Shown here piece after piece: positions 1 to 50,286 of a DNA stretch of 50,286 bases. This stretch comes from Deinococcales bacterium. GTDB taxonomy: Bacteria; Deinococcota; Deinococci; Deinococcales; JAAFIG01. Below the pieces are notes generated by a model. The model did no database searches and had not been told where the DNA came from. It saw only the letters and a list, made by a program, of their open reading frames with translations. The DNA is taken from NCBI GenBank assembly GCA_013298595.1, contig JAAFIG010000012.1, positions 1-50,286 of the forward strand. Reading direction: 5' to 3'. The number at the start of each line of letters is the position of its first letter. Within the stretch, counting starts at the first letter, position 1. The translations under genes were made by a program, and so were the position numbers.

Positions 1-1
1 G

Positions 2-106
2 AAAGCTGTTGTGGAGAAGTGGTTACTTGATTTTTCTGGTGATGTTGAACGGGTTAAACGGTTGTGTGGGTGGGATTGGATCAAAGAGAATTTATGTCTT
101 ACTTAA
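2..106 (+). CDS. C-terminal fragment of an unidentified protein
   Basis: An open frame runs from the window edge and stops with TAA at 104-106. It encodes 34 residues rich in charged and Trp residues (for example ERVKRLCGWDWIKENL), which reads like a genuine protein end rather than random translation. The start lies outside the window. I do not recognise the family. The only other support is that the next 230 bases contain no gene on this strand and that an inverted repeat follows 28 bp downstream. Confidence 0.35.
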   Translation, partial: KAVVEKWLLDFSGDVERVKRLCGWDWIKENLCLT

Positions 107-133
107 ATGCCAATTTGGTATAACTATATCCCT

Positions 134-166
134 GAAATATTTTAGAGTTTTTTGCTAAAATATTTC
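134..166. repeat. 12-bp perfect inverted repeat
   Basis: GAAATATTTTAG (134-145) and CTAAAATATTTC (155-166) are perfect inverse copies around a 9-nt T-rich spacer. It follows the gene fragment ending at 106 and could be a weak AT-rich terminator, although no T-run follows the right arm on the plus strand. An operator or a remnant element end is also possible. Confidence 0.5.
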
Positions 167-204
167 CGACTAAAAGGAGTAAGGGCGACGTATTTCACGC
201 CGTA

Positions 205-310
205 ATGAGCGCGAGTAGCCCGCAAGGTGCTATTTTACGAGCAAGAACAGAATTGCCGTTTTTTGAAAATTCTAAAATGAGCGACCCTGCCCGCGAGGTG
301 CGTCTTAGGG
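205..310. repeat. Imperfect direct repeat in gene-free stretch 107-338
   Basis: Two related segments begin ATGAGCG and carry CCCGC(A/G)AGGTGC 13-14 bases later: 205-230 and 277-301. The stretch 107-338 holds no gene I can support. It lies downstream of both neighbouring genes, so it is a convergent intergenic region, and it contains no CTCGAG copy. Confidence 0.45.
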
Positions 311-338
311 TTAAGAAAAGCGTGAGATACTTAAAAAT

Positions 339-3300
339 TTAGAAACGGAAATTAAAACCAAAACTAAATTTAAATTGATTTGGAGCTGGTAAGCCAAAGG
401 TTAAAGCAATGGCTAAGTTCGAGGTAAAGTTGATACTCAACTGCGCTTCGGGTTGAATAATGGTCAGCAAATCGTAATTGGTTTCACCTGATGGCACAAT
501 AAATGGTGTACCAAAACGAATACCAAAAACCCCATCATCGCTTTGTAAATTCAAATTGATTTCTCCGCCCAGTACACGATTACCTGTTGGTGAAAGCCTT
601 GTATTATTAATTTGCAAACTCAGTCGTGCTGCTCGAGACAAATCAACCCCGAAATTCAGTGTGAAATTCACAGCTGCTTGAGTGGAGCTATCGGTTAAGT
701 TTTGAGCAACCACTTCGACTAAGTTGCTACGGAAATCCACATCAATGCCTGTAGCGGCTTTAATCTGCCGACTGATTTCACTAAGAATAAAAACACTGAG
801 CACCGTATCCAAAGATTGTTGTGCCAAACCGCCTAAGTCTGCATTGACACTGCCTAGTGTAACCAGCGAGTACAATTGAGCTGGAGTTAAAGATTCAAAA
901 CCATTTGGACAATTACCATCCACCGCTGGCTGCATGTCTATACGACGGTTATTCGGATTTTTTGTATCAGCAATCCAACGTAAACGAATCTTTAGAATGA
1001 CATCAATTTCTTTGGCTTGCCCATTTGGGTTGCTACTGTTCTTACAGGTGGCTTTGACCACACCCCTCGAGATAATCTGAACAACAGGGTAAAACCCTTC
1101 GATTGGGCTAAATTCTGCCACTGCTGACTGAATCTGATACGTGTTAATACCCAATTGCAATTTGCCTTTACCGCCCACTGCACCAACTGCCTCGAGCTGA
1201 CCATTGAGTTCTGGCACTGCCATCGTTCCTGTCAGTAGCAACTTACCACCTGCCTCGAGTGCTGCAAATGATTCGTTGATACGAATACCTTGTGGTGCAT
1301 TAAGGGTTACACCACGAAAACGCACTTGTTGCAAAAATACATTGGGTTTATTTGGCGTTGTTGGTTGAACTGGTTTTGTACTATCAGCTGGTTTATTTTG
1401 TTGCAATTGGGTTTGTAAACGCAACAAATTCACTTGCCCACCAATATCGTAGAAACGCTCACCATCACCAACAAAGGTTAAATCAGCATCGAGTAAGCTG
1501 TCTGAGACAAAGTAATCGGGAATAGGCATGACCAAATCCTTACCCTCGAGTTTGAGTTTAATACGTGGGCTAAGATCGCCTCTAAGTTTAATAATACCAC
1601 CTTTTTTAGCGGTTAAATCAAGTTTAAAACCACCTGAATCACCAAAAGCTCGAGCAGCAATATCGTTGATTAAGCCAATTGGTTTAATGTTCAAACTACC
1701 CAAAGCTTGCGCCTCGAGATCCTCGATTTTAATTGGTGTATAAGAAACCAATTTAGCTGTGCCTGTGGTGTCTAGGGTTGCCCCTAAGGATTCATCACTG
1801 CTGAGTACCCCTCGTACTTTAACCAAACCTTTCTCGAGTGTGCCAATCAGTTCTGAGGCATTGACTGCAATACCACCAAGATTACCTTTGAAATCCCGAA
1901 CGTTTAATTGTGCATCTGGTGTGCCATATTTACCACTGAGTTTTAACTCGAGGCTACCACTGGCTTTTGGATTGTATTCACGAATTTGGGGTAATAAATT
2001 CAGCAATGGTGTGAAAATGGTGTTCTGAAAACGCATTCCAAGGTCAACACGGTTTTTTGCATAATACCCATTGATACGCCATTCACCTTTGCCACGCAAT
2101 AACAAATTATCAAATTGCAAATCGCCATTACTAAAAATTAAGCGCCCATTGCCAGTTAATGTATCGCCTGCCCCTGAAACCTCGAGTGGGACAAAATCCA
2201 TTTTGACTGTCGAAGCTAGGAAGTTTTTGATTGGAATTTCATAACGAGCAAACCCTGTCGCTAAGGCTGTGCCAGGCATTTCGCCAAATAATCCAGCCGC
2301 AAAACCATGCAGCGGAGCACGGCGTAGATCAAGTGTTCCAGTAGCCACTTTACCATCGAACGAACCGCTGATAATCGAACGTCCAAAACCACCGAGACTG
2401 ATATTCTCGAGATCAGGATTATTATTTTGTGCACCGTAGATAAAACCCCTGTAACGAATGCTGGAACCTGCTGCTGTACCTTTGGCTTCACCTGCTAGGG
2501 TTAGGCGCTTACCATTTTGATCTGGCAGGCTGATTTCTGGGAAAATCAGATCAAAATCAATCACATCATCCACTATTTTTAAACGCCCATTGACTCGTCC
2601 ACGTAAATTGGGTGCAATATTTCTGACTTGTTCGACATCTTCAAGGCGCACTGTAAAAACACTGATTTTGATATCAATTGGTTGATCGCCTGGTTTTGAT
2701 TTGGTGTACGTCTCGAGGAAAGGTGCAACATCAGAAAGCCCACCATTGCCATTTAATTCGACATTACCGCCCAATGTTTTGCCTGTACCATTCAAAGTAA
2801 AGGTATCGCCTTTGAGTTCAATAGCTCCTGAAACTGTGGCACTGACTTGCGAAACCGAGAGTGGCAAACTGGTTGCATTGACTTTGCCTGTGATGCCTCG
2901 AGCATCGGCAGTGACAGTGCCTTTGACCACACCTTTGCCTTCAGCACCTCGTAAATCCACATTGACATCGCCTTGCCATAATCCTTGTTCAAAACGCAAA
3001 TCGCCTTTGGCAAGCCCTGGTGTACCTTTGTAATCCAGTAATAAACGCACTGGGTTTGTCTCGAGCACAGCGGTGCCTGTGCCATCAATTTTCCAACCCA
3101 CACTTGGTACCAGTAACGGTGTATCCAGATTCTGGAAAACAGCGCTGGCACGTCCCGACCAGCCAAAATCCGATGTGGCATCCTGACGTAAATCGGCTTT
3201 GATATCCACTGCCCCCGAATAGCCTTTTAAGCCGCTACTCTCAAGGGTAATGCCTGAAATTGTGCCATTAATTCTGCCTTGCTCTAGAGTAATTTGCCCA

Positions 3301-6300
3301 TTATGGATGCCATCCGTGATATTGAGTGTGCCTGTGGCTTGAGCATTCTCGAGTTGTACTTTAGCAGTGGCATTTATCTTGCCAATTTGACTTGTGATTG
3401 TGGCGGCTGGTTGCTCGAGTGTACCCGAAGCTGCAAGACTGAGTTTCAGGGCTTCATCTTGGTAATTAATAATGCCACTTAAATTGTTATTAACAAGTCG
3501 GATTTCGCCTGCGGCATTAGCAGCGCTGTCGGCTAATTTCAAGCTGGCAACCAATGGGCTAAGTTTAGCGTTCAAAGCAAAAGCGGCTCCAAAAATATCG
3601 CCACCGCCACTGAGTATTGGTGAGGCAAAAGCACCCGACACAGCGATTTTTGCTGTACCAGTTTTTGTTTTTGCACTCAGTGGTGTAGTTTTTGGCAAAC
3701 CGCTGAGTGCAATCTCGCCACTCCAACCATCTTTAGCATCGGCTGTTGTTGCGCCAGCAGCACGAATACCATTGCTCGAGGCATCAAGTTTGAGGGCAAG
3801 TTGATCGCCTACATAGCGTCCATCAAGTGCCCCTACAATTGAACCAGTCAATTGGGTTGAAAATCGGATATCAAGCGGTGATAAACTCCCCGAAGCATCC
3901 AGTACACCTTTGCTACCTGCCACAATAAATGGCACATCTGTTGCAATGATGCTATTTGGCTCGAGTTTAATTTCCCCAGATTTAAAGCGTAGTAAACCAG
4001 TTAATCGCTCTTTGTACAAAGCAGTGACTTTAGCATTGCCTATATCTACACCAGCGATACTGGCTGTTTTCAGATCACCTGTGATTGCTGCAATTGGTTG
4101 AGACAGTGTTCCGCTCAACTCGAGTTGCCCCTCAATTTGTCCTTTGGCGGCATCAAAAATGCCAGTTAATGAATTCTCGAGGGTTGTATCGATACTCAAT
4201 TGCCCTTTAATGCCAGTATCAAGTAATTGGTTTGCAGCTGTTAATTGTAATTCACCAACCAAGGTATTTTGACCAACCCGAATTTGATATGTGCCTGAAC
4301 TGTTACTTTGAACTCGCAATTGACGCAATGCCAATGGGAAATCTGGCAGACTTGCATCTATGGTTCCCTCGAGATTAGGGAATTGCCCACTGATATTACC
4401 TTTAGCTGTGGCAAAAGGTAATCGGGCTTCGCCTCGAGCATCTATGGTTGGGCGGCTCGAGAAAATATTGCTAACGGCTGCATAAACACGTCCACTGGCA
4501 GTGCCTCGAAGGTCAATAAAACCACTGAGTTCTGGGTTGAATAATTCTTTGCTGACATCTAAATTGGTATCGATTAACCATTTTTCCTTGGCTAAACCAA
4601 GTCCGATACCACGCAAAGTACCTGCGATTTTTGGTTGTTGTAAATTGCCACTCAGTTCAAAAATACCTGAAACCTTGCCTTGGGCTTGGAATGGCTCGAG
4701 GGACAGATTTTCCAAATTTGCAATCAGGGTTGTATTGGTGGCATTGCCTAGTTTTCCATTGACCTGCACACGCCCTTTGAGTGCTTCGACCACCAGATTA
4801 TTGACAGCCAGTTGCCCTTCTAAACCTCGGTCGTTGTACTCGGCAACAAAATTAGCTGCACCACTGGCTTTAGCCGCACCAATCGTAGCAACCTGACCAA
4901 CAAGCTCAAGGTTGCTGATAGCCACTTTGATATCCTTGGTGTTACCAGTTGCCACCACATCTACGCTGGTCTCGAGTTCTTCGATAGCTTCTGGTAAGAC
5001 AGTTGCCAATGCAACTTTTCTTAAACGACCACCCGCTTGCCAAACACCTTTTTCATATGTTCCAGAAAGTGTTGTTTTATCACCAACCAGACTGGCAATG
5101 AGTTTTTGGTCAGAGTAATCTGCTTGGATTTTTGCATTCAACGATCCCTTAGCACCTTCAAGATTTCCCAAAAAAGCGATTGTAGGTTCAGCCCAAGTGC
5201 CCGATGCTCGTCCAGTTCCATCAAGGAACAATTGATCTGGTTTTTGCCACCAAGCCGCTAAATCAAAACGCTCAAACTGCCACGTTGCCTCGAGCAGTTT
5301 ATCGCTGGTATTGGGAATTTTGGCAGTAAAACGCCCATTACGCCATTGCCAATTTGCCAGTAAATCTTTACTGCCAAGTAACTCGAGCTTGGTTTGTTGC
5401 CCTAATAGGCTACCCGCCACATCTATTTTTCCTGTAAAACCCTGAACCACTTCCCATTGCATTTTTCCTGTAGCGGTCAAACGAGTATCTTCAAATAAGA
5501 CTGGTGCATTAAGTTGCAAATTTGATTTAGTAATAGCTGTTAAACCACCTTCAATCTCTCCAGATAAAGCATCGCCTGTCAGTTGTACGCGCCAATTTGT
5601 GCCATCAAAAAACCCATCGAGTTTGGTGTCTGGTGCAACCAAACCAAGCGTGGCTGTACCAAATAAACCCGAAACCCGAACATCGGGTTTGGTAAATGCC
5701 CCAAGAATTCGCAAATCAAGTTTGACTGGAATAAAATCATAATCGCTGTTGGCAATACCAACTAAATCCAATTGAGGAAAAACCGAACCACCAAGCCGCA
5801 CTAAGGCAGCTTCTCGGGTCAGGACTGCATTCTCGAGTCTGATTTCGGGATTGACCAGTTTACCACCTAGAACAACATCTCCGACAAGCTGGGCAGCAAA
5901 TCCTTTAATCAGTTGCTCGGTATTCCCATCAAAGGTTATTCGCCCTGTGAGCGCACTCTCGAGCCACGATTTTTGCGTGGCGATTTGGATTGCACCACTG
6001 ACTAAATCTTGGCTTTGAATTGCATATTTTCCGTCGCCTGTCGCGGAAATTTTGATTGACTTTGCAATACTTGGTTGTTGCAAAACCAATGTGCCTAGCA
6101 AGTTTGGCAATGTACCACTCAGGTTGCTGCTGGCTTTGACAAATGGCAAATACGCATCACCGACCAATTGTACTGTTGGAGCGTCCGAGAGTGCATTACC
6201 CACGCGCCAAGTGAGTTCACCGCCCGCAGCGTCACCAATAAATTTTGTCACGCCAGCGATATCAGGATTAAGTAATTGGTTCCCCAACTCGAGACTGCTC

Positions 6301-9300
6301 GAGACATGCCATTGCTCGGATTGCAATCCAGCATTGATCAGATCTAATTTGCCAAGTATTTTAGGGTTGAGTAAATCGCCTTTGAGTGTGGCAGATCCCG
6401 AAAGTAGACCTTGCAATGGCATACTTTCTAAAACCAATAAACGAGCATCTAAATCTTTCATCTGTACGCTCGAGATAATCTGGGCATCTTGGGCAAATGG
6501 TTGATTGATTTGGGCTGTGATTACAGCTGTGCCAGCCAGCACCTCGAGATCAAGTTTTGTTTCGATATTGTCGTTGCTAACATTAGTTAATCCACGCAAT
6601 TTGAATTCGCCAACAGGTAATGCCCGACCCGTTAAAACCATATCTGTTACTTTAGCTCGCCATGTTTTATTGTCACCACTGGCTTCGAGCTGACTCGAAA
6701 GCACTAAACGCTGGAATTCCACAGGCAAGAGATTCTTAGGTAAATACGGCTCGAGTGCCAGAAATGAACTATTAGCAACAGCTTGCCATTTGCCATCACG
6801 CCAATTGGCTTTGGCTTTAATAGCAGCCCCTTCAATGGTTAGACCTGCCACTGCCGAATCGTAGTTCAGACCGAGTTTAGAATTGAGTAAACCATCTGAG
6901 CTTTTTAATAAACCAGTAAAATCTAATTCTGGCTTTGTCCAAGCACCTTGTGCCACACCTGTCCCCTCGAGCCAAAACGCATTTGGTTTACCATAAAATG
7001 CGCCCAGATCGGCTTTTTCAACTTCGATTTTGGCATCAAGTTCAGCCCCAATCTGACTTGGTAATGTGGCTTTTAAGCGCAAACCACGCCATGAGCTGCG
7101 TACCTCGAGTTGCCGACGACCTGTGATATCCAGCGAACCCGCTTGCCCAAATAAATCACCTTTGACATTTAACCCACCAATAAAACCTGTATTGCCTGTC
7201 CAAGCAATTGCGCCACTGGCGGCTAATCGATTATCCGAAAAAACCAGTGGAGCGTTTATTCGCAAATTAGCACTCGAGACAAAAGGAATACCGCCATCTA
7301 TCACACCTGAAAGTGCCGCCCCCATAAATTGCACTCGCCATTTTTTTCCATCGAATTTTGCCTCGAGTTTGGTGTCAGGAGCTACCAAACCAAGACTTGC
7401 CTCTCCAAGCACACCATTTGCCTCAAGTAACGGTTGCTCGAGCGTACCAGAGGCTTGCCAACTAAGGGTACTGGGCAAGTAAGCAAAAGCTGTTTTGGCT
7501 GTACCTTGTAAAGCCAAAACAGGAAAAATCTGCCCTTTAGCAACAGCTTGTACATCTATGCCTTGTACTGTGCTTGGCTCGAGGATCAGTTCACTATTGA
7601 CATATTTGGCAGCTCCTTTGACGGTGTAACCCGCCGCAAGAGCATTGATATTTTCAATACGCAGTTGATTATCACGCCACTCGAGTTGAGCAGTTGCTTG
7701 CCCTGCAACACCTGTTAAACCTTGTAAATCTTTGATATTCAAAGTACCACTGGCTATTTGCTGCTCGAGATTCCCCGATGCGAGCAGTTGGGCAGCATCC
7801 CAATCCGCACGAATATCGGCTGTATTACCGCGAATTTTTGCGGTTACCCCAGCTGTTTTCTCGAGCAATGAACCTTGCATTGTTAAATCTAAAACCCTAT
7901 CTGCAAACTCGAGACGACGACCAATGGCTTGTCCTTGTAATTTCCCAAGGGCAATTTCGGCATTCAGATTTGGGTAGAGCATCCCCGCAATACTGTATTT
8001 TTCGTTTATGGGTGTTGTACCCGTTAATTGACTTTCAATAATGCCATTTTGTGCTTTGATCGTACCATTTGCCGAAAACCCAAAGCCTTTAGCATTTTGT
8101 ACCATGATATTGCCTTGCATTTGGTTGATTGCAAAACGTGGTAATGCCAGTTGCCCTTGTATTCGACCACTGAGGTTAATACCAATCACTTGAGCTAAGC
8201 GTAAATCCAAATCTAATTTTTGTGCATTGATACCACTATCAGATACCTCGAGCAGCGATGAACTAGCCCCCACTTTGACTATACTTGAGGCGTTCCATTT
8301 TTGGGCAGCAACCACACCTGATGCCACCAAATCCACGGTTTGCTGATCGAGTTGTGTACCCAATAAACGGGTTTTGAAACTCAGTTTATTATTACGCCAA
8401 GTTGCCTCTAGTTGAGCCGACCCTGCTTTGATCCCTTTTTGGTATTCCTTGGGTAAACTACCCAGAATGGGTTGTAACGCTAATCTCCCCGAAGCACTGG
8501 CTGTTTGTATCGTGCCTGAACCAGTGGCTTGCAGCAATCCTGTTGTCTCGAGTTGCAGTCTAGGATTCGCCAATTGCCCTGAAAACCGTGCCACAACTGT
8601 GCCCGCTTGTTGGAACGCAAGATACCCAAAACCCAACTCGCCTTGCCACTGATTATTGTTTAGCAACAATGAACCAGCTTTACTCTCGAGTCGCAACCGC
8701 AAACCACTTTGCAGTGCAATTTGGAATGGCATTTTTTGTGCCCGCAAGGCAATTTGACCATTTGAGACAGCATAAGGTGTCTCGAGCAAATCAAGTCTCC
8801 CCTGCCCACGCAAGGTTTGTAAATTAACACTAGCATTGGCATAAATAGGATAGTCAGATGGTTCAGTCTCGAGATTGAGAATTGTATTCAGTGGAAAACG
8901 CCATTTAGCACTGCGGATTCGTAATGGAACAGCCCCACCAATATTGCCTGTAAAGGCATCATTTTCAAGCCATTTCGCTTGGATTGGCAGCCCAACCACT
9001 TCGCCACCAATATCACCGCGAAGGCTTTGCTGCTCCAGTCGGAGCGAACCACTCAAACGCGATTTGACTGGTAACACTGCGGCTAAATCAAGTTGGTTTA
9101 ACCTGACACTTGCCTGCCCTCGAGCGTTATAAGTTGCTTGTCCAGTACCACCGGTTGCATCTAAAGCCTCGATTTTAACAACATAGTCAGCAGCCTGTCC
9201 TTTGAGGCTGGCACTCAGTTGCAATGAATTTGGTTTGATACCCAATCTCGAGATTAAACCTAGGTTGTAACGCAGGTCGGGTATAGCAACCGAACCATTG

Positions 9301-12300
9301 ACTATCACTTGGCTTTGCAGTGTTGCTGGTAAATTAATGCCTGCTAAACTCGAGAGTCTAGTTGGCAATGTGCCAGCAATTTGCAGATTTTGCCAATCGC
9401 CAATAGCTGTTAATCGCCAATCTTTCCCATTGGCTTTTGCATCGAGTTTACCACGCCAGTTTTGATTTGCTTGTGTAAGGTTTAAAGCCACAGATGCCGT
9501 GGCTGCAAGCTGAATTTTTTCACCACGAAAAACCGTGCTGGCACTCGGTAATTGCATTTGTGTCTCGAGATTCTGCCCATTTAATCTGCCCGAGACCGTA
9601 CCAGCGCCCAGTAGCACAGTGGCTTGTGGATGTTTGATTCGCCCAGTTGCGAATTTAACATTACCTGCAATACTTCGAGCAACCATTAAACTGCCGTTTA
9701 CAGCCTCGAGAACCGCATTTGCACCAATCGCATTACCCTCGAGACGACCCGCAGACCAACGCAATGGTAATTGAGTAGCAGTTCCATTGCCCGAAACTGC
9801 GATATTGGTAGCAAAAGCTGTACCTGCCTTGGTTTGTGCTGCTGCGCTTGCCGCTTTAACATTGATCGCAAGTTGGTTGTCACGCAGTGTCACAATTCCG
9901 CTGGCATTACTCACTCGAGCGGGCACATTTGCAAACACACCTCGAGCCGTTGCCGCCGAGAAATTAATGGTATTTGTCGTATTTTTTTGCACAAAACGAA
10001 CTTGGACATTGCCACCTTGCACCGTGTTTCCTGCCACAGTTCCCGAAGCCGAATCGGCAACAGCACTGACAAGAATACTCGAGCCTTGCTGCGAAAGATT
10101 GCCTCGGATATTGCTTAAACGCAACGGTTTATTTTGATAAGCTGCATTGATATTCCCCGAAAAATTTGCCAGTACCGCACCATTCTCGAGTCTGGCATTG
10201 CTCAGTGTTAACCCAGCCACGACTCCAGCCACTGTGACATTGCCATTTTTGACTCGCCCAGTCAGATCAATACTATTTTTTGCCAGCGATAAACCTGTAC
10301 CTGCTAACAAAGATTCAGGCAACCTACCTGCTGCTCGAATCAGCAAATCATCGTAGGCACCACTGACACGTGCTTCTACACCTCGCACTTTTGCCAAAGC
10401 ATTGACTTGTGGGAACACTGCCCCTGATAAAGTCGCACCCGCAAATTGCCCACTTGTCACTCGAGCCTGAGCACTGAGTTTTAATTGCTTAGCTGTTATT
10501 GTCGCTTCGAGCGGCAACCCTGCAATATTGCCTATCATGGTAGTTGTACCACTCGAGTTGCGAATATTGAGTGTGGCAATACCAGAAACCAAATTGCGAG
10601 AAGCTGTTGGTAAAGCAGCAGCCAATGCCGAAAAATCAATTTTACCAATCGCCTCTAAACCAGTTTCATTGTATTTTATTTGAACATTCTGACCATTACT
10701 GAGCAGATTTCCACTGACTTTCAGTGTTTTACCAGCCTCGAGTACAATTCTGCCGCCTAAATTTTTACTTTGTGGCACAGCCGCTAATCGCAACGAGAAA
10801 GGCTCGAGTTGCACTGTGCCACTCAAAGCAGCTTTGATGCCGTTATATCCAGCATTACCTGCCAAATTCAGGCTCGAGCCAGTACCAGCAGCTGTCAGAA
10901 TACCAAAACGATTACGTGCCTCGAGCTTACCTGATGTCCGTAAACCCTCAAATGCCAGTGTCATATCACCACTGAGGAAGGCACTTTCACCAGCTGCTTG
11001 GACACGCCAAGCTCGAGGGCGGATATTTAGGCTATTCTCGGTGAGGGTGGTAAGCAGTTTATTGGCATTCCAACGTCCACGGATTCTTTGTCCAACCGAA
11101 AGCGTTAATTGCCCAGTAACATCATCCAAGTTGGCTTCTCCAAAACGCAAATCGTAGCCTCGAGCATTTCCTGCCAAAGCAACTCCTGCTGAATTGAGGA
11201 CATACTGGGCGGTATAATCAGCTTTGCCTCCAGGTTCAAAAGCAATGCCTTGTAAAGCCACTTGCCCTCGAGCAGGTGAACCATCGGTATTGATAATGGC
11301 TCCGCTGGCTGCAATCGCTCCTTTTGCTAGATTGGCTGTGCCAGATAAACCTTGAGCATTAAAATTCAGTGCATAATTCCCAGCAATATCTTTTAAGCCA
11401 AGACCTGGAATCTCGAGCCGAGCAGGGTTTAACAAACCTATTATCTTCATATTTTGCACTGTGCCAGCCACAACAGCTGTACCATTGATATTTGAAACAA
11501 CAGGTTTCTCGAGTGGCAATTGTATTGCATTAAATTTGCCATTGCCTGAAATTTTCTCAGCCACAATTTTCAGTTTTGCATCAGCAGTTCCACGCAGAAT
11601 TGTGCCACCAGCCGTTATTTGCACAGTTTCTTTCAGCACATTGACATTGGCATTTAAAGCTAACGGTGACTGCAAGAACTTGCCTAGTAACTTTGCATCA
11701 ACCAAAATACGTTCGCCTTGACTTTTCACAACTGCACTAGCGTTTAGTTTATCTGCGCCAATCCGAGTCAAAGCCGATACATCTGCCTCGAGATGATCGG
11801 TAAATTGCCATGTACTTTTGAGTTGCTCGAGTGGGAAACCTGCTACTTCTACGGTTTTTTCGCCATTGACTGTACCCGTAATTTTAATTTTCTCCCAACC
11901 CTGACCTTGCAACCGCACCTCGAGTTGCCCTTGACCAGCGGTTCCTTTGGCAAAAACAGGTAACACTTGCTCGAGTTTTGGACGTAGTACACCACTAAAT
12001 TGCAGATACTCTTTTTTGGTTGTTGTATTCACCAGCACATTGGCGTTGATTGCCCCACCTAAACCTTGTCCTGATAATTTGGCAACCACCTGACCAGCTG
12101 CGTTTAAGGTAGCTTTTCCTGTAATCGCTCGAGCCACAACCCCTGGCAGTACTTCGAGTGCACCATTTTGCACGTTGGCATCTACAGTCACTGTTGTTGG
12201 TGTGACAGTTATCGTTCCACGAATCTTGCCTTGTTCAATTTTCATGGGGATTGGTAATAACCAATGGTTTGCAATAGCGGCATCAACGTCGGCATCTATG

Positions 12301-12884
12301 ACCAAGTTGGGTTGTAAATCCTTACCAAATTCGTACAGTGTTGTTGTGAAACCTTTACCATCCTTGGTTTCGATATTGGCACGCAAATTTCCACGAATTG
12401 AACCATTACGGCTAGGCAATGCCGTTTGCTCGAGTAAGGTAATTTTACCATCTGGAACAAATAATTTTTTACCAATAAAATCCACTTCGGTATCGGTTAA
12501 ATTGGCTTGATCTAGAAAAACAGCAATTGGTGCAGGAGGTGCTTTCGGGTCTATGGGTGGTAAACCCACAGGATCAAAAGAAAACCGCCCACCAGCCAAA
12601 CTCGCCTCGAGACGTAATTCGCGTTTTTGTATCAAGGTACCAAGGTTGTATTTTGCTTTGACCGAAGCTGCTTTACCATTGATAAACGCACTTTTGACTG
12701 TGGCATCTACTGCTTCTACACCCGAGAATAAATTGCCACGCAATTGTTTAGCATCGATCTCGAGACCAGCAGCTTTGGCTTGTTGAATAGCAAAACGCAG
12801 TGCTGGTTGGGTGCCAGCTGCAATATAGACAGCCAACACCAAAAACAACAGTATTCCCAAGGTGATGGCAAGCCAACGACGCAT
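339..12884 (-). CDS. Giant TamB-like translocation/assembly module protein (4,181 aa)
   Basis: TamB-family proteins are inner-membrane-anchored, periplasm-spanning beta-helical proteins linked to outer-membrane protein assembly and lipid transport. Here one N-terminal membrane segment (about residues 5-23) is followed by thousands of residues of Gly/Ala/Asn-rich alternating beta-strand sequence. The last ~360 residues resemble the TamB C-terminal domain and end in a beta-barrel-like GFNFRF terminus. Enterobacterial TamB is about 1,260 aa, so this is over three times longer. An internal duplication is clear: GLVAPDTKL recurs at about residues 1833 and 2415, and surrounding blocks (FDG.WRV, LSG.I.GG, FLEGTG/FLDGTG) match at the same offset, a period of 582 residues. 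The ATG at 12884 has AGAGG 5-9 bases upstream. No BamA/TamA partner gene lies in the window. The assignment rests on architecture and the C-terminal domain; exact cargo is unknown. Confidence 0.85.
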   Translation of the reverse strand: MRRWLAITLGILLFLVLAVYIAAGTQPALRFAIQQAKAAGLEIDAKQLRGNLFSGVEAVDATVKSAFINGKAASVKAKYNLGTLIQKRELRLEASLAGGRFSFDPVGLPPIDPKAPPAPIAVFLDQANLTDTEVDFIGKKLFVPDGKITLLEQTALPSRNGSIRGNLRANIETKDGKGFTTTLYEFGKDLQPNLVIDADVDAAIANHWLLPIPMKIEQGKIRGTITVTPTTVTVDANVQNGALEVLPGVVARAITGKATLNAAGQVVAKLSGQGLGGAINANVLVNTTTKKEYLQFSGVLRPKLEQVLPVFAKGTAGQGQLEVRLQGQGWEKIKITGTVNGEKTVEVAGFPLEQLKSTWQFTDHLEADVSALTRIGADKLNASAVVKSQGERILVDAKLLGKFLQSPLALNANVNVLKETVQITAGGTILRGTADAKLKIVAEKISGNGKFNAIQLPLEKPVVSNINGTAVVAGTVQNMKIIGLLNPARLEIPGLGLKDIAGNYALNFNAQGLSGTANLAKGAIAASGAIINTDGSPARGQVALQGIAFEPGGKADYTAQYVLNSAGVALAGNARGYDLRFGEANLDDVTGQLTLSVGQRIRGRWNANKLLTTLTENSLNIRPRAWRVQAAGESAFLSGDMTLAFEGLRTSGKLEARNRFGILTAAGTGSSLNLAGNAGYNGIKAALSGTVQLEPFSLRLAAVPQSKNLGGRIVLEAGKTLKVSGNLLSNGQNVQIKYNETGLEAIGKIDFSALAAALPTASRNLVSGIATLNIRNSSGTTTMIGNIAGLPLEATITAKQLKLSAQARVTSGQFAGATLSGAVFPQVNALAKVRGVEARVSGAYDDLLIRAAGRLPESLLAGTGLSLAKNSIDLTGRVKNGNVTVAGVVAGLTLSNARLENGAVLANFSGNINAAYQNKPLRLSNIRGNLSQQGSSILVSAVADSASGTVAGNTVQGGNVQVRFVQKNTTNTINFSAATARGVFANVPARVSNASGIVTLRDNQLAINVKAASAAAQTKAGTAFATNIAVSGNGTATQLPLRWSAGRLEGNAIGANAVLEAVNGSLMVARSIAGNVKFATGRIKHPQATVLLGAGTVSGRLNGQNLETQMQLPSASTVFRGEKIQLAATASVALNLTQANQNWRGKLDAKANGKDWRLTAIGDWQNLQIAGTLPTRLSSLAGINLPATLQSQVIVNGSVAIPDLRYNLGLISRLGIKPNSLQLSASLKGQAADYVVKIEALDATGGTGQATYNARGQASVRLNQLDLAAVLPVKSRLSGSLRLEQQSLRGDIGGEVVGLPIQAKWLENDAFTGNIGGAVPLRIRSAKWRFPLNTILNLETEPSDYPIYANASVNLQTLRGQGRLDLLETPYAVSNGQIALRAQKMPFQIALQSGLRLRLESKAGSLLLNNNQWQGELGFGYLAFQQAGTVVARFSGQLANPRLQLETTGLLQATGSGTIQTASASGRLALQPILGSLPKEYQKGIKAGSAQLEATWRNNKLSFKTRLLGTQLDQQTVDLVASGVVAAQKWNASSIVKVGASSSLLEVSDSGINAQKLDLDLRLAQVIGINLSGRIQGQLALPRFAINQMQGNIMVQNAKGFGFSANGTIKAQNGIIESQLTGTTPINEKYSIAGMLYPNLNAEIALGKLQGQAIGRRLEFADRVLDLTMQGSLLEKTAGVTAKIRGNTADIRADWDAAQLLASGNLEQQIASGTLNIKDLQGLTGVAGQATAQLEWRDNQLRIENINALAAGYTVKGAAKYVNSELILEPSTVQGIDVQAVAKGQIFPVLALQGTAKTAFAYLPSTLSWQASGTLEQPLLEANGVLGEASLGLVAPDTKLEAKFDGKKWRVQFMGAALSGVIDGGIPFVSSANLRINAPLVFSDNRLAASGAIAWTGNTGFIGGLNVKGDLFGQAGSLDITGRRQLEVRSSWRGLRLKATLPSQIGAELDAKIEVEKADLGAFYGKPNAFWLEGTGVAQGAWTKPELDFTGLLKSSDGLLNSKLGLNYDSAVAGLTIEGAAIKAKANWRDGKWQAVANSSFLALEPYLPKNLLPVEFQRLVLSSQLEASGDNKTWRAKVTDMVLTGRALPVGEFKLRGLTNVSNDNIETKLDLEVLAGTAVITAQINQPFAQDAQIISSVQMKDLDARLLVLESMPLQGLLSGSATLKGDLLNPKILGKLDLINAGLQSEQWHVSSSLELGNQLLNPDIAGVTKFIGDAAGGELTWRVGNALSDAPTVQLVGDAYLPFVKASSNLSGTLPNLLGTLVLQQPSIAKSIKISATGDGKYAIQSQDLVSGAIQIATQKSWLESALTGRITFDGNTEQLIKGFAAQLVGDVVLGGKLVNPEIRLENAVLTREAALVRLGGSVFPQLDLVGIANSDYDFIPVKLDLRILGAFTKPDVRVSGLFGTATLGLVAPDTKLDGFFDGTNWRVQLTGDALSGEIEGGLTAITKSNLQLNAPVLFEDTRLTATGKMQWEVVQGFTGKIDVAGSLLGQQTKLELLGSKDLLANWQWRNGRFTAKIPNTSDKLLEATWQFERFDLAAWWQKPDQLFLDGTGRASGTWAEPTIAFLGNLEGAKGSLNAKIQADYSDQKLIASLVGDKTTLSGTYEKGVWQAGGRLRKVALATVLPEAIEELETSVDVVATGNTKDIKVAISNLELVGQVATIGAAKASGAANFVAEYNDRGLEGQLAVNNLVVEALKGRVQVNGKLGNATNTTLIANLENLSLEPFQAQGKVSGIFELSGNLQQPKIAGTLRGIGLGLAKEKWLIDTNLDVSKELFNPELSGFIDLRGTASGRVYAAVSNIFSSRPTIDARGEARLPFATAKGNISGQFPNLEGTIDASLPDFPLALRQLRVQSNSSGTYQIRVGQNTLVGELQLTAANQLLDTGIKGQLSIDTTLENSLTGIFDAAKGQIEGQLELSGTLSQPIAAITGDLKTASIAGVDIGNAKVTALYKERLTGLLRFKSGEIKLEPNSIIATDVPFIVAGSKGVLDASGSLSPLDIRFSTQLTGSIVGALDGRYVGDQLALKLDASSNGIRAAGATTADAKDGWSGEIALSGLPKTTPLSAKTKTGTAKIAVSGAFASPILSGGGDIFGAAFALNAKLSPLVASLKLADSAANAAGEIRLVNNNLSGIINYQDEALKLSLAASGTLEQPAATITSQIGKINATAKVQLENAQATGTLNITDGIHNGQITLEQGRINGTISGITLESSGLKGYSGAVDIKADLRQDATSDFGWSGRASAVFQNLDTPLLVPSVGWKIDGTGTAVLETNPVRLLLDYKGTPGLAKGDLRFEQGLWQGDVNVDLRGAEGKGVVKGTVTADARGITGKVNATSLPLSVSQVSATVSGAIELKGDTFTLNGTGKTLGGNVELNGNGGLSDVAPFLETYTKSKPGDQPIDIKISVFTVRLEDVEQVRNIAPNLRGRVNGRLKIVDDVIDFDLIFPEISLPDQNGKRLTLAGEAKGTAAGSSIRYRGFIYGAQNNNPDLENISLGGFGRSIISGSFDGKVATGTLDLRRAPLHGFAAGLFGEMPGTALATGFARYEIPIKNFLASTVKMDFVPLEVSGAGDTLTGNGRLIFSNGDLQFDNLLLRGKGEWRINGYYAKNRVDLGMRFQNTIFTPLLNLLPQIREYNPKASGSLELKLSGKYGTPDAQLNVRDFKGNLGGIAVNASELIGTLEKGLVKVRGVLSSDESLGATLDTTGTAKLVSYTPIKIEDLEAQALGSLNIKPIGLINDIAARAFGDSGGFKLDLTAKKGGIIKLRGDLSPRIKLKLEGKDLVMPIPDYFVSDSLLDADLTFVGDGERFYDIGGQVNLLRLQTQLQQNKPADSTKPVQPTTPNKPNVFLQQVRFRGVTLNAPQGIRINESFAALEAGGKLLLTGTMAVPELNGQLEAVGAVGGKGKLQLGINTYQIQSAVAEFSPIEGFYPVVQIISRGVVKATCKNSSNPNGQAKEIDVILKIRLRWIADTKNPNNRRIDMQPAVDGNCPNGFESLTPAQLYSLVTLGSVNADLGGLAQQSLDTVLSVFILSEISRQIKAATGIDVDFRSNLVEVVAQNLTDSSTQAAVNFTLNFGVDLSRAARLSLQINNTRLSPTGNRVLGGEINLNLQSDDGVFGIRFGTPFIVPSGETNYDLLTIIQPEAQLSINFTSNLAIALTFGLPAPNQFKFSFGFNFRF

Positions 12885-12893
12885 ACAGCCTCT

Positions 12894-12899
12894 AGTCTA
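12894..12899 (-). promoter_or_regulatory. -10 box of the tamB-like gene
   Basis: TAGACT on the minus strand ends 9 nt before the ATG. The same hexamer precedes the genes starting at 22138, 38272 and 42249. The intergenic stretch 12900-13057 is an AT-rich divergent promoter region with no other recognisable element. Confidence 0.5.
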
Positions 12900-13057
12900 A
12901 ACGAAGTTGCCAAGGATTTCTCGAGAAATGTGAACTATTCTTTATGCTTGCCAGTTTTAGCTATTTCTTGATGGCAAATATTTTTGAAAATTCAGCTATT
13001 TTTACTTTGCCAAACAATATAAATCCGCAAATGAGCAAAATCTCATTGAATTGGCGC

Positions 13058-13063
13058 TAAAGT
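13058..13063 (+). promoter_or_regulatory. -10 box, leaderless start of SIMPL gene
   Basis: TAAAGT lies 6 nt before the ATG at 13070, with no Shine-Dalgarno sequence. This favours 13070 over the in-frame GTG at 13067. Confidence 0.5.
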
Positions 13064-13069
13064 ATTGTG

Positions 13070-13798
13070 ATGAATAATTCGATAGGTAATTTTTTAGGTA
13101 TGGTTGCATTAGCAGCTTCTATTGTGGTTGGCGCGTTTTTAGCCTCCAATGCAATCAAGGAATCTCGAGCCGATAGCGATATTACTGTTACAGGTAGTGC
13201 CCGTAAAGCCATTCGCAGTGATTTAGTGCAGTGGAAAGGCAGTATTACTGCCGAAAGCAGCAGTTTGCAACAAGCCACTACCGAACTCAAAGCCAATGTT
13301 GCCAAATTCAAAAACTTTGTCAGCAGCAATAACAGCAGTGTCAAACTTGCCCTTGCCCCCATCTCGAGCGAATCTCTGACGTATGAACGCACCAATACCG
13401 ATGGTTCCAAACAAACCATTCCAGGGTGGCGAGTTCGTCAAAAAGTTGAAATCTCGAGTGATGATGTAGATGGCGTGACTACCTTAGCAGGTAAAACCAG
13501 TGAAGCAATGCTCTCAGGTGGCGTTCCATTTGAAGCTGAACTATCGTACTTGTACACCAAATTGGCAGATTTACGCATCGAAATGTTAAAAGCTGCCACC
13601 GAAGATGCCAAAAACCGAGGCGACACCATCGCTAAAGGAGCAGGTGTTTCGATTGGAGCGCCACGCAACGCTCGAGTTGGTGTATTCCAAATCACTCCAA
13701 AGAACGCACCATCGGTTGATGATTACGGTGCATTTGATACTACCAGTATCGAAAAAGAAATCACAGCCGTGGTTTCTGTGGCTTTTCAATTAAAATAA
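13070..13798 (+). CDS. SIMPL (DUF541) domain protein, membrane-anchored
   Basis: This 242-residue protein has one N-terminal membrane segment (about residues 7-27), then the SIMPL fold starting at ITVTGSARKAIRSDLVQW, the usual V-x-G-x-G/S-x(n)-D start of the family. It is predicted to be anchored in the inner membrane with the domain in the periplasm. The family includes E. coli YggE, linked to oxidative stress, but the biochemical role is undefined. A paralogue at 40189-40983 shares VTGSA-K-IRSDL, YTKLA.LR.E..KAA.EDA, GVFQI..KN.PS and FDTTS.EK blocks. It is followed by a strong terminator and appears monocistronic. Confidence 0.85.
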   Translation: MNNSIGNFLGMVALAASIVVGAFLASNAIKESRADSDITVTGSARKAIRSDLVQWKGSITAESSSLQQATTELKANVAKFKNFVSSNNSSVKLALAPISSESLTYERTNTDGSKQTIPGWRVRQKVEISSDDVDGVTTLAGKTSEAMLSGGVPFEAELSYLYTKLADLRIEMLKAATEDAKNRGDTIAKGAGVSIGAPRNARVGVFQITPKNAPSVDDYGAFDTTSIEKEITAVVSVAFQLK

Positions 13799-13814
13799 AG
13801 CATTAACAACAATC

Positions 13815-13850
13815 AATAACTCGAGCCTTTATGAGACTCGAGTTATTTTG
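13815..13850 (+). terminator. Intrinsic terminator after SIMPL gene
   Basis: AATAACTCGAG (815-825) pairs with CTCGAGTTATT (837-847) around an 11-nt loop, followed by TT. A CTCGAG copy closes each arm next to the loop. Confidence 0.75.
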
Positions 13851-13971
13851 TTTAGCACGACTTTAAGTATAGATTTTCTTGGTAAGATGAATGTTCTCTG
13901 CATCAGAGTTTCAGCTTTCTTATGAATACTTCATCGTTTATCACGTATGAAAACCCGTTAAGGAAGCTTGT

Positions 13972-13999
13972 TTGATTCTCATGAAACCTCTCATATAAT
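13972..13999 (+). promoter_or_regulatory. Promoter of the two-component operon
   Basis: TTGATT (-35, 13972-13977), 16-bp spacer, TATAAT (-10, 13994-13999), and the ATG 7 nt further on at 14007. The consensus -10 fixes the start and implies a leaderless mRNA. Confidence 0.75.
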
Positions 14000-14006
14000 G
14001 GCGCTC

Positions 14007-14684
14007 ATGGACAGAAAACCATTGGTGTTGGTCGTCGAAGACGAAAAAGATATCGCCCGTTTTATCGAACTCGAGTTAGCCGCCGAAGGCTACCAAACCG
14101 AAGTCGCCTTTGATGGCGTAACAGGTTTATCAAAATTCCGTGAAGTCAACCCTGACCTGCTGATTCTTGACTTAATGCTACCTGTATTAGATGGACTCGA
14201 GGTCGCCCGCCGAGTTCGTAAAACCAGCAACACCCCAATTATTATTCTAACTGCCAAAGACAGCATTTCCGATAAAGTCGAAGGTTTAGATGCTGGTGCA
14301 GATGATTACCTGATTAAACCATTTAGCATCGAAGAACTCTTGGCTCGAGTTCGCGCCCATTTACGCCGCGTTAATCCAGCCGTAACGGGTGAAGTGCGCG
14401 TTGCCGACCTCGTTATGAACTTAGATGGACGCGAAGTATTTAGAGGCGGCAGACGCGTAGAACTCTCCGCTAAAGAATTTGAATTACTCGAGTTACTTGC
14501 CCGTAACCCAGGCAAAGTTTTTAGCCGCTTTGAAATCGAAGAGAAAGTCTGGCCCGAATACACTGGTGGCAGCAATGTTGTAGATGTCTACATTGGATAC
14601 TTGCGCCGTAAACTCGAGGAATCTGGCGAGCGCCGCCTGATTCACACGGTGCGCGGTGTTGGTTACGTGCTGCGTGAAGAATAA
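14007..14684 (+). CDS. OmpR-family DNA-binding response regulator
   Basis: This is a 225-residue two-domain regulator. The receiver domain (residues 5-118) has the acidic pair E11/D12, phospho-acceptor D55 in [10 protein letters not shown]82 and K104 in LIKPF. The C-terminal winged helix (about 130-225) has the family hallmarks [20 protein letters not shown] and a closing [12 protein letters not shown] longer in-frame start at 13968 exists but would place a perfect TATAAT inside the gene, so 14007 is preferred. The gene is followed by a hairpin and then by its likely partner kinase. The stimulus and target genes cannot be told from the sequence. Confidence 0.93.
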
Positions 14685-14703
14685 ATCTCGAGCTGAGTAA
14701 CAC

Positions 14704-14735
14704 TGGGCGAACAAACAAGTTCGCCCACGCTTTTT
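14704..14735 (+). terminator. Intercistronic hairpin/attenuator between regulator and kinase
   Basis: TGGGCGAAC (704-712) pairs with GTTCGCCCA (719-727) around a 6-nt loop, then CGCTTTTT. Because the kinase starts at 14748, it would terminate only part of transcription and give more regulator than kinase. A related hairpin lies after the kinase. Confidence 0.6.
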
Positions 14736-14747
14736 AGAGGAGTCATC

Positions 14748-16187
14748 ATGACGCTGCGTTGGCGTTTAACCATTCTATACAGCACATTATCTGCTTTGGT
14801 ACTCACACTTGCTTTTGTGTTGACTTATATTAATGTTCGTAATACTTTGCTCAGCACATTTGATCGTGACCTTGATAGCACGCTTACCCAAGCTATTGAA
14901 ATTATGAAAGGCAGCACCCGTTATAATCCAAGTTCTGAACAATGGAATGTGTTATCTCGAGATGCTTTTGCACAAATTACGCAATACATCAGTAATCAGT
15001 TTATTGCTGAAGATTTCTTAAAAGAAAAATCTTTTCCAAATATCAACAATAATCTCAGAGTGTTAGGCAACTCGGAAATCGAAATTCCTCAAGAAGCTTG
15101 GAGACAATTAGAACGAACCAGTAATTACCAAGGTATGGGTAAACTTACCAGCAATAACGAATTGGTATCAGTCCGAGTACAATTATTCCCAGCCGTTCCA
15201 TATCCACCAGTTGATGTGATGATCCCCATCGTTATTGTCGCCAAATCACCCAGCGAAACCAACGGTGTACTCGAGACACTGCAACGGGCACTGATTGTGG
15301 TTGCACTGGTTGGTATCATTGCCGCTGGTATTGCCAGTTTCTTTGCTTCACGCAGTGCGTTACGCCCAATTACCAGCGTGCGCGACGCTGCTGCTGCTAT
15401 TGGCGGACGCAACCTTAATTTACGCGTTCCCGAACAAGGCACACGCGACGAAGTAGATGACTTAGCTAAAACCCTAAATGCCATGCTTGAACGCCTCGAG
15501 AGTAGCTTTGAAACCCAGCGCCGATTCACTGCCGATGCCAGCCATGAACTTCGCACTCCTGTCACAGCCATTGCAGGTCATGCCAGTTACTTAATACGCC
15601 GCACCAATCCATCAGATGCCCAAAAAGAATCACTCGAGGCAATCACCAGTTTAAGTGTGCGATTAGGTCGGTTAATCGGCGATTTACTAGACCTAGCTCG
15701 AGCCGATGCTGGCTTTGGTGTCGAACATGTAGACACCAACCTGATGAGTTTAGCCGAAGATGTACACCTTGAAGTGGTTGCCATTGCAGGTAACACCGAA
15801 ATTGAATTAACTGGCGATTCGAGTCTTCGCAGTAAACTCGACCCAAACCGAGTGCGCCAAGTGATTCGTAATCTTGTGCAAAATGCTTTAAAAGCAGGCT
15901 CGAGTAAAATTACTGTGCAGATTAGCAAAGAAGATTTATTTGCTAAAATAACTGTCCAAGATAATGGTTCAGGTATTGCACCAGAGCATCTATCTAAGCT
16001 ATTTGACCGTTTTTACCGAGTGGATACTTCACGTGACAGAGCCGCAGGTGGCAGTGGTTTAGGTTTAAGTATCGTCAAATGGATCGTTGAAGCCCACCAA
16101 GGCAGTATTGCTGTCTCGAGCGAGTTAGGCACTGGTACAAAATTTGAAGTTCGTTTTCCACTTCAAGGCAAAAACCCAACGACATAA
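14748..16187 (+). CDS. Membrane sensor histidine kinase
   Basis: The 479-residue protein is the probable partner of the preceding regulator. It has a first membrane helix at about residues 8-28, a ~150-residue extracytoplasmic sensor region, a second helix at about 180-202, and a HAMP linker (about 203-255). The HisKA box FTADASHELRTP carries the phospho-accepting H266. The ATPase domain shows the N box (RQVIRNLVQNALKAG), G1 (DNGSGIAPEH), F box (LFDRFYRVD) and G2 (GGSGLGLSIV). GAGGAG lies 6 nt before the ATG, as expected for an internal operon gene. The sensor region has no domain I recognise, so the signal is unknown. Confidence 0.93.
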   Translation: MTLRWRLTILYSTLSALVLTLAFVLTYINVRNTLLSTFDRDLDSTLTQAIEIMKGSTRYNPSSEQWNVLSRDAFAQITQYISNQFIAEDFLKEKSFPNINNNLRVLGNSEIEIPQEAWRQLERTSNYQGMGKLTSNNELVSVRVQLFPAVPYPPVDVMIPIVIVAKSPSETNGVLETLQRALIVVALVGIIAAGIASFFASRSALRPITSVRDAAAAIGGRNLNLRVPEQGTRDEVDDLAKTLNAMLERLESSFETQRRFTADASHELRTPVTAIAGHASYLIRRTNPSDAQKESLEAITSLSVRLGRLIGDLLDLARADAGFGVEHVDTNLMSLAEDVHLEVVAIAGNTEIELTGDSSLRSKLDPNRVRQVIRNLVQNALKAGSSKITVQISKEDLFAKITVQDNGSGIAPEHLSKLFDRFYRVDTSRDRAAGGSGLGLSIVKWIVEAHQGSIAVSSELGTGTKFEVRFPLQGKNPTT

Positions 16188-16247
16188 TCAAAACTCGAGA
16201 AAAAACGTGAAGTGCAATATCTCCGATTTTCTTTGAATCTTAGGAGC

Positions 16248-16285
16248 AGGGCGAACACAAGGTTCGCACCCTACGAGACACTTTT
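16248..16285 (+). repeat. Imperfect hairpin after the kinase gene
   Basis: AGGGCGAAC (248-256) pairs with GTTCG-(CA)-CCCT (262-272) with a two-base bulge. A T6 run follows at about 16280. It is related in sequence to the hairpin at 14704 (GGGCGAAC...GTTCGC). The remainder of 16188-16417 shows no gene. Confidence 0.5.
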
Positions 16286-16417
16286 TTGGCAACAAAGATA
16301 GATATTGTTCAAATCAAGTTTGAAGTCGTTTCCTAGATCAAATACACAAACTTTGCGAATATGGTTGTCTGTGTTTTGTGATTTGCCCAAAAAAGAGAAA
16401 TCGCTGATCTTTAACTA

Positions 16418-16452
16418 TTCACAAAAACCATAAATAATGTATACTGTATACA
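16418..16452 (+). promoter_or_regulatory. Promoter and GntR-type operator of the proline operon
   Basis: TTCACA (-35, 16418-16423), 16-bp spacer, TATACT (-10, 16440-16445), ATG 7 nt later. A perfect 15-bp palindrome TGTATAC-T-GTATACA (16438-16452) covers the -10 and abuts the ATG at 16453. TGTATAC/GTATACA-type palindromes are typical FadR-subfamily GntR sites, so autorepression is likely. The transcript would be leaderless. Confidence 0.75.
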
Positions 16453-17124
16453 ATGCAAACAGATTCAACCTTGTTCGCTCGTCCGCAATTAGTGCGAAAC
16501 GAAGTCTACGAACACTTAAAACTCGAGATCCTATCGGGTATTCTCGAGCCAAACAGCAAACTGGCTGAAATTCCGTTATCCCAACGCCTTGGAATTAGTC
16601 GCACACCAGTCCGCGAAGCCATTCAACGCCTTGCCCAAGATGGATTAGTTGAAGTGATCGCCAATAAAGGCGCAAAGGTTCGTGGAATTGATGCAGCCGA
16701 AATCGAAGAAATATACGCTGTGCGTGAAGTCCTCGATGGACTGGCAGCTCGGCTTGCCGCTTCGCATCGTAGTCATAAAGACCTGAAAATCATGCAGAAT
16801 GCACTAACAAAACTCGAGACAGCCAACAGTACCGCTTACACTGAACAAGTCAATGCTGACCTCGAATTTCACAATGCCATTGCCAACGCCAGCGGCAACA
16901 GCACCTTAGAAAACACATTGCGTAGTTTCGCGCAAAGTGTAGCACGCGTTAAATTACTGACTCGAGCCTACAACCAAAACATCAATACACACGCTGCACA
17001 TCACGCTATTTTACAAGCAATTGAACAACAAAATGCCGACGCAGCCGAAACCGCAGCTCGAGAACATGTGCAGGATTTTAGGCAGTTACTTTTAACGCAA
17101 TTAAAGAAAGGAACATCCTTATGA
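16453..17124 (+). CDS. GntR-family (FadR/FCD) regulator, probable proline operon regulator
   Basis: A 223-residue regulator. The N-terminal winged helix (about 12-80) contains LSQRLGISRTPVREAIQRLAQDGLV, the classic GntR recognition helix. The C-terminal all-helical FCD ligand domain (about 90-215) carries E-x2-HN (LEFHNAIA) and HHAILQAIE, with metal-liganding His residues. The stop overlaps the next start (ATGA at 17121-17124), so it is translationally coupled to proline dehydrogenase, and its own promoter holds a GntR-like palindrome. Control of proline catabolism in response to proline or P5C is inferred from this context; the ligand itself is not proven. Confidence 0.85.
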   Translation: MQTDSTLFARPQLVRNEVYEHLKLEILSGILEPNSKLAEIPLSQRLGISRTPVREAIQRLAQDGLVEVIANKGAKVRGIDAAEIEEIYAVREVLDGLAARLAASHRSHKDLKIMQNALTKLETANSTAYTEQVNADLEFHNAIANASGNSTLENTLRSFAQSVARVKLLTRAYNQNINTHAAHHAILQAIEQQNADAAETAAREHVQDFRQLLLTQLKKGTSL

Positions 17125-18038
17125 TTGACCAATACTACCGCAGCGCTGTACTTGGCATTGCCAATGCTCCAACCATCAAAAACTTAATCCAAACTCGAGG
17201 CTATACACTGGCTAAACGCTATGTGGCAGGTAACGAATTAACCGATGCAATAGCAGCCGTCGAAACCCTCGAGCAAGACGGCGTACACGGAATCCTTGAT
17301 TTACTCGGAGAAATGATTAGCAGTAAAGAACAATCCGACCCATTTGTCCAAAAAATCCTCGAGATTTTCCCTAGTATTGCCAGTAAAACATTCCCTAAAT
17401 ATGTTTCGATTAAACTCTCACAACTGGGTTTAGATGTCTCTAAAAACCTTGCGCTCGAGAATGGACGCACCATTTTGCAAACTGCTAAAAACGTAGGTTG
17501 TTTTGTACGAATAGACATGGAAGACAGCCCGCGAGTGGATGCCACCATCGAAGTTTTCCGCACCCTTCGCAGCGAATTTGACAATGTAGGCTTGGTTTTA
17601 CAAGCCATGCTACGCCGCACCGAAAAAGACCTCGAGCATCTCGCTGACCTCAAACCGAATCTTCGCATCGTCAAAGGTGCGTACCTCGAGCCAGCCGAAC
17701 TAGCCTACCCCGAAAAAGCAGTCATAGATCACCAATACCGCCGCCTTGTGTATGCCAATCTCGAGAAAGGTAACCACACCGCCATTGCCACACACGACGA
17801 CAAAATTATAAACGATATGAAACGCTTCACCGAAAAAAGCAAGATTCCCAAAGAACAATTTGAATTTCAATTACTCTACGGAATTCGCCGCGATCTGCAA
17901 AAACAATTGGCTGCCGAAGGGTACACTGTTCGGGCATATATTCCATATGGACACGATTGGTATGCGTACTTCTCGAGACGAATTGCTGAACGCCCAAGCA
18001 ATGCTTTGTTTGTACTACGCGGCATGATTGGTGGATAA
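17121..18038 (+). CDS. Proline dehydrogenase (monofunctional)
   Basis: FAD-dependent oxidation of L-proline to pyrroline-5-carboxylate, passing electrons to the quinone pool at the membrane. The 305-residue length matches the compact monofunctional Thermus-type enzyme rather than the PutA fusion. Family motifs are present: VSIKLSQLG, CFVRIDMEDSPRVD, GLVLQAMLRRTEKDLE, LRIVKGAYLEP, IATHDDKII, FEFQLLYGIRRDLQ and the substrate-binding Y-x2-R-R-(I/L)-A-E-R-P-S-N near the C terminus. It overlaps the GntR gene by four bases. The dehydrogenase for the second step is 2.5 kb downstream on the same strand, beyond four unrelated genes. Confidence 0.93.
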   Translation: MIDQYYRSAVLGIANAPTIKNLIQTRGYTLAKRYVAGNELTDAIAAVETLEQDGVHGILDLLGEMISSKEQSDPFVQKILEIFPSIASKTFPKYVSIKLSQLGLDVSKNLALENGRTILQTAKNVGCFVRIDMEDSPRVDATIEVFRTLRSEFDNVGLVLQAMLRRTEKDLEHLADLKPNLRIVKGAYLEPAELAYPEKAVIDHQYRRLVYANLEKGNHTAIATHDDKIINDMKRFTEKSKIPKEQFEFQLLYGIRRDLQKQLAAEGYTVRAYIPYGHDWYAYFSRRIAERPSNALFVLRGMIGG

Positions 18039-18039
18039 A

Positions 18040-19080
18040 GTGCTTTCCAATAACACAGATTACAAGCAGCTTTTTGAAAAACTCAAAAATGAGATTCAAC
18101 AAAGCCAGTCTCGAGCAGCCTTTGGCGTTGCTCGAGAGTTAATGATTTTATACTGGCGTATTGGTCAGTTCATTGAAAATGCAAGTTACTCAAACAACTG
18201 GGGAGAATCTTTACTCGATCAACTTGCCCATGATTTGAACAAAACTTTTCCTGCTATTGAAGGGCTTTCAAAACGCAACTTATATAGAATGAGAAAGTTT
18301 TTTAATGTGTATCCCTCAGAGGAACACTTTGTGACACAACCTGTGTCACAAATACCTTGGGGACATAACATCACTATTTTCCAAAAACTCAAAACAGAAA
18401 AAGAACGGCTTTGGTACGCACAAAAAACCCTTGAACATGGTTGGAGTCGTCCGATACTCGAGCATCAAATAGATTCAAAACTGATTGAACGAGAAGGCAA
18501 ATCCCTCAATAATTTTACGCAAACCTTACCGCCTATTCAATCTGATCTTGCCAAACAAATACTTAAAGACCCCTATAATTTTGATTTCCTCAACTTAACC
18601 GCCGATGCTCATGAACGCGAACTAGAACGAGGTTTACTCGAGAATCTAAAACTCTTTATGCTTGAGTTAGGAGCAGGTTTTTCCTTCGTTGGCAGTCAGT
18701 ACCACATGGAAGTTGGCGACCAAGATTTTTACATAGATTTGTTATTCTACCATCTTAAACTCCGAGCTTTTATTGTCATAGACTTAAAAACCAAGGCATT
18801 CATACCCGAAGATGCAGGAAAAATGCAGTTTTACCTAGGCGCAGTGGATGATTTACTACGGCATGAGCATGACGCGCCAAGCATTGGCTTGATTCTTTGC
18901 AAAACCAAAAACAAAATCATTGTTGAATACACATTAAAACGCAACACCAGCCCAATAGGAGTTTCCGAGTATTTACTAACTCAAGCCTTACCAGATAACC
19001 TAAAAAGCCAATTACCAAGTGTAGCTGAACTAGAAACAGAACTTGAGCGATTAGAAACTAAACTCGAGGAGAGAGTGTAA
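18040..19080 (+). CDS. YhcG-type (DUF1016) PDDEXK nuclease family protein
   Basis: About 346 residues. The N-terminal half matches the DUF1016 N domain (ILYWRIGQFIE...WGESLLDQLAHDL, LSKRNLYRMRKFF, IPWGHNITIFQKLK). The C-terminal half matches the YhcG nuclease domain with FYIDLLFYHLKLRAFIVIDLKTKAFIPEDAGKMQFYL: the Asp of FYID and the D-x-K (DLK, where E-x-K is more usual) are the likely metal site. Proteins of this family are scattered by horizontal transfer and often sit near restriction or other defence genes; their substrates are poorly defined. Starts are ambiguous: TTG 18028 and GTG 18031 overlap the previous gene, while GTG 18040 has GGTGG five bases upstream and is used here. Its place inside a proline operon is odd. 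Confidence 0.88.
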   Translation: MLSNNTDYKQLFEKLKNEIQQSQSRAAFGVARELMILYWRIGQFIENASYSNNWGESLLDQLAHDLNKTFPAIEGLSKRNLYRMRKFFNVYPSEEHFVTQPVSQIPWGHNITIFQKLKTEKERLWYAQKTLEHGWSRPILEHQIDSKLIEREGKSLNNFTQTLPPIQSDLAKQILKDPYNFDFLNLTADAHERELERGLLENLKLFMLELGAGFSFVGSQYHMEVGDQDFYIDLLFYHLKLRAFIVIDLKTKAFIPEDAGKMQFYLGAVDDLLRHEHDAPSIGLILCKTKNKIIVEYTLKRNTSPIGVSEYLLTQALPDNLKSQLPSVAELETELERLETKLEERV

Positions 19081-19088
19081 AGGTAGAT

Positions 19089-19663
19089 ATGACTTCTTTT
19101 CAACAGCAAGAATTTAAAATTGTTCATACTTCAACAGAAAGTCTTAGCCACTTTTTAATTGCTATTTGGCTTGGATTAGGAATTTTAAATTTTGCATTTA
19201 AAATTCCTAATCTGCTCGAAAAATTTATTGAAACTATTTGGAGCATCTTGATTACGATGGGGATTACTGGGTTACTTCTAGGCATTCCGTTGATGTTGAT
19301 AAGATTTTTTGATTCTAATATTCTTTATATCAAACGTGGATTTTTAACAGATTCAGGACTTGTCAAAAGGATTCACATAAAGGTAGAACACATTGTTATC
19401 GAAAAAATTGAATTTCTAAACTTTAATGATACTGGAACTAGACTTCGATTTTTTGGGGGTATCCCATCGGACGTTCTGGTTCTATGGAGATAAATTGGCA
19501 CCCGACAAAAAAGTATTTGATAAATAGTTTAATCACTGATAGAAACAATGTTATTTATATCCCAACCACTAGAAAACAGCACTACTTACTCAGTCTCGAG
19601 CAACCAGAAGAATTTATTAAAGCCCTACGCGCAGCCTCGCAAACCATCAAGGAAAATTCATGA
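19089..19663 (+). pseudogene. PH-like-domain membrane protein, single-base frameshift
   Basis: The frame starting at 19089 encodes two membrane helices (about residues 20-38 and 48-72) then a domain ending GTRLRFFGG before running to a stop at 19493. In the -1 frame the sequence continues from about 19457 as YPIGRSGS... and ends with YIPTTRKQHYLLSLEQPEEF at a TGA at 19661-19663, the usual end of a bacterial PH-like (bPH2) domain. Joining frames at the T6G5 run (19449-19459), as if one G were missing, gives a 191-residue protein whose stop overlaps the next start as ATGA. The overlap, identical in style to its neighbours, supports the joined reading. It may be a real lesion or a homopolymer sequencing error. 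Confidence 0.75.
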
Positions 19664-19953
19664 CCGAAAACAATAATTTTGTGCATCCTTCCATTAACCA
19701 GAATTCTTACCCACTCGAGATTTCAAACCTTGTTGCTGCGACACTCTGGGAAGATAAACGCGTTCGAGTCACGGATTTTGATGGCAAAGTACTCAAGGAT
19801 TTTAAACCCGGTGGTGCGACTCGAGCCAAAACCACGGCAAGGCAACTTAGCAAGGCACAGTCAAAAATTTTACTTGTTTGGTTTGGGCGTTTAGTGGCTT
19901 TACAACAAAATCCTAATGGCACAATTCACTCTTTTATACTGGAAAAGATATGA
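19660..19953 (+). CDS. Unknown 97-residue protein
   Basis: A short soluble-looking protein with no signal peptide. It contains a basic central stretch (DFKPGGATRAKTTARQLSKAQSK) and a hydrophobic strand (ILLVWFGRLVAL). Its start overlaps the restored end of the PH-domain gene and its stop overlaps the next start (ATGA at 19950-19953), so the three genes are translationally coupled. I do not recognise a family. Two CTCGAG copies lie within it, in line with the host motif. A role alongside the two flanking membrane proteins is inferred from coupling only. Confidence 0.75.
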   Translation: MTENNNFVHPSINQNSYPLEISNLVAATLWEDKRVRVTDFDGKVLKDFKPGGATRAKTTARQLSKAQSKILLVWFGRLVALQQNPNGTIHSFILEKI

Positions 19954-20480
19954 AAACGCATTCGTTCCAACTGTTCCCCATTGTGAAAACCAATTTTCTA
20001 TTAATCAGCTTACTTATAGTAATTGGATTAGTTTTGTTTTCTTTACTTGTGAACAATACATTCCCTCCTCAAGTCCTCGGTTTTGTTGTTCTGGTTATTC
20101 CTTTGTTAATGGGTCGAAGAAAGCACCACGCAGAACTCACGAATAGCTCTTTACAAGTCATTTCTAGTCAACTCAAAACCGCAGCATTTTGGGAACTTAA
20201 AGAATTAGATGTTCTTGGTGCTACGAAACTAGATCCAAATTCCGATACAATTCCCAAATTTATAAAACCAACTTTTTTCTCAAATAGCACTGATCGAGAA
20301 TATGGTTTTGGTAAATCAGAAAATGGTCAAACCGTATTTCAGTTTGTCTCAAGAGTAGATGTACCACTTGTATTGATTCCATTAAAAGCTGGAGGACATA
20401 TCTTACTCAGTTTACAAAAATCAGACTTATTTTTAGAAACTTTGTCATCTTTAACTTTAGAATCACTCGAATCTGCTTAA
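19950..20480 (+). CDS. Membrane protein with C-terminal PH-like region
   Basis: A 176-residue protein with two adjacent membrane helices (about 16-34 and 40-56), a basic stop-transfer MGRRKHH, then a soluble C-terminal domain. Its end, LVLIPLKAGGHILLSLQKSDLFLETL, follows the same pattern as the end of the frameshifted PH-like protein upstream (P-x(8)-LLSL-x(5)-F-x2-L), so the two are probably distant paralogues. There is no CTCGAG in this gene, unusual for the window. Function unknown. It ends 22 bp before the P5C dehydrogenase gene. Confidence 0.75.
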   Translation: MKTHSFQLFPIVKTNFLLISLLIVIGLVLFSLLVNNTFPPQVLGFVVLVIPLLMGRRKHHAELTNSSLQVISSQLKTAAFWELKELDVLGATKLDPNSDTIPKFIKPTFFSNSTDREYGFGKSENGQTVFQFVSRVDVPLVLIPLKAGGHILLSLQKSDLFLETLSSLTLESLESA

Positions 20481-20502
20481 TAGAGTTTCACAGGAGAAAA
20501 TT

Positions 20503-22059
20503 ATGAATCTTCCAGAGTACCAATGCGAACCGTACACCGATTACACTCATCCGAATCACGCAGCGGCGTATCGCCATGCAATTGCTAAAGTCTCGAGCGA
20601 ACTTGGCAAGGATTACCCGCTGATTATTGGTTCAGAGCGCATCATGCTCGAGGATAAAATCGAATCGCATAATCCGTGTAAGCCATCTCAAGTTATCGGG
20701 CGAGTCTCGAGTGCAACGGCAGCTCATGGTGAGAAAGCACTTGAAGTGGCATATGCAGCTTTTGAATCGTGGAAGAACACACCTCTCGAGACTCGAGTGG
20801 CTGTGCTGGTCAAAGCAGCTGCAATTATTCGTGAGCGCAAACTCGAGTTTAACGCTTGGTTGACGTATGAAGTTGGTAAGAATTATGCCGAAGCCGAAGG
20901 CGAAACTGCCGAAGCCATAGACTTCCTCGAGTATTATGCCCGTAGTGCCTTGAAGCTCTGTAAGCCAATTCAGACGTATCAAATGGCTGGCGAAGCAGAT
21001 CGAGCTGAGTACATTCCTTTGGGCGTAGGAGTCAGTATTACACCTTGGAATTTTCCTTTTGCCATTTTTCTTGGGCAAGCTTGTGCACCAATCGTGGCTG
21101 GCAACTGCATGATTGTTAAACCTGCTGAGGACAGTGCCGTGATTGCCTATAAAGCCATTGAGGTTTTGCTCGAGGCTGGGTTGCCACACGGTGTGATCAA
21201 TTTCTTACCCGGACTTGGCGAGGTGGTTGGTGATGCATTGGTTAAACATCCGCGCACCCGCTTTATCAGCTTTACAGGGAGCAAAAATGTTGGTTTGTAC
21301 ATCAATGCCGAAGCTGCCAAAGTCCTGCCTGGTCAACGCTGGATTAAACGTGTGACTTTGGAACTTGGTGGTAAAGACGGCATGATTATTGATGAAACTG
21401 CGAATCTTGAGGAAGCTGCGACGGCGGCTGTAGCAGGAGCATTTGGTTTTGCTGGGCAGAAATGCAGTGCACTCAGTCGGTTGATTGTGGTCGAAAGTGT
21501 GTACCCAGAAATCCTCGAGAAAGTGACAAGTAAAGTGAAAGCCTTAACCATTGGCGACCCACTCGAGAACAAGTACGTCAATGCTGTTATCAACATGGAA
21601 TCGCTCGAGAAATCAAAAAAGTATCTCGAGATTGCAAAAACCGAAGGTCGGGTTTTAACTGGTGGTACTGCCTCGAGCGATCCACAAAACGAAGGGTATT
21701 TTGTGCAACCAACTGTGGTTGCAGATGTCAAACCAGACGATAAACTGGCTCAGGACGAAATTTTCTCACCCATTCTGGCAGTTATTCCAGTCAAAGACTT
21801 TGCCACAGCAATGGAAGTGATGAACAACACCGAGTACGGTCTAACAGGTGGGCTTTTCTCGAGCGACCTGAGCCGTCTGGAGTTTGCCGAACGCGAATTG
21901 CATGTGGGCAATTTGTATTTGAATCGCAAAATTACTGGTGCAATGGTTGGTTGTCATCCATTTGGTGGGTTTAATTTATCTGGCACAGATTCCAAAGCGG
22001 GTGGACCCGATTATTTGCTACATTTCATGCAAATGAAAAGCATTGCTCGAAAAATCTAA
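20503..22059 (+). CDS. L-glutamate gamma-semialdehyde (P5C) dehydrogenase
   Basis: NAD-dependent oxidation of glutamate gamma-semialdehyde (from pyrroline-5-carboxylate) to glutamate, completing proline breakdown. 518 residues, the length of the Thermus/Bacillus RocA-type monofunctional enzyme. Aldehyde dehydrogenase hallmarks: ITPWNFPFAIF, NAD site FTGSKNVG, general base E287 in LELGGKDG, nucleophile C321 in FAGQKCSALSR, and EIFSPILAV. AGGAG lies 7 nt before the ATG. The gene is on the same strand as the proline dehydrogenase, separated by four inserted genes, and is followed by a strong terminator. Confidence 0.94.
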   Translation: MNLPEYQCEPYTDYTHPNHAAAYRHAIAKVSSELGKDYPLIIGSERIMLEDKIESHNPCKPSQVIGRVSSATAAHGEKALEVAYAAFESWKNTPLETRVAVLVKAAAIIRERKLEFNAWLTYEVGKNYAEAEGETAEAIDFLEYYARSALKLCKPIQTYQMAGEADRAEYIPLGVGVSITPWNFPFAIFLGQACAPIVAGNCMIVKPAEDSAVIAYKAIEVLLEAGLPHGVINFLPGLGEVVGDALVKHPRTRFISFTGSKNVGLYINAEAAKVLPGQRWIKRVTLELGGKDGMIIDETANLEEAATAAVAGAFGFAGQKCSALSRLIVVESVYPEILEKVTSKVKALTIGDPLENKYVNAVINMESLEKSKKYLEIAKTEGRVLTGGTASSDPQNEGYFVQPTVVADVKPDDKLAQDEIFSPILAVIPVKDFATAMEVMNNTEYGLTGGLFSSDLSRLEFAERELHVGNLYLNRKITGAMVGCHPFGGFNLSGTDSKAGGPDYLLHFMQMKSIARKI

Positions 22060-22073
22060 GCTAATTCTTTTGC

Positions 22074-22110
22074 AACGAGGAGTCTGCCATTAGGCGCTCC
22101 TCGTTTTTTT
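22074..22110 (+). terminator. Intrinsic terminator of the proline locus
   Basis: AACGAGGAG (074-082) pairs with CTCCTCGTT (097-105); inside the loop GCC/GGC can pair as well. A T-run follows directly. Confidence 0.9.
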
Positions 22111-22124
22111 CATCTGCTTTGTAC

Positions 22125-22130
22125 TAGACT
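22125..22130 (+). promoter_or_regulatory. -10 box, leaderless lipoprotein gene
   Basis: TAGACT ends 7 nt before the ATG at 22138. No Shine-Dalgarno sequence. Confidence 0.6.
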
Positions 22131-22137
22131 CGAGGCT

Positions 22138-22989
22138 ATGAATAAACGATATATCGGATTGGTTTTGGCTTCGTTACTGGTTGGTTGCGTACCTAATCTC
22201 GTGCAGACCCCACAATTTGAGATGCGTGAAGCTGGTTTGTTGCGCCTCAACCCACCTGGTTTAAATGGTGTTGCTCCAGAAGCCGTAATTCGTATTGTGC
22301 TGAGTGCTCGTAATCCAAACCCAATTGATCTTGGTTTAACCGAAATGAACTTTAATTTAGCGCTTGATGGTGCAAAAATTGCAGGTGGCGGTACCCCGGG
22401 TTTTAATATGAAAGCCAACGGCGTACCAAGTACAGTTCCTGTGGATGTCACTATTCCAATTACGCCAGCTACACTACAAAGCATGTTTAAAATTGTTTCG
22501 GGAAGTAAAGTCAGTTATACAATAGATGGTACTTTTGCTGTGGATGCTGGTTCGCTGGGCAGACCAAAATTTGGACCATTTGTCATTGCCCAAGGTGCAT
22601 ACCAAGCCCCAAGTCTTGCTAGTACCCCACCGAAATTTGCTTTCCGTAACGATTTAACACGTTTCACAGTTGGTTTGGGCGGCGCGGTACTCGATCTTGG
22701 ATTTGAAGTCACCAACCCAGCACCGATTGGTTACCGCTTGGTTGCCCCGCTGAACTTAACTGTTGGTGGCAGAATTATTGCCAAAGCCGAAGCAGGTGGT
22801 AGCGTGCCAGCCAGCAACAAAGGCATTATCTACACCCGATTCCAAATAGACCCAATCTCGGCTGGAGCAGCCGTACTCAGCGGCAACTTTGATTTCCAAG
22901 TCACAGGTGCTCCTAGTCTCGAGGTACCTGGTTTTCAATCGTTTAATTTCCCACTCAGTGCATTATTTGGTGGTTCTGCTAAAAAATGA
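22138..22989 (+). CDS. LEA type 2 / WHy-domain lipoprotein
   Basis: A 283-residue lipoprotein: signal peptide with lipobox LLVGC (Cys17). The mature protein carries two copies of a LEA-14/WHy-like beta domain. The first (about 25-145) shows I-x-L-SARNPNPIDLGLTEMNFNLALDGAKIAGG and the second (about 160-275) shows FEVTNPAPIGYRLVAPLNLTVGGRIIA, both the N-P-N/A-P-(I/L) pattern of WHy domains. Such proteins are associated with desiccation and stress protection in plants and Deinococcus, but a structural envelope role is equally possible. The stop overlaps the next start (ATGA at 22986-22989). Confidence 0.8.
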   Translation: MNKRYIGLVLASLLVGCVPNLVQTPQFEMREAGLLRLNPPGLNGVAPEAVIRIVLSARNPNPIDLGLTEMNFNLALDGAKIAGGGTPGFNMKANGVPSTVPVDVTIPITPATLQSMFKIVSGSKVSYTIDGTFAVDAGSLGRPKFGPFVIAQGAYQAPSLASTPPKFAFRNDLTRFTVGLGGAVLDLGFEVTNPAPIGYRLVAPLNLTVGGRIIAKAEAGGSVPASNKGIIYTRFQIDPISAGAAVLSGNFDFQVTGAPSLEVPGFQSFNFPLSALFGGSAKK

Positions 22990-23492
22990 AACAGCTACTG
23001 ATTGCTTTGCTTTGCCTAACCTTGGCTCGAGGTTCACAAACTGTTGAAATCCAACAAGTGCGCCTCGAGTATCGTTGGTACAGCTTAGGTTCTGGGTTGC
23101 TGCGTTACCAGTTTATTGTTCAGTGCAATACACTAAACATCTGTGAATCTGAGGGGAGTCGTTGGGTTGACACTCCTCAGGGGAAAAAGGAAATTTGTGT
23201 TTCCACAAAAAAACCAGTTGATCTATCTTTGCTCGAGAAATTGTACAACGCTAGTTTCGATAATTTAGAACCAGTTTCAGAACTAGTTGTTGAATTGATT
23301 CGCACAGATGACTACCCTAATTGGCGGATTGTCATAAAAACCGCTACAGGAATTTCTTTACTCGAGAATGCTTCTAATGGTGGCATTGCCATTTGGAATG
23401 TTAGGCGCAATAACCAATGGTTTGTGCAGAAAGGTAAAACGATTCAGTTGGCTTTTGCCGCATTACTCAGAATTGTTGACTGCCAAGTTTAG
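22986..23492 (+). CDS. Secreted protein of unknown function
   Basis: 168 residues with an N-terminal signal peptide (hydrophobic residues 3-13, cleavage likely near ARG-SQ). The mature part has five cysteines, four of them fitting two possible disulfides (CNTLNICES..., KEICVS, IVDCQV), consistent with an exported protein. No family recognised. It is translationally coupled to the LEA-type lipoprotein gene, suggesting a joint envelope role. Confidence 0.7.
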   Translation: MKQLLIALLCLTLARGSQTVEIQQVRLEYRWYSLGSGLLRYQFIVQCNTLNICESEGSRWVDTPQGKKEICVSTKKPVDLSLLEKLYNASFDNLEPVSELVVELIRTDDYPNWRIVIKTATGISLLENASNGGIAIWNVRRNNQWFVQKGKTIQLAFAALLRIVDCQV

Positions 23493-23493
23493 T

Positions 23494-23520
23494 TTTGATT
23501 TCCAAATCAAATTTATTTTT
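23494..23520 (+). terminator. AT-rich terminator between convergent genes
   Basis: TTTGATTT (494-501) and AAATCAAA (504-511) are inverse copies separated by two bases, so the real loop would be larger. TTTATTTTT follows. Confidence 0.5.
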
Positions 23521-24361
23521 GTCTTCCCAACACCTCGAGCAGTAAATCTGGACGATCTGTATTGATGCCATGCACACCTACCGAGATCAGTTCACGCATT
23601 TGCTTTTGGTCGTTGATTGTCCAGGGTTGCACCACAATGCCAGCATTCTGCGCAAACTGCACAAAACCTTGGTTAACCACTTCAAAAATCCCCGATCGCG
23701 CTGGCACTTGGGCAGCTCGAGCTTGGGCTGGTGGCATTCCAAGCACGCCGAAAAAAATCATGTTTTGCACCTCGGATGCCGTTAATGCCGTCATCACTTC
23801 TGGGCAGGTTGCACGAAAATCTTTCATGGCATTTTCTGAAAAACTCGAGACAATAACTTTATCTGTCATGCGGTATTGTCGCATCAGGGTACAAAATTGT
23901 GGTGCAGCTTTTGCCGCTGTTTCTTTGATTTCGATACCCATTGACACATTTGGAAATGCTTTAAACACTTCCTCGAGCGTTGGAATTTGAATACCTTGTC
24001 CTCGAAATGGATGAGCATCGGTTTCTTTACTGTACTGCGGGAAATACCAACCAGCATCAAGTTTTTGAATTTCCTCGAGCGTTAAGGTATTGACCATACC
24101 TTTGCCATTGGTGGTGCGGTTGACACTGGTGTCGTGAATGACCACCAGCACATTGTCTTTGGTCAGGTTAATATCCAAATCCAGCACATCCACACCCATT
24201 TTGACAGCCCGTTCAAAGGCATACATGGTGTTGCTGGGAAAAATCCCCTCGCCACCTTGATGGGCAATAACTTGCACTTTTGTTGTGATATACGGATTTT
24301 TACTTTGTGGCGCACATCCAAGTAGCGCGGTTGCTATGCCAAGCCAAAAAATCTGTTTCAT
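23513..24361 (-). CDS. Glycerophosphodiester phosphodiesterase family lipoprotein
   Basis: GDPD enzymes hydrolyse glycerophosphodiesters to glycerol-3-phosphate and an alcohol. 282 residues, with lipobox ALLGC (Cys16), so it is anchored in the envelope. TIM-barrel motifs are recognisable: AHQGGEGIFPSNT, VDVLDLDINLTKDNVLVVIHD, SMGIEIKE, VIVSSF, QPWTIND and GINTDRPDLL. Several usual residues differ: HRG is HQG, PENT is PSNT, and ELD is DLD, so a metal ligand is altered, although such variants occur within the family. An earlier TTG at 24379 is rejected because it would cover the divergent promoter. Confidence 0.85.
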   Translation of the reverse strand: MKQIFWLGIATALLGCAPQSKNPYITTKVQVIAHQGGEGIFPSNTMYAFERAVKMGVDVLDLDINLTKDNVLVVIHDTSVNRTTNGKGMVNTLTLEEIQKLDAGWYFPQYSKETDAHPFRGQGIQIPTLEEVFKAFPNVSMGIEIKETAAKAAPQFCTLMRQYRMTDKVIVSSFSENAMKDFRATCPEVMTALTASEVQNMIFFGVLGMPPAQARAAQVPARSGIFEVVNQGFVQFAQNAGIVVQPWTINDQKQMRELISVGVHGINTDRPDLLLEVLGRQK

Positions 24362-24366
24362 GGCTA

Positions 24367-24373
24367 TACTGTA
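24367..24373. promoter_or_regulatory. Overlapping divergent -10 boxes
   Basis: The 7-bp TACTGTA serves both directions. TACTGT (24367-24372) lies 7 nt before the plus-strand ATG at 24380; TACAGT on the minus strand (24373-24368) lies 6 nt before the ATG at 24361. Both transcripts would be leaderless and mutually exclusive. Confidence 0.6.
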
Positions 24374-24379
24374 CTGCAA

Positions 24380-25174
24380 ATGTACTCACCTGAAACCCAG
24401 TATCAGCAAGTCAACAACTTACAAATTCGCCAACAAACCCATGCTAAATACACCATCGGAGAACCTTTCGAGGCATTGGTTGATACTGCCTTACAACTCG
24501 AGCCAAACGAGTCTTTATTAGATATTGGCACTGCCAATGGTGCATTTCCAATTCGATTACACCAAGCTGGACACATTGGGCGCTTAGTGGGTTTAGATTT
24601 CTCGAGCGGTATGATTACGGCTGCCAAAGCCCAAGATACAAACGTTGAATTTCTTGAGGGAAACGCAATGCAATTACCTTTTCCTGACTCGAGTTTTGAC
24701 GTAGTTACAGCGCGGCATATGTTGTATCACGTACATGATATTCAAAAAGCACTCGAGGAAGTCAAGCGAGTACTCAAACCTTCAGGGCGATTTTTTGCTT
24801 GTACCAACGCCAATGGCTATTTAGCAGCTTATTGGCAAGTCATAAGCGAAACATTAAGTACTAACCCAATATTTACCGATTTTATTGCTGAACATTTACA
24901 ACCTAAGTATTTTCACGGGTATCTCGAGCAGCAAATCAAAAACATTTTTCCAAGTGCTAGGTTAAAAATTGTAGACCAGCACCTCGAGTTTACCGATGCA
25001 GCAGCACCGCTGGCATATTGGCACTCGATGAAATCAGGCTTTGCGATATTGGACGCAGATTGGCAACATGGTTCTGATTTACTCGAGGCAGCGTTCTCAA
25101 AGCAAACGCAGCAGGGCACTTGGCGAATTTGGAAAGGTGTTGCGTTTTTCACAGCAAATCTTGCAACGCAGTAA
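24380..25174 (+). CDS. Class I SAM-dependent methyltransferase (UbiE-like)
   Basis: 264 residues. The SAM-binding motif I is LLDIGTANGAFPIRLHQAG (about residues 46-64), followed by GLDFSSGMITAAKAQ (acidic motif II position), GNAMQLPFPDSSFDVVTARHMLYHV (post-motif III) and EVKRVLKPSGRFF, typical of the Methyltransf_11 group. The substrate cannot be predicted. It is convergent with the Crp-like gene and their 3' ends overlap by 26 bp, with no terminator. Confidence 0.88.
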   Translation: MYSPETQYQQVNNLQIRQQTHAKYTIGEPFEALVDTALQLEPNESLLDIGTANGAFPIRLHQAGHIGRLVGLDFSSGMITAAKAQDTNVEFLEGNAMQLPFPDSSFDVVTARHMLYHVHDIQKALEEVKRVLKPSGRFFACTNANGYLAAYWQVISETLSTNPIFTDFIAEHLQPKYFHGYLEQQIKNIFPSARLKIVDQHLEFTDAAAPLAYWHSMKSGFAILDADWQHGSDLLEAAFSKQTQQGTWRIWKGVAFFTANLATQ

Positions 25175-25808
25175 CATTGATAACCCAGACCCGACGTTTC
25201 TCGAGGCGAATAAATCCCATCCGATAAAACTCACCAAGTTTCCGACTGACTAACTCTGGAACTGTGCCAAGTTCGGCTGCCAGCACAGCATTTTTAGGCA
25301 ATAACCAACCATCGGCGATGTTATGTTCAAGTAAAATTTTAGCCACTCGAGTATTTAAATCAGCAAAGAACACATCATCTATGCGCTGCATCAAAGCGTT
25401 TTGCCGCGAAACAGCGTATTGCAACAAGGCATAAGCAACAACCACGTCTCGAGTCACAATTTTTTGTAGCACATGTGCGTCCAGCAGCAACACAGACCCA
25501 GCCTCGAGCATTTCGGCTGTAAAGAGTGGTTGGGCATTTTGAAACACTGCCAGCACACCAAGCACAGCTCTGGGTGCATGAACACCAAGGGTAAACTCTC
25601 GAGCTTGATTGGTCAACCGAAAAGTCCGCACTACACCTGTCAGCAGTACCGCAACTTGTTCGAGGCTCTCCCCTGCTTTAAACAATACCGCGCCTTGCTC
25701 GAGAAAGCGCACAATACTACCCTCGAGAATACGTTCCAAGCACGGTTCTGGTAAACCCCGAAAAACTGTGGTGGCTTGCAAAACCAGAATTTTCTCCTCA
25801 AGTGTCAT
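25149..25808 (-). CDS. Crp/Fnr-family transcription regulator
   Basis: 219 residues. The cyclic-nucleotide-binding-like barrel (about 12-120) starts VFRGLPEPCLERILEGSIVRFLEQGAVLFKAGE. A dimer helix follows, then a C-terminal winged helix (about 150-215) with LPKNAVLAAELGTVPELVSRKLGEFYRMGFI, a Crp recognition helix with the R-K-L spacing. There is no N-terminal Fe-S cysteine cluster, so it is not a classic Fnr oxygen sensor. It lies next to a ferredoxin gene whose upstream region has a TTGAC-N4-GTCAA site, a plausible target. Confidence 0.88.
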   Translation of the reverse strand: MTLEEKILVLQATTVFRGLPEPCLERILEGSIVRFLEQGAVLFKAGESLEQVAVLLTGVVRTFRLTNQAREFTLGVHAPRAVLGVLAVFQNAQPLFTAEMLEAGSVLLLDAHVLQKIVTRDVVVAYALLQYAVSRQNALMQRIDDVFFADLNTRVAKILLEHNIADGWLLPKNAVLAAELGTVPELVSRKLGEFYRMGFIRLEKRRVWVINVTALQDLL

Positions 25809-25814
25809 ACCTCG

Positions 25815-25820
25815 AGTTTA
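25815..25820 (-). promoter_or_regulatory. -10 box of the Crp-like gene
   Basis: TAAACT ends 6 nt before the ATG at 25808 and overlaps both the ferredoxin stop codon and a CTCGAG copy, so the gene probably has its own leaderless transcript. Confidence 0.55.
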
Positions 25821-26066
25821 CATGCCAAAATGGTTTTGGGCTTTGGCAATAAACGAATCCCATTCGGCTGGGACTTCTTGGTCGCCAAAAATGGCATTGG
25901 TCGGACAAACAGTAATGCACATGCCGCAAATAATGCACTCGTCGGGATGGACAAAAAATTGGTCATCGCCTTCATAAATACAATCCATTGGACAAACTTG
26001 GACACAAGCACCGTCTTTGACTCCAATGCACGGTTGCGTAATCACAGCAAAAGATGAAGTTTTCAC
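25818..26066 (-). CDS. 7Fe ferredoxin ([3Fe-4S][4Fe-4S], Thermus type)
   Basis: An 82-residue low-potential electron carrier. Cluster motifs are C-x7-C-x3-CP (CIGVKDGACVQVCP) and C-x2-C-x2-C-x3-CP (CIICGMCITVCP); the long first spacing is that of seven-iron ferredoxins. The body (PCIGVKD, CIYEGDDQFFVHPDECI, PAEWDSFI) closely follows Thermus ferredoxin. The start is GTG at 26066; GAGG lies 14 nt upstream, rather far for a ribosome-binding site. Probable partners are 2-oxoacid oxidoreductases or P450 systems elsewhere; none adjoins it. Confidence 0.93.
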   Translation of the reverse strand: MKTSSFAVITQPCIGVKDGACVQVCPMDCIYEGDDQFFVHPDECIICGMCITVCPTNAIFGDQEVPAEWDSFIAKAQNHFGM

Positions 26067-26100
26067 AACAACAGCTTGCCTCGAGAAAACAGATTTGTCT

Positions 26101-26114
26101 TTGACTTAGGTCAA
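26101..26114. promoter_or_regulatory. Candidate Crp/Fnr-family operator
   Basis: TTGAC-TTAG-GTCAA is a perfect palindrome of the TTGAY-N4-RTCAA class bound by Fnr/Dnr-like proteins. It sits 35 bp upstream of the ferredoxin start, beside a Crp-like regulator gene. On the minus strand its TTGACC could also act as a -35 box. Confidence 0.5.
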
Positions 26115-26116
26115 GG

Positions 26117-27865
26117 TTACTTAAAATCCGCCCCAATTTTATAATCTGCTGCAAACAGCTGTAACTCTGGAAAATCTGGTGCAACAGCATCAAATAACCA
26201 CCGCTCTTGAAGTTGACGGGCTTTAACACCAGCAAAATTTTCAACAAACTCGAGCCAATCTGCATTGCTGGCGTTCTTGAACTTGAATTTCTCGAGGAAT
26301 CCGCGCAGCAAAGCCCAAAATTTGTCATCGCCTAAGTGCAAACGAAGTGCATGAACTGTCATGGCTCCACGGTCATACACGCCGTCATTAAATAAGTTAT
26401 CTGCATCAAAAATTTTTCCTGGAGGTAAAAAGCGACCTGCATCTGGTTCAGGGAGTTGCACAAAACTACCTGAAAGTTCCTGCGCTAGCATTAATTGTCG
26501 GTTTGTTAGACACACTCTATTAAATTGCAATCGCTCAATGCTAGAGATAAGTTGCTGGGTGCTAATTCCTGAACTAGATACTGTCTGTATTACTTGATCT
26601 CGAACCGCTCGAGACAGCTCAGCAGTAAAGAAGTGTGTTAATACAAGATTTACTTCTTCAGCGCTCCAAGTTTTTGAATACAATGAATATTTTATCTCCT
26701 CTATAAATTGTTTTTTTTCAAAACACTGCGAATCTACGCCGTTAACAGCTAAAACGTAATACCCTTTAATCTTTTTTTCAATGTAATTAGCACCTACTGT
26801 ACCTAGAAAGCGTTCTAGGCTAAAAACCCAACTTAAATAAGTTGCAAAGCCTTCATGTAAAAAAATGTCTTCATGATTTTTTATCGTCACCAAAGCACCA
26901 AACCATTGATGTGCCATTTCATGTGCGACCAACTCTGTGTCATTTTTCAAATCTTCATAACCATTAGTGCGAATGAGCACCAACGACTGAGTCTCAAGTG
27001 CGTAAGGCACTAAGTCTCGAGTTGCAGTCATTACCCCTACTTCTGAAAATGGATAAGGAATCAATTTTTCAGCGAAAAATGCAACTATTTTCTTCGTCTC
27101 TTTTGCCGCAGCAACTCTTAGCGGCGACGTATTGACATCAAAGTAGTGTCGAACACGAACTGAACCGATTTTCCCATCTTCAACAATTTCCCAATCTCCC
27201 ACTGCTAAAAATACAAGGTAAGTTGCTGTTGGAACGTCAATTCGATAAATATGGGTGGCTGTATCATCCTTGTTAATCATTTGCGAAACAAATTTACCAT
27301 TGGTAACCGCTTGTTTTTGCTTTTTTGTTGTTAATTCAATGGTATACGTCGCCTTATCAGATGGATGGTCATTCACTGGATTCCAGGTGAACATCAAACT
27401 TGGTTGTGACATTGCGACAAATCCAAAAAATCCAATGTTCCAGTCCCCAAATCCTCGAGTTAATCTAAGTTTTGTGCTTGGTTTTCCGCTGTAGACTACC
27501 GAAACTGTAAATTCTTGACCTTTTCTCAGTGGTGTTGCTGGTGCTATGGTTAATTCAGGGTCTGCGTGTGTGTAACGTGCAGGTTGGTTGTTTACAACAA
27601 CATTACTGACAGTCATTGCGCCAAAGTCGAGGTTAAAGCTGCTCAAATCTTCGGTAGCAACAGCTTTCATCGTGCTGCTGGCAATAATGCTAAACAAATC
27701 GTCGGAGAATTTGATACGAATATGATAGTCAAGCGCATCATAGCCACCATTACCCATAAAAGGAAAAATGCTGTCGCCTAGCGAATTTGAGCCTGCAGTT
27801 TGTGCTTTTGCCAATGAAACAGCCACGATAAAAAACAGTACAATCACGCACTTAAAGCGATTCAT
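26117..27865 (-). CDS. M1-family zinc aminopeptidase, exported
   Basis: 582 residues. A signal peptide (about 1-21, ending SLAKAQ) points to a periplasmic or secreted enzyme. The zinc site is complete: H315-E316-M-A-H319 and E338 in HEGFATYL, exactly 18 residues after H319, as in M1 peptidases. The exopeptidase GAMEN box is replaced by YALETQ, retaining the Glu. The C-terminal half contains LYSKTWSAEEVN and YDRGAMTVHALRLHLGDDKFW. The ATG at 27865 is chosen because TACAAT lies 7 nt upstream; open sequence further upstream is antisense to the neighbouring gene. CTCGAG is sparse here (five copies). Confidence 0.9.
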   Translation of the reverse strand: MNRFKCVIVLFFIVAVSLAKAQTAGSNSLGDSIFPFMGNGGYDALDYHIRIKFSDDLFSIIASSTMKAVATEDLSSFNLDFGAMTVSNVVVNNQPARYTHADPELTIAPATPLRKGQEFTVSVVYSGKPSTKLRLTRGFGDWNIGFFGFVAMSQPSLMFTWNPVNDHPSDKATYTIELTTKKQKQAVTNGKFVSQMINKDDTATHIYRIDVPTATYLVFLAVGDWEIVEDGKIGSVRVRHYFDVNTSPLRVAAAKETKKIVAFFAEKLIPYPFSEVGVMTATRDLVPYALETQSLVLIRTNGYEDLKNDTELVAHEMAHQWFGALVTIKNHEDIFLHEGFATYLSWVFSLERFLGTVGANYIEKKIKGYYVLAVNGVDSQCFEKKQFIEEIKYSLYSKTWSAEEVNLVLTHFFTAELSRAVRDQVIQTVSSSGISTQQLISSIERLQFNRVCLTNRQLMLAQELSGSFVQLPEPDAGRFLPPGKIFDADNLFNDGVYDRGAMTVHALRLHLGDDKFWALLRGFLEKFKFKNASNADWLEFVENFAGVKARQLQERWLFDAVAPDFPELQLFAADYKIGADFK

Positions 27866-27878
27866 GGTTGTCATTGTA
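27839..27878. promoter_or_regulatory. Divergent promoter with facing TACAAT boxes and overlapping start codons
   Basis: TACAAT on the minus strand (27878-27873) is 7 nt before the aminopeptidase ATG (27865). TACAAT on the plus strand (27839-27844) is 19 nt before the ATG at 27864. The two start codons share the tetranucleotide CATG (27863-27866). Confidence 0.5.
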
Positions 27879-28712
27879 CAACTCGAGCCAGAAATAGAAC
27901 TCGAGCAAAACTTCAGTGCATTAGCAATGGTAGACTCTGAGCATGGAGTTAAACCCTTGAACACGTTAAAACCAATTGCTTTTCTGGGTGCTGATGCCGC
28001 GCCTGTAGTAACTGCTTTGTATAAACTCGAGGCGCATTTTTTACCGACACTTGTACCCGCCCATGCCAAACTCGAGCGTGTGGTGCAAGGTCTCGAGCCG
28101 CTTGGGTTTCTTGGTGCAGTGTTTATTGGTGTGCCAAATACAGAAGCGCTTGGCGTTATGGATAGTCTTTCGAGTAGCGCTGAGCGTGATGGTGCTGTGG
28201 ATACGATTGGTGTGATGCGTGGCACGCAGGGTTCGCATTTGCTCGAGGATGGTTTGTTGGCTGCTTTGGATGCTGTGCAGTATCGCGGTTTTGGAGCGAA
28301 TGCCGTGGTGATTGGTGGTGGCGCGGCGGCAAGTGCGGCGGTGCAAGTGGCTCGAGCCGGATTAAAAAGTTTGACCATTGCTGCTCCTGATCGTCCTCAT
28401 GCCGAGAAATTGGCTCGCAATGCCCCTGCTGGTGTGGTTACACGCACGATGACATGGGAGGAGCCTGATTTTCTCGAGGCGATAGAACGCGCTGATTTAA
28501 TTTTGATTTGTGAACCAAAAGTCAGGCTTGATCCGCGTTTATTGCAACCGTATCACACCTTAGCCGAAGTGGTTTCGGAGACTTCGTTATCGGTGGCACT
28601 CGAGCGTATTGGTGGGCAAACAATTCCTTTTCGTAAAATCAGAGCGCAGCATTTAGCTGCTCAACTTGAATTTGTGACTGGGCGAAAATTTCGGCTCGAG
28701 GGGCTGTTGTAA
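27864..28712 (+). CDS. Shikimate dehydrogenase-like (AroE superfamily) protein
   Basis: About 282 residues. The C-terminal half has an AroE-type NADP-binding Rossmann motif, AVVIGGGAAASAAVQVARAG, followed by LTIAAPDRPHAEKLA. GAVDTI matches the GAVNTI block of AroE. The catalytic NVTIPxK motif appears degraded to AVFIGVPNTEAL without the Lys, and the G-x-NTD block is G-SHLLED. It may therefore be a non-canonical dehydrogenase or a binding protein rather than the shikimate-pathway enzyme. The start at 27864 is tentative; an ATG at about 27927 is an alternative. Confidence 0.65.
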   Translation: MVVIVQLEPEIELEQNFSALAMVDSEHGVKPLNTLKPIAFLGADAAPVVTALYKLEAHFLPTLVPAHAKLERVVQGLEPLGFLGAVFIGVPNTEALGVMDSLSSSAERDGAVDTIGVMRGTQGSHLLEDGLLAALDAVQYRGFGANAVVIGGGAAASAAVQVARAGLKSLTIAAPDRPHAEKLARNAPAGVVTRTMTWEEPDFLEAIERADLILICEPKVRLDPRLLQPYHTLAEVVSETSLSVALERIGGQTIPFRKIRAQHLAAQLEFVTGRKFRLEGLL

Positions 28713-28734
28713 TCCAAAAGTGATGTCTGACCTG

Positions 28735-28740
28735 TACACT
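28735..28740 (+). promoter_or_regulatory. -10 box, leaderless lipoprotein gene
   Basis: TACACT ends 6 nt before the ATG at 28747. This decides between 28747 and the upstream in-frame start at 28720, which would lack a good signal peptide N terminus. Confidence 0.6.
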
Positions 28741-28746
28741 GTGAAT

Positions 28747-30333
28747 ATGAAGGTTTTCCTCTCCATACTTCTTTTATTGGTTCTGGTTGCTTGTCCTATG
28801 CAGCCACCAAATATCTCGAGTTTCACAGCCGATAAGGTGTTGTTACCTTATGGTGGGGGCGCAGTGATTTTAACTTGGGAGGCACAACGAGCCAGTAGCA
28901 TCAGTTTGAATGCTGGTATTGGCGATGTCAGTCAGGTCTCGAGTCAGAGTGTTCAAATCACGGTTTCGACCAATTTTATTTTAACTGTTAGTAATGCTGC
29001 TGGTAGCGTCACACAATCTTTGCAAGTGGACGTTGCCCCACCGCCAGCCCCTGTGATCTCGAGTTTTACAGCCACCCCAAATACGCTGCCTGCCGCTGGT
29101 GGCAAAGTGAAACTGGCTTGGGTGACAGAAAATACAACCACGCTGAGTATTGACCAAAGTATTGGCACTGTTACAGGTTCAGAAATTGAAGTAAGTGTTA
29201 GCACCAGCACAAATTTCACACTGACTGCAACAGGACTTGGTGGCACAATCACAAAAAGTGTTGGGGTTTTTGTTGCCGAAGCCGCACCTGTGATCTCGAG
29301 TTTTACAGCTACCCCAAATGCCACGGAAAACGAGTCAGTTTTGCTCGAGTGGAGTGTGCTTGGTGCTACCAGTTTAAGTATTTCACCAAATATTGGCACA
29401 GTCATAGGCTCGAGTGTGATTGTTAATCCAACAAAAACCACAACTTTTTACACACTCACCGCGACTAATGGTGGTGGCAGTACAACTAAAAGTGTCACTG
29501 TAGGAAGTACAGCCCTCAGCAGCACACCATTAGGCACCATCAATCTGGCTTGGGATACCAGCAAACGCACTGCCGAAACAGACTCGAGCGGACAAGTCAG
29601 TTTCTTACCCTTAACGTACAGTGATATTGATTTTGTAGCAGGTGGTGTGCGCTACTTAACAGCAACCTACCGCGTCACTAACCTGAGTACCGCACCACTC
29701 GAGAATATTGCTTTACGGGCTGTCAATAAAACAAATAATCTTGGCGGCACTGCTTACTTTGATGTGCGAAGTTTCCCCGATACTGGCAACCCTGACGGCA
29801 TATTATTTAGCGATGTCACAGTTGCTCAACGCATCTTGCCATTACATGCCATGCAGCTTGGAGCCAGTACCCCTGTACCAGACGCGGCTGGTAGCCACTT
29901 TATGGCATACCGCACTAACGAAAGCACCGCTTTTGACACAGCTGCTCGAGCCAATGGTTTATTGGGCAGCACCGAAAATACCTTAGATTATGCTTTTGTT
30001 GCCCAGACCAGTTCGTCTCGAGTGATTGCACCTGGTGCTACAGGGATTGTGAGTGTTGCCGTGCAGCTCCCACGTCGCTTTGACCCATTGCCAAAAGTCT
30101 TTAAGTTCCAAACCAGTTTTATTGTCAGCACCGACAATGCACCAAGGGTCAGTCGTGCTTTACTCGAGACTACAGCAATGGCAACCACTCGAGCCACAGA
30201 ACTTGGCACAGCCACTAATCCAGCACAATTGGTTTTGATTGGTGCGGATGCCGATGCCCCTACAGACACAGCTTTTCGGGTCATTCGCTTAGCCAATATT
30301 CGGACTGGGACGAGCACAAATTTGCTTCCCTAA
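28747..30333 (+). CDS. Lipoprotein with three Ig-like repeats
   Basis: 528 residues, lipobox LVLVAC (Cys16). Three tandem ~80-90-residue beta repeats each begin (N/V)ISSFTA and carry a T(F/L)TLTATN-G/A-GG/AS-T-KS strand near the end (about residues 22-100, 105-183 and 186-265). The remaining ~265 residues are a distinct Thr/Ala-rich domain (INLAWDTSKRTAE to VIRLANIRTGT) without a recognised fold. A surface or periplasmic location is expected. The function is unknown; the Ig-like repeats suggest binding or adhesion. Confidence 0.8.
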   Translation: MKVFLSILLLLVLVACPMQPPNISSFTADKVLLPYGGGAVILTWEAQRASSISLNAGIGDVSQVSSQSVQITVSTNFILTVSNAAGSVTQSLQVDVAPPPAPVISSFTATPNTLPAAGGKVKLAWVTENTTTLSIDQSIGTVTGSEIEVSVSTSTNFTLTATGLGGTITKSVGVFVAEAAPVISSFTATPNATENESVLLEWSVLGATSLSISPNIGTVIGSSVIVNPTKTTTFYTLTATNGGGSTTKSVTVGSTALSSTPLGTINLAWDTSKRTAETDSSGQVSFLPLTYSDIDFVAGGVRYLTATYRVTNLSTAPLENIALRAVNKTNNLGGTAYFDVRSFPDTGNPDGILFSDVTVAQRILPLHAMQLGASTPVPDAAGSHFMAYRTNESTAFDTAARANGLLGSTENTLDYAFVAQTSSSRVIAPGATGIVSVAVQLPRRFDPLPKVFKFQTSFIVSTDNAPRVSRALLETTAMATTRATELGTATNPAQLVLIGADADAPTDTAFRVIRLANIRTGTSTNLLP

Positions 30334-30335
30334 AC

Positions 30336-30366
30336 AATGAGCTGAGCATCAATCGCTCAGCTCATT
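30336..30366. terminator. Terminator between convergent genes
   Basis: AATGAGCTGAGC (336-347) pairs perfectly with GCTCAGCTCATT (355-366) around a 7-nt loop. It lies just after the Ig-repeat lipoprotein gene and just beyond the phnE stop on the other strand. Confidence 0.75.
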
Positions 30367-30383
30367 TCTAAAGGTATTTAGAC

Positions 30384-32237
30384 TTAGCCAACAAGACGAC
30401 GACGCACATTGGCACTGATAAAGTCGAGAATATTGACCATTAAAACAACCAAACCTACCAGAATAATCATTTGATCGTATTTGCCACTTCGCATGGTTTC
30501 TTGAATTAAAAAGCCAACACCACCAGCTCCGACAAAACCCAAGATAATGGAAACGCGGAAATTAATTTCAAAACGGTAAAGGGTATACGAAACAAAGAGT
30601 GGCAACACTTGTGGCAATACACCCCAGCGAATAATGCTGGTGCCTGGCGCTCCAGATGCCTCGAGGGCTTCGATGGGTCCTTTTTCGGCATTTTCGATAG
30701 CTTCGGAGTACAACTTACCTAAATCTGCCATGCTGTGAATTGCCATTGCCAGCACCCCCGCCAGTGGTCCAAGTCCAACAGCAGCCACAAAAACCAGTGC
30801 CAAAATCAGGGTATCCACACCTCGGTCAAGGTTGTAAAAACCACGCATGAGTGGGTACACAGTTCGACCCCACCAGCTTTTTTGCGTTAAATTCCGAGCC
30901 GCCAAAAAACTCGAGGGAACTGCCAGCACGGCTGCTAGCACTGTTCCAATCATGGCAGTAGCAATGGTAATGGTCATGGCTTTTAAGCCTTCAGACAGAA
31001 TGGCATTCCAATCTGGTGGGAATGAACGCCGACCAAAATCTTGAATAAATGGGAAGCCCCGAATAAATCTGCCAATATCAAATTCAACTGCGTTAAAACC
31101 AAAGGCAAGAACAGCAATAATAATGCCAAGCATAGCACCACTGCTGAGGTCTCGAGTCTCGAGAGCAACTTCGCCTCGGAACACTAATGTGATACCGCCA
31201 ATCAGCATCAGAATGCCGAAAAATGCCAGTGAACCAAAACCATAAGCTGCTCGGTTTGGAAAAATCCGACGGGCATTGGCTTCACCAGATTCTCGTCCAA
31301 CGCTATACCCTTGTGGTAAGGCTGTTGCAGTGGCAATAGCGGTTAATGGCTCGAGCGTGGCTTTGTCACCGCTGATACCATACTCAAGGCGTTGCTTAGC
31401 CAATTGGTCGCGTTTGTTAAACGCATCTAGTACAGTACGTTCGGCTTCTCGGCGGGCATTTTGGGCAAACTCGAGGACTTGTCCACCAAGGCTTTGGCTG
31501 TTACTGACCACTGTTTCCGCTTTGGTTAATTCGGCTTGTGAGGCGACAATACTGGCTTGCGAAGCTGTCCACTCAGCATTGATACGAGCACGTTCTTTAT
31601 TGGTAAACTCGAGGTCTTGACTCCAGTCTTGGACGACCAATTTTTCTTGTTTTGGGTTAGCAGGTGCAATCACACGGTAATAGTTACGCATCGAATCAAA
31701 AGTGACTGCTGCTGCATCTGAAAAAACAAAAGCGGCTACGCCAATAGCTATGACTACTGATAAACCATAGCCAATCATCATTTGCTTTGGTTTTAATAAT
31801 TCTCGAGCAATCAAATAGACTGTTGCAGCAAAAACCAATGGAATAATGACTTCTAAAACCCAAGGAATGGTTGTGACAGAAACAATACTTTGGCTCGAGG
31901 TATTAAACGTCCAAAGCAGTACCAACACAGTAATACCACCTGCAACACCTGCAATACCTGTGGTTTTAGGGTTAGGTTTACTTGCGAACATAGCTATGAT
32001 ATTGGCAAGGGCTACAATAAAAATCAGCCAAAATTGTGGTTGTACAAAACTAAAACCAAAAGGTGTTGGCGCAACCAAATGCCTCGAGTACGCGCCTGTT
32101 AATTGAGCAAGTGGATGAATAAAAAAAACAATCAATGCACCAATAGCGCCAGCTGCAATTAAACGCCGTGCACTACCTCGAGCTGCAAGCGTGGCAGCAC
32201 ACAGCAATACAGCAATAATGATATAGGTCTGAATCAT
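30384..32237 (-). CDS. phnE: Phosphonate/phosphite ABC transporter permease with long N-terminal extension
   Basis: 617 residues, more than twice the ~260-280 of usual PhnE permeases. The C-terminal ~260 residues are the permease: LKAMTITIATAMIGTVLAAVLAVPSSFLAA, the EAA loop EAIENAEKGPIEALEASGAPGTSIIRWGVLPQVLP, and GAGGVGFLI, all PhnE hallmarks. The N-terminal ~350 residues have about six membrane helices (residues 1-175), an extracytoplasmic or cytoplasmic segment rich in Ala/Glu/Arg that looks coiled-coil (about 210-285), and further helices (about 325-375). The start overlaps the phnC stop (ATGA). It forms the membrane pore of the importer; the extension has no known role. Confidence 0.88.
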   Translation of the reverse strand: MIQTYIIIAVLLCAATLAARGSARRLIAAGAIGALIVFFIHPLAQLTGAYSRHLVAPTPFGFSFVQPQFWLIFIVALANIIAMFASKPNPKTTGIAGVAGGITVLVLLWTFNTSSQSIVSVTTIPWVLEVIIPLVFAATVYLIARELLKPKQMMIGYGLSVVIAIGVAAFVFSDAAAVTFDSMRNYYRVIAPANPKQEKLVVQDWSQDLEFTNKERARINAEWTASQASIVASQAELTKAETVVSNSQSLGGQVLEFAQNARREAERTVLDAFNKRDQLAKQRLEYGISGDKATLEPLTAIATATALPQGYSVGRESGEANARRIFPNRAAYGFGSLAFFGILMLIGGITLVFRGEVALETRDLSSGAMLGIIIAVLAFGFNAVEFDIGRFIRGFPFIQDFGRRSFPPDWNAILSEGLKAMTITIATAMIGTVLAAVLAVPSSFLAARNLTQKSWWGRTVYPLMRGFYNLDRGVDTLILALVFVAAVGLGPLAGVLAMAIHSMADLGKLYSEAIENAEKGPIEALEASGAPGTSIIRWGVLPQVLPLFVSYTLYRFEINFRVSIILGFVGAGGVGFLIQETMRSGKYDQMIILVGLVVLMVNILDFISANVRRRLVG

Positions 32238-32980
32238 AAATCTGCCACGCTTCCCGCGTAAATACGTTCGACTTCGGCATCAGTTAATTGACTAGGTGTG
32301 CCATCAAAAATCAGTTTGCCTTTGTTAAAACCTAAAATTCGCTCAGCGTATTCTCGGGCTAACTCGAGCACATGGATATTGACAATAACGGTAATACCAT
32401 CGTTGGTAAAGGATTTGAGTAAATCCATAATCACCCCAGATAACTTGGGGTCTATGCTGGCAGTTGGTTCGTCTGCCAACATCAACTTAGGTTCTTGCAC
32501 CAACGCTCTTGCTATAGCAACCCGTTGTTTTTGCCCACCCGATAAATTACTGGCAGTGGTATTGGTTTTTTCCTCGAGTCCAACGCGTTTAAGGGCATCT
32601 AAAGCCAATTGCTTATCAGCAGCCGAGTATAAACCAAGTACACCTTGTAACCGTCCGTAATAGCCTAAACGCCCAGATAAAACATTTTCTAAAGCCGATA
32701 AGCGCTCGACTAAATTAAAACTTTGAAAGACAAAACCAATGCGCCGCCGCAATTTTCGTAAATTACGCCCCTGAGCAAAAGCAATGTCCTGACCTTCAAT
32801 TAAGATTTTCCCAGCCGTTGGGTCGTTTAAGCGGTTCAAGCAACGCATAAACGTGCTTTTTCCCGCTCCTGATAAACCAATCACACACACAAATTGTCCA
32901 TCTGGGATACTCAAACTAACATCATCAAGGGCTTTTGTGCCATCGGCAAAGACTTTTGATAAATGCTGAACTTCAATCAC
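32234..32980 (-). CDS. phnC: Phosphonate/phosphite ABC transporter ATP-binding protein
   Basis: 248 residues. Walker A is IGLSGAGKST (K41), Q-loop FVFQSFNLV, signature LSGGQKQRVAIARAL, Walker B LMLADEPTASID and the switch NIHVLELA. The sequence is close to PhnC (FVCVIGLSGAGKSTFMRCLNRL, EYAERILGFNKGKLIFDG). The start is GTG at 32980, preceded by GAGGAGG; open sequence further upstream covers a hairpin and is not used. It energises import with the overlapping phnE. Confidence 0.93.
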   Translation of the reverse strand: MIEVQHLSKVFADGTKALDDVSLSIPDGQFVCVIGLSGAGKSTFMRCLNRLNDPTAGKILIEGQDIAFAQGRNLRKLRRRIGFVFQSFNLVERLSALENVLSGRLGYYGRLQGVLGLYSAADKQLALDALKRVGLEEKTNTTASNLSGGQKQRVAIARALVQEPKLMLADEPTASIDPKLSGVIMDLLKSFTNDGITVIVNIHVLELAREYAERILGFNKGKLIFDGTPSQLTDAEVERIYAGSVADL

Positions 32981-33005
32981 ACGCGCCTCCTCGAGAATAC
33001 ACAAA

Positions 33006-33027
33006 GGGGCGCAGCGGACTGCGCCCC
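33006..33027 (-). terminator. phnD-phnC intercistronic hairpin
   Basis: GGGGCGCAG/CTGCGCCCC, 9 bp with a 4-nt loop, then TTTG on the minus strand. It probably acts as a partial terminator or 3' stabiliser, giving more binding protein than transporter. Confidence 0.65.
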
Positions 33028-33044
33028 CGTGACTAAAATACAAT

Positions 33045-33956
33045 TTACTTCTTAGCGGCAGCAGCTTGGGCTTCACGAACAATGTCGTAATCGGCATCTT
33101 TAGCAGGCACTAAGTATTCGATGCGGTATAAGTCACGTAACAATTTACGGGTTTCTGGTTTGTAGCGCATTGAAAGCAACGCATTAGTAACAAGAATTTG
33201 CGTATCAGCACAGGTTTTATTGTAATTATTACGAATCGAAACGGTATCACCTGGGATTGGTTTGCTGTAGGCAAGCACGCGAATCTTCTTTTGTTGAGCT
33301 GGATCGGTCAGGTACTGAGTCCATGAACCGCTGGTACCTTTGGTGTTATTAGCAAAAGTTGCGCCAACATCTACAGTGCCATTGAGTACACTAAAAACAA
33401 CAGCATCATGACCACCAGCAAAGACTTGTTTAGCAAATAATTTATCGGCATCAAGTTTAGCTGCAATTAAAGTGGCTTTTGGAAAAGTGTAACCAGCAGC
33501 GCTGTTCGGATCAACCCAAGCAATACTCGAGCCTTGTAAATCTTGCAGGGTCTTGAAACGGCTGTCTGCTCGTACAATAAAGGCACTCCAGTAGTACGGA
33601 CCAGCTTCTCGAGCTGATTTCAGTAATACAGTAGCAATGCCTTCTTTAGCAGCGTCCACATACCCAACTGGGTTCAGCCAAGCAAAATCGAGTTGCCCTG
33701 AACGCATAGCTTCGATTAAACCACGATAATCTTGGGCAACAGTGGCTTTGACTTCGACTCCACGGATGGTTTCCTCGAGATAATTGGCAATTGGCTTAGC
33801 GCTTGCTAAGACTTTGGTTGCATCTTGGGCTGGGTTAAAACCCATACGAATAACTTTACAATTTTCTGCGCCTTGGGCAACACTTGGTATGTTACTGATG
33901 GCAAGTACACCAAGAGCAGCGGTAGCTGCGGCAATGCTGAACACGATTTTTTTCAT
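33045..33956 (-). CDS. phnD: Phosphonate/phosphite/phosphate-type periplasmic binding protein
   Basis: 303 residues, signal peptide about 1-28. Type II binding protein of the PhnD family: RMGFNPAQDATKVLASAKPIANYLEE, DYRGLIEAMRSGQLDFAWLNPVGYV, SSIAWVDPNSAAGYTFP and AGGHDAVVFSVLNGTVDVGATF. These segments form the ligand pocket for phosphonate-, phosphite- or phosphate-like anions, and the exact ligand cannot be read from sequence. AGAGGAGAG precedes the ATG at 33956; a 12-residue longer frame is ignored. First gene of phnD-phnC-phnE. No C-P lyase or phosphite dehydrogenase gene is nearby. Confidence 0.9.
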   Translation of the reverse strand: MKKIVFSIAAATAALGVLAISNIPSVAQGAENCKVIRMGFNPAQDATKVLASAKPIANYLEETIRGVEVKATVAQDYRGLIEAMRSGQLDFAWLNPVGYVDAAKEGIATVLLKSAREAGPYYWSAFIVRADSRFKTLQDLQGSSIAWVDPNSAAGYTFPKATLIAAKLDADKLFAKQVFAGGHDAVVFSVLNGTVDVGATFANNTKGTSGSWTQYLTDPAQQKKIRVLAYSKPIPGDTVSIRNNYNKTCADTQILVTNALLSMRYKPETRKLLRDLYRIEYLVPAKDADYDIVREAQAAAAKK

Positions 33957-34014
33957 AATCTCTCCTCTAAAAAGTCTCGTAACGTAAACCAATGACGCTG
34001 CGAAATCTAGCAGC

Positions 34015-34042
34015 AGAATATCGAAAGTTTGAACTTTGTCAA
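34015..34042 (-). promoter_or_regulatory. Promoter of the phnDCE operon
   Basis: On the minus strand TTGACA (34042-34037), a 16-bp spacer, and TATTCT (34020-34015). The leader of about 50 nt ends in a good ribosome-binding site, unlike most first genes here. Confidence 0.65.
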
Positions 34043-34052
34043 GCTGATATTT

Positions 34053-34084
34053 AGGCTCGAGTTTACGATTTACAACTCGAGCCT
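34053..34084. terminator. CTCGAG-armed hairpin
   Basis: AGGCTCGAGTT (053-063) and AACTCGAGCCT (074-084) pair perfectly around a 10-nt loop, 17 bp past the stop of the small membrane protein gene. TT follows on the plus strand only, so termination on the minus strand is less certain. Confidence 0.55.
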
Positions 34085-34100
34085 TTAGCAGACATAGCCA

Positions 34101-34271
34101 TCATTTCATGATGCCAAGCATCACCATCACCAAAACAGCCACTCCGCCAACTGTGTTGATGGTTGCCACAATCCGCATCAGGTTACGTTGTGTTTCTGGT
34201 ATTTTTGGCAGCATCGAAAAATAAAAAAGACCAAAGCCCAAAAGTGCAATCCCTAAAACAAGTGAAATCAT
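34101..34271 (-). CDS. Small two-helix membrane protein (56 aa)
   Basis: ATG at 34271 to TGA at 34101. The product is almost entirely two membrane helices (about residues 2-20 and 33-55) joined by a short basic loop (PKIPETQRNLMR). The start overlaps the redoxin stop as ATGA, so the two are translationally coupled. No family recognised. The hydrophobic pattern, the coupling and the hairpin downstream argue that it is real. Confidence 0.75.
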   Translation of the reverse strand: MISLVLGIALLGFGLFYFSMLPKIPETQRNLMRIVATINTVGGVAVLVMVMLGIMK

Positions 34272-34777
34272 GTGCAGGGTCCACGCTCTGCGAGTTCGTA
34301 AAAGCCTTTGTTATCACCATCCGCGATCAGTTCTTTGGCTTTACCACCCGTTAAACGAGCTGCTTCGTTGGCTGCCCAATTCAGGAAATCACGATTAAAA
34401 CCGCTATAGCCACGAATGATTTTGCCATCTTGCCCAATTAAATACATGGTTGGTAAAAATTTTGCACCATACAAACCAGCCACAGCACAATTATCATGTA
34501 CCACAGGCATTTTTAAATAAGTACTCTCGCCTTCACCAACATAGTTCTTGGTTTCCTCGAGCCGCCCTTCGGATAAAACCCAAACAGGAACACTTGGGGC
34601 AATCTCAGCCCAGCGACGCAAGTACCCAACCACTAAACGGCTGGCATTAATCACAGGATGGGCAAATACCAATAAGACAGGCGCAGCCGTCAGTGCCGTG
34701 GCTAAATCAAGGGTATTGCCATTCAAATCGGTGGTTGTAAATTGCGGAGCAACAGTTCCCGCTTCTAAAATTTGCAT
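34268..34777 (-). CDS. Redoxin-fold protein lacking active-site cysteines
   Basis: 169 residues with the AhpC/TlpA-like start APQFTTTDLNGNTLDLA, the strand VLLVFAHP and the cis-proline loop FLPTMYLIGQDGKI of thioredoxin-fold proteins. The position where TlpA and peroxiredoxins carry their Cys reads HPVINAS. The only Cys are in DNCAVAG and near the C terminus (RGPCT), so a standard thiol redox cycle is unlikely. No signal peptide. AGAGGAGAG precedes the ATG. Translationally coupled to the small membrane protein. Confidence 0.8.
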   Translation of the reverse strand: MQILEAGTVAPQFTTTDLNGNTLDLATALTAAPVLLVFAHPVINASRLVVGYLRRWAEIAPSVPVWVLSEGRLEETKNYVGEGESTYLKMPVVHDNCAVAGLYGAKFLPTMYLIGQDGKIIRGYSGFNRDFLNWAANEAARLTGGKAKELIADGDNKGFYELAERGPCT

Positions 34778-34895
34778 CTTCGCTCTCCTCTATCCTCAAG
34801 CCATACTATCACTCGAGCCATATCCTTTTGTTTTCAGCGAGGCATTGTAGCAAGGATTGACAGGGCAAACGCACCAAAGCTTGATAAGGCAAACA

Positions 34896-34918
34896 CACCA
34901 AGTCTTAATTGCTTGGTG
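34896..34918 (-). terminator. Hairpin across the stop of the binding-protein gene
   Basis: CACCAAG (34896-34902) and CTTGGTG (34912-34918) pair around the TAA stop; TGTTTG follows on the minus strand. Upstream, 34865-34905 contains an imperfect direct repeat of GGCAAACxCACCAA. Confidence 0.45.
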
Positions 34919-36080
34919 GGGCACTCTGAATTTGCGTCACAATCTCACCAGGGTATTGAGCAGTTTTATATTGCAATACAAAGTAATCCGAGTTTTGCCT
35001 GTCACCCTTGCTATTAAAACTAATCCGACCAGTCACACCATCCCACTCGAGATTACGCACCTCTTTGGAAACCTCGGCACGGGTTGGTAATTTTTTATTT
35101 GCTTGATAATGAGCAGCAATGGTCTCGAGTAAAATATTGGCAGCATCATAAGCATACGGGGAATATGTTTCTGGGGAAACCTTAAAAACACGTTGATACC
35201 GTTGCTCGAAGCCTGCCACATCACGTCCACGTAGTTTTTTAATTGGACCAGCTGTCGACGTAAAATACACACCTTTAGCCGCCGCACCAGCAATTTGTAC
35301 AAATTCCGAGTTATCTAATCCATCAGGTCCAACAAAGGCGGCTCGAGTATTGACTGTTTGTAATGCCTTAGCTATCTCGCCGCCTTGAACGTGTAAACCA
35401 CCAAAGTAAACCACTTCTGGGTTATACAGCTTCATTTGTTGACTCAGGGCTGCAATACTTTGCGAGCTGAGTGCTCCAGCAGGATTGGTAATAAAACCCA
35501 CCACCGCTAAACCAAGTGTTTTCGCTCGGTCACGAAAAGCTTGGGCTAAACCAATGCCGTAAGCTTCGCCATCGTTAATCACTAAAACCCGTCTGGCTTT
35601 TAAGGTATTTCGCACAAATTCCGCAGCCACAGGACCTTGGATATCGTCCCGACCACAAACTCGGTTCATATTGGCTAAGTTCTGATCTGTGACTTTAGGA
35701 TTTGTATTAGACGGCGAAATAAGGGTTAAACCACTGGGCGAATACGTAGGGAGCGCCTCGAGGGTTACACCACTATTTAAGTGCCCAACCACACCCAAAA
35801 CAGCCGTATCCGAAACAAGTTGCTTCGCCACTTGAACACCCAGTTTTTTATCAGCTTTATCATCGTATGCCACAAACTCGAGTTTTAAACCCAGTTTAGT
35901 AAAACGATTTTGCGCCTCGAGCACAGCCATCTGCGCGCCATTTCGCACAGTTGCCCCCGTACTGGCTTGTCCGCCACTGAGTGGTGATGCCACAGCTAAA
36001 CGCACCACAGGCGTACTGGCACTTAGACTCGCTGCTCCGAGTGCAATCATTCCAAGCAAAATCCCCAATTTCAATCGCAT
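34905..36080 (-). CDS. Branched-chain amino acid-type ABC substrate-binding protein
   Basis: 391 residues, signal peptide about 1-23. LivJ/LivK-like type I periplasmic binding fold: VRLAVASPLSGGQASTGATVRNGAQMAVLEAQN, ELVSDTAVLGVVGHLNSGVTLEA-like block, LISPSNTNPKVTDQ, RRVLVINDGEAYGIGLAQAF, VVYFGGLHVQGGEIAKAL and YSPYAYDAANILLETI. The ligand is probably an aliphatic amino acid or amide, but could differ. No permease or ATPase genes are adjacent, so it may serve a transporter encoded elsewhere. Divergent from truB; a CATAAT -10-like box is 5 nt upstream of the ATG. Confidence 0.88.
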   Translation of the reverse strand: MRLKLGILLGMIALGAASLSASTPVVRLAVASPLSGGQASTGATVRNGAQMAVLEAQNRFTKLGLKLEFVAYDDKADKKLGVQVAKQLVSDTAVLGVVGHLNSGVTLEALPTYSPSGLTLISPSNTNPKVTDQNLANMNRVCGRDDIQGPVAAEFVRNTLKARRVLVINDGEAYGIGLAQAFRDRAKTLGLAVVGFITNPAGALSSQSIAALSQQMKLYNPEVVYFGGLHVQGGEIAKALQTVNTRAAFVGPDGLDNSEFVQIAGAAAKGVYFTSTAGPIKKLRGRDVAGFEQRYQRVFKVSPETYSPYAYDAANILLETIAAHYQANKKLPTRAEVSKEVRNLEWDGVTGRISFNSKGDRQNSDYFVLQYKTAQYPGEIVTQIQSAPPSN

Positions 36081-36132
36081 ACTTTATTATGCCCGAAAAC
36101 GATTGACAAAACTCGAGAAACCCCGCACAAGG

Positions 36133-36138
36133 TATACT
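36133..36138 (+). promoter_or_regulatory. -10 box of truB
   Basis: TATACT lies 9 nt before the GTG at 36148, giving a very short leader. It sits inside the longer open frame that begins at 36103, arguing against that start. Confidence 0.55.
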
Positions 36139-36147
36139 CGAGGTCTT

Positions 36148-37029
36148 GTGGCTGTCTTTGTTGTAAATAAACCTTTGGGCTGGACTTCATTTGATGTGGT
36201 AGCCAAAGCCCGTAAATTACTGGGTACACGGCGCATAGGGCATACAGGTACCCTCGACCCATTAGCCACAGGTGTATTGGTGTTACTGACCGAAGAAAGC
36301 ACCAAGCTTGTACCATACTTAGAGATTGCTGATAAAGACTACCTTGGATTTATTTCTTTAGGCGCAAGTACACCCACCCTCGATGCCGAAGGTCCGATTC
36401 TCGAATCACAACCCATACCCGATTTCGATGCAGTTACCCTCGAGCAAGTGCTGGCGCAATTTCGTGGTACCCAAATGCAATTACCACCCAGTTATAGCGC
36501 CATTCATATCAATGGGCAACGAGCCTATGATTTAGCCCGAGCAGGCAAAGAAGTCAAACTCGAACCTCGAGCAGTGACCATTCACACTTTGCAACACCTT
36601 GAAACCCTAGCTTCAATGCAACAAGCCACAGGGTACCCATTCCCGACACCATTGGGCGTTTTTACAACCCTTAAACTCGAGATTGGTGTTTCTAGCGGCA
36701 CGTATATCCGTAGCCTCGCCAGAGATATTGGCACTGCCCTTGGTACAGTCGCACACCTTGGCGGATTAATTCGCACTCGAGTTGGCAAATTTAACTTAAC
36801 CCAAGCCCTAGAACTCGAAACCCTCGAGCCAAGCCTAGGACAACCTGATTTGATCGCCCTTGAATACACTGTGCTCGAGTTAAACCCCAAACAAGCCCGC
36901 GATGCTCGAGATGGCAAACGAGTACCACACAGTCATATTGGACGAGCCACACTGACCCTCGAACAAAACCTAGTTGCCATTGCTGAAGGGGACGGACAAA
37001 ACTTAAAAGTGTTACGGGCTTGGCAGTAA
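36148..37029 (+). CDS. truB: tRNA pseudouridine(55) synthase
   Basis: Converts U55 in the T-loop of tRNAs to pseudouridine. 293 residues from the GTG. Catalytic Asp37 is in RIGHTGTLDPLATGVL; KPLGWTSFDVV, KDYLGFISLGASTPTLD, LPPSYSAIHINGQRAYDLARAG and VSSGTYIRSLARDIG are all TruB signatures. A C-terminal ~60-residue extension resembles the PUA-like end. Its stop is one base from that of the convergent HD-GYP gene. Confidence 0.95.
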   Translation: MAVFVVNKPLGWTSFDVVAKARKLLGTRRIGHTGTLDPLATGVLVLLTEESTKLVPYLEIADKDYLGFISLGASTPTLDAEGPILESQPIPDFDAVTLEQVLAQFRGTQMQLPPSYSAIHINGQRAYDLARAGKEVKLEPRAVTIHTLQHLETLASMQQATGYPFPTPLGVFTTLKLEIGVSSGTYIRSLARDIGTALGTVAHLGGLIRTRVGKFNLTQALELETLEPSLGQPDLIALEYTVLELNPKQARDARDGKRVPHSHIGRATLTLEQNLVAIAEGDGQNLKVLRAWQ

Positions 37030-37030
37030 G

Positions 37031-38272
37031 TTACGCGTTGCGTTGAGCAATCAAATCCGAAATCACACTGCGTTGCACTTCACCACTACGGTTTAACTCG
37101 AGCACAGCCTCGGAAACGCTTTGATCGCTCATGGCAGCAATAAACGCAGGTACAAGATGAGGGTCAAAATGCGAACCAGCATCATGCTCGAGAATCGCAA
37201 AAACTTCAGCCCATGACTTTGGGATACTGTACGAACGGGCTGTGGTCATGGCATCAAAAGCATCGCAGATACCAATAATTCGGGCTAATAATGGAATGGT
37301 TTCGCCAGCCAGTTTATCTGGATAGCCTGTACCATCCCATTTTTCATGATGCGAACGAATCGCAGGTAAAATACCTTCAAAACCCTTGGTGTTGTCGCGC
37401 AAAATTTGTTCACCAATAATTGTGTGTTGCTCAAAAACATGGCGTTCTTCTGGGGTTAGTGCCCCTTTTTTATCAATATAAATATCGCTAATACCAATCT
37501 TACCAATATCGTGCACATAACCAGCAAACAAGGCACGCTCGAGATCAGCGCCTTCCCAACCGATTTTTTCAGCAAGCTTACGCGCATACAAACCAACCCG
37601 ATCCGAATGACCAGCCGTGTACTCATCCTTGGCTTCAAGTGTGTTCAACATGGTTTTTACTAAGGAAACATAATTATCGTGTTCTTGTTTAATACTTTTT
37701 GCCAAAGTCACAGCCACACCCGCCTGAGCCGCAAAACCATCCAACATATTGGCATCAGCATCGGTAAAAGCCCGTTGCGTAAACTGCGTATCCACGTACA
37801 AAACACCAATCACTTCATCTCGAGCACGCAGCGGCACCGCCAAGACACTGCGAATATCCAAAGCCAGAATACTCTCAGAGGCATTATTACCCATTTCTTC
37901 TTGCACATTGGTTGTCACAATCGGTTCTTTAGAAGTCACCACCCGATCTAACAACGTTCTTGAGACTTGCACTTCTTCATGCGATTCTTTGCTACAACTA
38001 TCCACCACGCGCACCATGCCATTTTCGACCAATGCCAAAACACCACGATCCGCCTGCATTAAACGCACAGCTTCTTCGAGCATATCTTTAAACAACGTAA
38101 TCACATCGAAGGCATCTCGCACACCCGATAATTTCAAGCCCAAACTCTGAAAAGCTGTCAGTGCACTGCGTTCCGCCTCGAGTTCACGGGCAATCGATTT
38201 GACTCGAGAACCCACTTGTGGTGGCAGCAAAGAAGCGATTTGCACAAGTTGTTCAAGCGGACTAGCGGGCAT
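37031..38272 (-). CDS. GAF + HD-GYP domain protein (cyclic-di-GMP phosphodiesterase)
   Basis: 413 residues, cytoplasmic. The GAF sensor (about 45-195) contains LMQADRGVLALVENG and IRSVLAVPLRARDEVIGVLYVDT. The HD-GYP domain (about 210-390) retains TAGHSDRVG, GYVHDIGKIGI, EQHTIIGEQIL, HHEKWDGTGYPDKLAG and RIIGICDAFDAMT, including the GYP triplet, so it should hydrolyse cyclic-di-GMP. No output partner is adjacent. TAGACT 6 nt before the ATG fixes the start. Confidence 0.93.
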   Translation of the reverse strand: MPASPLEQLVQIASLLPPQVGSRVKSIARELEAERSALTAFQSLGLKLSGVRDAFDVITLFKDMLEEAVRLMQADRGVLALVENGMVRVVDSCSKESHEEVQVSRTLLDRVVTSKEPIVTTNVQEEMGNNASESILALDIRSVLAVPLRARDEVIGVLYVDTQFTQRAFTDADANMLDGFAAQAGVAVTLAKSIKQEHDNYVSLVKTMLNTLEAKDEYTAGHSDRVGLYARKLAEKIGWEGADLERALFAGYVHDIGKIGISDIYIDKKGALTPEERHVFEQHTIIGEQILRDNTKGFEGILPAIRSHHEKWDGTGYPDKLAGETIPLLARIIGICDAFDAMTTARSYSIPKSWAEVFAILEHDAGSHFDPHLVPAFIAAMSDQSVSEAVLELNRSGEVQRSVISDLIAQRNA

Positions 38273-38278
38273 AAGAAT

Positions 38279-38284
38279 AGTCTA
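38279..38284 (-). promoter_or_regulatory. -10 box, leaderless HD-GYP gene
   Basis: TAGACT on the minus strand ends 6 nt before the ATG at 38272, directly after a CTCGAG copy. In the rest of the gap, 38285-38463, I see only two close CTCGAG palindromes (38359 and 38373) and no gene. Confidence 0.6.
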
Positions 38285-38463
38285 CTCGAGAAGTTATTTT
38301 TTCATGGTCAAAACGCACAGCAAACCTTACAAGACAATGTTAGTTAAACACAAAAAGCTCGAGCGGTGAGGCTCGAGCCAAGGTATTCTGCACATAAAAA
38401 CTTGAAATCAAAAGCTAAACGAGGTTTTATTAGCCAGTTACGTCATGAATTACAAGTGATTAT

Positions 38464-38504
38464 GAAAAAATACGCTGCTCTTAACCATCAAGGTGAGCAG
38501 CGTA
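38464..38504 (-). terminator. Terminator of the AAA ATPase gene
   Basis: TACGCTGCTC (38471-38480) pairs with GAGCAGCGTA (38495-38504), 10 bp; on the minus strand the stem is followed by TTTTTTC. Confidence 0.85.
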
Positions 38505-38535
38505 AAATACAGCATTCATTAAGGCTTTGTTGAAA

Positions 38536-39828
38536 CTACTTGACTTGTTCTAAGCAAGCCCGTTCAAGTTCTACCCATGCATTACGCATGGCTGTTTCAT
38601 TATCACGGTGACGTACCAAGAATTCTTGCACTCGAGCCATGCTTAGCACATCATCTGGAATACGATCTATCAGTGATGCAGTTTCTTTAATGTCTGGGTA
38701 GAAACGCTCAAGCATTTTTTGAATTTGTACTTTGTTGGCATTGCCAACAAATAAGTGCACATCGCAACGACCAGGACGTACCAAAGCTGGATCGAGTTTC
38801 TCGAGGTGGTTGGTGGTCATAAAAACCATTCTGCCTTGTTGTGCCACCACACCATCCAGAGCATTTAACAAACCATTGAAAGAGAGTTTGCTATCCGATT
38901 CTTTTTTACGACCTACAAAAATCGCGTCAATATCCTCAAGTAAGATTAAGCTACCTTCTGGTGCATCCGAGAGTAAGTTCATTAAGTTATCATCGGTTAA
39001 ACTTGAACTGGCAAGATTGAGCACACAAACGCTACGTCCGATTGCACCAGCCAAGGCAGTAATTAAACTCGATTTACCATTGCCAGGAGGTCCGTACATT
39101 AAGTACCCGCGTCGCCAAGGAATACCCATATCGCTGTACCATTTTTCGGATTCCAAAAAGTGTTTAGCATCTGCCAGCACCCGTTCAAATAAACCACCAG
39201 CATAAACAAGACTTTTCGGGTCTCGAGGTGGTACGCGTTGCATCACACGCCAATCATCCCAACGTGGTGCGAGAATTTCGACTCTGGGTTCTTCTGGTTT
39301 ATGTACAGTTTTATACGCAGCTGTGACAAGTCGCTCGAGTGCGTCACGGTTTGTAACCAAAGTACGAATGGTTAAGGTTTCGTGGAAACCAATTAATACA
39401 CTGTTATTTTGTTGTTTTTCCCGAGAAGCACTAAACCAAAATGAACGCTTTTCAAATTGCACCTTAAAAGTGCCATCCACAGGCGCAAACACACCTCTTG
39501 GTGCGTTTTCTCGAGTATCCACAGCAAAACCTGCTTCACCACTACGCTCTGTGACCAAAGCAAGGTCACGCATTCTGGTACGCACTGGTTGGGTATGTAA
39601 CCAAGCTCGGAACCATTCAAAAGCATCATCTCGAGAATCTACTTGCACCGTCACAACAATGCGCTCCCAAATATAATCCCAGATTTGCTTAGGCAAGTGC
39701 CGCAAATAGGCAATTGTGCCACCAACAATAGCTAAAGTAATACCACCACTAATAACCTGATTACCTGCCAAGGATTTTTGCACCTCGAGCCAGATTTGGT
39801 TGATGTTTGGATGTAAAATGTCAATCAT
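38536..39828 (-). CDS. BCS1-like AAA ATPase
   Basis: 430 residues. One N-terminal membrane segment (about 27-45), then a BCS1-type N domain (about 50-220: DDAFEWFRAWLHTQP, FWFSASREKQQNN), then the AAA domain: GIPWRRGYLMYGPPGNGKSSLITALAG (Walker A), LILLEDIDAIF (Walker B), FNGLLNALDGV, MVFMTTNHLEKLDPALVRPGRCD (sensor 1 and arginine finger). The order and motif wording closely follow mitochondrial BCS1, which translocates the folded Rieske protein. Bacterial relatives are scattered and their clients largely unknown. No Rieske gene is in the window. Confidence 0.88.
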   Translation of the reverse strand: MIDILHPNINQIWLEVQKSLAGNQVISGGITLAIVGGTIAYLRHLPKQIWDYIWERIVVTVQVDSRDDAFEWFRAWLHTQPVRTRMRDLALVTERSGEAGFAVDTRENAPRGVFAPVDGTFKVQFEKRSFWFSASREKQQNNSVLIGFHETLTIRTLVTNRDALERLVTAAYKTVHKPEEPRVEILAPRWDDWRVMQRVPPRDPKSLVYAGGLFERVLADAKHFLESEKWYSDMGIPWRRGYLMYGPPGNGKSSLITALAGAIGRSVCVLNLASSSLTDDNLMNLLSDAPEGSLILLEDIDAIFVGRKKESDSKLSFNGLLNALDGVVAQQGRMVFMTTNHLEKLDPALVRPGRCDVHLFVGNANKVQIQKMLERFYPDIKETASLIDRIPDDVLSMARVQEFLVRHRDNETAMRNAWVELERACLEQVK

Positions 39829-40042
39829 AAAACGCTTTCCTTATGTAGCATGGCGAGAATTAACCTCGAGTCTTTCTCGAGCGGTCAAACGGTAGCACAC
39901 CACTTGGCGTACAGTGTTATAGACAATACGGTTTTAACTTCTAAAGCGCATGACGCATTTGGCGTAAGCCATACGTTCAAGAAAAGATTAATTCAGCTTA
40001 AAACAGATGGAATTTATTTTAAGTAGAACAACCACTTTTTCT

Positions 40043-40054
40043 TACGATATCGTA
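40043..40054. promoter_or_regulatory. 12-bp palindrome in the 39829-40188 gap
   Basis: TACGATATCGTA is a perfect palindrome in an AT-rich divergent intergenic region. It could be an operator for either flanking gene. No further gene or RNA is apparent in the gap. Confidence 0.35.
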
Positions 40055-40175
40055 TATTTTATTTGCTCGAGCATTTACAGATCAAAACTTACACTTTTAT
40101 AGCGATCACTCGAGATTTTATTTTGTCCTAGATAGCAGTATTTCTTCTATGAGAGTAAAACTCATCAAGTGCTCT

Positions 40176-40181
40176 TACGCT
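40176..40181 (+). promoter_or_regulatory. -10 box, leaderless SIMPL gene 2
   Basis: TACGCT ends 7 nt before the ATG at 40189; no Shine-Dalgarno sequence. Confidence 0.5.
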
Positions 40182-40188
40182 GTTATAC

Positions 40189-40983
40189 ATGACAAAAACC
40201 TTTCCGCAATTCTTCTGGAGCGTGGTTGTAATTGGTGTCACTTTGGTTTTGCTTGCGCTGATTGGCATTAATGGTATCCAAAGTTTACGCGCCAAGACAT
40301 ACACAACAACAGTGACTGGCAGCGCTGTTAAAACCATTCGCAGCGATTTAGCTGTTTGGTATTTTAGTGTGTCCTACTCTGGTTACGATGAATATAAGTC
40401 CTTGTACCAAAAACTGATTCCAGTACCAAAAGCCGTAGAAAATTTCTTAAAAAAACAAGGCATTGATGCCACCGAAGTCCGAGTTGGCGCTTCGCAAGTA
40501 CAATCCAATGTCGAAACCAACGAAGTTGACTGCACTGCCACGGATACAAACTGTAAAACCATTGTTAAAGATAAAATCCCACTGCGTTACAAAACAATCT
40601 CGAGAACGTTTTACACAGTCTCGAGGTACTTTACAGTCGAAAGTAGCAAAGTTGATACGGTGATTAAGGCTTCTAATGCTGTGGATGATTTATTTGGGCA
40701 GAACATCATTATTGGTGGTAGCACTTTGCAACTGATTTACACCAAACTTGCCGAGTTGCGTTTAGAACTGGTTAAGGCGGCTTCTGAAGATGCTTTCAAA
40801 CGTGCTCAGTTGATTGCCCAACCTGTGGGTAAACGCATCACCATGATTGAAGAAGGGCGTTTAGGGGTTTTTCAAATCAATGCTAAAAACGATCCGAGCA
40901 TCTCTGATGTGGGTAACTTTGATACCACCAGTCTCGAGAAAGATGTGCGAGCCATTGTCAACGCCACATATCGAATCGAGTAA
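40189..40983 (+). CDS. SIMPL (DUF541) domain protein, second copy
   Basis: 264 residues: membrane helix (about 10-30), then the SIMPL domain (TTVTGSAVKTIRSDLAVWYFSVS...). Compared with the paralogue at 13070 it has an insert around residues 110-130 with two Cys four residues apart (EVDCTATDTNC), a possible disulfide loop. The C-terminal half (YTKLAELRLELVKAASEDAFKRA, GVFQINAKNDPSISDVGNFDTTSLEK) is strongly conserved between the two. Periplasmic, function undefined. Its TAA directly abuts the stop of the convergent P450 gene. Confidence 0.85.
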   Translation: MTKTFPQFFWSVVVIGVTLVLLALIGINGIQSLRAKTYTTTVTGSAVKTIRSDLAVWYFSVSYSGYDEYKSLYQKLIPVPKAVENFLKKQGIDATEVRVGASQVQSNVETNEVDCTATDTNCKTIVKDKIPLRYKTISRTFYTVSRYFTVESSKVDTVIKASNAVDDLFGQNIIIGGSTLQLIYTKLAELRLELVKAASEDAFKRAQLIAQPVGKRITMIEEGRLGVFQINAKNDPSISDVGNFDTTSLEKDVRAIVNATYRIE

Positions 40984-42177
40984 TTAAGCCAAATTGACTC
41001 GAAGTTTTTCTAAACCGCGAATCGAGAAGTTTCTGCGATACGCAAGGTGCTGCTCTGGCACAGTAAAATTGGGGTATTGAGCAGCTAAGCGCTCGAGGAA
41101 CACTTGGGTTTCAAGCCGAGCAATTGGTGCACCAAGGCAGTAATGTGCACCACTGGCAAAAGCAACATGGTCTTTAGCATTAGCTCGAGTGATATCAAAT
41201 GCGTCTGGGTTCTCAAATTTTTTAGGGTCGCGGTTAGCAGCTCCAAGTAGCAAAGTAACGTTTAAATCTACAGGCAAAGTCTGATGCCTAAATTCAATTG
41301 GTGCATTTTTAACAAGTCTACCAGTCCCCTGAACAGGTGCAACAAAGCGCAAGCACTCCTCAGTGGCATTAACAGTTAAGTTAGGATTCTCGAGTAATTT
41401 CTGCCATTGCGCTGGGTGTTGTGCAAAAGCAAGCATTGCACCTGCAATTAAATTGGTGGTAGTTTCAAAACCTGCTGCTAATAACAAAGCCGCATTTGCC
41501 AGTAATTCTTCTTTACTTAAACGCTGTCCATCCGCTTCAGCTCGAGCCATTGCACCAAGTACCCCTGACGCATTGGTCATTTTCATCATCTCAGCCGACT
41601 TTTCAAAATAAGTAAACATCTCGGCAACGTGTTGCTCAAGTTTTAGTGGATCATTTTCGTTATAGGTTGAACCATCCAAAATCACCACTAACGCATCTGC
41701 CCAATTACGAAAAGCGGCACGATCTACTTGCTCGAGACCTAATAATTTAGCAATCACCAGCATTGGTAATGGAACAGCCACATTGGTCAGAAAATCCCCA
41801 CCATTTTTAGCATGAAACTCAAGTAATTCATCAGTAAGCACAGTAATTGCATCTCGAGTTTCGGCAATGGCTTTAGGGGTAAAAGCTTGTGAAACCAAAC
41901 CACGCAAACGCATATGGCTGGCAGCATCATGAAAAAGCATCATTGGTTGCAATAATTTTGTGCCAAACCAGTTTGGATCCATTTGACCCATTCGGTCAGC
42001 ACTGGCATTTGGGTGCTTAAAAATAGCATTGACAGCTTCTATACTAAAAGCAAAAGCACTATTCCAACTGGGCACGTGAACCAAATCGCCATGCACTCGA
42101 GCCTGAGCATACCCAATATAAGGATTGACTTCAAAACCTGGGGCAAACATGGCTTGTAAATCGGTTTCAATATTCAT
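40984..42177 (-). CDS. Cytochrome P450
   Basis: 397 residues, the normal length for soluble bacterial P450s. I-helix oxygen motif AAGFETTTNL, K-helix E-x-x-R in EECLRFVAP, and haem loop FASGAHYCLGAP with axial Cys347. It most resembles CYP107-like bacterial monooxygenases. The substrate is unknown. Redox partners are needed; the ferredoxin at 25818 is a possible donor but not linked. The start at 42177 follows a divergent operator shared with the regulator gene at 42249. An upstream open extension would run through that operator and is not used. Confidence 0.93.
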   Translation of the reverse strand: MNIETDLQAMFAPGFEVNPYIGYAQARVHGDLVHVPSWNSAFAFSIEAVNAIFKHPNASADRMGQMDPNWFGTKLLQPMMLFHDAASHMRLRGLVSQAFTPKAIAETRDAITVLTDELLEFHAKNGGDFLTNVAVPLPMLVIAKLLGLEQVDRAAFRNWADALVVILDGSTYNENDPLKLEQHVAEMFTYFEKSAEMMKMTNASGVLGAMARAEADGQRLSKEELLANAALLLAAGFETTTNLIAGAMLAFAQHPAQWQKLLENPNLTVNATEECLRFVAPVQGTGRLVKNAPIEFRHQTLPVDLNVTLLLGAANRDPKKFENPDAFDITRANAKDHVAFASGAHYCLGAPIARLETQVFLERLAAQYPNFTVPEQHLAYRRNFSIRGLEKLRVNLA

Positions 42178-42193
42178 ATCAGCAGTCTGAACA

Positions 42194-42233
42194 TTGTCTA
42201 CTCGAGAAACCAGTAGTAATCTCGAGTAGACAA
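42194..42233. promoter_or_regulatory. Divergent operator/promoter of P450 and its regulator
   Basis: TTGTCTACTCGAG (194-206) and CTCGAGTAGACAA (221-233) form a perfect 13-bp inverted repeat with a 14-bp spacer. Each arm holds a -10-like TAGACA directed outward. A further TAGACT (42237-42242) is 6 nt before the regulator ATG. Confidence 0.7.
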
Positions 42234-42248
42234 CAGTAGACTTAAAAG

Positions 42249-42905
42249 ATGCAAATTCAATGGCAAAAAATCGAATCTGCCAAAGCCATTCGTTTACTGA
42301 TGAACAGCACAACCCAAGAAATCCTGAAACCTTGTATGCTCTCGAGTCAAACCATCAAAAGTATTGCCGAGCAGTTAAGTATGCCAATCAATGCTGTGCA
42401 TTATCATATGCAGCAATTGTTAGCAGCCCAATTAATTCACATCAGCCACTTTAAAACCCGACGTGGACGCAGTATCAAACACTACAAAAGTACTGCCACA
42501 GGATTTTTTGTACCCTTTGTTGCCACCAAAAGCGACGGGCTAAAAAGTTTTGTGCAACAACAAATGCAGCCTTATCTACTCGAGTTTATGGGCTTAGTCG
42601 CAACCGCAGGCGCAACCCTGATCCAAGACATCAACCAAGTAGGCATGCGGATTTACGACGCTGGTGGTTACGTCCATATTGACCTTAGCCCACGCGGTCA
42701 GAGTTTTGATTTTGCTGAATTTCTATACCCAGATGCTCCTGCTTTAATGAGTTCAATTGTACCAATTCGCCTTGGCAAAGAAAACGCCAAAAAATTACAA
42801 CTCGAGATGCTCGAACTTCTCGAGAAATACTTAGCACTGGGTGGCACCGAAGATTATGTGGTGCATATTGGCTTAGCCCCAGGTTTACTCAAAAACCAAG
42901 ACTAA
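42249..42905 (+). CDS. ArsR-like winged-helix regulator, partner of the P450
   Basis: 218 residues. The N-terminal winged helix (about 12-80) has a recognition region QTIKSIAEQLSMPINAVHYHMQQLLAAQLI and a wing with RRGRSIKHYKSTA. The C-terminal ~130 residues form an effector or dimerisation domain without a family name I recognise (FFVPFVATK..., GGYVHIDLSPRGQSFDF). Divergent from the P450 over a perfect inverted repeat, so repression of both genes with release by a P450-related compound is the simplest reading. A paralogue lies at 43704-44420. Confidence 0.8.
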   Translation: MQIQWQKIESAKAIRLLMNSTTQEILKPCMLSSQTIKSIAEQLSMPINAVHYHMQQLLAAQLIHISHFKTRRGRSIKHYKSTATGFFVPFVATKSDGLKSFVQQQMQPYLLEFMGLVATAGATLIQDINQVGMRIYDAGGYVHIDLSPRGQSFDFAEFLYPDAPALMSSIVPIRLGKENAKKLQLEMLELLEKYLALGGTEDYVVHIGLAPGLLKNQD

Positions 42906-42985
42906 ACCAAACATCTACGACTTTGGACGCATGACAGCAAACAAGCCATATTTTACACTCTGAACAGTTCTGAGGAGGATCACTT

Positions 42986-43657
42986 ATGAAAACACTGGAA
43001 AATCGTAATCAACAACTCGGATGGGTTTTACTCGGCGTAGCTGGCATCATTTTACTTGGTGCAATCAACAGTGCAGTCACTGGTTTTTTCTGGGTTGGCG
43101 CAATCGCCGCCGGATTCTTATGGGCATACAAACAAACAAAACAGCCAGGTTTAGCCGTACCGGGCAGCATCATGGCAGGTATTTCTGTAGGCATTTTACT
43201 CGAGGGTTTACTCCCATTTGATGGTATTTTCTTAGCGGGTCTTGCAGGTGGATTTTGGTTGCTACGTAACCTCGAGCCACGCCGTCACGAATGGGCAATT
43301 TACCCAGCTTGGATTCTGTCTGCCATTGCAGGTTTAGTGGTTATCTCAGAAAATTCTTGGGTGGTCGCACTGACGTTAGTCGCAGCAGGTATCTACTTAC
43401 TGAACCGCAAAAACACCAGTCAAACCATTACCGTGGCAGCTAACGAAGCACCACAACCAACCAAACTCGAGCGCTTAATGCAATGGCGTGCCGAAACAGC
43501 CGCTGCAATGGGGCTTCCAGAACCAGAAATTCTTCGTGGTGAACAACTCGAGCGCTTGGCTAAAATGACTCCCGAAAATGTTGATGCAATGTTTGGTGTT
43601 TTAGATGCAGCCCAAATCGAACGCTATGGAAAATCACTGTTAAGTGTGTTGAGCTAA
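42986..43657 (+). CDS. Membrane protein with C-terminal HRDC domain
   Basis: 223 residues. Five to six membrane helices occupy residues 10-140. The cytoplasmic tail (about 158-223) reads LERLMQWRAETAAAMGLPEPEILRGEQLERLAKMTPENVDAMFGVLDAAQIERYGKSLLSVL, given here only as its key features: L-x2-WR start, P-x3-IL, L-x2-LA, P, and a final RYG-x-x-LL. These are the HRDC helical-bundle hallmarks seen in RecQ and RNase D. GAGGAGG lies 7 nt before the ATG. A membrane-anchored HRDC domain is unusual; a nucleic-acid- or protein-binding tail is inferred. Confidence 0.75.
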   Translation: MKTLENRNQQLGWVLLGVAGIILLGAINSAVTGFFWVGAIAAGFLWAYKQTKQPGLAVPGSIMAGISVGILLEGLLPFDGIFLAGLAGGFWLLRNLEPRRHEWAIYPAWILSAIAGLVVISENSWVVALTLVAAGIYLLNRKNTSQTITVAANEAPQPTKLERLMQWRAETAAAMGLPEPEILRGEQLERLAKMTPENVDAMFGVLDAAQIERYGKSLLSVLS

Positions 43658-43674
43658 ACGTAAAACGTAGTGGT

Positions 43675-43705
43675 AAAAGGTTAAAGCAAAATGCTTTAGC
43701 CTTTT
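43675..43705. terminator. Bidirectional terminator
   Basis: AAAAGGTTAAAGCA (675-688) pairs over 14 bp (one G-T) with TGCTTTAGCCTTTT (692-705), and A and T runs flank both sides. It overlaps the stop of the full-length regulator frame at 43704. Confidence 0.85.
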
Positions 43706-44420
43706 ATTTTTCCTCGAGTGGCACTAAGCTTAAACCAATAGCATATGTCTCCAGTGGTTCGGTTGGCTCGAGATGAGCGGCAAAATAATATTTACTCCAA
43801 AGCTGCATTAACTCGAGTTGCAACGTTTTAGCTTGGATTTTTGGGAGTTGGATTTTGCCCCAGAAATTGAGCAGCGCAGGTTCGGTTGGATCGAGTAATT
43901 TTTGCAGAAAATGAAAATCCTACCAGTCTTTTCGAGGCGTAAAACTGATATGGGTAAAACCACTAGGGTCGCGGAATAAACGGGTTCCCCACTCGAGCGG
44001 ATTGCGCTGCGCTAACAGATGCTCGAAAGCTTGAAGCATCTGGCTTTGCAATGGACGCAATTCTTGTTCGATTAAGTCAGCATAACCAAGGGCTTTTGTA
44101 TGAATAAAAGGCACAAAGTAATCTTCGGCTGTAGCTTGGTAGTACTTGATGGCTTTACCACCTCGAGCTTCGGAATACGCAACCTCGAGAAACCCCGATT
44201 CAAGCAGTTTTTGCACATAGTTAAAAGTGCGTTTTACCGTTTGCGAACTGGCTTTGGCAGCAGCTTTAATAGTATTAGGATTTTGCATAAAAAACCGAAT
44301 TAAATTTCGGTACTTGTTGTTGTGCAATAAAGCAATCTGTTCTGGATGCTCGAGAATCATAGATCGAGCAGACATCTCGGTGAGACTTGGAATCAGGGTT
44401 TGGCTCATGGTTTGTATCAT
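43704..44420 (-). pseudogene. Paralogous regulator with in-frame amber stop
   Basis: The frame from ATG 44420 encodes 166 residues up to FTPRKDW, then TAG at 43922-43920, then continues in the same frame for 71 residues to TAA at 43704. Both parts align with the regulator at 42249: KTRRGRSIKHYKSTA/EARGGKAIKYYQATA, FFVPFVATK/YFVPFIHTK, HIDLSPRG/HISFTPRK and, after the TAG, FDF/-DF and LQLEMLELL/LQLELMQLW. The stop replaces a residue aligned with Phe. The N-terminal helix-turn-helix (IKAAAKASSQTVKRTFNYVQKLLESGFL) is intact, so a truncated protein could still bind DNA. TAGCTT 7 nt upstream supports the start. Confidence 0.8.
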
Positions 44421-44426
44421 GACAGA

Positions 44427-44466
44427 AAAGCTATTCAGCTATTGACCTATAAACCTGAATAGCTTT
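44427..44466. promoter_or_regulatory. Divergent operator of hydrolase and regulator
   Basis: AAAGCTATTCAG (427-438) and CTGAATAGCTTT (455-466) form a perfect 12-bp inverted repeat with a 16-bp spacer. TAGCTT in the left arm (minus strand, 44433-44428) is the -10 of the regulator. For the hydrolase, TTGACC (44442-44447) with TTTAAA (44464-44469) is a plausible promoter. Confidence 0.7.
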
Positions 44467-44483
44467 AAACCCACAATAAAACC

Positions 44484-45716
44484 ATGAAAAGAATTTTGAT
44501 TGGCATTGGCGCATTTATTCTAAGCGCAGTTATTTTATTAGGCGTTACCAGTATTTTCTTCCCACCAGTACTCGAGAAACCAGCATTAACAGGCAAGTAT
44601 ATTGTTGGCTTTTTAGAAACCACCATCACCGACCCAAGCCGCACCATGCAGCAAAACCAGCCTCGAGTGATTAGCTTGGACGTTTGGTATCCTGCCAGTG
44701 GCATCAGCAACAAACTCGAGCCGTATGACACAGCAACCTTACGAAGCTTATTACAAAAAATTCAGAATATCCCAAACATCGGTGGCGATACCCCTTCACG
44801 TAGTTACCGCGATGCCCCAGCATTAAAAGGTAAACACAAAGTGATTCTCTTCAATCACGGTTTTGCATCGTTTACAAAACAAAACTTTAGTAACATGGAA
44901 GAAATGGCAGGTCACGGGTACATAGTTATTTCAATTGGACATCCCGAGGATTCTTTAGTAGCTCGAGATGTAGATGGTGCAATAATCGAACTCAATACCG
45001 AAAGCACAGTCTATCAGCAGCTCAAAGCCATCGAGAAGCGCTCGCAAATATCAATCAAGCAACTTGAGGGCTTACTAACCACGCAACGCCATACAAGCAC
45101 CCTCGAGCAGCACAAAACAGCCAGCCGTGCACTTCGTCAGCACGAACAATATGCAGCCTTAGCACCACAACTCGAGACGTGGGTAACAGATACGCGCTTT
45201 GTGATGCAGAGTTTACAAAAAGGTATCAACGCTTTGCCTTTTGCTGATGCCAATTGGGTAGTGATCAGCGGGCATTCGCTTGGCGGCATGGTTGCCCTCG
45301 AGATTGGACAAACCAGCAGTGCAGGATTGCGTGGCATTATCAGTTTAGATGCACCTTGGATTGGCACAACACTCGCTGTACCAGCCTTAGTCATGGTATC
45401 AACAGAATTTACAGTGGGAGGTTCAGATTTATCCTTGCATGGCACATTCGATCAACCATTACGCTCTGGAAAAGGAGCATATCTACTCGAGCCAAAAGGA
45501 GCAGCCCATATGAACTTCACAGACTTAAATTATGTGCCAGTTATCAAGCTCTTCTCCCCTATTCTGGGCAGCATTGATGGTAAACGCATGGGAAATATTC
45601 TCAATACAGCTTTGCTCGAGTATTTAAGGCAACTCGAGCAAAAGCCAGATTTTACAAAGAACTTATTACCAACCCAAGATGATGTTCGGCAAGTGGTATT
45701 TGCTGCAAACAAATAG
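44484..45716 (+). CDS. Membrane-anchored alpha/beta hydrolase (PAF-acetylhydrolase-like)
   Basis: 410 residues. One N-terminal hydrophobic helix (about 3-26) anchors or exports it. The hydrolase core has DVWYPAS, VILFNHGF (oxyanion strand), YIVISIGHPEDS, the nucleophile elbow GHSLGG with Ser265, an Asp after ISLDAPW, and a catalytic His in GAAHMNF. This order matches the PAF acetylhydrolase/lipase group. A charged helical insertion (about 165-230) separates the strands. The substrate is unknown, probably an ester. Divergent from a regulator gene that carries an in-frame stop. Confidence 0.85.
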   Translation: MKRILIGIGAFILSAVILLGVTSIFFPPVLEKPALTGKYIVGFLETTITDPSRTMQQNQPRVISLDVWYPASGISNKLEPYDTATLRSLLQKIQNIPNIGGDTPSRSYRDAPALKGKHKVILFNHGFASFTKQNFSNMEEMAGHGYIVISIGHPEDSLVARDVDGAIIELNTESTVYQQLKAIEKRSQISIKQLEGLLTTQRHTSTLEQHKTASRALRQHEQYAALAPQLETWVTDTRFVMQSLQKGINALPFADANWVVISGHSLGGMVALEIGQTSSAGLRGIISLDAPWIGTTLAVPALVMVSTEFTVGGSDLSLHGTFDQPLRSGKGAYLLEPKGAAHMNFTDLNYVPVIKLFSPILGSIDGKRMGNILNTALLEYLRQLEQKPDFTKNLLPTQDDVRQVVFAANK

Positions 45717-45825
45717 TTTTATGCTAATCAAAAAGCTTGAGGCATCTTGATAAGGATAAGCCTTTGGTACACATTACCAATTAGTTATTCTTTAATCGTC
45801 TAGCATAGCGTAAACTTAGTCTACT

Positions 45826-45840
45826 TGAATAAATTATTCA
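45826..45840. promoter_or_regulatory. 15-bp palindrome upstream of wecG-like gene
   Basis: TGAATAA-A-TTATTCA is a perfect palindrome 50 bp before the start at 45891. The gap 45717-45890 contains no gene; TATGGT at 45874-45879 may be the -10. Confidence 0.4.
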
Positions 45841-45890
45841 TTATTGTATGACTCTTTGTTTATGCGTCAAAGTTATGGTTGAATTACATT

Positions 45891-46601
45891 ATGAATGTTC
45901 AACGTGTCGAATTTCTTGGCTTACCTGTTGATTTAATTTCGCTCGAGCAAACACTTGAATTGCTAAGCACTTGGGCTTCGGATGCTACCTCGAGAAAAAC
46001 AGTAGTGACAACCAATCCAGAATTTATTGTGCAGTGCCAGTCGGATAAAATTTTTGCTTCAGATATTCGTCGTGCCAGTTTAATTACTGCTGATGGTATT
46101 GGTGTGGTGCTGGCTGGGAAAAAATTTGGTTTTGCCATACCTCGAGCCACTGGTGTGGATATTGCTAAGGGTTTAATGCAAAAAAATGGCTCGGGTTTAC
46201 GAGTATTTTTTCTGGGTGCTAAACCTGGTGTCGCCCAAAAAGCTGCTGAGCTGTGCCAACGCGATTTTGGTATTGAAATTGCGGGCGTACAAGATGGGTA
46301 CTTTAAGCCTGAAGAAGAAATAGAAATTGCTAAACGCATCCTCGAGTCTGACACGCATTTACTTTTAACGGGTTTAGGCGGTGGCAAACAAGAGCGTTTT
46401 AATCAAGCTCACCTCGCCGCTCGAGTCAGTGTTGGTTGTGGTGGTGCGATAGATGTCTTGGCTGGTGAGGCACCACTGGCTCCGCAATGGATTCGTAATA
46501 TTGGTTTTGAGTGGTTGTGGCGGATTGTAAAGTTTCAACGCTGGCAACGTGGTTTGCGCTTGGTTGAATTTGCGATTTTAACCCTGAGTAAGTCAAAATA
46601 A
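45891..46601 (+). CDS. WecG/TagA/CpsF-family glycosyltransferase
   Basis: 236 residues. This family transfers N-acetylmannosamine(-uronic acid) or related sugars onto lipid-linked intermediates for surface polysaccharide. Motifs: VVTTNPEFIVQ, ITADGIGVVLAGKKFG (catalytic Asp region), RATGVDIAKGL, LRVFFLGAKPGVAQKAAEL, VGCGGAIDVLAGEAPLAPQWIRNIGFEWLWRI. The protein ends with a basic amphipathic segment, typical of membrane association. The ATG at 45891 is preferred to the TTG four codons upstream. No other polysaccharide genes are visible in the window. Confidence 0.92.
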   Translation: MNVQRVEFLGLPVDLISLEQTLELLSTWASDATSRKTVVTTNPEFIVQCQSDKIFASDIRRASLITADGIGVVLAGKKFGFAIPRATGVDIAKGLMQKNGSGLRVFFLGAKPGVAQKAAELCQRDFGIEIAGVQDGYFKPEEEIEIAKRILESDTHLLLTGLGGGKQERFNQAHLAARVSVGCGGAIDVLAGEAPLAPQWIRNIGFEWLWRIVKFQRWQRGLRLVEFAILTLSKSK

Positions 46602-46604
46602 TAG

Positions 46605-46635
46605 AAAAACCCCCTCGAGATTCGAGGGGGTTTTT
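46605..46635. terminator. Bidirectional terminator
   Basis: AAAAACCCCCTCGA (605-618) pairs perfectly with TCGAGGGGGTTTTT (622-635), serving the two convergent genes. CTCGAG forms the tip. Confidence 0.95.
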
Positions 46636-46652
46636 GTTGCTGTTAAGAGCGT

Positions 46653-49600
46653 TTAGCGCCAACCAAATGTGCGTTCGTCAAGTTTCCAGTCTATGCGGAA
46701 GTACAAGCCTGGTCGGAAGGTGTTACCGATGGCGTTGTTCAGTCCAACAAAGTTGTAACCAACTGTGAACAGCAAGTTATCTACCAATCGGAAGCTGCCC
46801 TCTAAGCCGAAGGCTCCGCCGAATTGACCTGTGCTTGGTTGGAAGTTGATTGCACCTTGGGCACCAAAGGCGAGTGTGTCCGAGACAAAGTAAGTAAAGC
46901 CGCCGCTGAGTTGCATGGTGAATGCACCAGCTGTGAATGGTAAGCGGTATGCAATGCCGCTGCGGGCAAAGAGGTTCTCGTTGGCTTGGTATCCAAATTG
47001 GAATTCACCTTCGATAATATCTGTTGCACTCGAGCCTGTACCCCTGTAAAGACCGAACTTAGCAGTGTTGTTGCTGAGGATTGTCCAGTTATCACCACGG
47101 TAAGCCAAGGCAATGCTGAAAGTACCACCATCGGCAAAAGTTGCGCCTGGGTTGCTCCAGATGCTTGGGTCTGTGGCGTATTCAATTTGTGGGCTGATGA
47201 CAAATTGTTCGCTAAGTTGGGCAATCGCACCGATGGTGTAAACCTGTTTCACACCCGATGGCAAGAAGCTATATTGAGCGCGAGCATTGATCTTGGTTGT
47301 TGTATCGCTGTACAAGGCACCAAGGGCAACACCACCACGTGGTTCGCTGGCATTTGGGGTCAGGTTAGCATCGGCAGCCAGTTGCACACTGAATGTATCT
47401 GACAATGGGATGCTGGTAGCAAGTCCAACTCGAGCACGTCCTGCATCGCCATTGACGGTGTTGAGGTCGTAGGTCGCAAAGACATTGGTTTGTCCGAAAG
47501 CATTTGGTGCAATACTTTGATTACCAAACAGGTTACGGAGCAATTCGCTGTTGCTGAATGCACCTTGAACACCAAAGCTGATTTGTTGGCTGATGCCATT
47601 GTATTCGTAGGTCAGTTTATCTGAGAGTAAAACACTGAAAGCACTTGAGAGTGGTACCTCGAGACGAACTGTGGTGCTGCCGTATGTGGTTGCATCGCCA
47701 ATTACTGGGACTTGTTGTAATAAGCCTAATTTGGCAAAGCCAAGTGAGACATTGGCATTTAATGTTGCCCAGAGTTGATTGCGGTCTGATGGGAAGCTGT
47801 ATTGGTATGCCAAGCCGATACCTGCGGTGAAACCACCACCGAAGTCGTTGCGAACTTGGGCGCTGATACCTGTACCACCGCTGCCATTGGCATAGCTTTG
47901 GGTGTGGTTAAGGTTAGCTTCAAAGGCAAAGCCACTACCAAGCACTAAGCCAGCAGTCAGGCTGCGTCCAGAGATATCCGAGAAGCTGCTTGGATCTATG
48001 AATCCTGGTTGACGGTCTTGTAAAGCTGCACGGAATTGGAAGTCTCCTGAGGTAAAGCTAGTGCTGGCAGCTAAGCCAAAGGCTTGATTACCAAAGACAC
48101 CAGACAAGGCACCTTCAACACCTAATTGGAAGCCACCACTGCGGATACCAACACCTGCACCAAACAAGATGCCTGAGTTACCACCAAAAGAACCATTTTG
48201 GTATTGCAATGCGGTGGCAGTGAAGTTAAAGCCATCGTTGCCAAGGGTAGCTTGTGCACCTGCACGCAAGTCTCGAGCGACTGCGCCTGTGGCGTAATCC
48301 ACTTCGATACAGTTGATGTTGCCATTTGCGTCGGTGCTAGTGATTCCTTGGTTGAGACGCAAGATACCAACTTCGTAACGGATGTTGTAATCAATGCCTC
48401 GAGTTAAGTTGACTCGGCGCAATTCGGTTTTTGGTACGCCAGCAAGGCATGGGTCTGTGGTGACGGCTGGATCGTTTGGTGCACGGTTCAAACGGTAAGT
48501 GACAACCATGACACGTTCGGTATCTCGGTTGATACCTTGTGGCAAGAAGTACGTATCGGTTGAATCGGCTTGTTTACGGAAACGTGGTTGGTTAGCAGTT
48601 GGTGCATCAGCGATGAAGGTGTTGACTTGTACACCACCTCCACGCACAAGGGCTTGTAAGCCGTTGTAGTTTGCACCGTAGCTCGAGAGCACACCTGTAA
48701 AGCCTGGGCTGAAACGTCCAAATTGGGCAAAGCTTTCACCGCTTTCGACACGTAAGAAAATACCTTCATCGGAGCGGATGTCGCTACCAAGTTGGCTTGA
48801 GTCGCCTTTGAGTGGGAAGCGTTCAAATGGGTTAGCTGGTGGCAAGAGGTTGCCGCTGAGTCGGAATTGGTCCACGCTACGGGTTGGGTCGTAATCGGCT
48901 TGCCAGTTAATACCAAGTGTGACGTTGATATTTGGTAACACTGCACCACGTAAGAAGAGGCGTAAGCCACCATCTGCGGTGAAGTTACCCGTATCAAGGT
49001 TGAATTGTCCGCCAACACTGAGTAAGCCAACGCCAACCACTGGACGGTCTACAGCGGTGGTATTGGTGCTGTTAGGTTGCAACGGGGTTGGGTTATTCGC
49101 CGTTAATCCATTGCTGGTGACACGGAAGTTTTGGGTCGAGGAGATATTGCCGTTATCGTTACTGATACGAGCTTCAACACGAACTTCAGTAATTGGGTTG
49201 AAGTTTTGTTGTGAAGCCGAATTCGAGAGGTTCTGTAAACGCACGCGTCCAACACCGTTCTCGAGACGGACTTGGTAACCAGGAATGCTAGGAGCTGCAT
49301 CTGGGTCGAGCATATCTACACTGGACTCGAGGGTGGCGTACATATCGCTGGCTGGTAATCCGTCGGCATCGAAGGCTTCAACAATGATGCTTGGGTTGTC
49401 AATGCTATCGGTGGTTGGGTTTTCGACGCGCACACGTACACTGCGGGCTTGTCCGCCTTGTGGACGGGCATCCGTGTTGGTGGTTGCACCTGCAAATGGT
49501 ACGGCTTGTCCAAGTAACTCGAGGATATTGGCATCGCCTTGTAAGACAACTAGGTCGCCTGTACCAATGATTTTGCCAAGGGCACTATCTGGTGCGATAC

Positions 49601-50286
49601 GTACACCACTTAAACCATTCGCTGAACGGCTTGGGATGGCTGCGACAACGGCAACTCGGTCTTGTGGCATGTTTAATGCACCAGTGTGGGCTAAGCGATA
49701 ACTGATACCGTAAACTGCCATATTATTGACAGCTGGCACAATCCAGAATAAGCGGTCGCCAGCAACAAATGGATCGTTGATATCTGTACCCTCAGAATTG
49801 GTTGGGGTGTTGACATCAAAGGTTGGGGTGGTAACTAAACGGCTCGAGCCTGCAATATACGTCGAGCCTTCAGGAATCCGATCCGAAAGAATCAGCGTTG
49901 TGCCTGACAATGGAATTTGCGCTAATTTAGCCAGCAAAATCACTTGGCTTTCACGGCGTTGAGCAGGTAAGACAGTTGGACGCACAGTTACCGAAGTTGC
50001 ATCGGTGACATTACAATCTGGCTCGAGGCTACCAGTGATGGTGGCATCATTGACTGGTCGAACAGCACGGACTGGGATAGTCAGCACCAAATCACTACCA
50101 GTTTTGATTGTGCCACTCGAGGTTAATTCACCTGTAGTGGAAAGTTCCGTTGGTAACTGCACACGAATTGTAGCTGCAACTGGGTAAGGGAAATCGGTTG
50201 AAGCTGTGGCTGTGACAGTGCTGGTTTCGCCTACGGCAAGATTGAGTGCATCTGGGGTCAGGTCAAGGCTGAGGTCTACGGCGTAC
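46653..50286 (-). CDS. Large outer-membrane protein, N terminus outside window
   Basis: At least 1,210 residues; the frame is open to the window end, so the apparent GTG start at 50162 is not the true one. The visible N-terminal part has DUF11-like beta domains (LAVGETSTVTATASTDFP; LILSDRIPEGSTYIAGSSRL), then an Ig-like segment, then RVNLTRGIDYNIRYEVGILRLNQ, then about 550 residues of alternating amphipathic strands rich in Gly/Phe (FQFRAALQDRQPG, FAFEANLNHTQSY, LFARSGIAYRL) ending FGWR, typical of an outer-membrane beta barrel. Similar large proteins are encoded in Deinococcota. Possible porin or secretion/anchoring role; not assigned. Confidence 0.85.
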   Translation of the reverse strand, partial: YAVDLSLDLTPDALNLAVGETSTVTATASTDFPYPVAATIRVQLPTELSTTGELTSSGTIKTGSDLVLTIPVRAVRPVNDATITGSLEPDCNVTDATSVTVRPTVLPAQRRESQVILLAKLAQIPLSGTTLILSDRIPEGSTYIAGSSRLVTTPTFDVNTPTNSEGTDINDPFVAGDRLFWIVPAVNNMAVYGISYRLAHTGALNMPQDRVAVVAAIPSRSANGLSGVRIAPDSALGKIIGTGDLVVLQGDANILELLGQAVPFAGATTNTDARPQGGQARSVRVRVENPTTDSIDNPSIIVEAFDADGLPASDMYATLESSVDMLDPDAAPSIPGYQVRLENGVGRVRLQNLSNSASQQNFNPITEVRVEARISNDNGNISSTQNFRVTSNGLTANNPTPLQPNSTNTTAVDRPVVGVGLLSVGGQFNLDTGNFTADGGLRLFLRGAVLPNINVTLGINWQADYDPTRSVDQFRLSGNLLPPANPFERFPLKGDSSQLGSDIRSDEGIFLRVESGESFAQFGRFSPGFTGVLSSYGANYNGLQALVRGGGVQVNTFIADAPTANQPRFRKQADSTDTYFLPQGINRDTERVMVVTYRLNRAPNDPAVTTDPCLAGVPKTELRRVNLTRGIDYNIRYEVGILRLNQGITSTDANGNINCIEVDYATGAVARDLRAGAQATLGNDGFNFTATALQYQNGSFGGNSGILFGAGVGIRSGGFQLGVEGALSGVFGNQAFGLAASTSFTSGDFQFRAALQDRQPGFIDPSSFSDISGRSLTAGLVLGSGFAFEANLNHTQSYANGSGGTGISAQVRNDFGGGFTAGIGLAYQYSFPSDRNQLWATLNANVSLGFAKLGLLQQVPVIGDATTYGSTTVRLEVPLSSAFSVLLSDKLTYEYNGISQQISFGVQGAFSNSELLRNLFGNQSIAPNAFGQTNVFATYDLNTVNGDAGRARVGLATSIPLSDTFSVQLAADANLTPNASEPRGGVALGALYSDTTTKINARAQYSFLPSGVKQVYTIGAIAQLSEQFVISPQIEYATDPSIWSNPGATFADGGTFSIALAYRGDNWTILSNNTAKFGLYRGTGSSATDIIEGEFQFGYQANENLFARSGIAYRLPFTAGAFTMQLSGGFTYFVSDTLAFGAQGAINFQPSTGQFGGAFGLEGSFRLVDNLLFTVGYNFVGLNNAIGNTFRPGLYFRIDWKLDERTFGWR

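What the first reader, a model, noticed from the sequence alone, without database searches (positions are those of the whole stretch)
1..50286. CTCGAG is a HIP1-like hyper-abundant palindrome
Eight copies in 10001-11000 against about 0.2 expected per kb, with similar density elsewhere. It occurs in all reading frames and both strands, so it is not a codon effect. The motif is also an XhoI-type recognition site. Such abundance suggests selection or a copying bias (methylation, repair, recombination, or chromosome organisation), analogous to HIP1 in cyanobacteria. I know of no description for this motif in this group.
Basis: partly seen in the sequence, partly recalled or inferred. Interest (0 to 1): 0.8.

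Follow-up and report, generated by a model that had tools for sequence, protein, structure and literature searches.

The report
CTCGAG repeated every 170 bases genome-wide
An uncultured group of bacteria related to Deinococcus and Thermus carries the six-letter word CTCGAG about 27,000 times per genome, some 30 times more than chance and often enough to change its proteins; something unknown creates and keeps these sites, and none of the usual DNA-methylating enzymes explains it.

Summary
CTCGAG occurs 299 times in the window (5-10 expected) and 27,159 times in the 4.58-Mb genome, one per 169 bp. All four genomes of the family and one genus of a sister family share it (6-8 per kb at 45-60% GC). 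The nearest named relatives are uncultured Deinococcales MAGs.

It is not a codon effect. Preserving proteins and codon usage predicts 336 sites where 4,140 occur; non-coding DNA is as rich (observed/expected 30-46 in four genomes), and all codon phases are used. The motif alters the proteome: Leu-Glu dipeptides are 2.2-2.4x enriched, Glu-Leu is not. Sites are maintained: 63% stay intact between congeners versus 22% of matched hexamers. Single-mismatch neighbours are not enriched as a group, so recognition is all-or-none.

The analogy with HIP1 holds in behaviour, but the HIP hallmark, a matching methyltransferase, was not found: no methyltransferase of five families is shared by the motif-rich genomes, and there is no XhoI-type nuclease and no Vsr. 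I read this as a new, denser, HIP-like element kept by per-site selection or biased repair through an unidentified sequence-specific DNA-acting protein. That agent is inferred.

The parts
1..50286 (.). 299 CTCGAG sites spread over the whole window, 5.9 per kb (1-10 per 1-kb bin)
339..12884 (-). 4181-aa ORF without a Pfam match; a long coding stretch across which many of the sites lie
17121..18038 (+). proline dehydrogenase gene; its DNA aligns to Deinococcales MAG locus L159
20503..22059 (+). aldehyde dehydrogenase (probably 1-pyrroline-5-carboxylate dehydrogenase) gene, used to find named relatives: 89% and 83% aa identity to two MAGs named Deinococcales bacterium
20785..20797 (.). one of the two closest pairs of sites (7 bp apart); pairs under 15 bp are 2-6x rarer than expected

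Best explanation
CTCGAG is a HIP-like genome-wide DNA element of an uncultured Deinococcales lineage. SHOWN: the intact hexamer is gained and kept about 30-45 times above background wherever the DNA lies (non-coding, synonymous and amino-acid-changing positions), its one-mismatch neighbours are not enriched as a group, and it is conserved far better than its surroundings. INFERRED: a sequence-specific DNA-acting protein, probably chromosomal (nucleoid, repair or recombination), reads the duplex hexamer. Each site gives a small independent advantage, or is favoured when heteroduplex is repaired, with a scaled strength of about ln(37) = 3.6 (2Ns or conversion bias). New sites therefore fix more often than expected and old ones are lost more slowly, until about 27,000 are held in balance with mutation and protein constraint. 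Foreign islands arrive without sites and fill up with time. The agent is not identified.
For: Genome counts in G000-G003 and G012/G016. Non-coding observed/expected 30-46 in four genomes although density runs from 4.5 to 10.6 per kb with GC: a near-constant multiplicative bias. Synonymous-codon null 336 vs 4,140. Leu-Glu O/E 2.2-2.4 with Glu-Leu about 1.0 in G000-G003, but 1.11 vs 1.13 in the motif-poor relative G004. Site conservation 148/233 vs 22% in same-composition hexamers at 74.5% DNA identity, 37% vs 14.5% and 48% vs 14% across genera, with few one-mismatch states. Codon pair CTCGAG kept 95/131; other Leu-Glu codon pairs 4/61; Glu-Leu 11/68. Neighbours summed near background: 1,206 seen vs about 1,590 expected in G000. 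Pairs 7-14 bp apart at 0.16-0.53 of expectation in all four genomes, fitting a footprint or diminishing returns. Hazard roughly flat from 60 to 300 bp and only slightly lower at 300-600 bp, so sites act independently beyond short range. Site-poor stretches are mostly low-GC polysaccharide or restriction islands.
Against: No candidate protein was found. Selection and biased repair are not separated by these data. Short-range depletion is uneven among genomes and could partly reflect protein constraint. Conservation rests on 38 kb of alignable DNA between congeners. The apparent fall in loss rate (about 3-fold from the conservation figures) is smaller than a simple one-coefficient model predicts, possibly because of saturation.
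Confidence: 0.5

Rival explanations
1. Methylation-coupled drive, as proposed for HIP1 by Elhai: an orphan methyltransferase marks CTCGAG and a methyl-directed mismatch repair biases heteroduplexes towards the intact site.
For: Every cyanobacterial genome with a HIP has a methyltransferase able to modify it (PMC4390886). Each motif-rich genome here holds several DNA methyltransferases of unknown specificity. CTCGAG is a known type II methylation site (general knowledge: XhoI/PaeR7I).
Against: No orthologue of any PF00145, PF01555, PF02384, PF02086 or PF07669 enzyme is shared by G000, G001, G002, G003 and G012; the widest well-conserved cluster covers three of the five (G000, G001, G012) and also motif-moderate G062. 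No XhoI endonuclease, no Vsr in motif-rich genomes. No C-to-T decay signature expected of 5-methylcytosine: CTTGAG/CTCAAG is not the dominant neighbour. One-mismatch forms are not concentrated at the outer bases as in HIP1.
Confidence: 0.3
2. DNA-uptake drive: competence machinery prefers CTCGAG-bearing fragments, so the word accumulates by recombination as in Haemophilus and Neisseria.
For: Competence is known in the phylum; uptake words accumulate by molecular drive (Maughan et al. 2010, cited in PMC6561018). Imported islands lack the sites.
Against: [quoted passage not shown] Known uptake words are longer, non-palindromic and roughly one per kb (general knowledge). One site per fragment would suffice, yet hazard does not rise with distance from the last site.
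Confidence: 0.1
3. Pure protection: bound or modified sites mutate more slowly and accumulate without any bias in gain.
For: Sites are better conserved than controls.
Against: From the conservation figures, loss is slowed only about 3-fold (my estimate) while abundance is 20-46-fold up, so gain must be raised too; Leu-Glu enrichment shows gains through amino-acid changes.
Confidence: 0.05
4. Codon or codon-pair preference, or an assembly or linker artefact.
For: Phase 0 (Leu-Glu) holds the largest share of coding sites; milder enrichment in other relatives is mostly phase 0.
Against: Synonymous null explains 8%; non-coding density equals coding; independent MAGs of several genera agree and sites are conserved inside genes.
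Confidence: 0.01

Closest known systems
HIP1 (GCGATCGC) of cyanobacteria
   Same: Short palindrome, extreme genome-wide excess in coding and non-coding DNA, evidence for maintenance by selection (Xu et al. 2018 as cited in PMC6604393).
   Different: Different word and phylum (HIP1 itself is absent from the window); about 5,900 per Mb here against 500-2,500 for most HIPs and one per 1,131 bp in Synechocystis; no shared methyltransferase found; no outer-base bias of near misses.
Alternate HIPs, e.g. GGCGCC in Calothrix PCC 7103
   Same: A six-base palindrome replacing the usual one; top of all hexamers.
   Different: Reported as sporadic single strains with matching methyltransferases and O/E around 15.5 in the related D253; here two families, O/E 20-30, no common methyltransferase.
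DNA uptake sequences (Haemophilus USS, Neisseria DUS)
   Same: Short word accumulated genome-wide.
   Different: Palindromic, shorter, denser, and enriched in all frames; sequence-specific uptake is not known in Thermus.
XhoI/PaeR7I restriction-modification
   Same: Same recognition word.
   Different: No XhoI-family endonuclease or full-length cognate methyltransferase in the family; restriction sites are usually avoided, not enriched.

Membership tests
HIP (highly iterated palindrome) class | Palindromic word in extreme genome-wide excess | tested here: met
HIP (highly iterated palindrome) class | Excess not explained by codon use, present in non-coding DNA | tested here: met
HIP (highly iterated palindrome) class | Methyltransferase(s) able to modify the word present in every HIP-bearing genome | tested here: inconclusive
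   No orthologous enzyme shared across five families searched; specificity of the unrelated enzymes present is unknown and genomes are 91-94% complete
HIP (highly iterated palindrome) class | One-base deviations concentrated at first and last base (HIP1) | tested here: not met
   Near misses follow transitions at all three half-site positions
HIP1 proper | Sequence GCGATCGC in a cyanobacterium | tested here: not met
   0 copies in the window; nearest named relatives are Deinococcales
XhoI/PaeR7I-type restriction-modification | XhoI-family endonuclease (PF04555) with cognate methyltransferase | tested here: not met
   Absent in all motif-rich genomes; only G009 has a frameshifted copy
DNA uptake sequence | Preferential uptake of DNA carrying the word | not testable with these tools
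   needs a cultured strain
Dcm/Vsr very-short-patch drive | Vsr endonuclease with cytosine-5 methyltransferase at the word | tested here: not met
   Vsr absent in G000-G003, G012 and G016

The most novel reading that the evidence does not exclude
A lineage-wide, methyltransferase-independent genomic element: a conserved Deinococcota DNA-binding or repair protein reads CTCGAG every 170 bp and exerts a constant bias strong enough to recode the proteome, with a weaker ancestral form across the order.
Probability: 0.35. Interest if true: 0.88.

Novelty: new variant of a known kind. Interest (0 to 1): 0.78.

Why it matters
What makes HIP1 so frequent has stayed open since its discovery, and the leading published model ties it to methyltransferases. 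This case gives an independent, denser and lineage-wide example outside cyanobacteria in which no shared methyltransferase was found. It has graded relatives: none in G004, 5-11x in several others, 20-30x in the focal clade. A near-constant non-coding factor lets the strength of the bias be measured. It also shows a short DNA word reshaping dipeptide content across a proteome.

Tried and rejected
Regular spacing (one site per fixed length): the window alone looks regular (gap CV 0.76), but larger samples give CV 1.00-1.11 and a roughly flat hazard beyond 60 bp.

GAGCTC avoidance as a linked phenomenon: rejected, since most palindromic hexamers are avoided.

Spread by a mobile repeat: no extended flank similarity; flank preferences (C depleted at +3) are partly generic to GAG outside the motif, although stronger in strict non-coding DNA.

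5-methylcytosine decay: no signature.

Viruses with the same motif: one viral-contig scan returned 80 loci; the 15 most enriched were all 58-70% GC, explained by composition, and none resembled this low-GC case.

tRNA genes: too few in the sample for a density test.

One probe (NDCGAG) wrongly included the motif and was ignored.

Full report
Observation. CTCGAG occurs 299 times in the 50,286-bp window against 5.2 in dinucleotide shuffles. It is the commonest hexamer; the next palindrome has 38. The eight copies in 10001-11000 are exact. The genome holds 27,159 in 4.58 Mb, and the reversed word 15. High-order Markov models are misleading here because the motif supplies its own sub-words: the 4th-order expectation is 249 of 299 in the window, but 134 of 4,748 in 0.83 Mb once the motif is masked.

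Where it lives. The same density is found in the congener G001 and in two further genera of the family (26,619-28,178 copies in 4.2-4.5 Mb) and in G012 and G016 of a sister family (21,868 in 3.5 Mb; 14,690 in 1.9 Mb). The sister-family genomes G004 and G008 have 683 and 13,552. The closest named relatives of the window's aldehyde dehydrogenase are two MAGs called Deinococcales bacterium (89% and 83% identity), whose loci carry 7.7 and 7.2 sites per kb. I infer an uncultured Deinococcales (Deinococcota) family. Small samples from other families of the order show a weaker excess of 5-11x, partly a codon effect in GC-rich genomes, so a graded ancestral trait is possible but not established.

Not codon use. 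Permuting synonymous codons with proteins kept predicts 336, 202, 352 and 236 sites in G000-G003; 4,140, 2,350, 2,137 and 2,031 are found. In DNA free of ORFs the observed/expected ratio is 30-46 in all four genomes while density runs from 4.5 to 10.6 per kb with GC. All codon phases are used. Leu-Glu is 2.2-2.4 times over-represented, Glu-Leu is not, and 66-75% of Leu-Glu pairs are spelled CTCGAG; in G004 the Leu-Glu ratio is 1.11. The motif therefore drives amino-acid change.

Maintenance. In 38 kb of DNA aligned between congeners (74.5% identity) 148 of 233 sites are intact against 22% of hexamers of the same composition; across genera 37-48% against 14%. Codon pairs CTCGAG are identical in 95 of 131 cases, other Leu-Glu pairs in 4 of 61. 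Near misses are rare at lost sites and not enriched genome-wide as a group, so only the perfect hexamer counts. An excess of about 37 corresponds to a scaled bias of about 3.6 (my calculation), weak per site but acting at some 27,000 places.

Spacing. Beyond 60 bp the chance of meeting the next site is roughly flat, which argues against a need for one site per fixed length. Pairs 7-14 bp apart reach only 0.16-0.53 of expectation in four genomes, consistent with a footprint or diminishing returns. The longest site-free stretches in G000 are mostly low-GC islands, among them a polysaccharide cluster and a restriction/defence island, so sites accumulate after arrival of DNA.

Agent. No XhoI-family nuclease occurs in the family. 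A cognate-type methyltransferase taken from G009, next to its broken XhoI gene, finds only one full-length distant homologue, in G002. Five methyltransferase families were searched; no orthologue is shared by all motif-rich genomes. The cytosine-5 enzyme at G000 C15 (L003) is in G001, G012 and motif-moderate G062 but not in G002 or G003. Vsr is absent from the motif-rich genomes. Genome incompleteness (6-9%) could hide an enzyme in one genome but hardly in several.

Comparison. It works like HIP1 and the alternate HIPs (PMC4390886) in being a palindrome in extreme, selected or driven excess. It differs in word, phylum, density (about 5,900 per Mb against 500-2,500 for most HIPs), breadth across families, the pattern of near misses, and the failure to find a shared methyltransferase. 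Two HIP features are met, one is inconclusive and one is not met, so I call it HIP-like rather than a HIP1 member. No earlier description was found in open-access papers; closed literature was not searched.

Limits. Selection, biased repair and methylation-coupled drive are not separated. Methylation, binding and population frequencies could not be measured.

Noticed in passing
window 1-50286; samples of G000-G003: Nearly all other palindromic hexamers and the tetramers GGCC (1 copy in 50 kb), CCGG and CTAG are strongly avoided, suggesting a heavy restriction load.
   Followed up: partly
L044:10960-14661: Methionine synthase carries an in-frame insertion (...SREGDHKGRPYEKLP...) absent from the G004 homologue; it looks like a palindromic repeat inserted within an ORF.
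   Followed up: no
window 339-12884 (-) and 46653-50162 (-): ORFs of 4181 and 1169 aa with no Pfam match.
   Followed up: partly
L039:1788-3581 and L001: In G009 a frameshifted XhoI-family endonuclease follows an Eco57I-type methyltransferase: a decayed restriction system.
   Followed up: partly
G000 C34:70-84 kb and C66:77.6-81.1 kb (sampled loci L043, L044, L051, L052): CTCGAG-free low-GC islands of up to 4.3 kb (polysaccharide and defence genes); site density may serve as a residence-time clock for imported DNA.
   Followed up: partly
G002 intergenic DNA: CTCGAG reaches 14-22 per kb just downstream of stop codons in G002, and is mildly raised there in G000 and G003.
   Followed up: no
L399-L425 samples of G062, G070, G005, G075, G006, G102: A weaker CTCGAG excess (5-11x) across the order, including genomes of 44-52% GC.
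   Followed up: partly

Follow-up and report, generated by a model that had tools for sequence, protein, structure and literature searches.

A conserved, phylum-specific N-terminal accessory domain on the PhnE permease of Deinococcota

The window (the whole stretch of 50,286 nucleotides that was analysed, from a Deinococcales bacterium) holds an operon in the order phnD-phnC-phnE, with phnC and a phnD-family gene upstream of the permease gene (Table 1), and the same unit is found in nearly all phylum loci with complete surroundings. The phnC product scores 319.9 bits against TIGR02315 (cut-off 266.1) and its PhnD partner matches PF12974 with an E-value of 1.6e-60. The phnE reading frame is intact, with zero internal stops, and gives a single TIGR01097 match (262.7 bits versus a cut-off of 216.7) which covers the C-terminal permease domain only; the same model is matched by 22 of 22 aligned homologues. 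The earlier note's description of a permease domain of normal size, preceded in frame and without a stop by an N-terminal extension, is thus borne out. Moreover, because the phnE start overlaps the phnC stop, the N terminus of the extension is a real start and not an upstream misreading.

Table 1. Features of the phnDCE operon and of the extended PhnE protein (positions in the window)
Feature	Position	Strand	Basis or remark
phnE, extended permease, 617 aa	30384..32237	minus	ORF and ATG start overlapping the phnC stop (ATGA)
PhnE permease domain, residues 366-615	30393..31142	minus	TIGR01097; MetI-like fold
N-terminal extension, residues 1-355, 7 predicted TM helices and extracytoplasmic segment	31173..32237	minus	No Pfam/NCBIfam/PDB sequence match
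TM1-TM6 of the extension, residues 1-172, N terminus predicted outside	31722..32237	minus	Arg/Lys in cytoplasmic loops; invariant S22, R24, R25
Predicted extracytoplasmic segment between TM6 and TM7, residues 173-333	31239..31721	minus	Invariant Y186, Y187, L209, N213, R216, R323
Helical hairpin, residues 195-285, lineage-specific enlargement	31383..31655	minus	AF2 pLDDT 81-92 over residues 211-280
TM7 of the extension, residues 334-352, directly upstream of PhnE TM1	31182..31238	minus	Hydropathy and AF2
phnC ATPase	32234..32980	minus	TIGR02315 above cut-off; likely GTG start at 32980 behind GGAGG
phnD-like soluble binding protein	33045..33956	minus	PF12974; nearest solved chain PtxB; SAA for STS, His retained

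In its AlphaFold2 (AF2) model the permease core is MetI-like (Z 21.9 to 3tui_A, rmsd 2.5, 207 residues aligned), MetI of MetNI (PDB 3tui, 3dhw, 7mbz) being the closest solved fold; MetI itself, however, is compact (~217 residues) and lacks an N-terminal domain. With the PhnE of PhnCDE phosphonate importers (TIGR01097) the protein shares a core above cut-off and an operon with PhnC and a PhnD-family protein, but it reaches 617 residues, whereas the sampled PhnE domains of other phyla have no such extension.

Beyond phnDCE, no conserved functional link among the flanking genes was found in the phylum loci compared, and the other neighbours vary from locus to locus (DNA polymerase X-like protein, dCTP deaminase, BipA, MgsA-like AAA protein, formate-THF ligase). 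Several members of a single family (L041, L128, L132, L141) have a DNA polymerase X/PHP-like gene divergently oriented next to the operon, possibly as shared synteny only. Elsewhere in the window, an ORF of 4,181 residues (339-12884, minus strand) looks TamB/DUF490-like by eye and is unusually long for that family. Counted over the whole window (1-50286), CTCGAG, a palindrome, is present 299 times where base composition predicts 9.6 (31-fold), and the runner-up among 6-base palindromes stands at 2.5-fold; in relatives' loci the CTCGAG enrichment is 17-22-fold within the same family and about 2-13-fold in other families. This excess resembles the cyanobacterial HIP1 phenomenon, and a literature search pairing CTCGAG with HIP1 found nothing.

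The extension measures about 355 residues ahead of the PhnE domain (the span flagged in the earlier note takes in the first 362), and by hydropathy 12 diverse homologues have one plan in common, in which six helices are followed by a long loop, and a seventh helix leads into PhnE. The earlier count of about six extra helices was therefore right as to the presence of extra helices and wrong as to their number, seven being predicted, with the last one placed after the extracytoplasmic segment. Arginine and lysine cluster in the loops TM1-2, TM3-4 and TM5-6 of the extension (12 homologues), and because these charged loops alternate, the N terminus and the TM6-TM7 loop are predicted to lie outside, which agrees with the cytoplasmic start of PhnE TM1.

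The length of the TM6-TM7 loop is 85-87 residues in most families, 130 in a member of the sister family (L004) and 158-161 in the window's family, and since it differs in this way between families, the Ala/Glu-rich segment within it is taken as a lineage-specific enlargement. AF2 folds this segment as an antiparallel pair of helices (195-247 and 252-285), which has its full length in the window's family alone and is shorter in the sister family. It had been called a coiled coil, of which the helical character stands; canonical heptads find no statistical support (shuffle p 0.24 and 0.48), and the segment, being lineage-specific, does not form a conserved core of the extension, so that 'helical hairpin' is the safer term. 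The confidence of AF2 is low in the TM1-TM3 region (pLDDT roughly 35-56), because only three sequences in the input covered the extension; an equally weak model of a homologue (L041, likewise with three extension-covering sequences) hints at a small sheet in the part outside the membrane. The TM3-4 and TM5-6 hairpins also resemble each other faintly at the profile level (37% probability, in L012 and relatives), a hint of an internal repeat that is too weak to be accepted.

Searched alone against Pfam and NCBIfam, the extension gave zero significant matches, to permease domains or to any other family. Sub-threshold hits to DUF4131 (best E 0.0012, in 4 of 25 members) and YLATT (0.54) were judged to be noise. 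Sequence searches of the PDB with the full protein or a profile recovered the permease core only, besides marginal unrelated matches, and searching the literature turned up no account of the extension. In the fold comparisons, the permease alone was aligned among the matches listed, including those to MalF chains (Z about 14), so that the fold of the extension is neither matched nor called new.

Other phyla have PhnE-PhnE arrangements, fused or tandem, with long PhnE-containing frames of ~520-590 residues (e.g. L051, L094), and the extension could accordingly be imagined as a degenerate second PhnE-type domain. In those proteins, however, both halves match PhnE, while the N-terminal half here does not: HHalign of the extension profile versus the PhnE profile gives a probability of 0.2%, the EAA loop is absent and the pattern of helices and loops is different. 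A duplication is therefore very improbable, and the earlier statement that no second EAA loop is present, and that this is not a duplicated PhnE, is upheld by the profile comparison together with the single PhnE match.

The extension was found in 48 of the 111 Deinococcota genomes, in all five families seen among them (named carriers are Meiothermus hypogaeus and an uncultured Thermus/Deinococcus group bacterium), and it is fused to PhnE every time; from the remaining 63 genomes the whole extended gene is missing. A free-standing copy, as the earlier note had suggested looking for, was seen neither in the 111 phylum genomes nor in the wider searches. In one genome (G059) the extended gene is split over two contigs. 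The fusion recurs, with an unchanged start context behind phnC, in 25 aligned loci from 25 genomes, and the fusion itself is found in 48 genomes overall, as a single clade, which refutes an assembly chimera, a missed stop or a misread start as the origin of the long frame, the probability of such an artefact being practically nil.

In a tree of 131 PhnE domains all 27 extended ones form one clade (support 100/100), outside of which three short Deinococcota PhnE fall. A single origin of the fused gene is thus well supported by the sequence comparisons, and the distribution is consistent with one fusion event in Deinococcota, after which it was shaped mainly by inheritance and loss. In other phyla, a sample of 1,394 genomes (Chloroflexota, Actinomycetota, Pseudomonadota and Bacillota) yielded nothing beyond fragmentary weak matches, of which those in G297, G324 and G1030 (E 3.5e-4 to 6.8e-4, 35-93 positions, fragments only) were set aside. 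A scan of the genome collection with the full alignment returned two extended PhnE, both from Deinococcota; 78 other PhnE loci from many phyla, including archaea, have no such extension, and plasmids searched by tblastn with two extensions gave zero matches. Since the genome searches had no positive control inside the group, absence of the extension outside the phylum can be called likely but not certain. Judged by these comparisons, the extension is a conserved, phylum-specific N-terminal accessory domain on an otherwise normal PhnE permease.

Seventeen extension positions are invariant among 25 aligned homologues, several of them in the predicted outside segment and in all lineages. Between close pairs, dN/dS is 0.09-0.38 for the extension and 0.03-0.12 for the core, from which it is well supported that the extension is under purifying selection, but less constrained than the permease core. 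The faster evolution of the extension, as well as the lack of the whole extended gene in 63 of the 111 genomes, would suit a historical fusion with a membrane protein which contributes nothing essential to transport and was simply retained. Such passive retention is quite improbable, however, given the invariant residues, dN/dS values well under 1, and the fact that the extension is kept in every clade member that is readable to its start.

The nearest solved relative of the PhnD partner is PtxB (E 1e-23 to 5o2j), and against the PhnD equivalog model TIGR03431 it scores 175.2, below the cut-off of 261.1. The STS-H motif, which holds phosphite in PtxB and PhnD (PMC5700983), reads SAA with the histidine kept in nearly all aligned Deinococcota PhnD partners (SAS in L133). 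The replacement of STS by SAA may indicate a different ligand and, since the partner PhnD is without the usual phosphoryl motif, the annotated phosphonate substrate may be wrong. The N terminus of PhnD is a signal-peptide-like stretch in which a lipobox is absent, and the protein is therefore probably soluble and free in the periplasm. PhnD of the window's family and its sister family carries a pair of cysteines (in an ENC near the N terminus and at a second, late position), which most others are without; the pair coincides with the lineages of longer hairpin, and this coincidence amounts to one phylogenetic event.

No phnJ (of C-P lyase) turned up in the window's genome, which is 94% complete, while 14 of the 111 phylum genomes have one; where phnJ and PhnE share a contig (G001, G003, G052, G060), that PhnE is short. 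PstB has a match in 111 of 111 phylum genomes (102 over the cut-off), and because of its presence throughout the phylum phnDCE is regarded as an accessory system. An accessory role beside Pst would leave room for a sensory function of the extension, by which it would gate transport or report on phosphorus status, and ligand binding is conceivable for a polytopic domain that has a part outside the membrane. Sensing of ligand or phosphate status, which the earlier note had considered, nevertheless gains no support, as Pfam and NCBIfam searches reveal no recognisable sensory domain and no regulator gene is conserved next to the operon (a kinase gene lies a few kb away in two loci, the rest having none, so that no kinase or regulator is consistently linked), and we regard it as fairly improbable.

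By the established architecture of its family, PhnE would be a homodimer that works with two PhnC subunits, and the extracytoplasmic P2 loop of MalF and the scoop loops of the Dpp and Pot permeases contact their binding proteins. It is nearly an even call, based on sequence, structural models and analogy, that the extension is an accessory membrane domain which positions the soluble PhnD-like protein on the extracytoplasmic side of the PhnE dimer. Each extension would add a seven-helix bundle beside the PhnE core and would thereby place an extracytoplasmic element where the permease opens to the outside. This element, a short domain in most lineages but enlarged to a long helical hairpin in the window's family, may dock or retain the PhnD-like protein in the manner of the P2 and scoop loops. 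The outcome would be either a higher local concentration of binding protein or help in opening PhnD over the translocation path. The earlier suggestion that the extension recruits a partner, which here would be the binding protein, is thus plausible.

Several observations point to docking: the predicted outside segment adjoins the permease mouth and has conserved residues there in all lineages, AF2 gives a MetI-like core and a confident hairpin, PhnD is probably soluble and hence needs docking, and the extension is always fused to PhnE, nearly always in a D-C-E operon, and in one clade, with dN/dS below 1. The analogy with MalF, with its extra N-terminal helices and long insert, adds to this. 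Compared with MalG, MalF has two extra N-terminal helices and a large extracytoplasmic insert (PMC3654945), and scoop elements are described in passages of two sources on the Dpp and Pot importers (PMC12136057, PMC11414716). The likeness to MalF, an importer permease with extra N-terminal helices and a large extracytoplasmic segment, is one of layout: in MalF the extra helices are two and the long insert interrupts the permease part itself, between TM3 and TM4, whereas the window's PhnE has a separate seven-helix unit ahead of a complete PhnE, with no sequence similarity to MalF found. The docking reading is weakened by the faster evolution of the extension relative to the core, which suits a structural role equally, by the short PhnE proteins that work elsewhere without it, and by the low AF2 confidence in TM1-TM3.

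Such a structural role would be that of a scaffold, which would stabilise the PhnE dimer or tether the importer to another part of the envelope, such as cell wall or outer membrane, and take no direct part in docking. Seven helices far exceed the needs of a docking loop, the constraint on the extension is moderate, and a hairpin whose length depends on the lineage is what would be expected of a spacer in envelopes of differing thickness. The outside segment has invariant residues in all lineages, however, whether or not a hairpin is present, and no conserved candidate partner gene lies nearby, so that a scaffold is unlikely, though still worth weighing.

Docking is a problem that any type I importer with a soluble binding protein has to solve, and to our knowledge permease-borne extracytoplasmic elements are described in a few systems only. 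The extension, conserved and of single origin, has no database name. It also flags 'PhnE' proteins annotated as phosphonate permeases for which the annotated substrate may be wrong. Because the single-origin fusion separates one PhnE clade from its short relatives, it constitutes a natural deletion experiment, and as Meiothermus and apparent Thermus species carry the extension, tractable thermophiles are available. Somewhat short of an even chance, it may be that these bacteria possess an undescribed, phylum-specific domain of type I ABC importers, consisting of a seven-helix unit and an extracytoplasmic arm fused to PhnE, which would hold or activate the soluble binding protein or sense its ligand, and whose arm would have been lengthened to a hairpin in one lineage.
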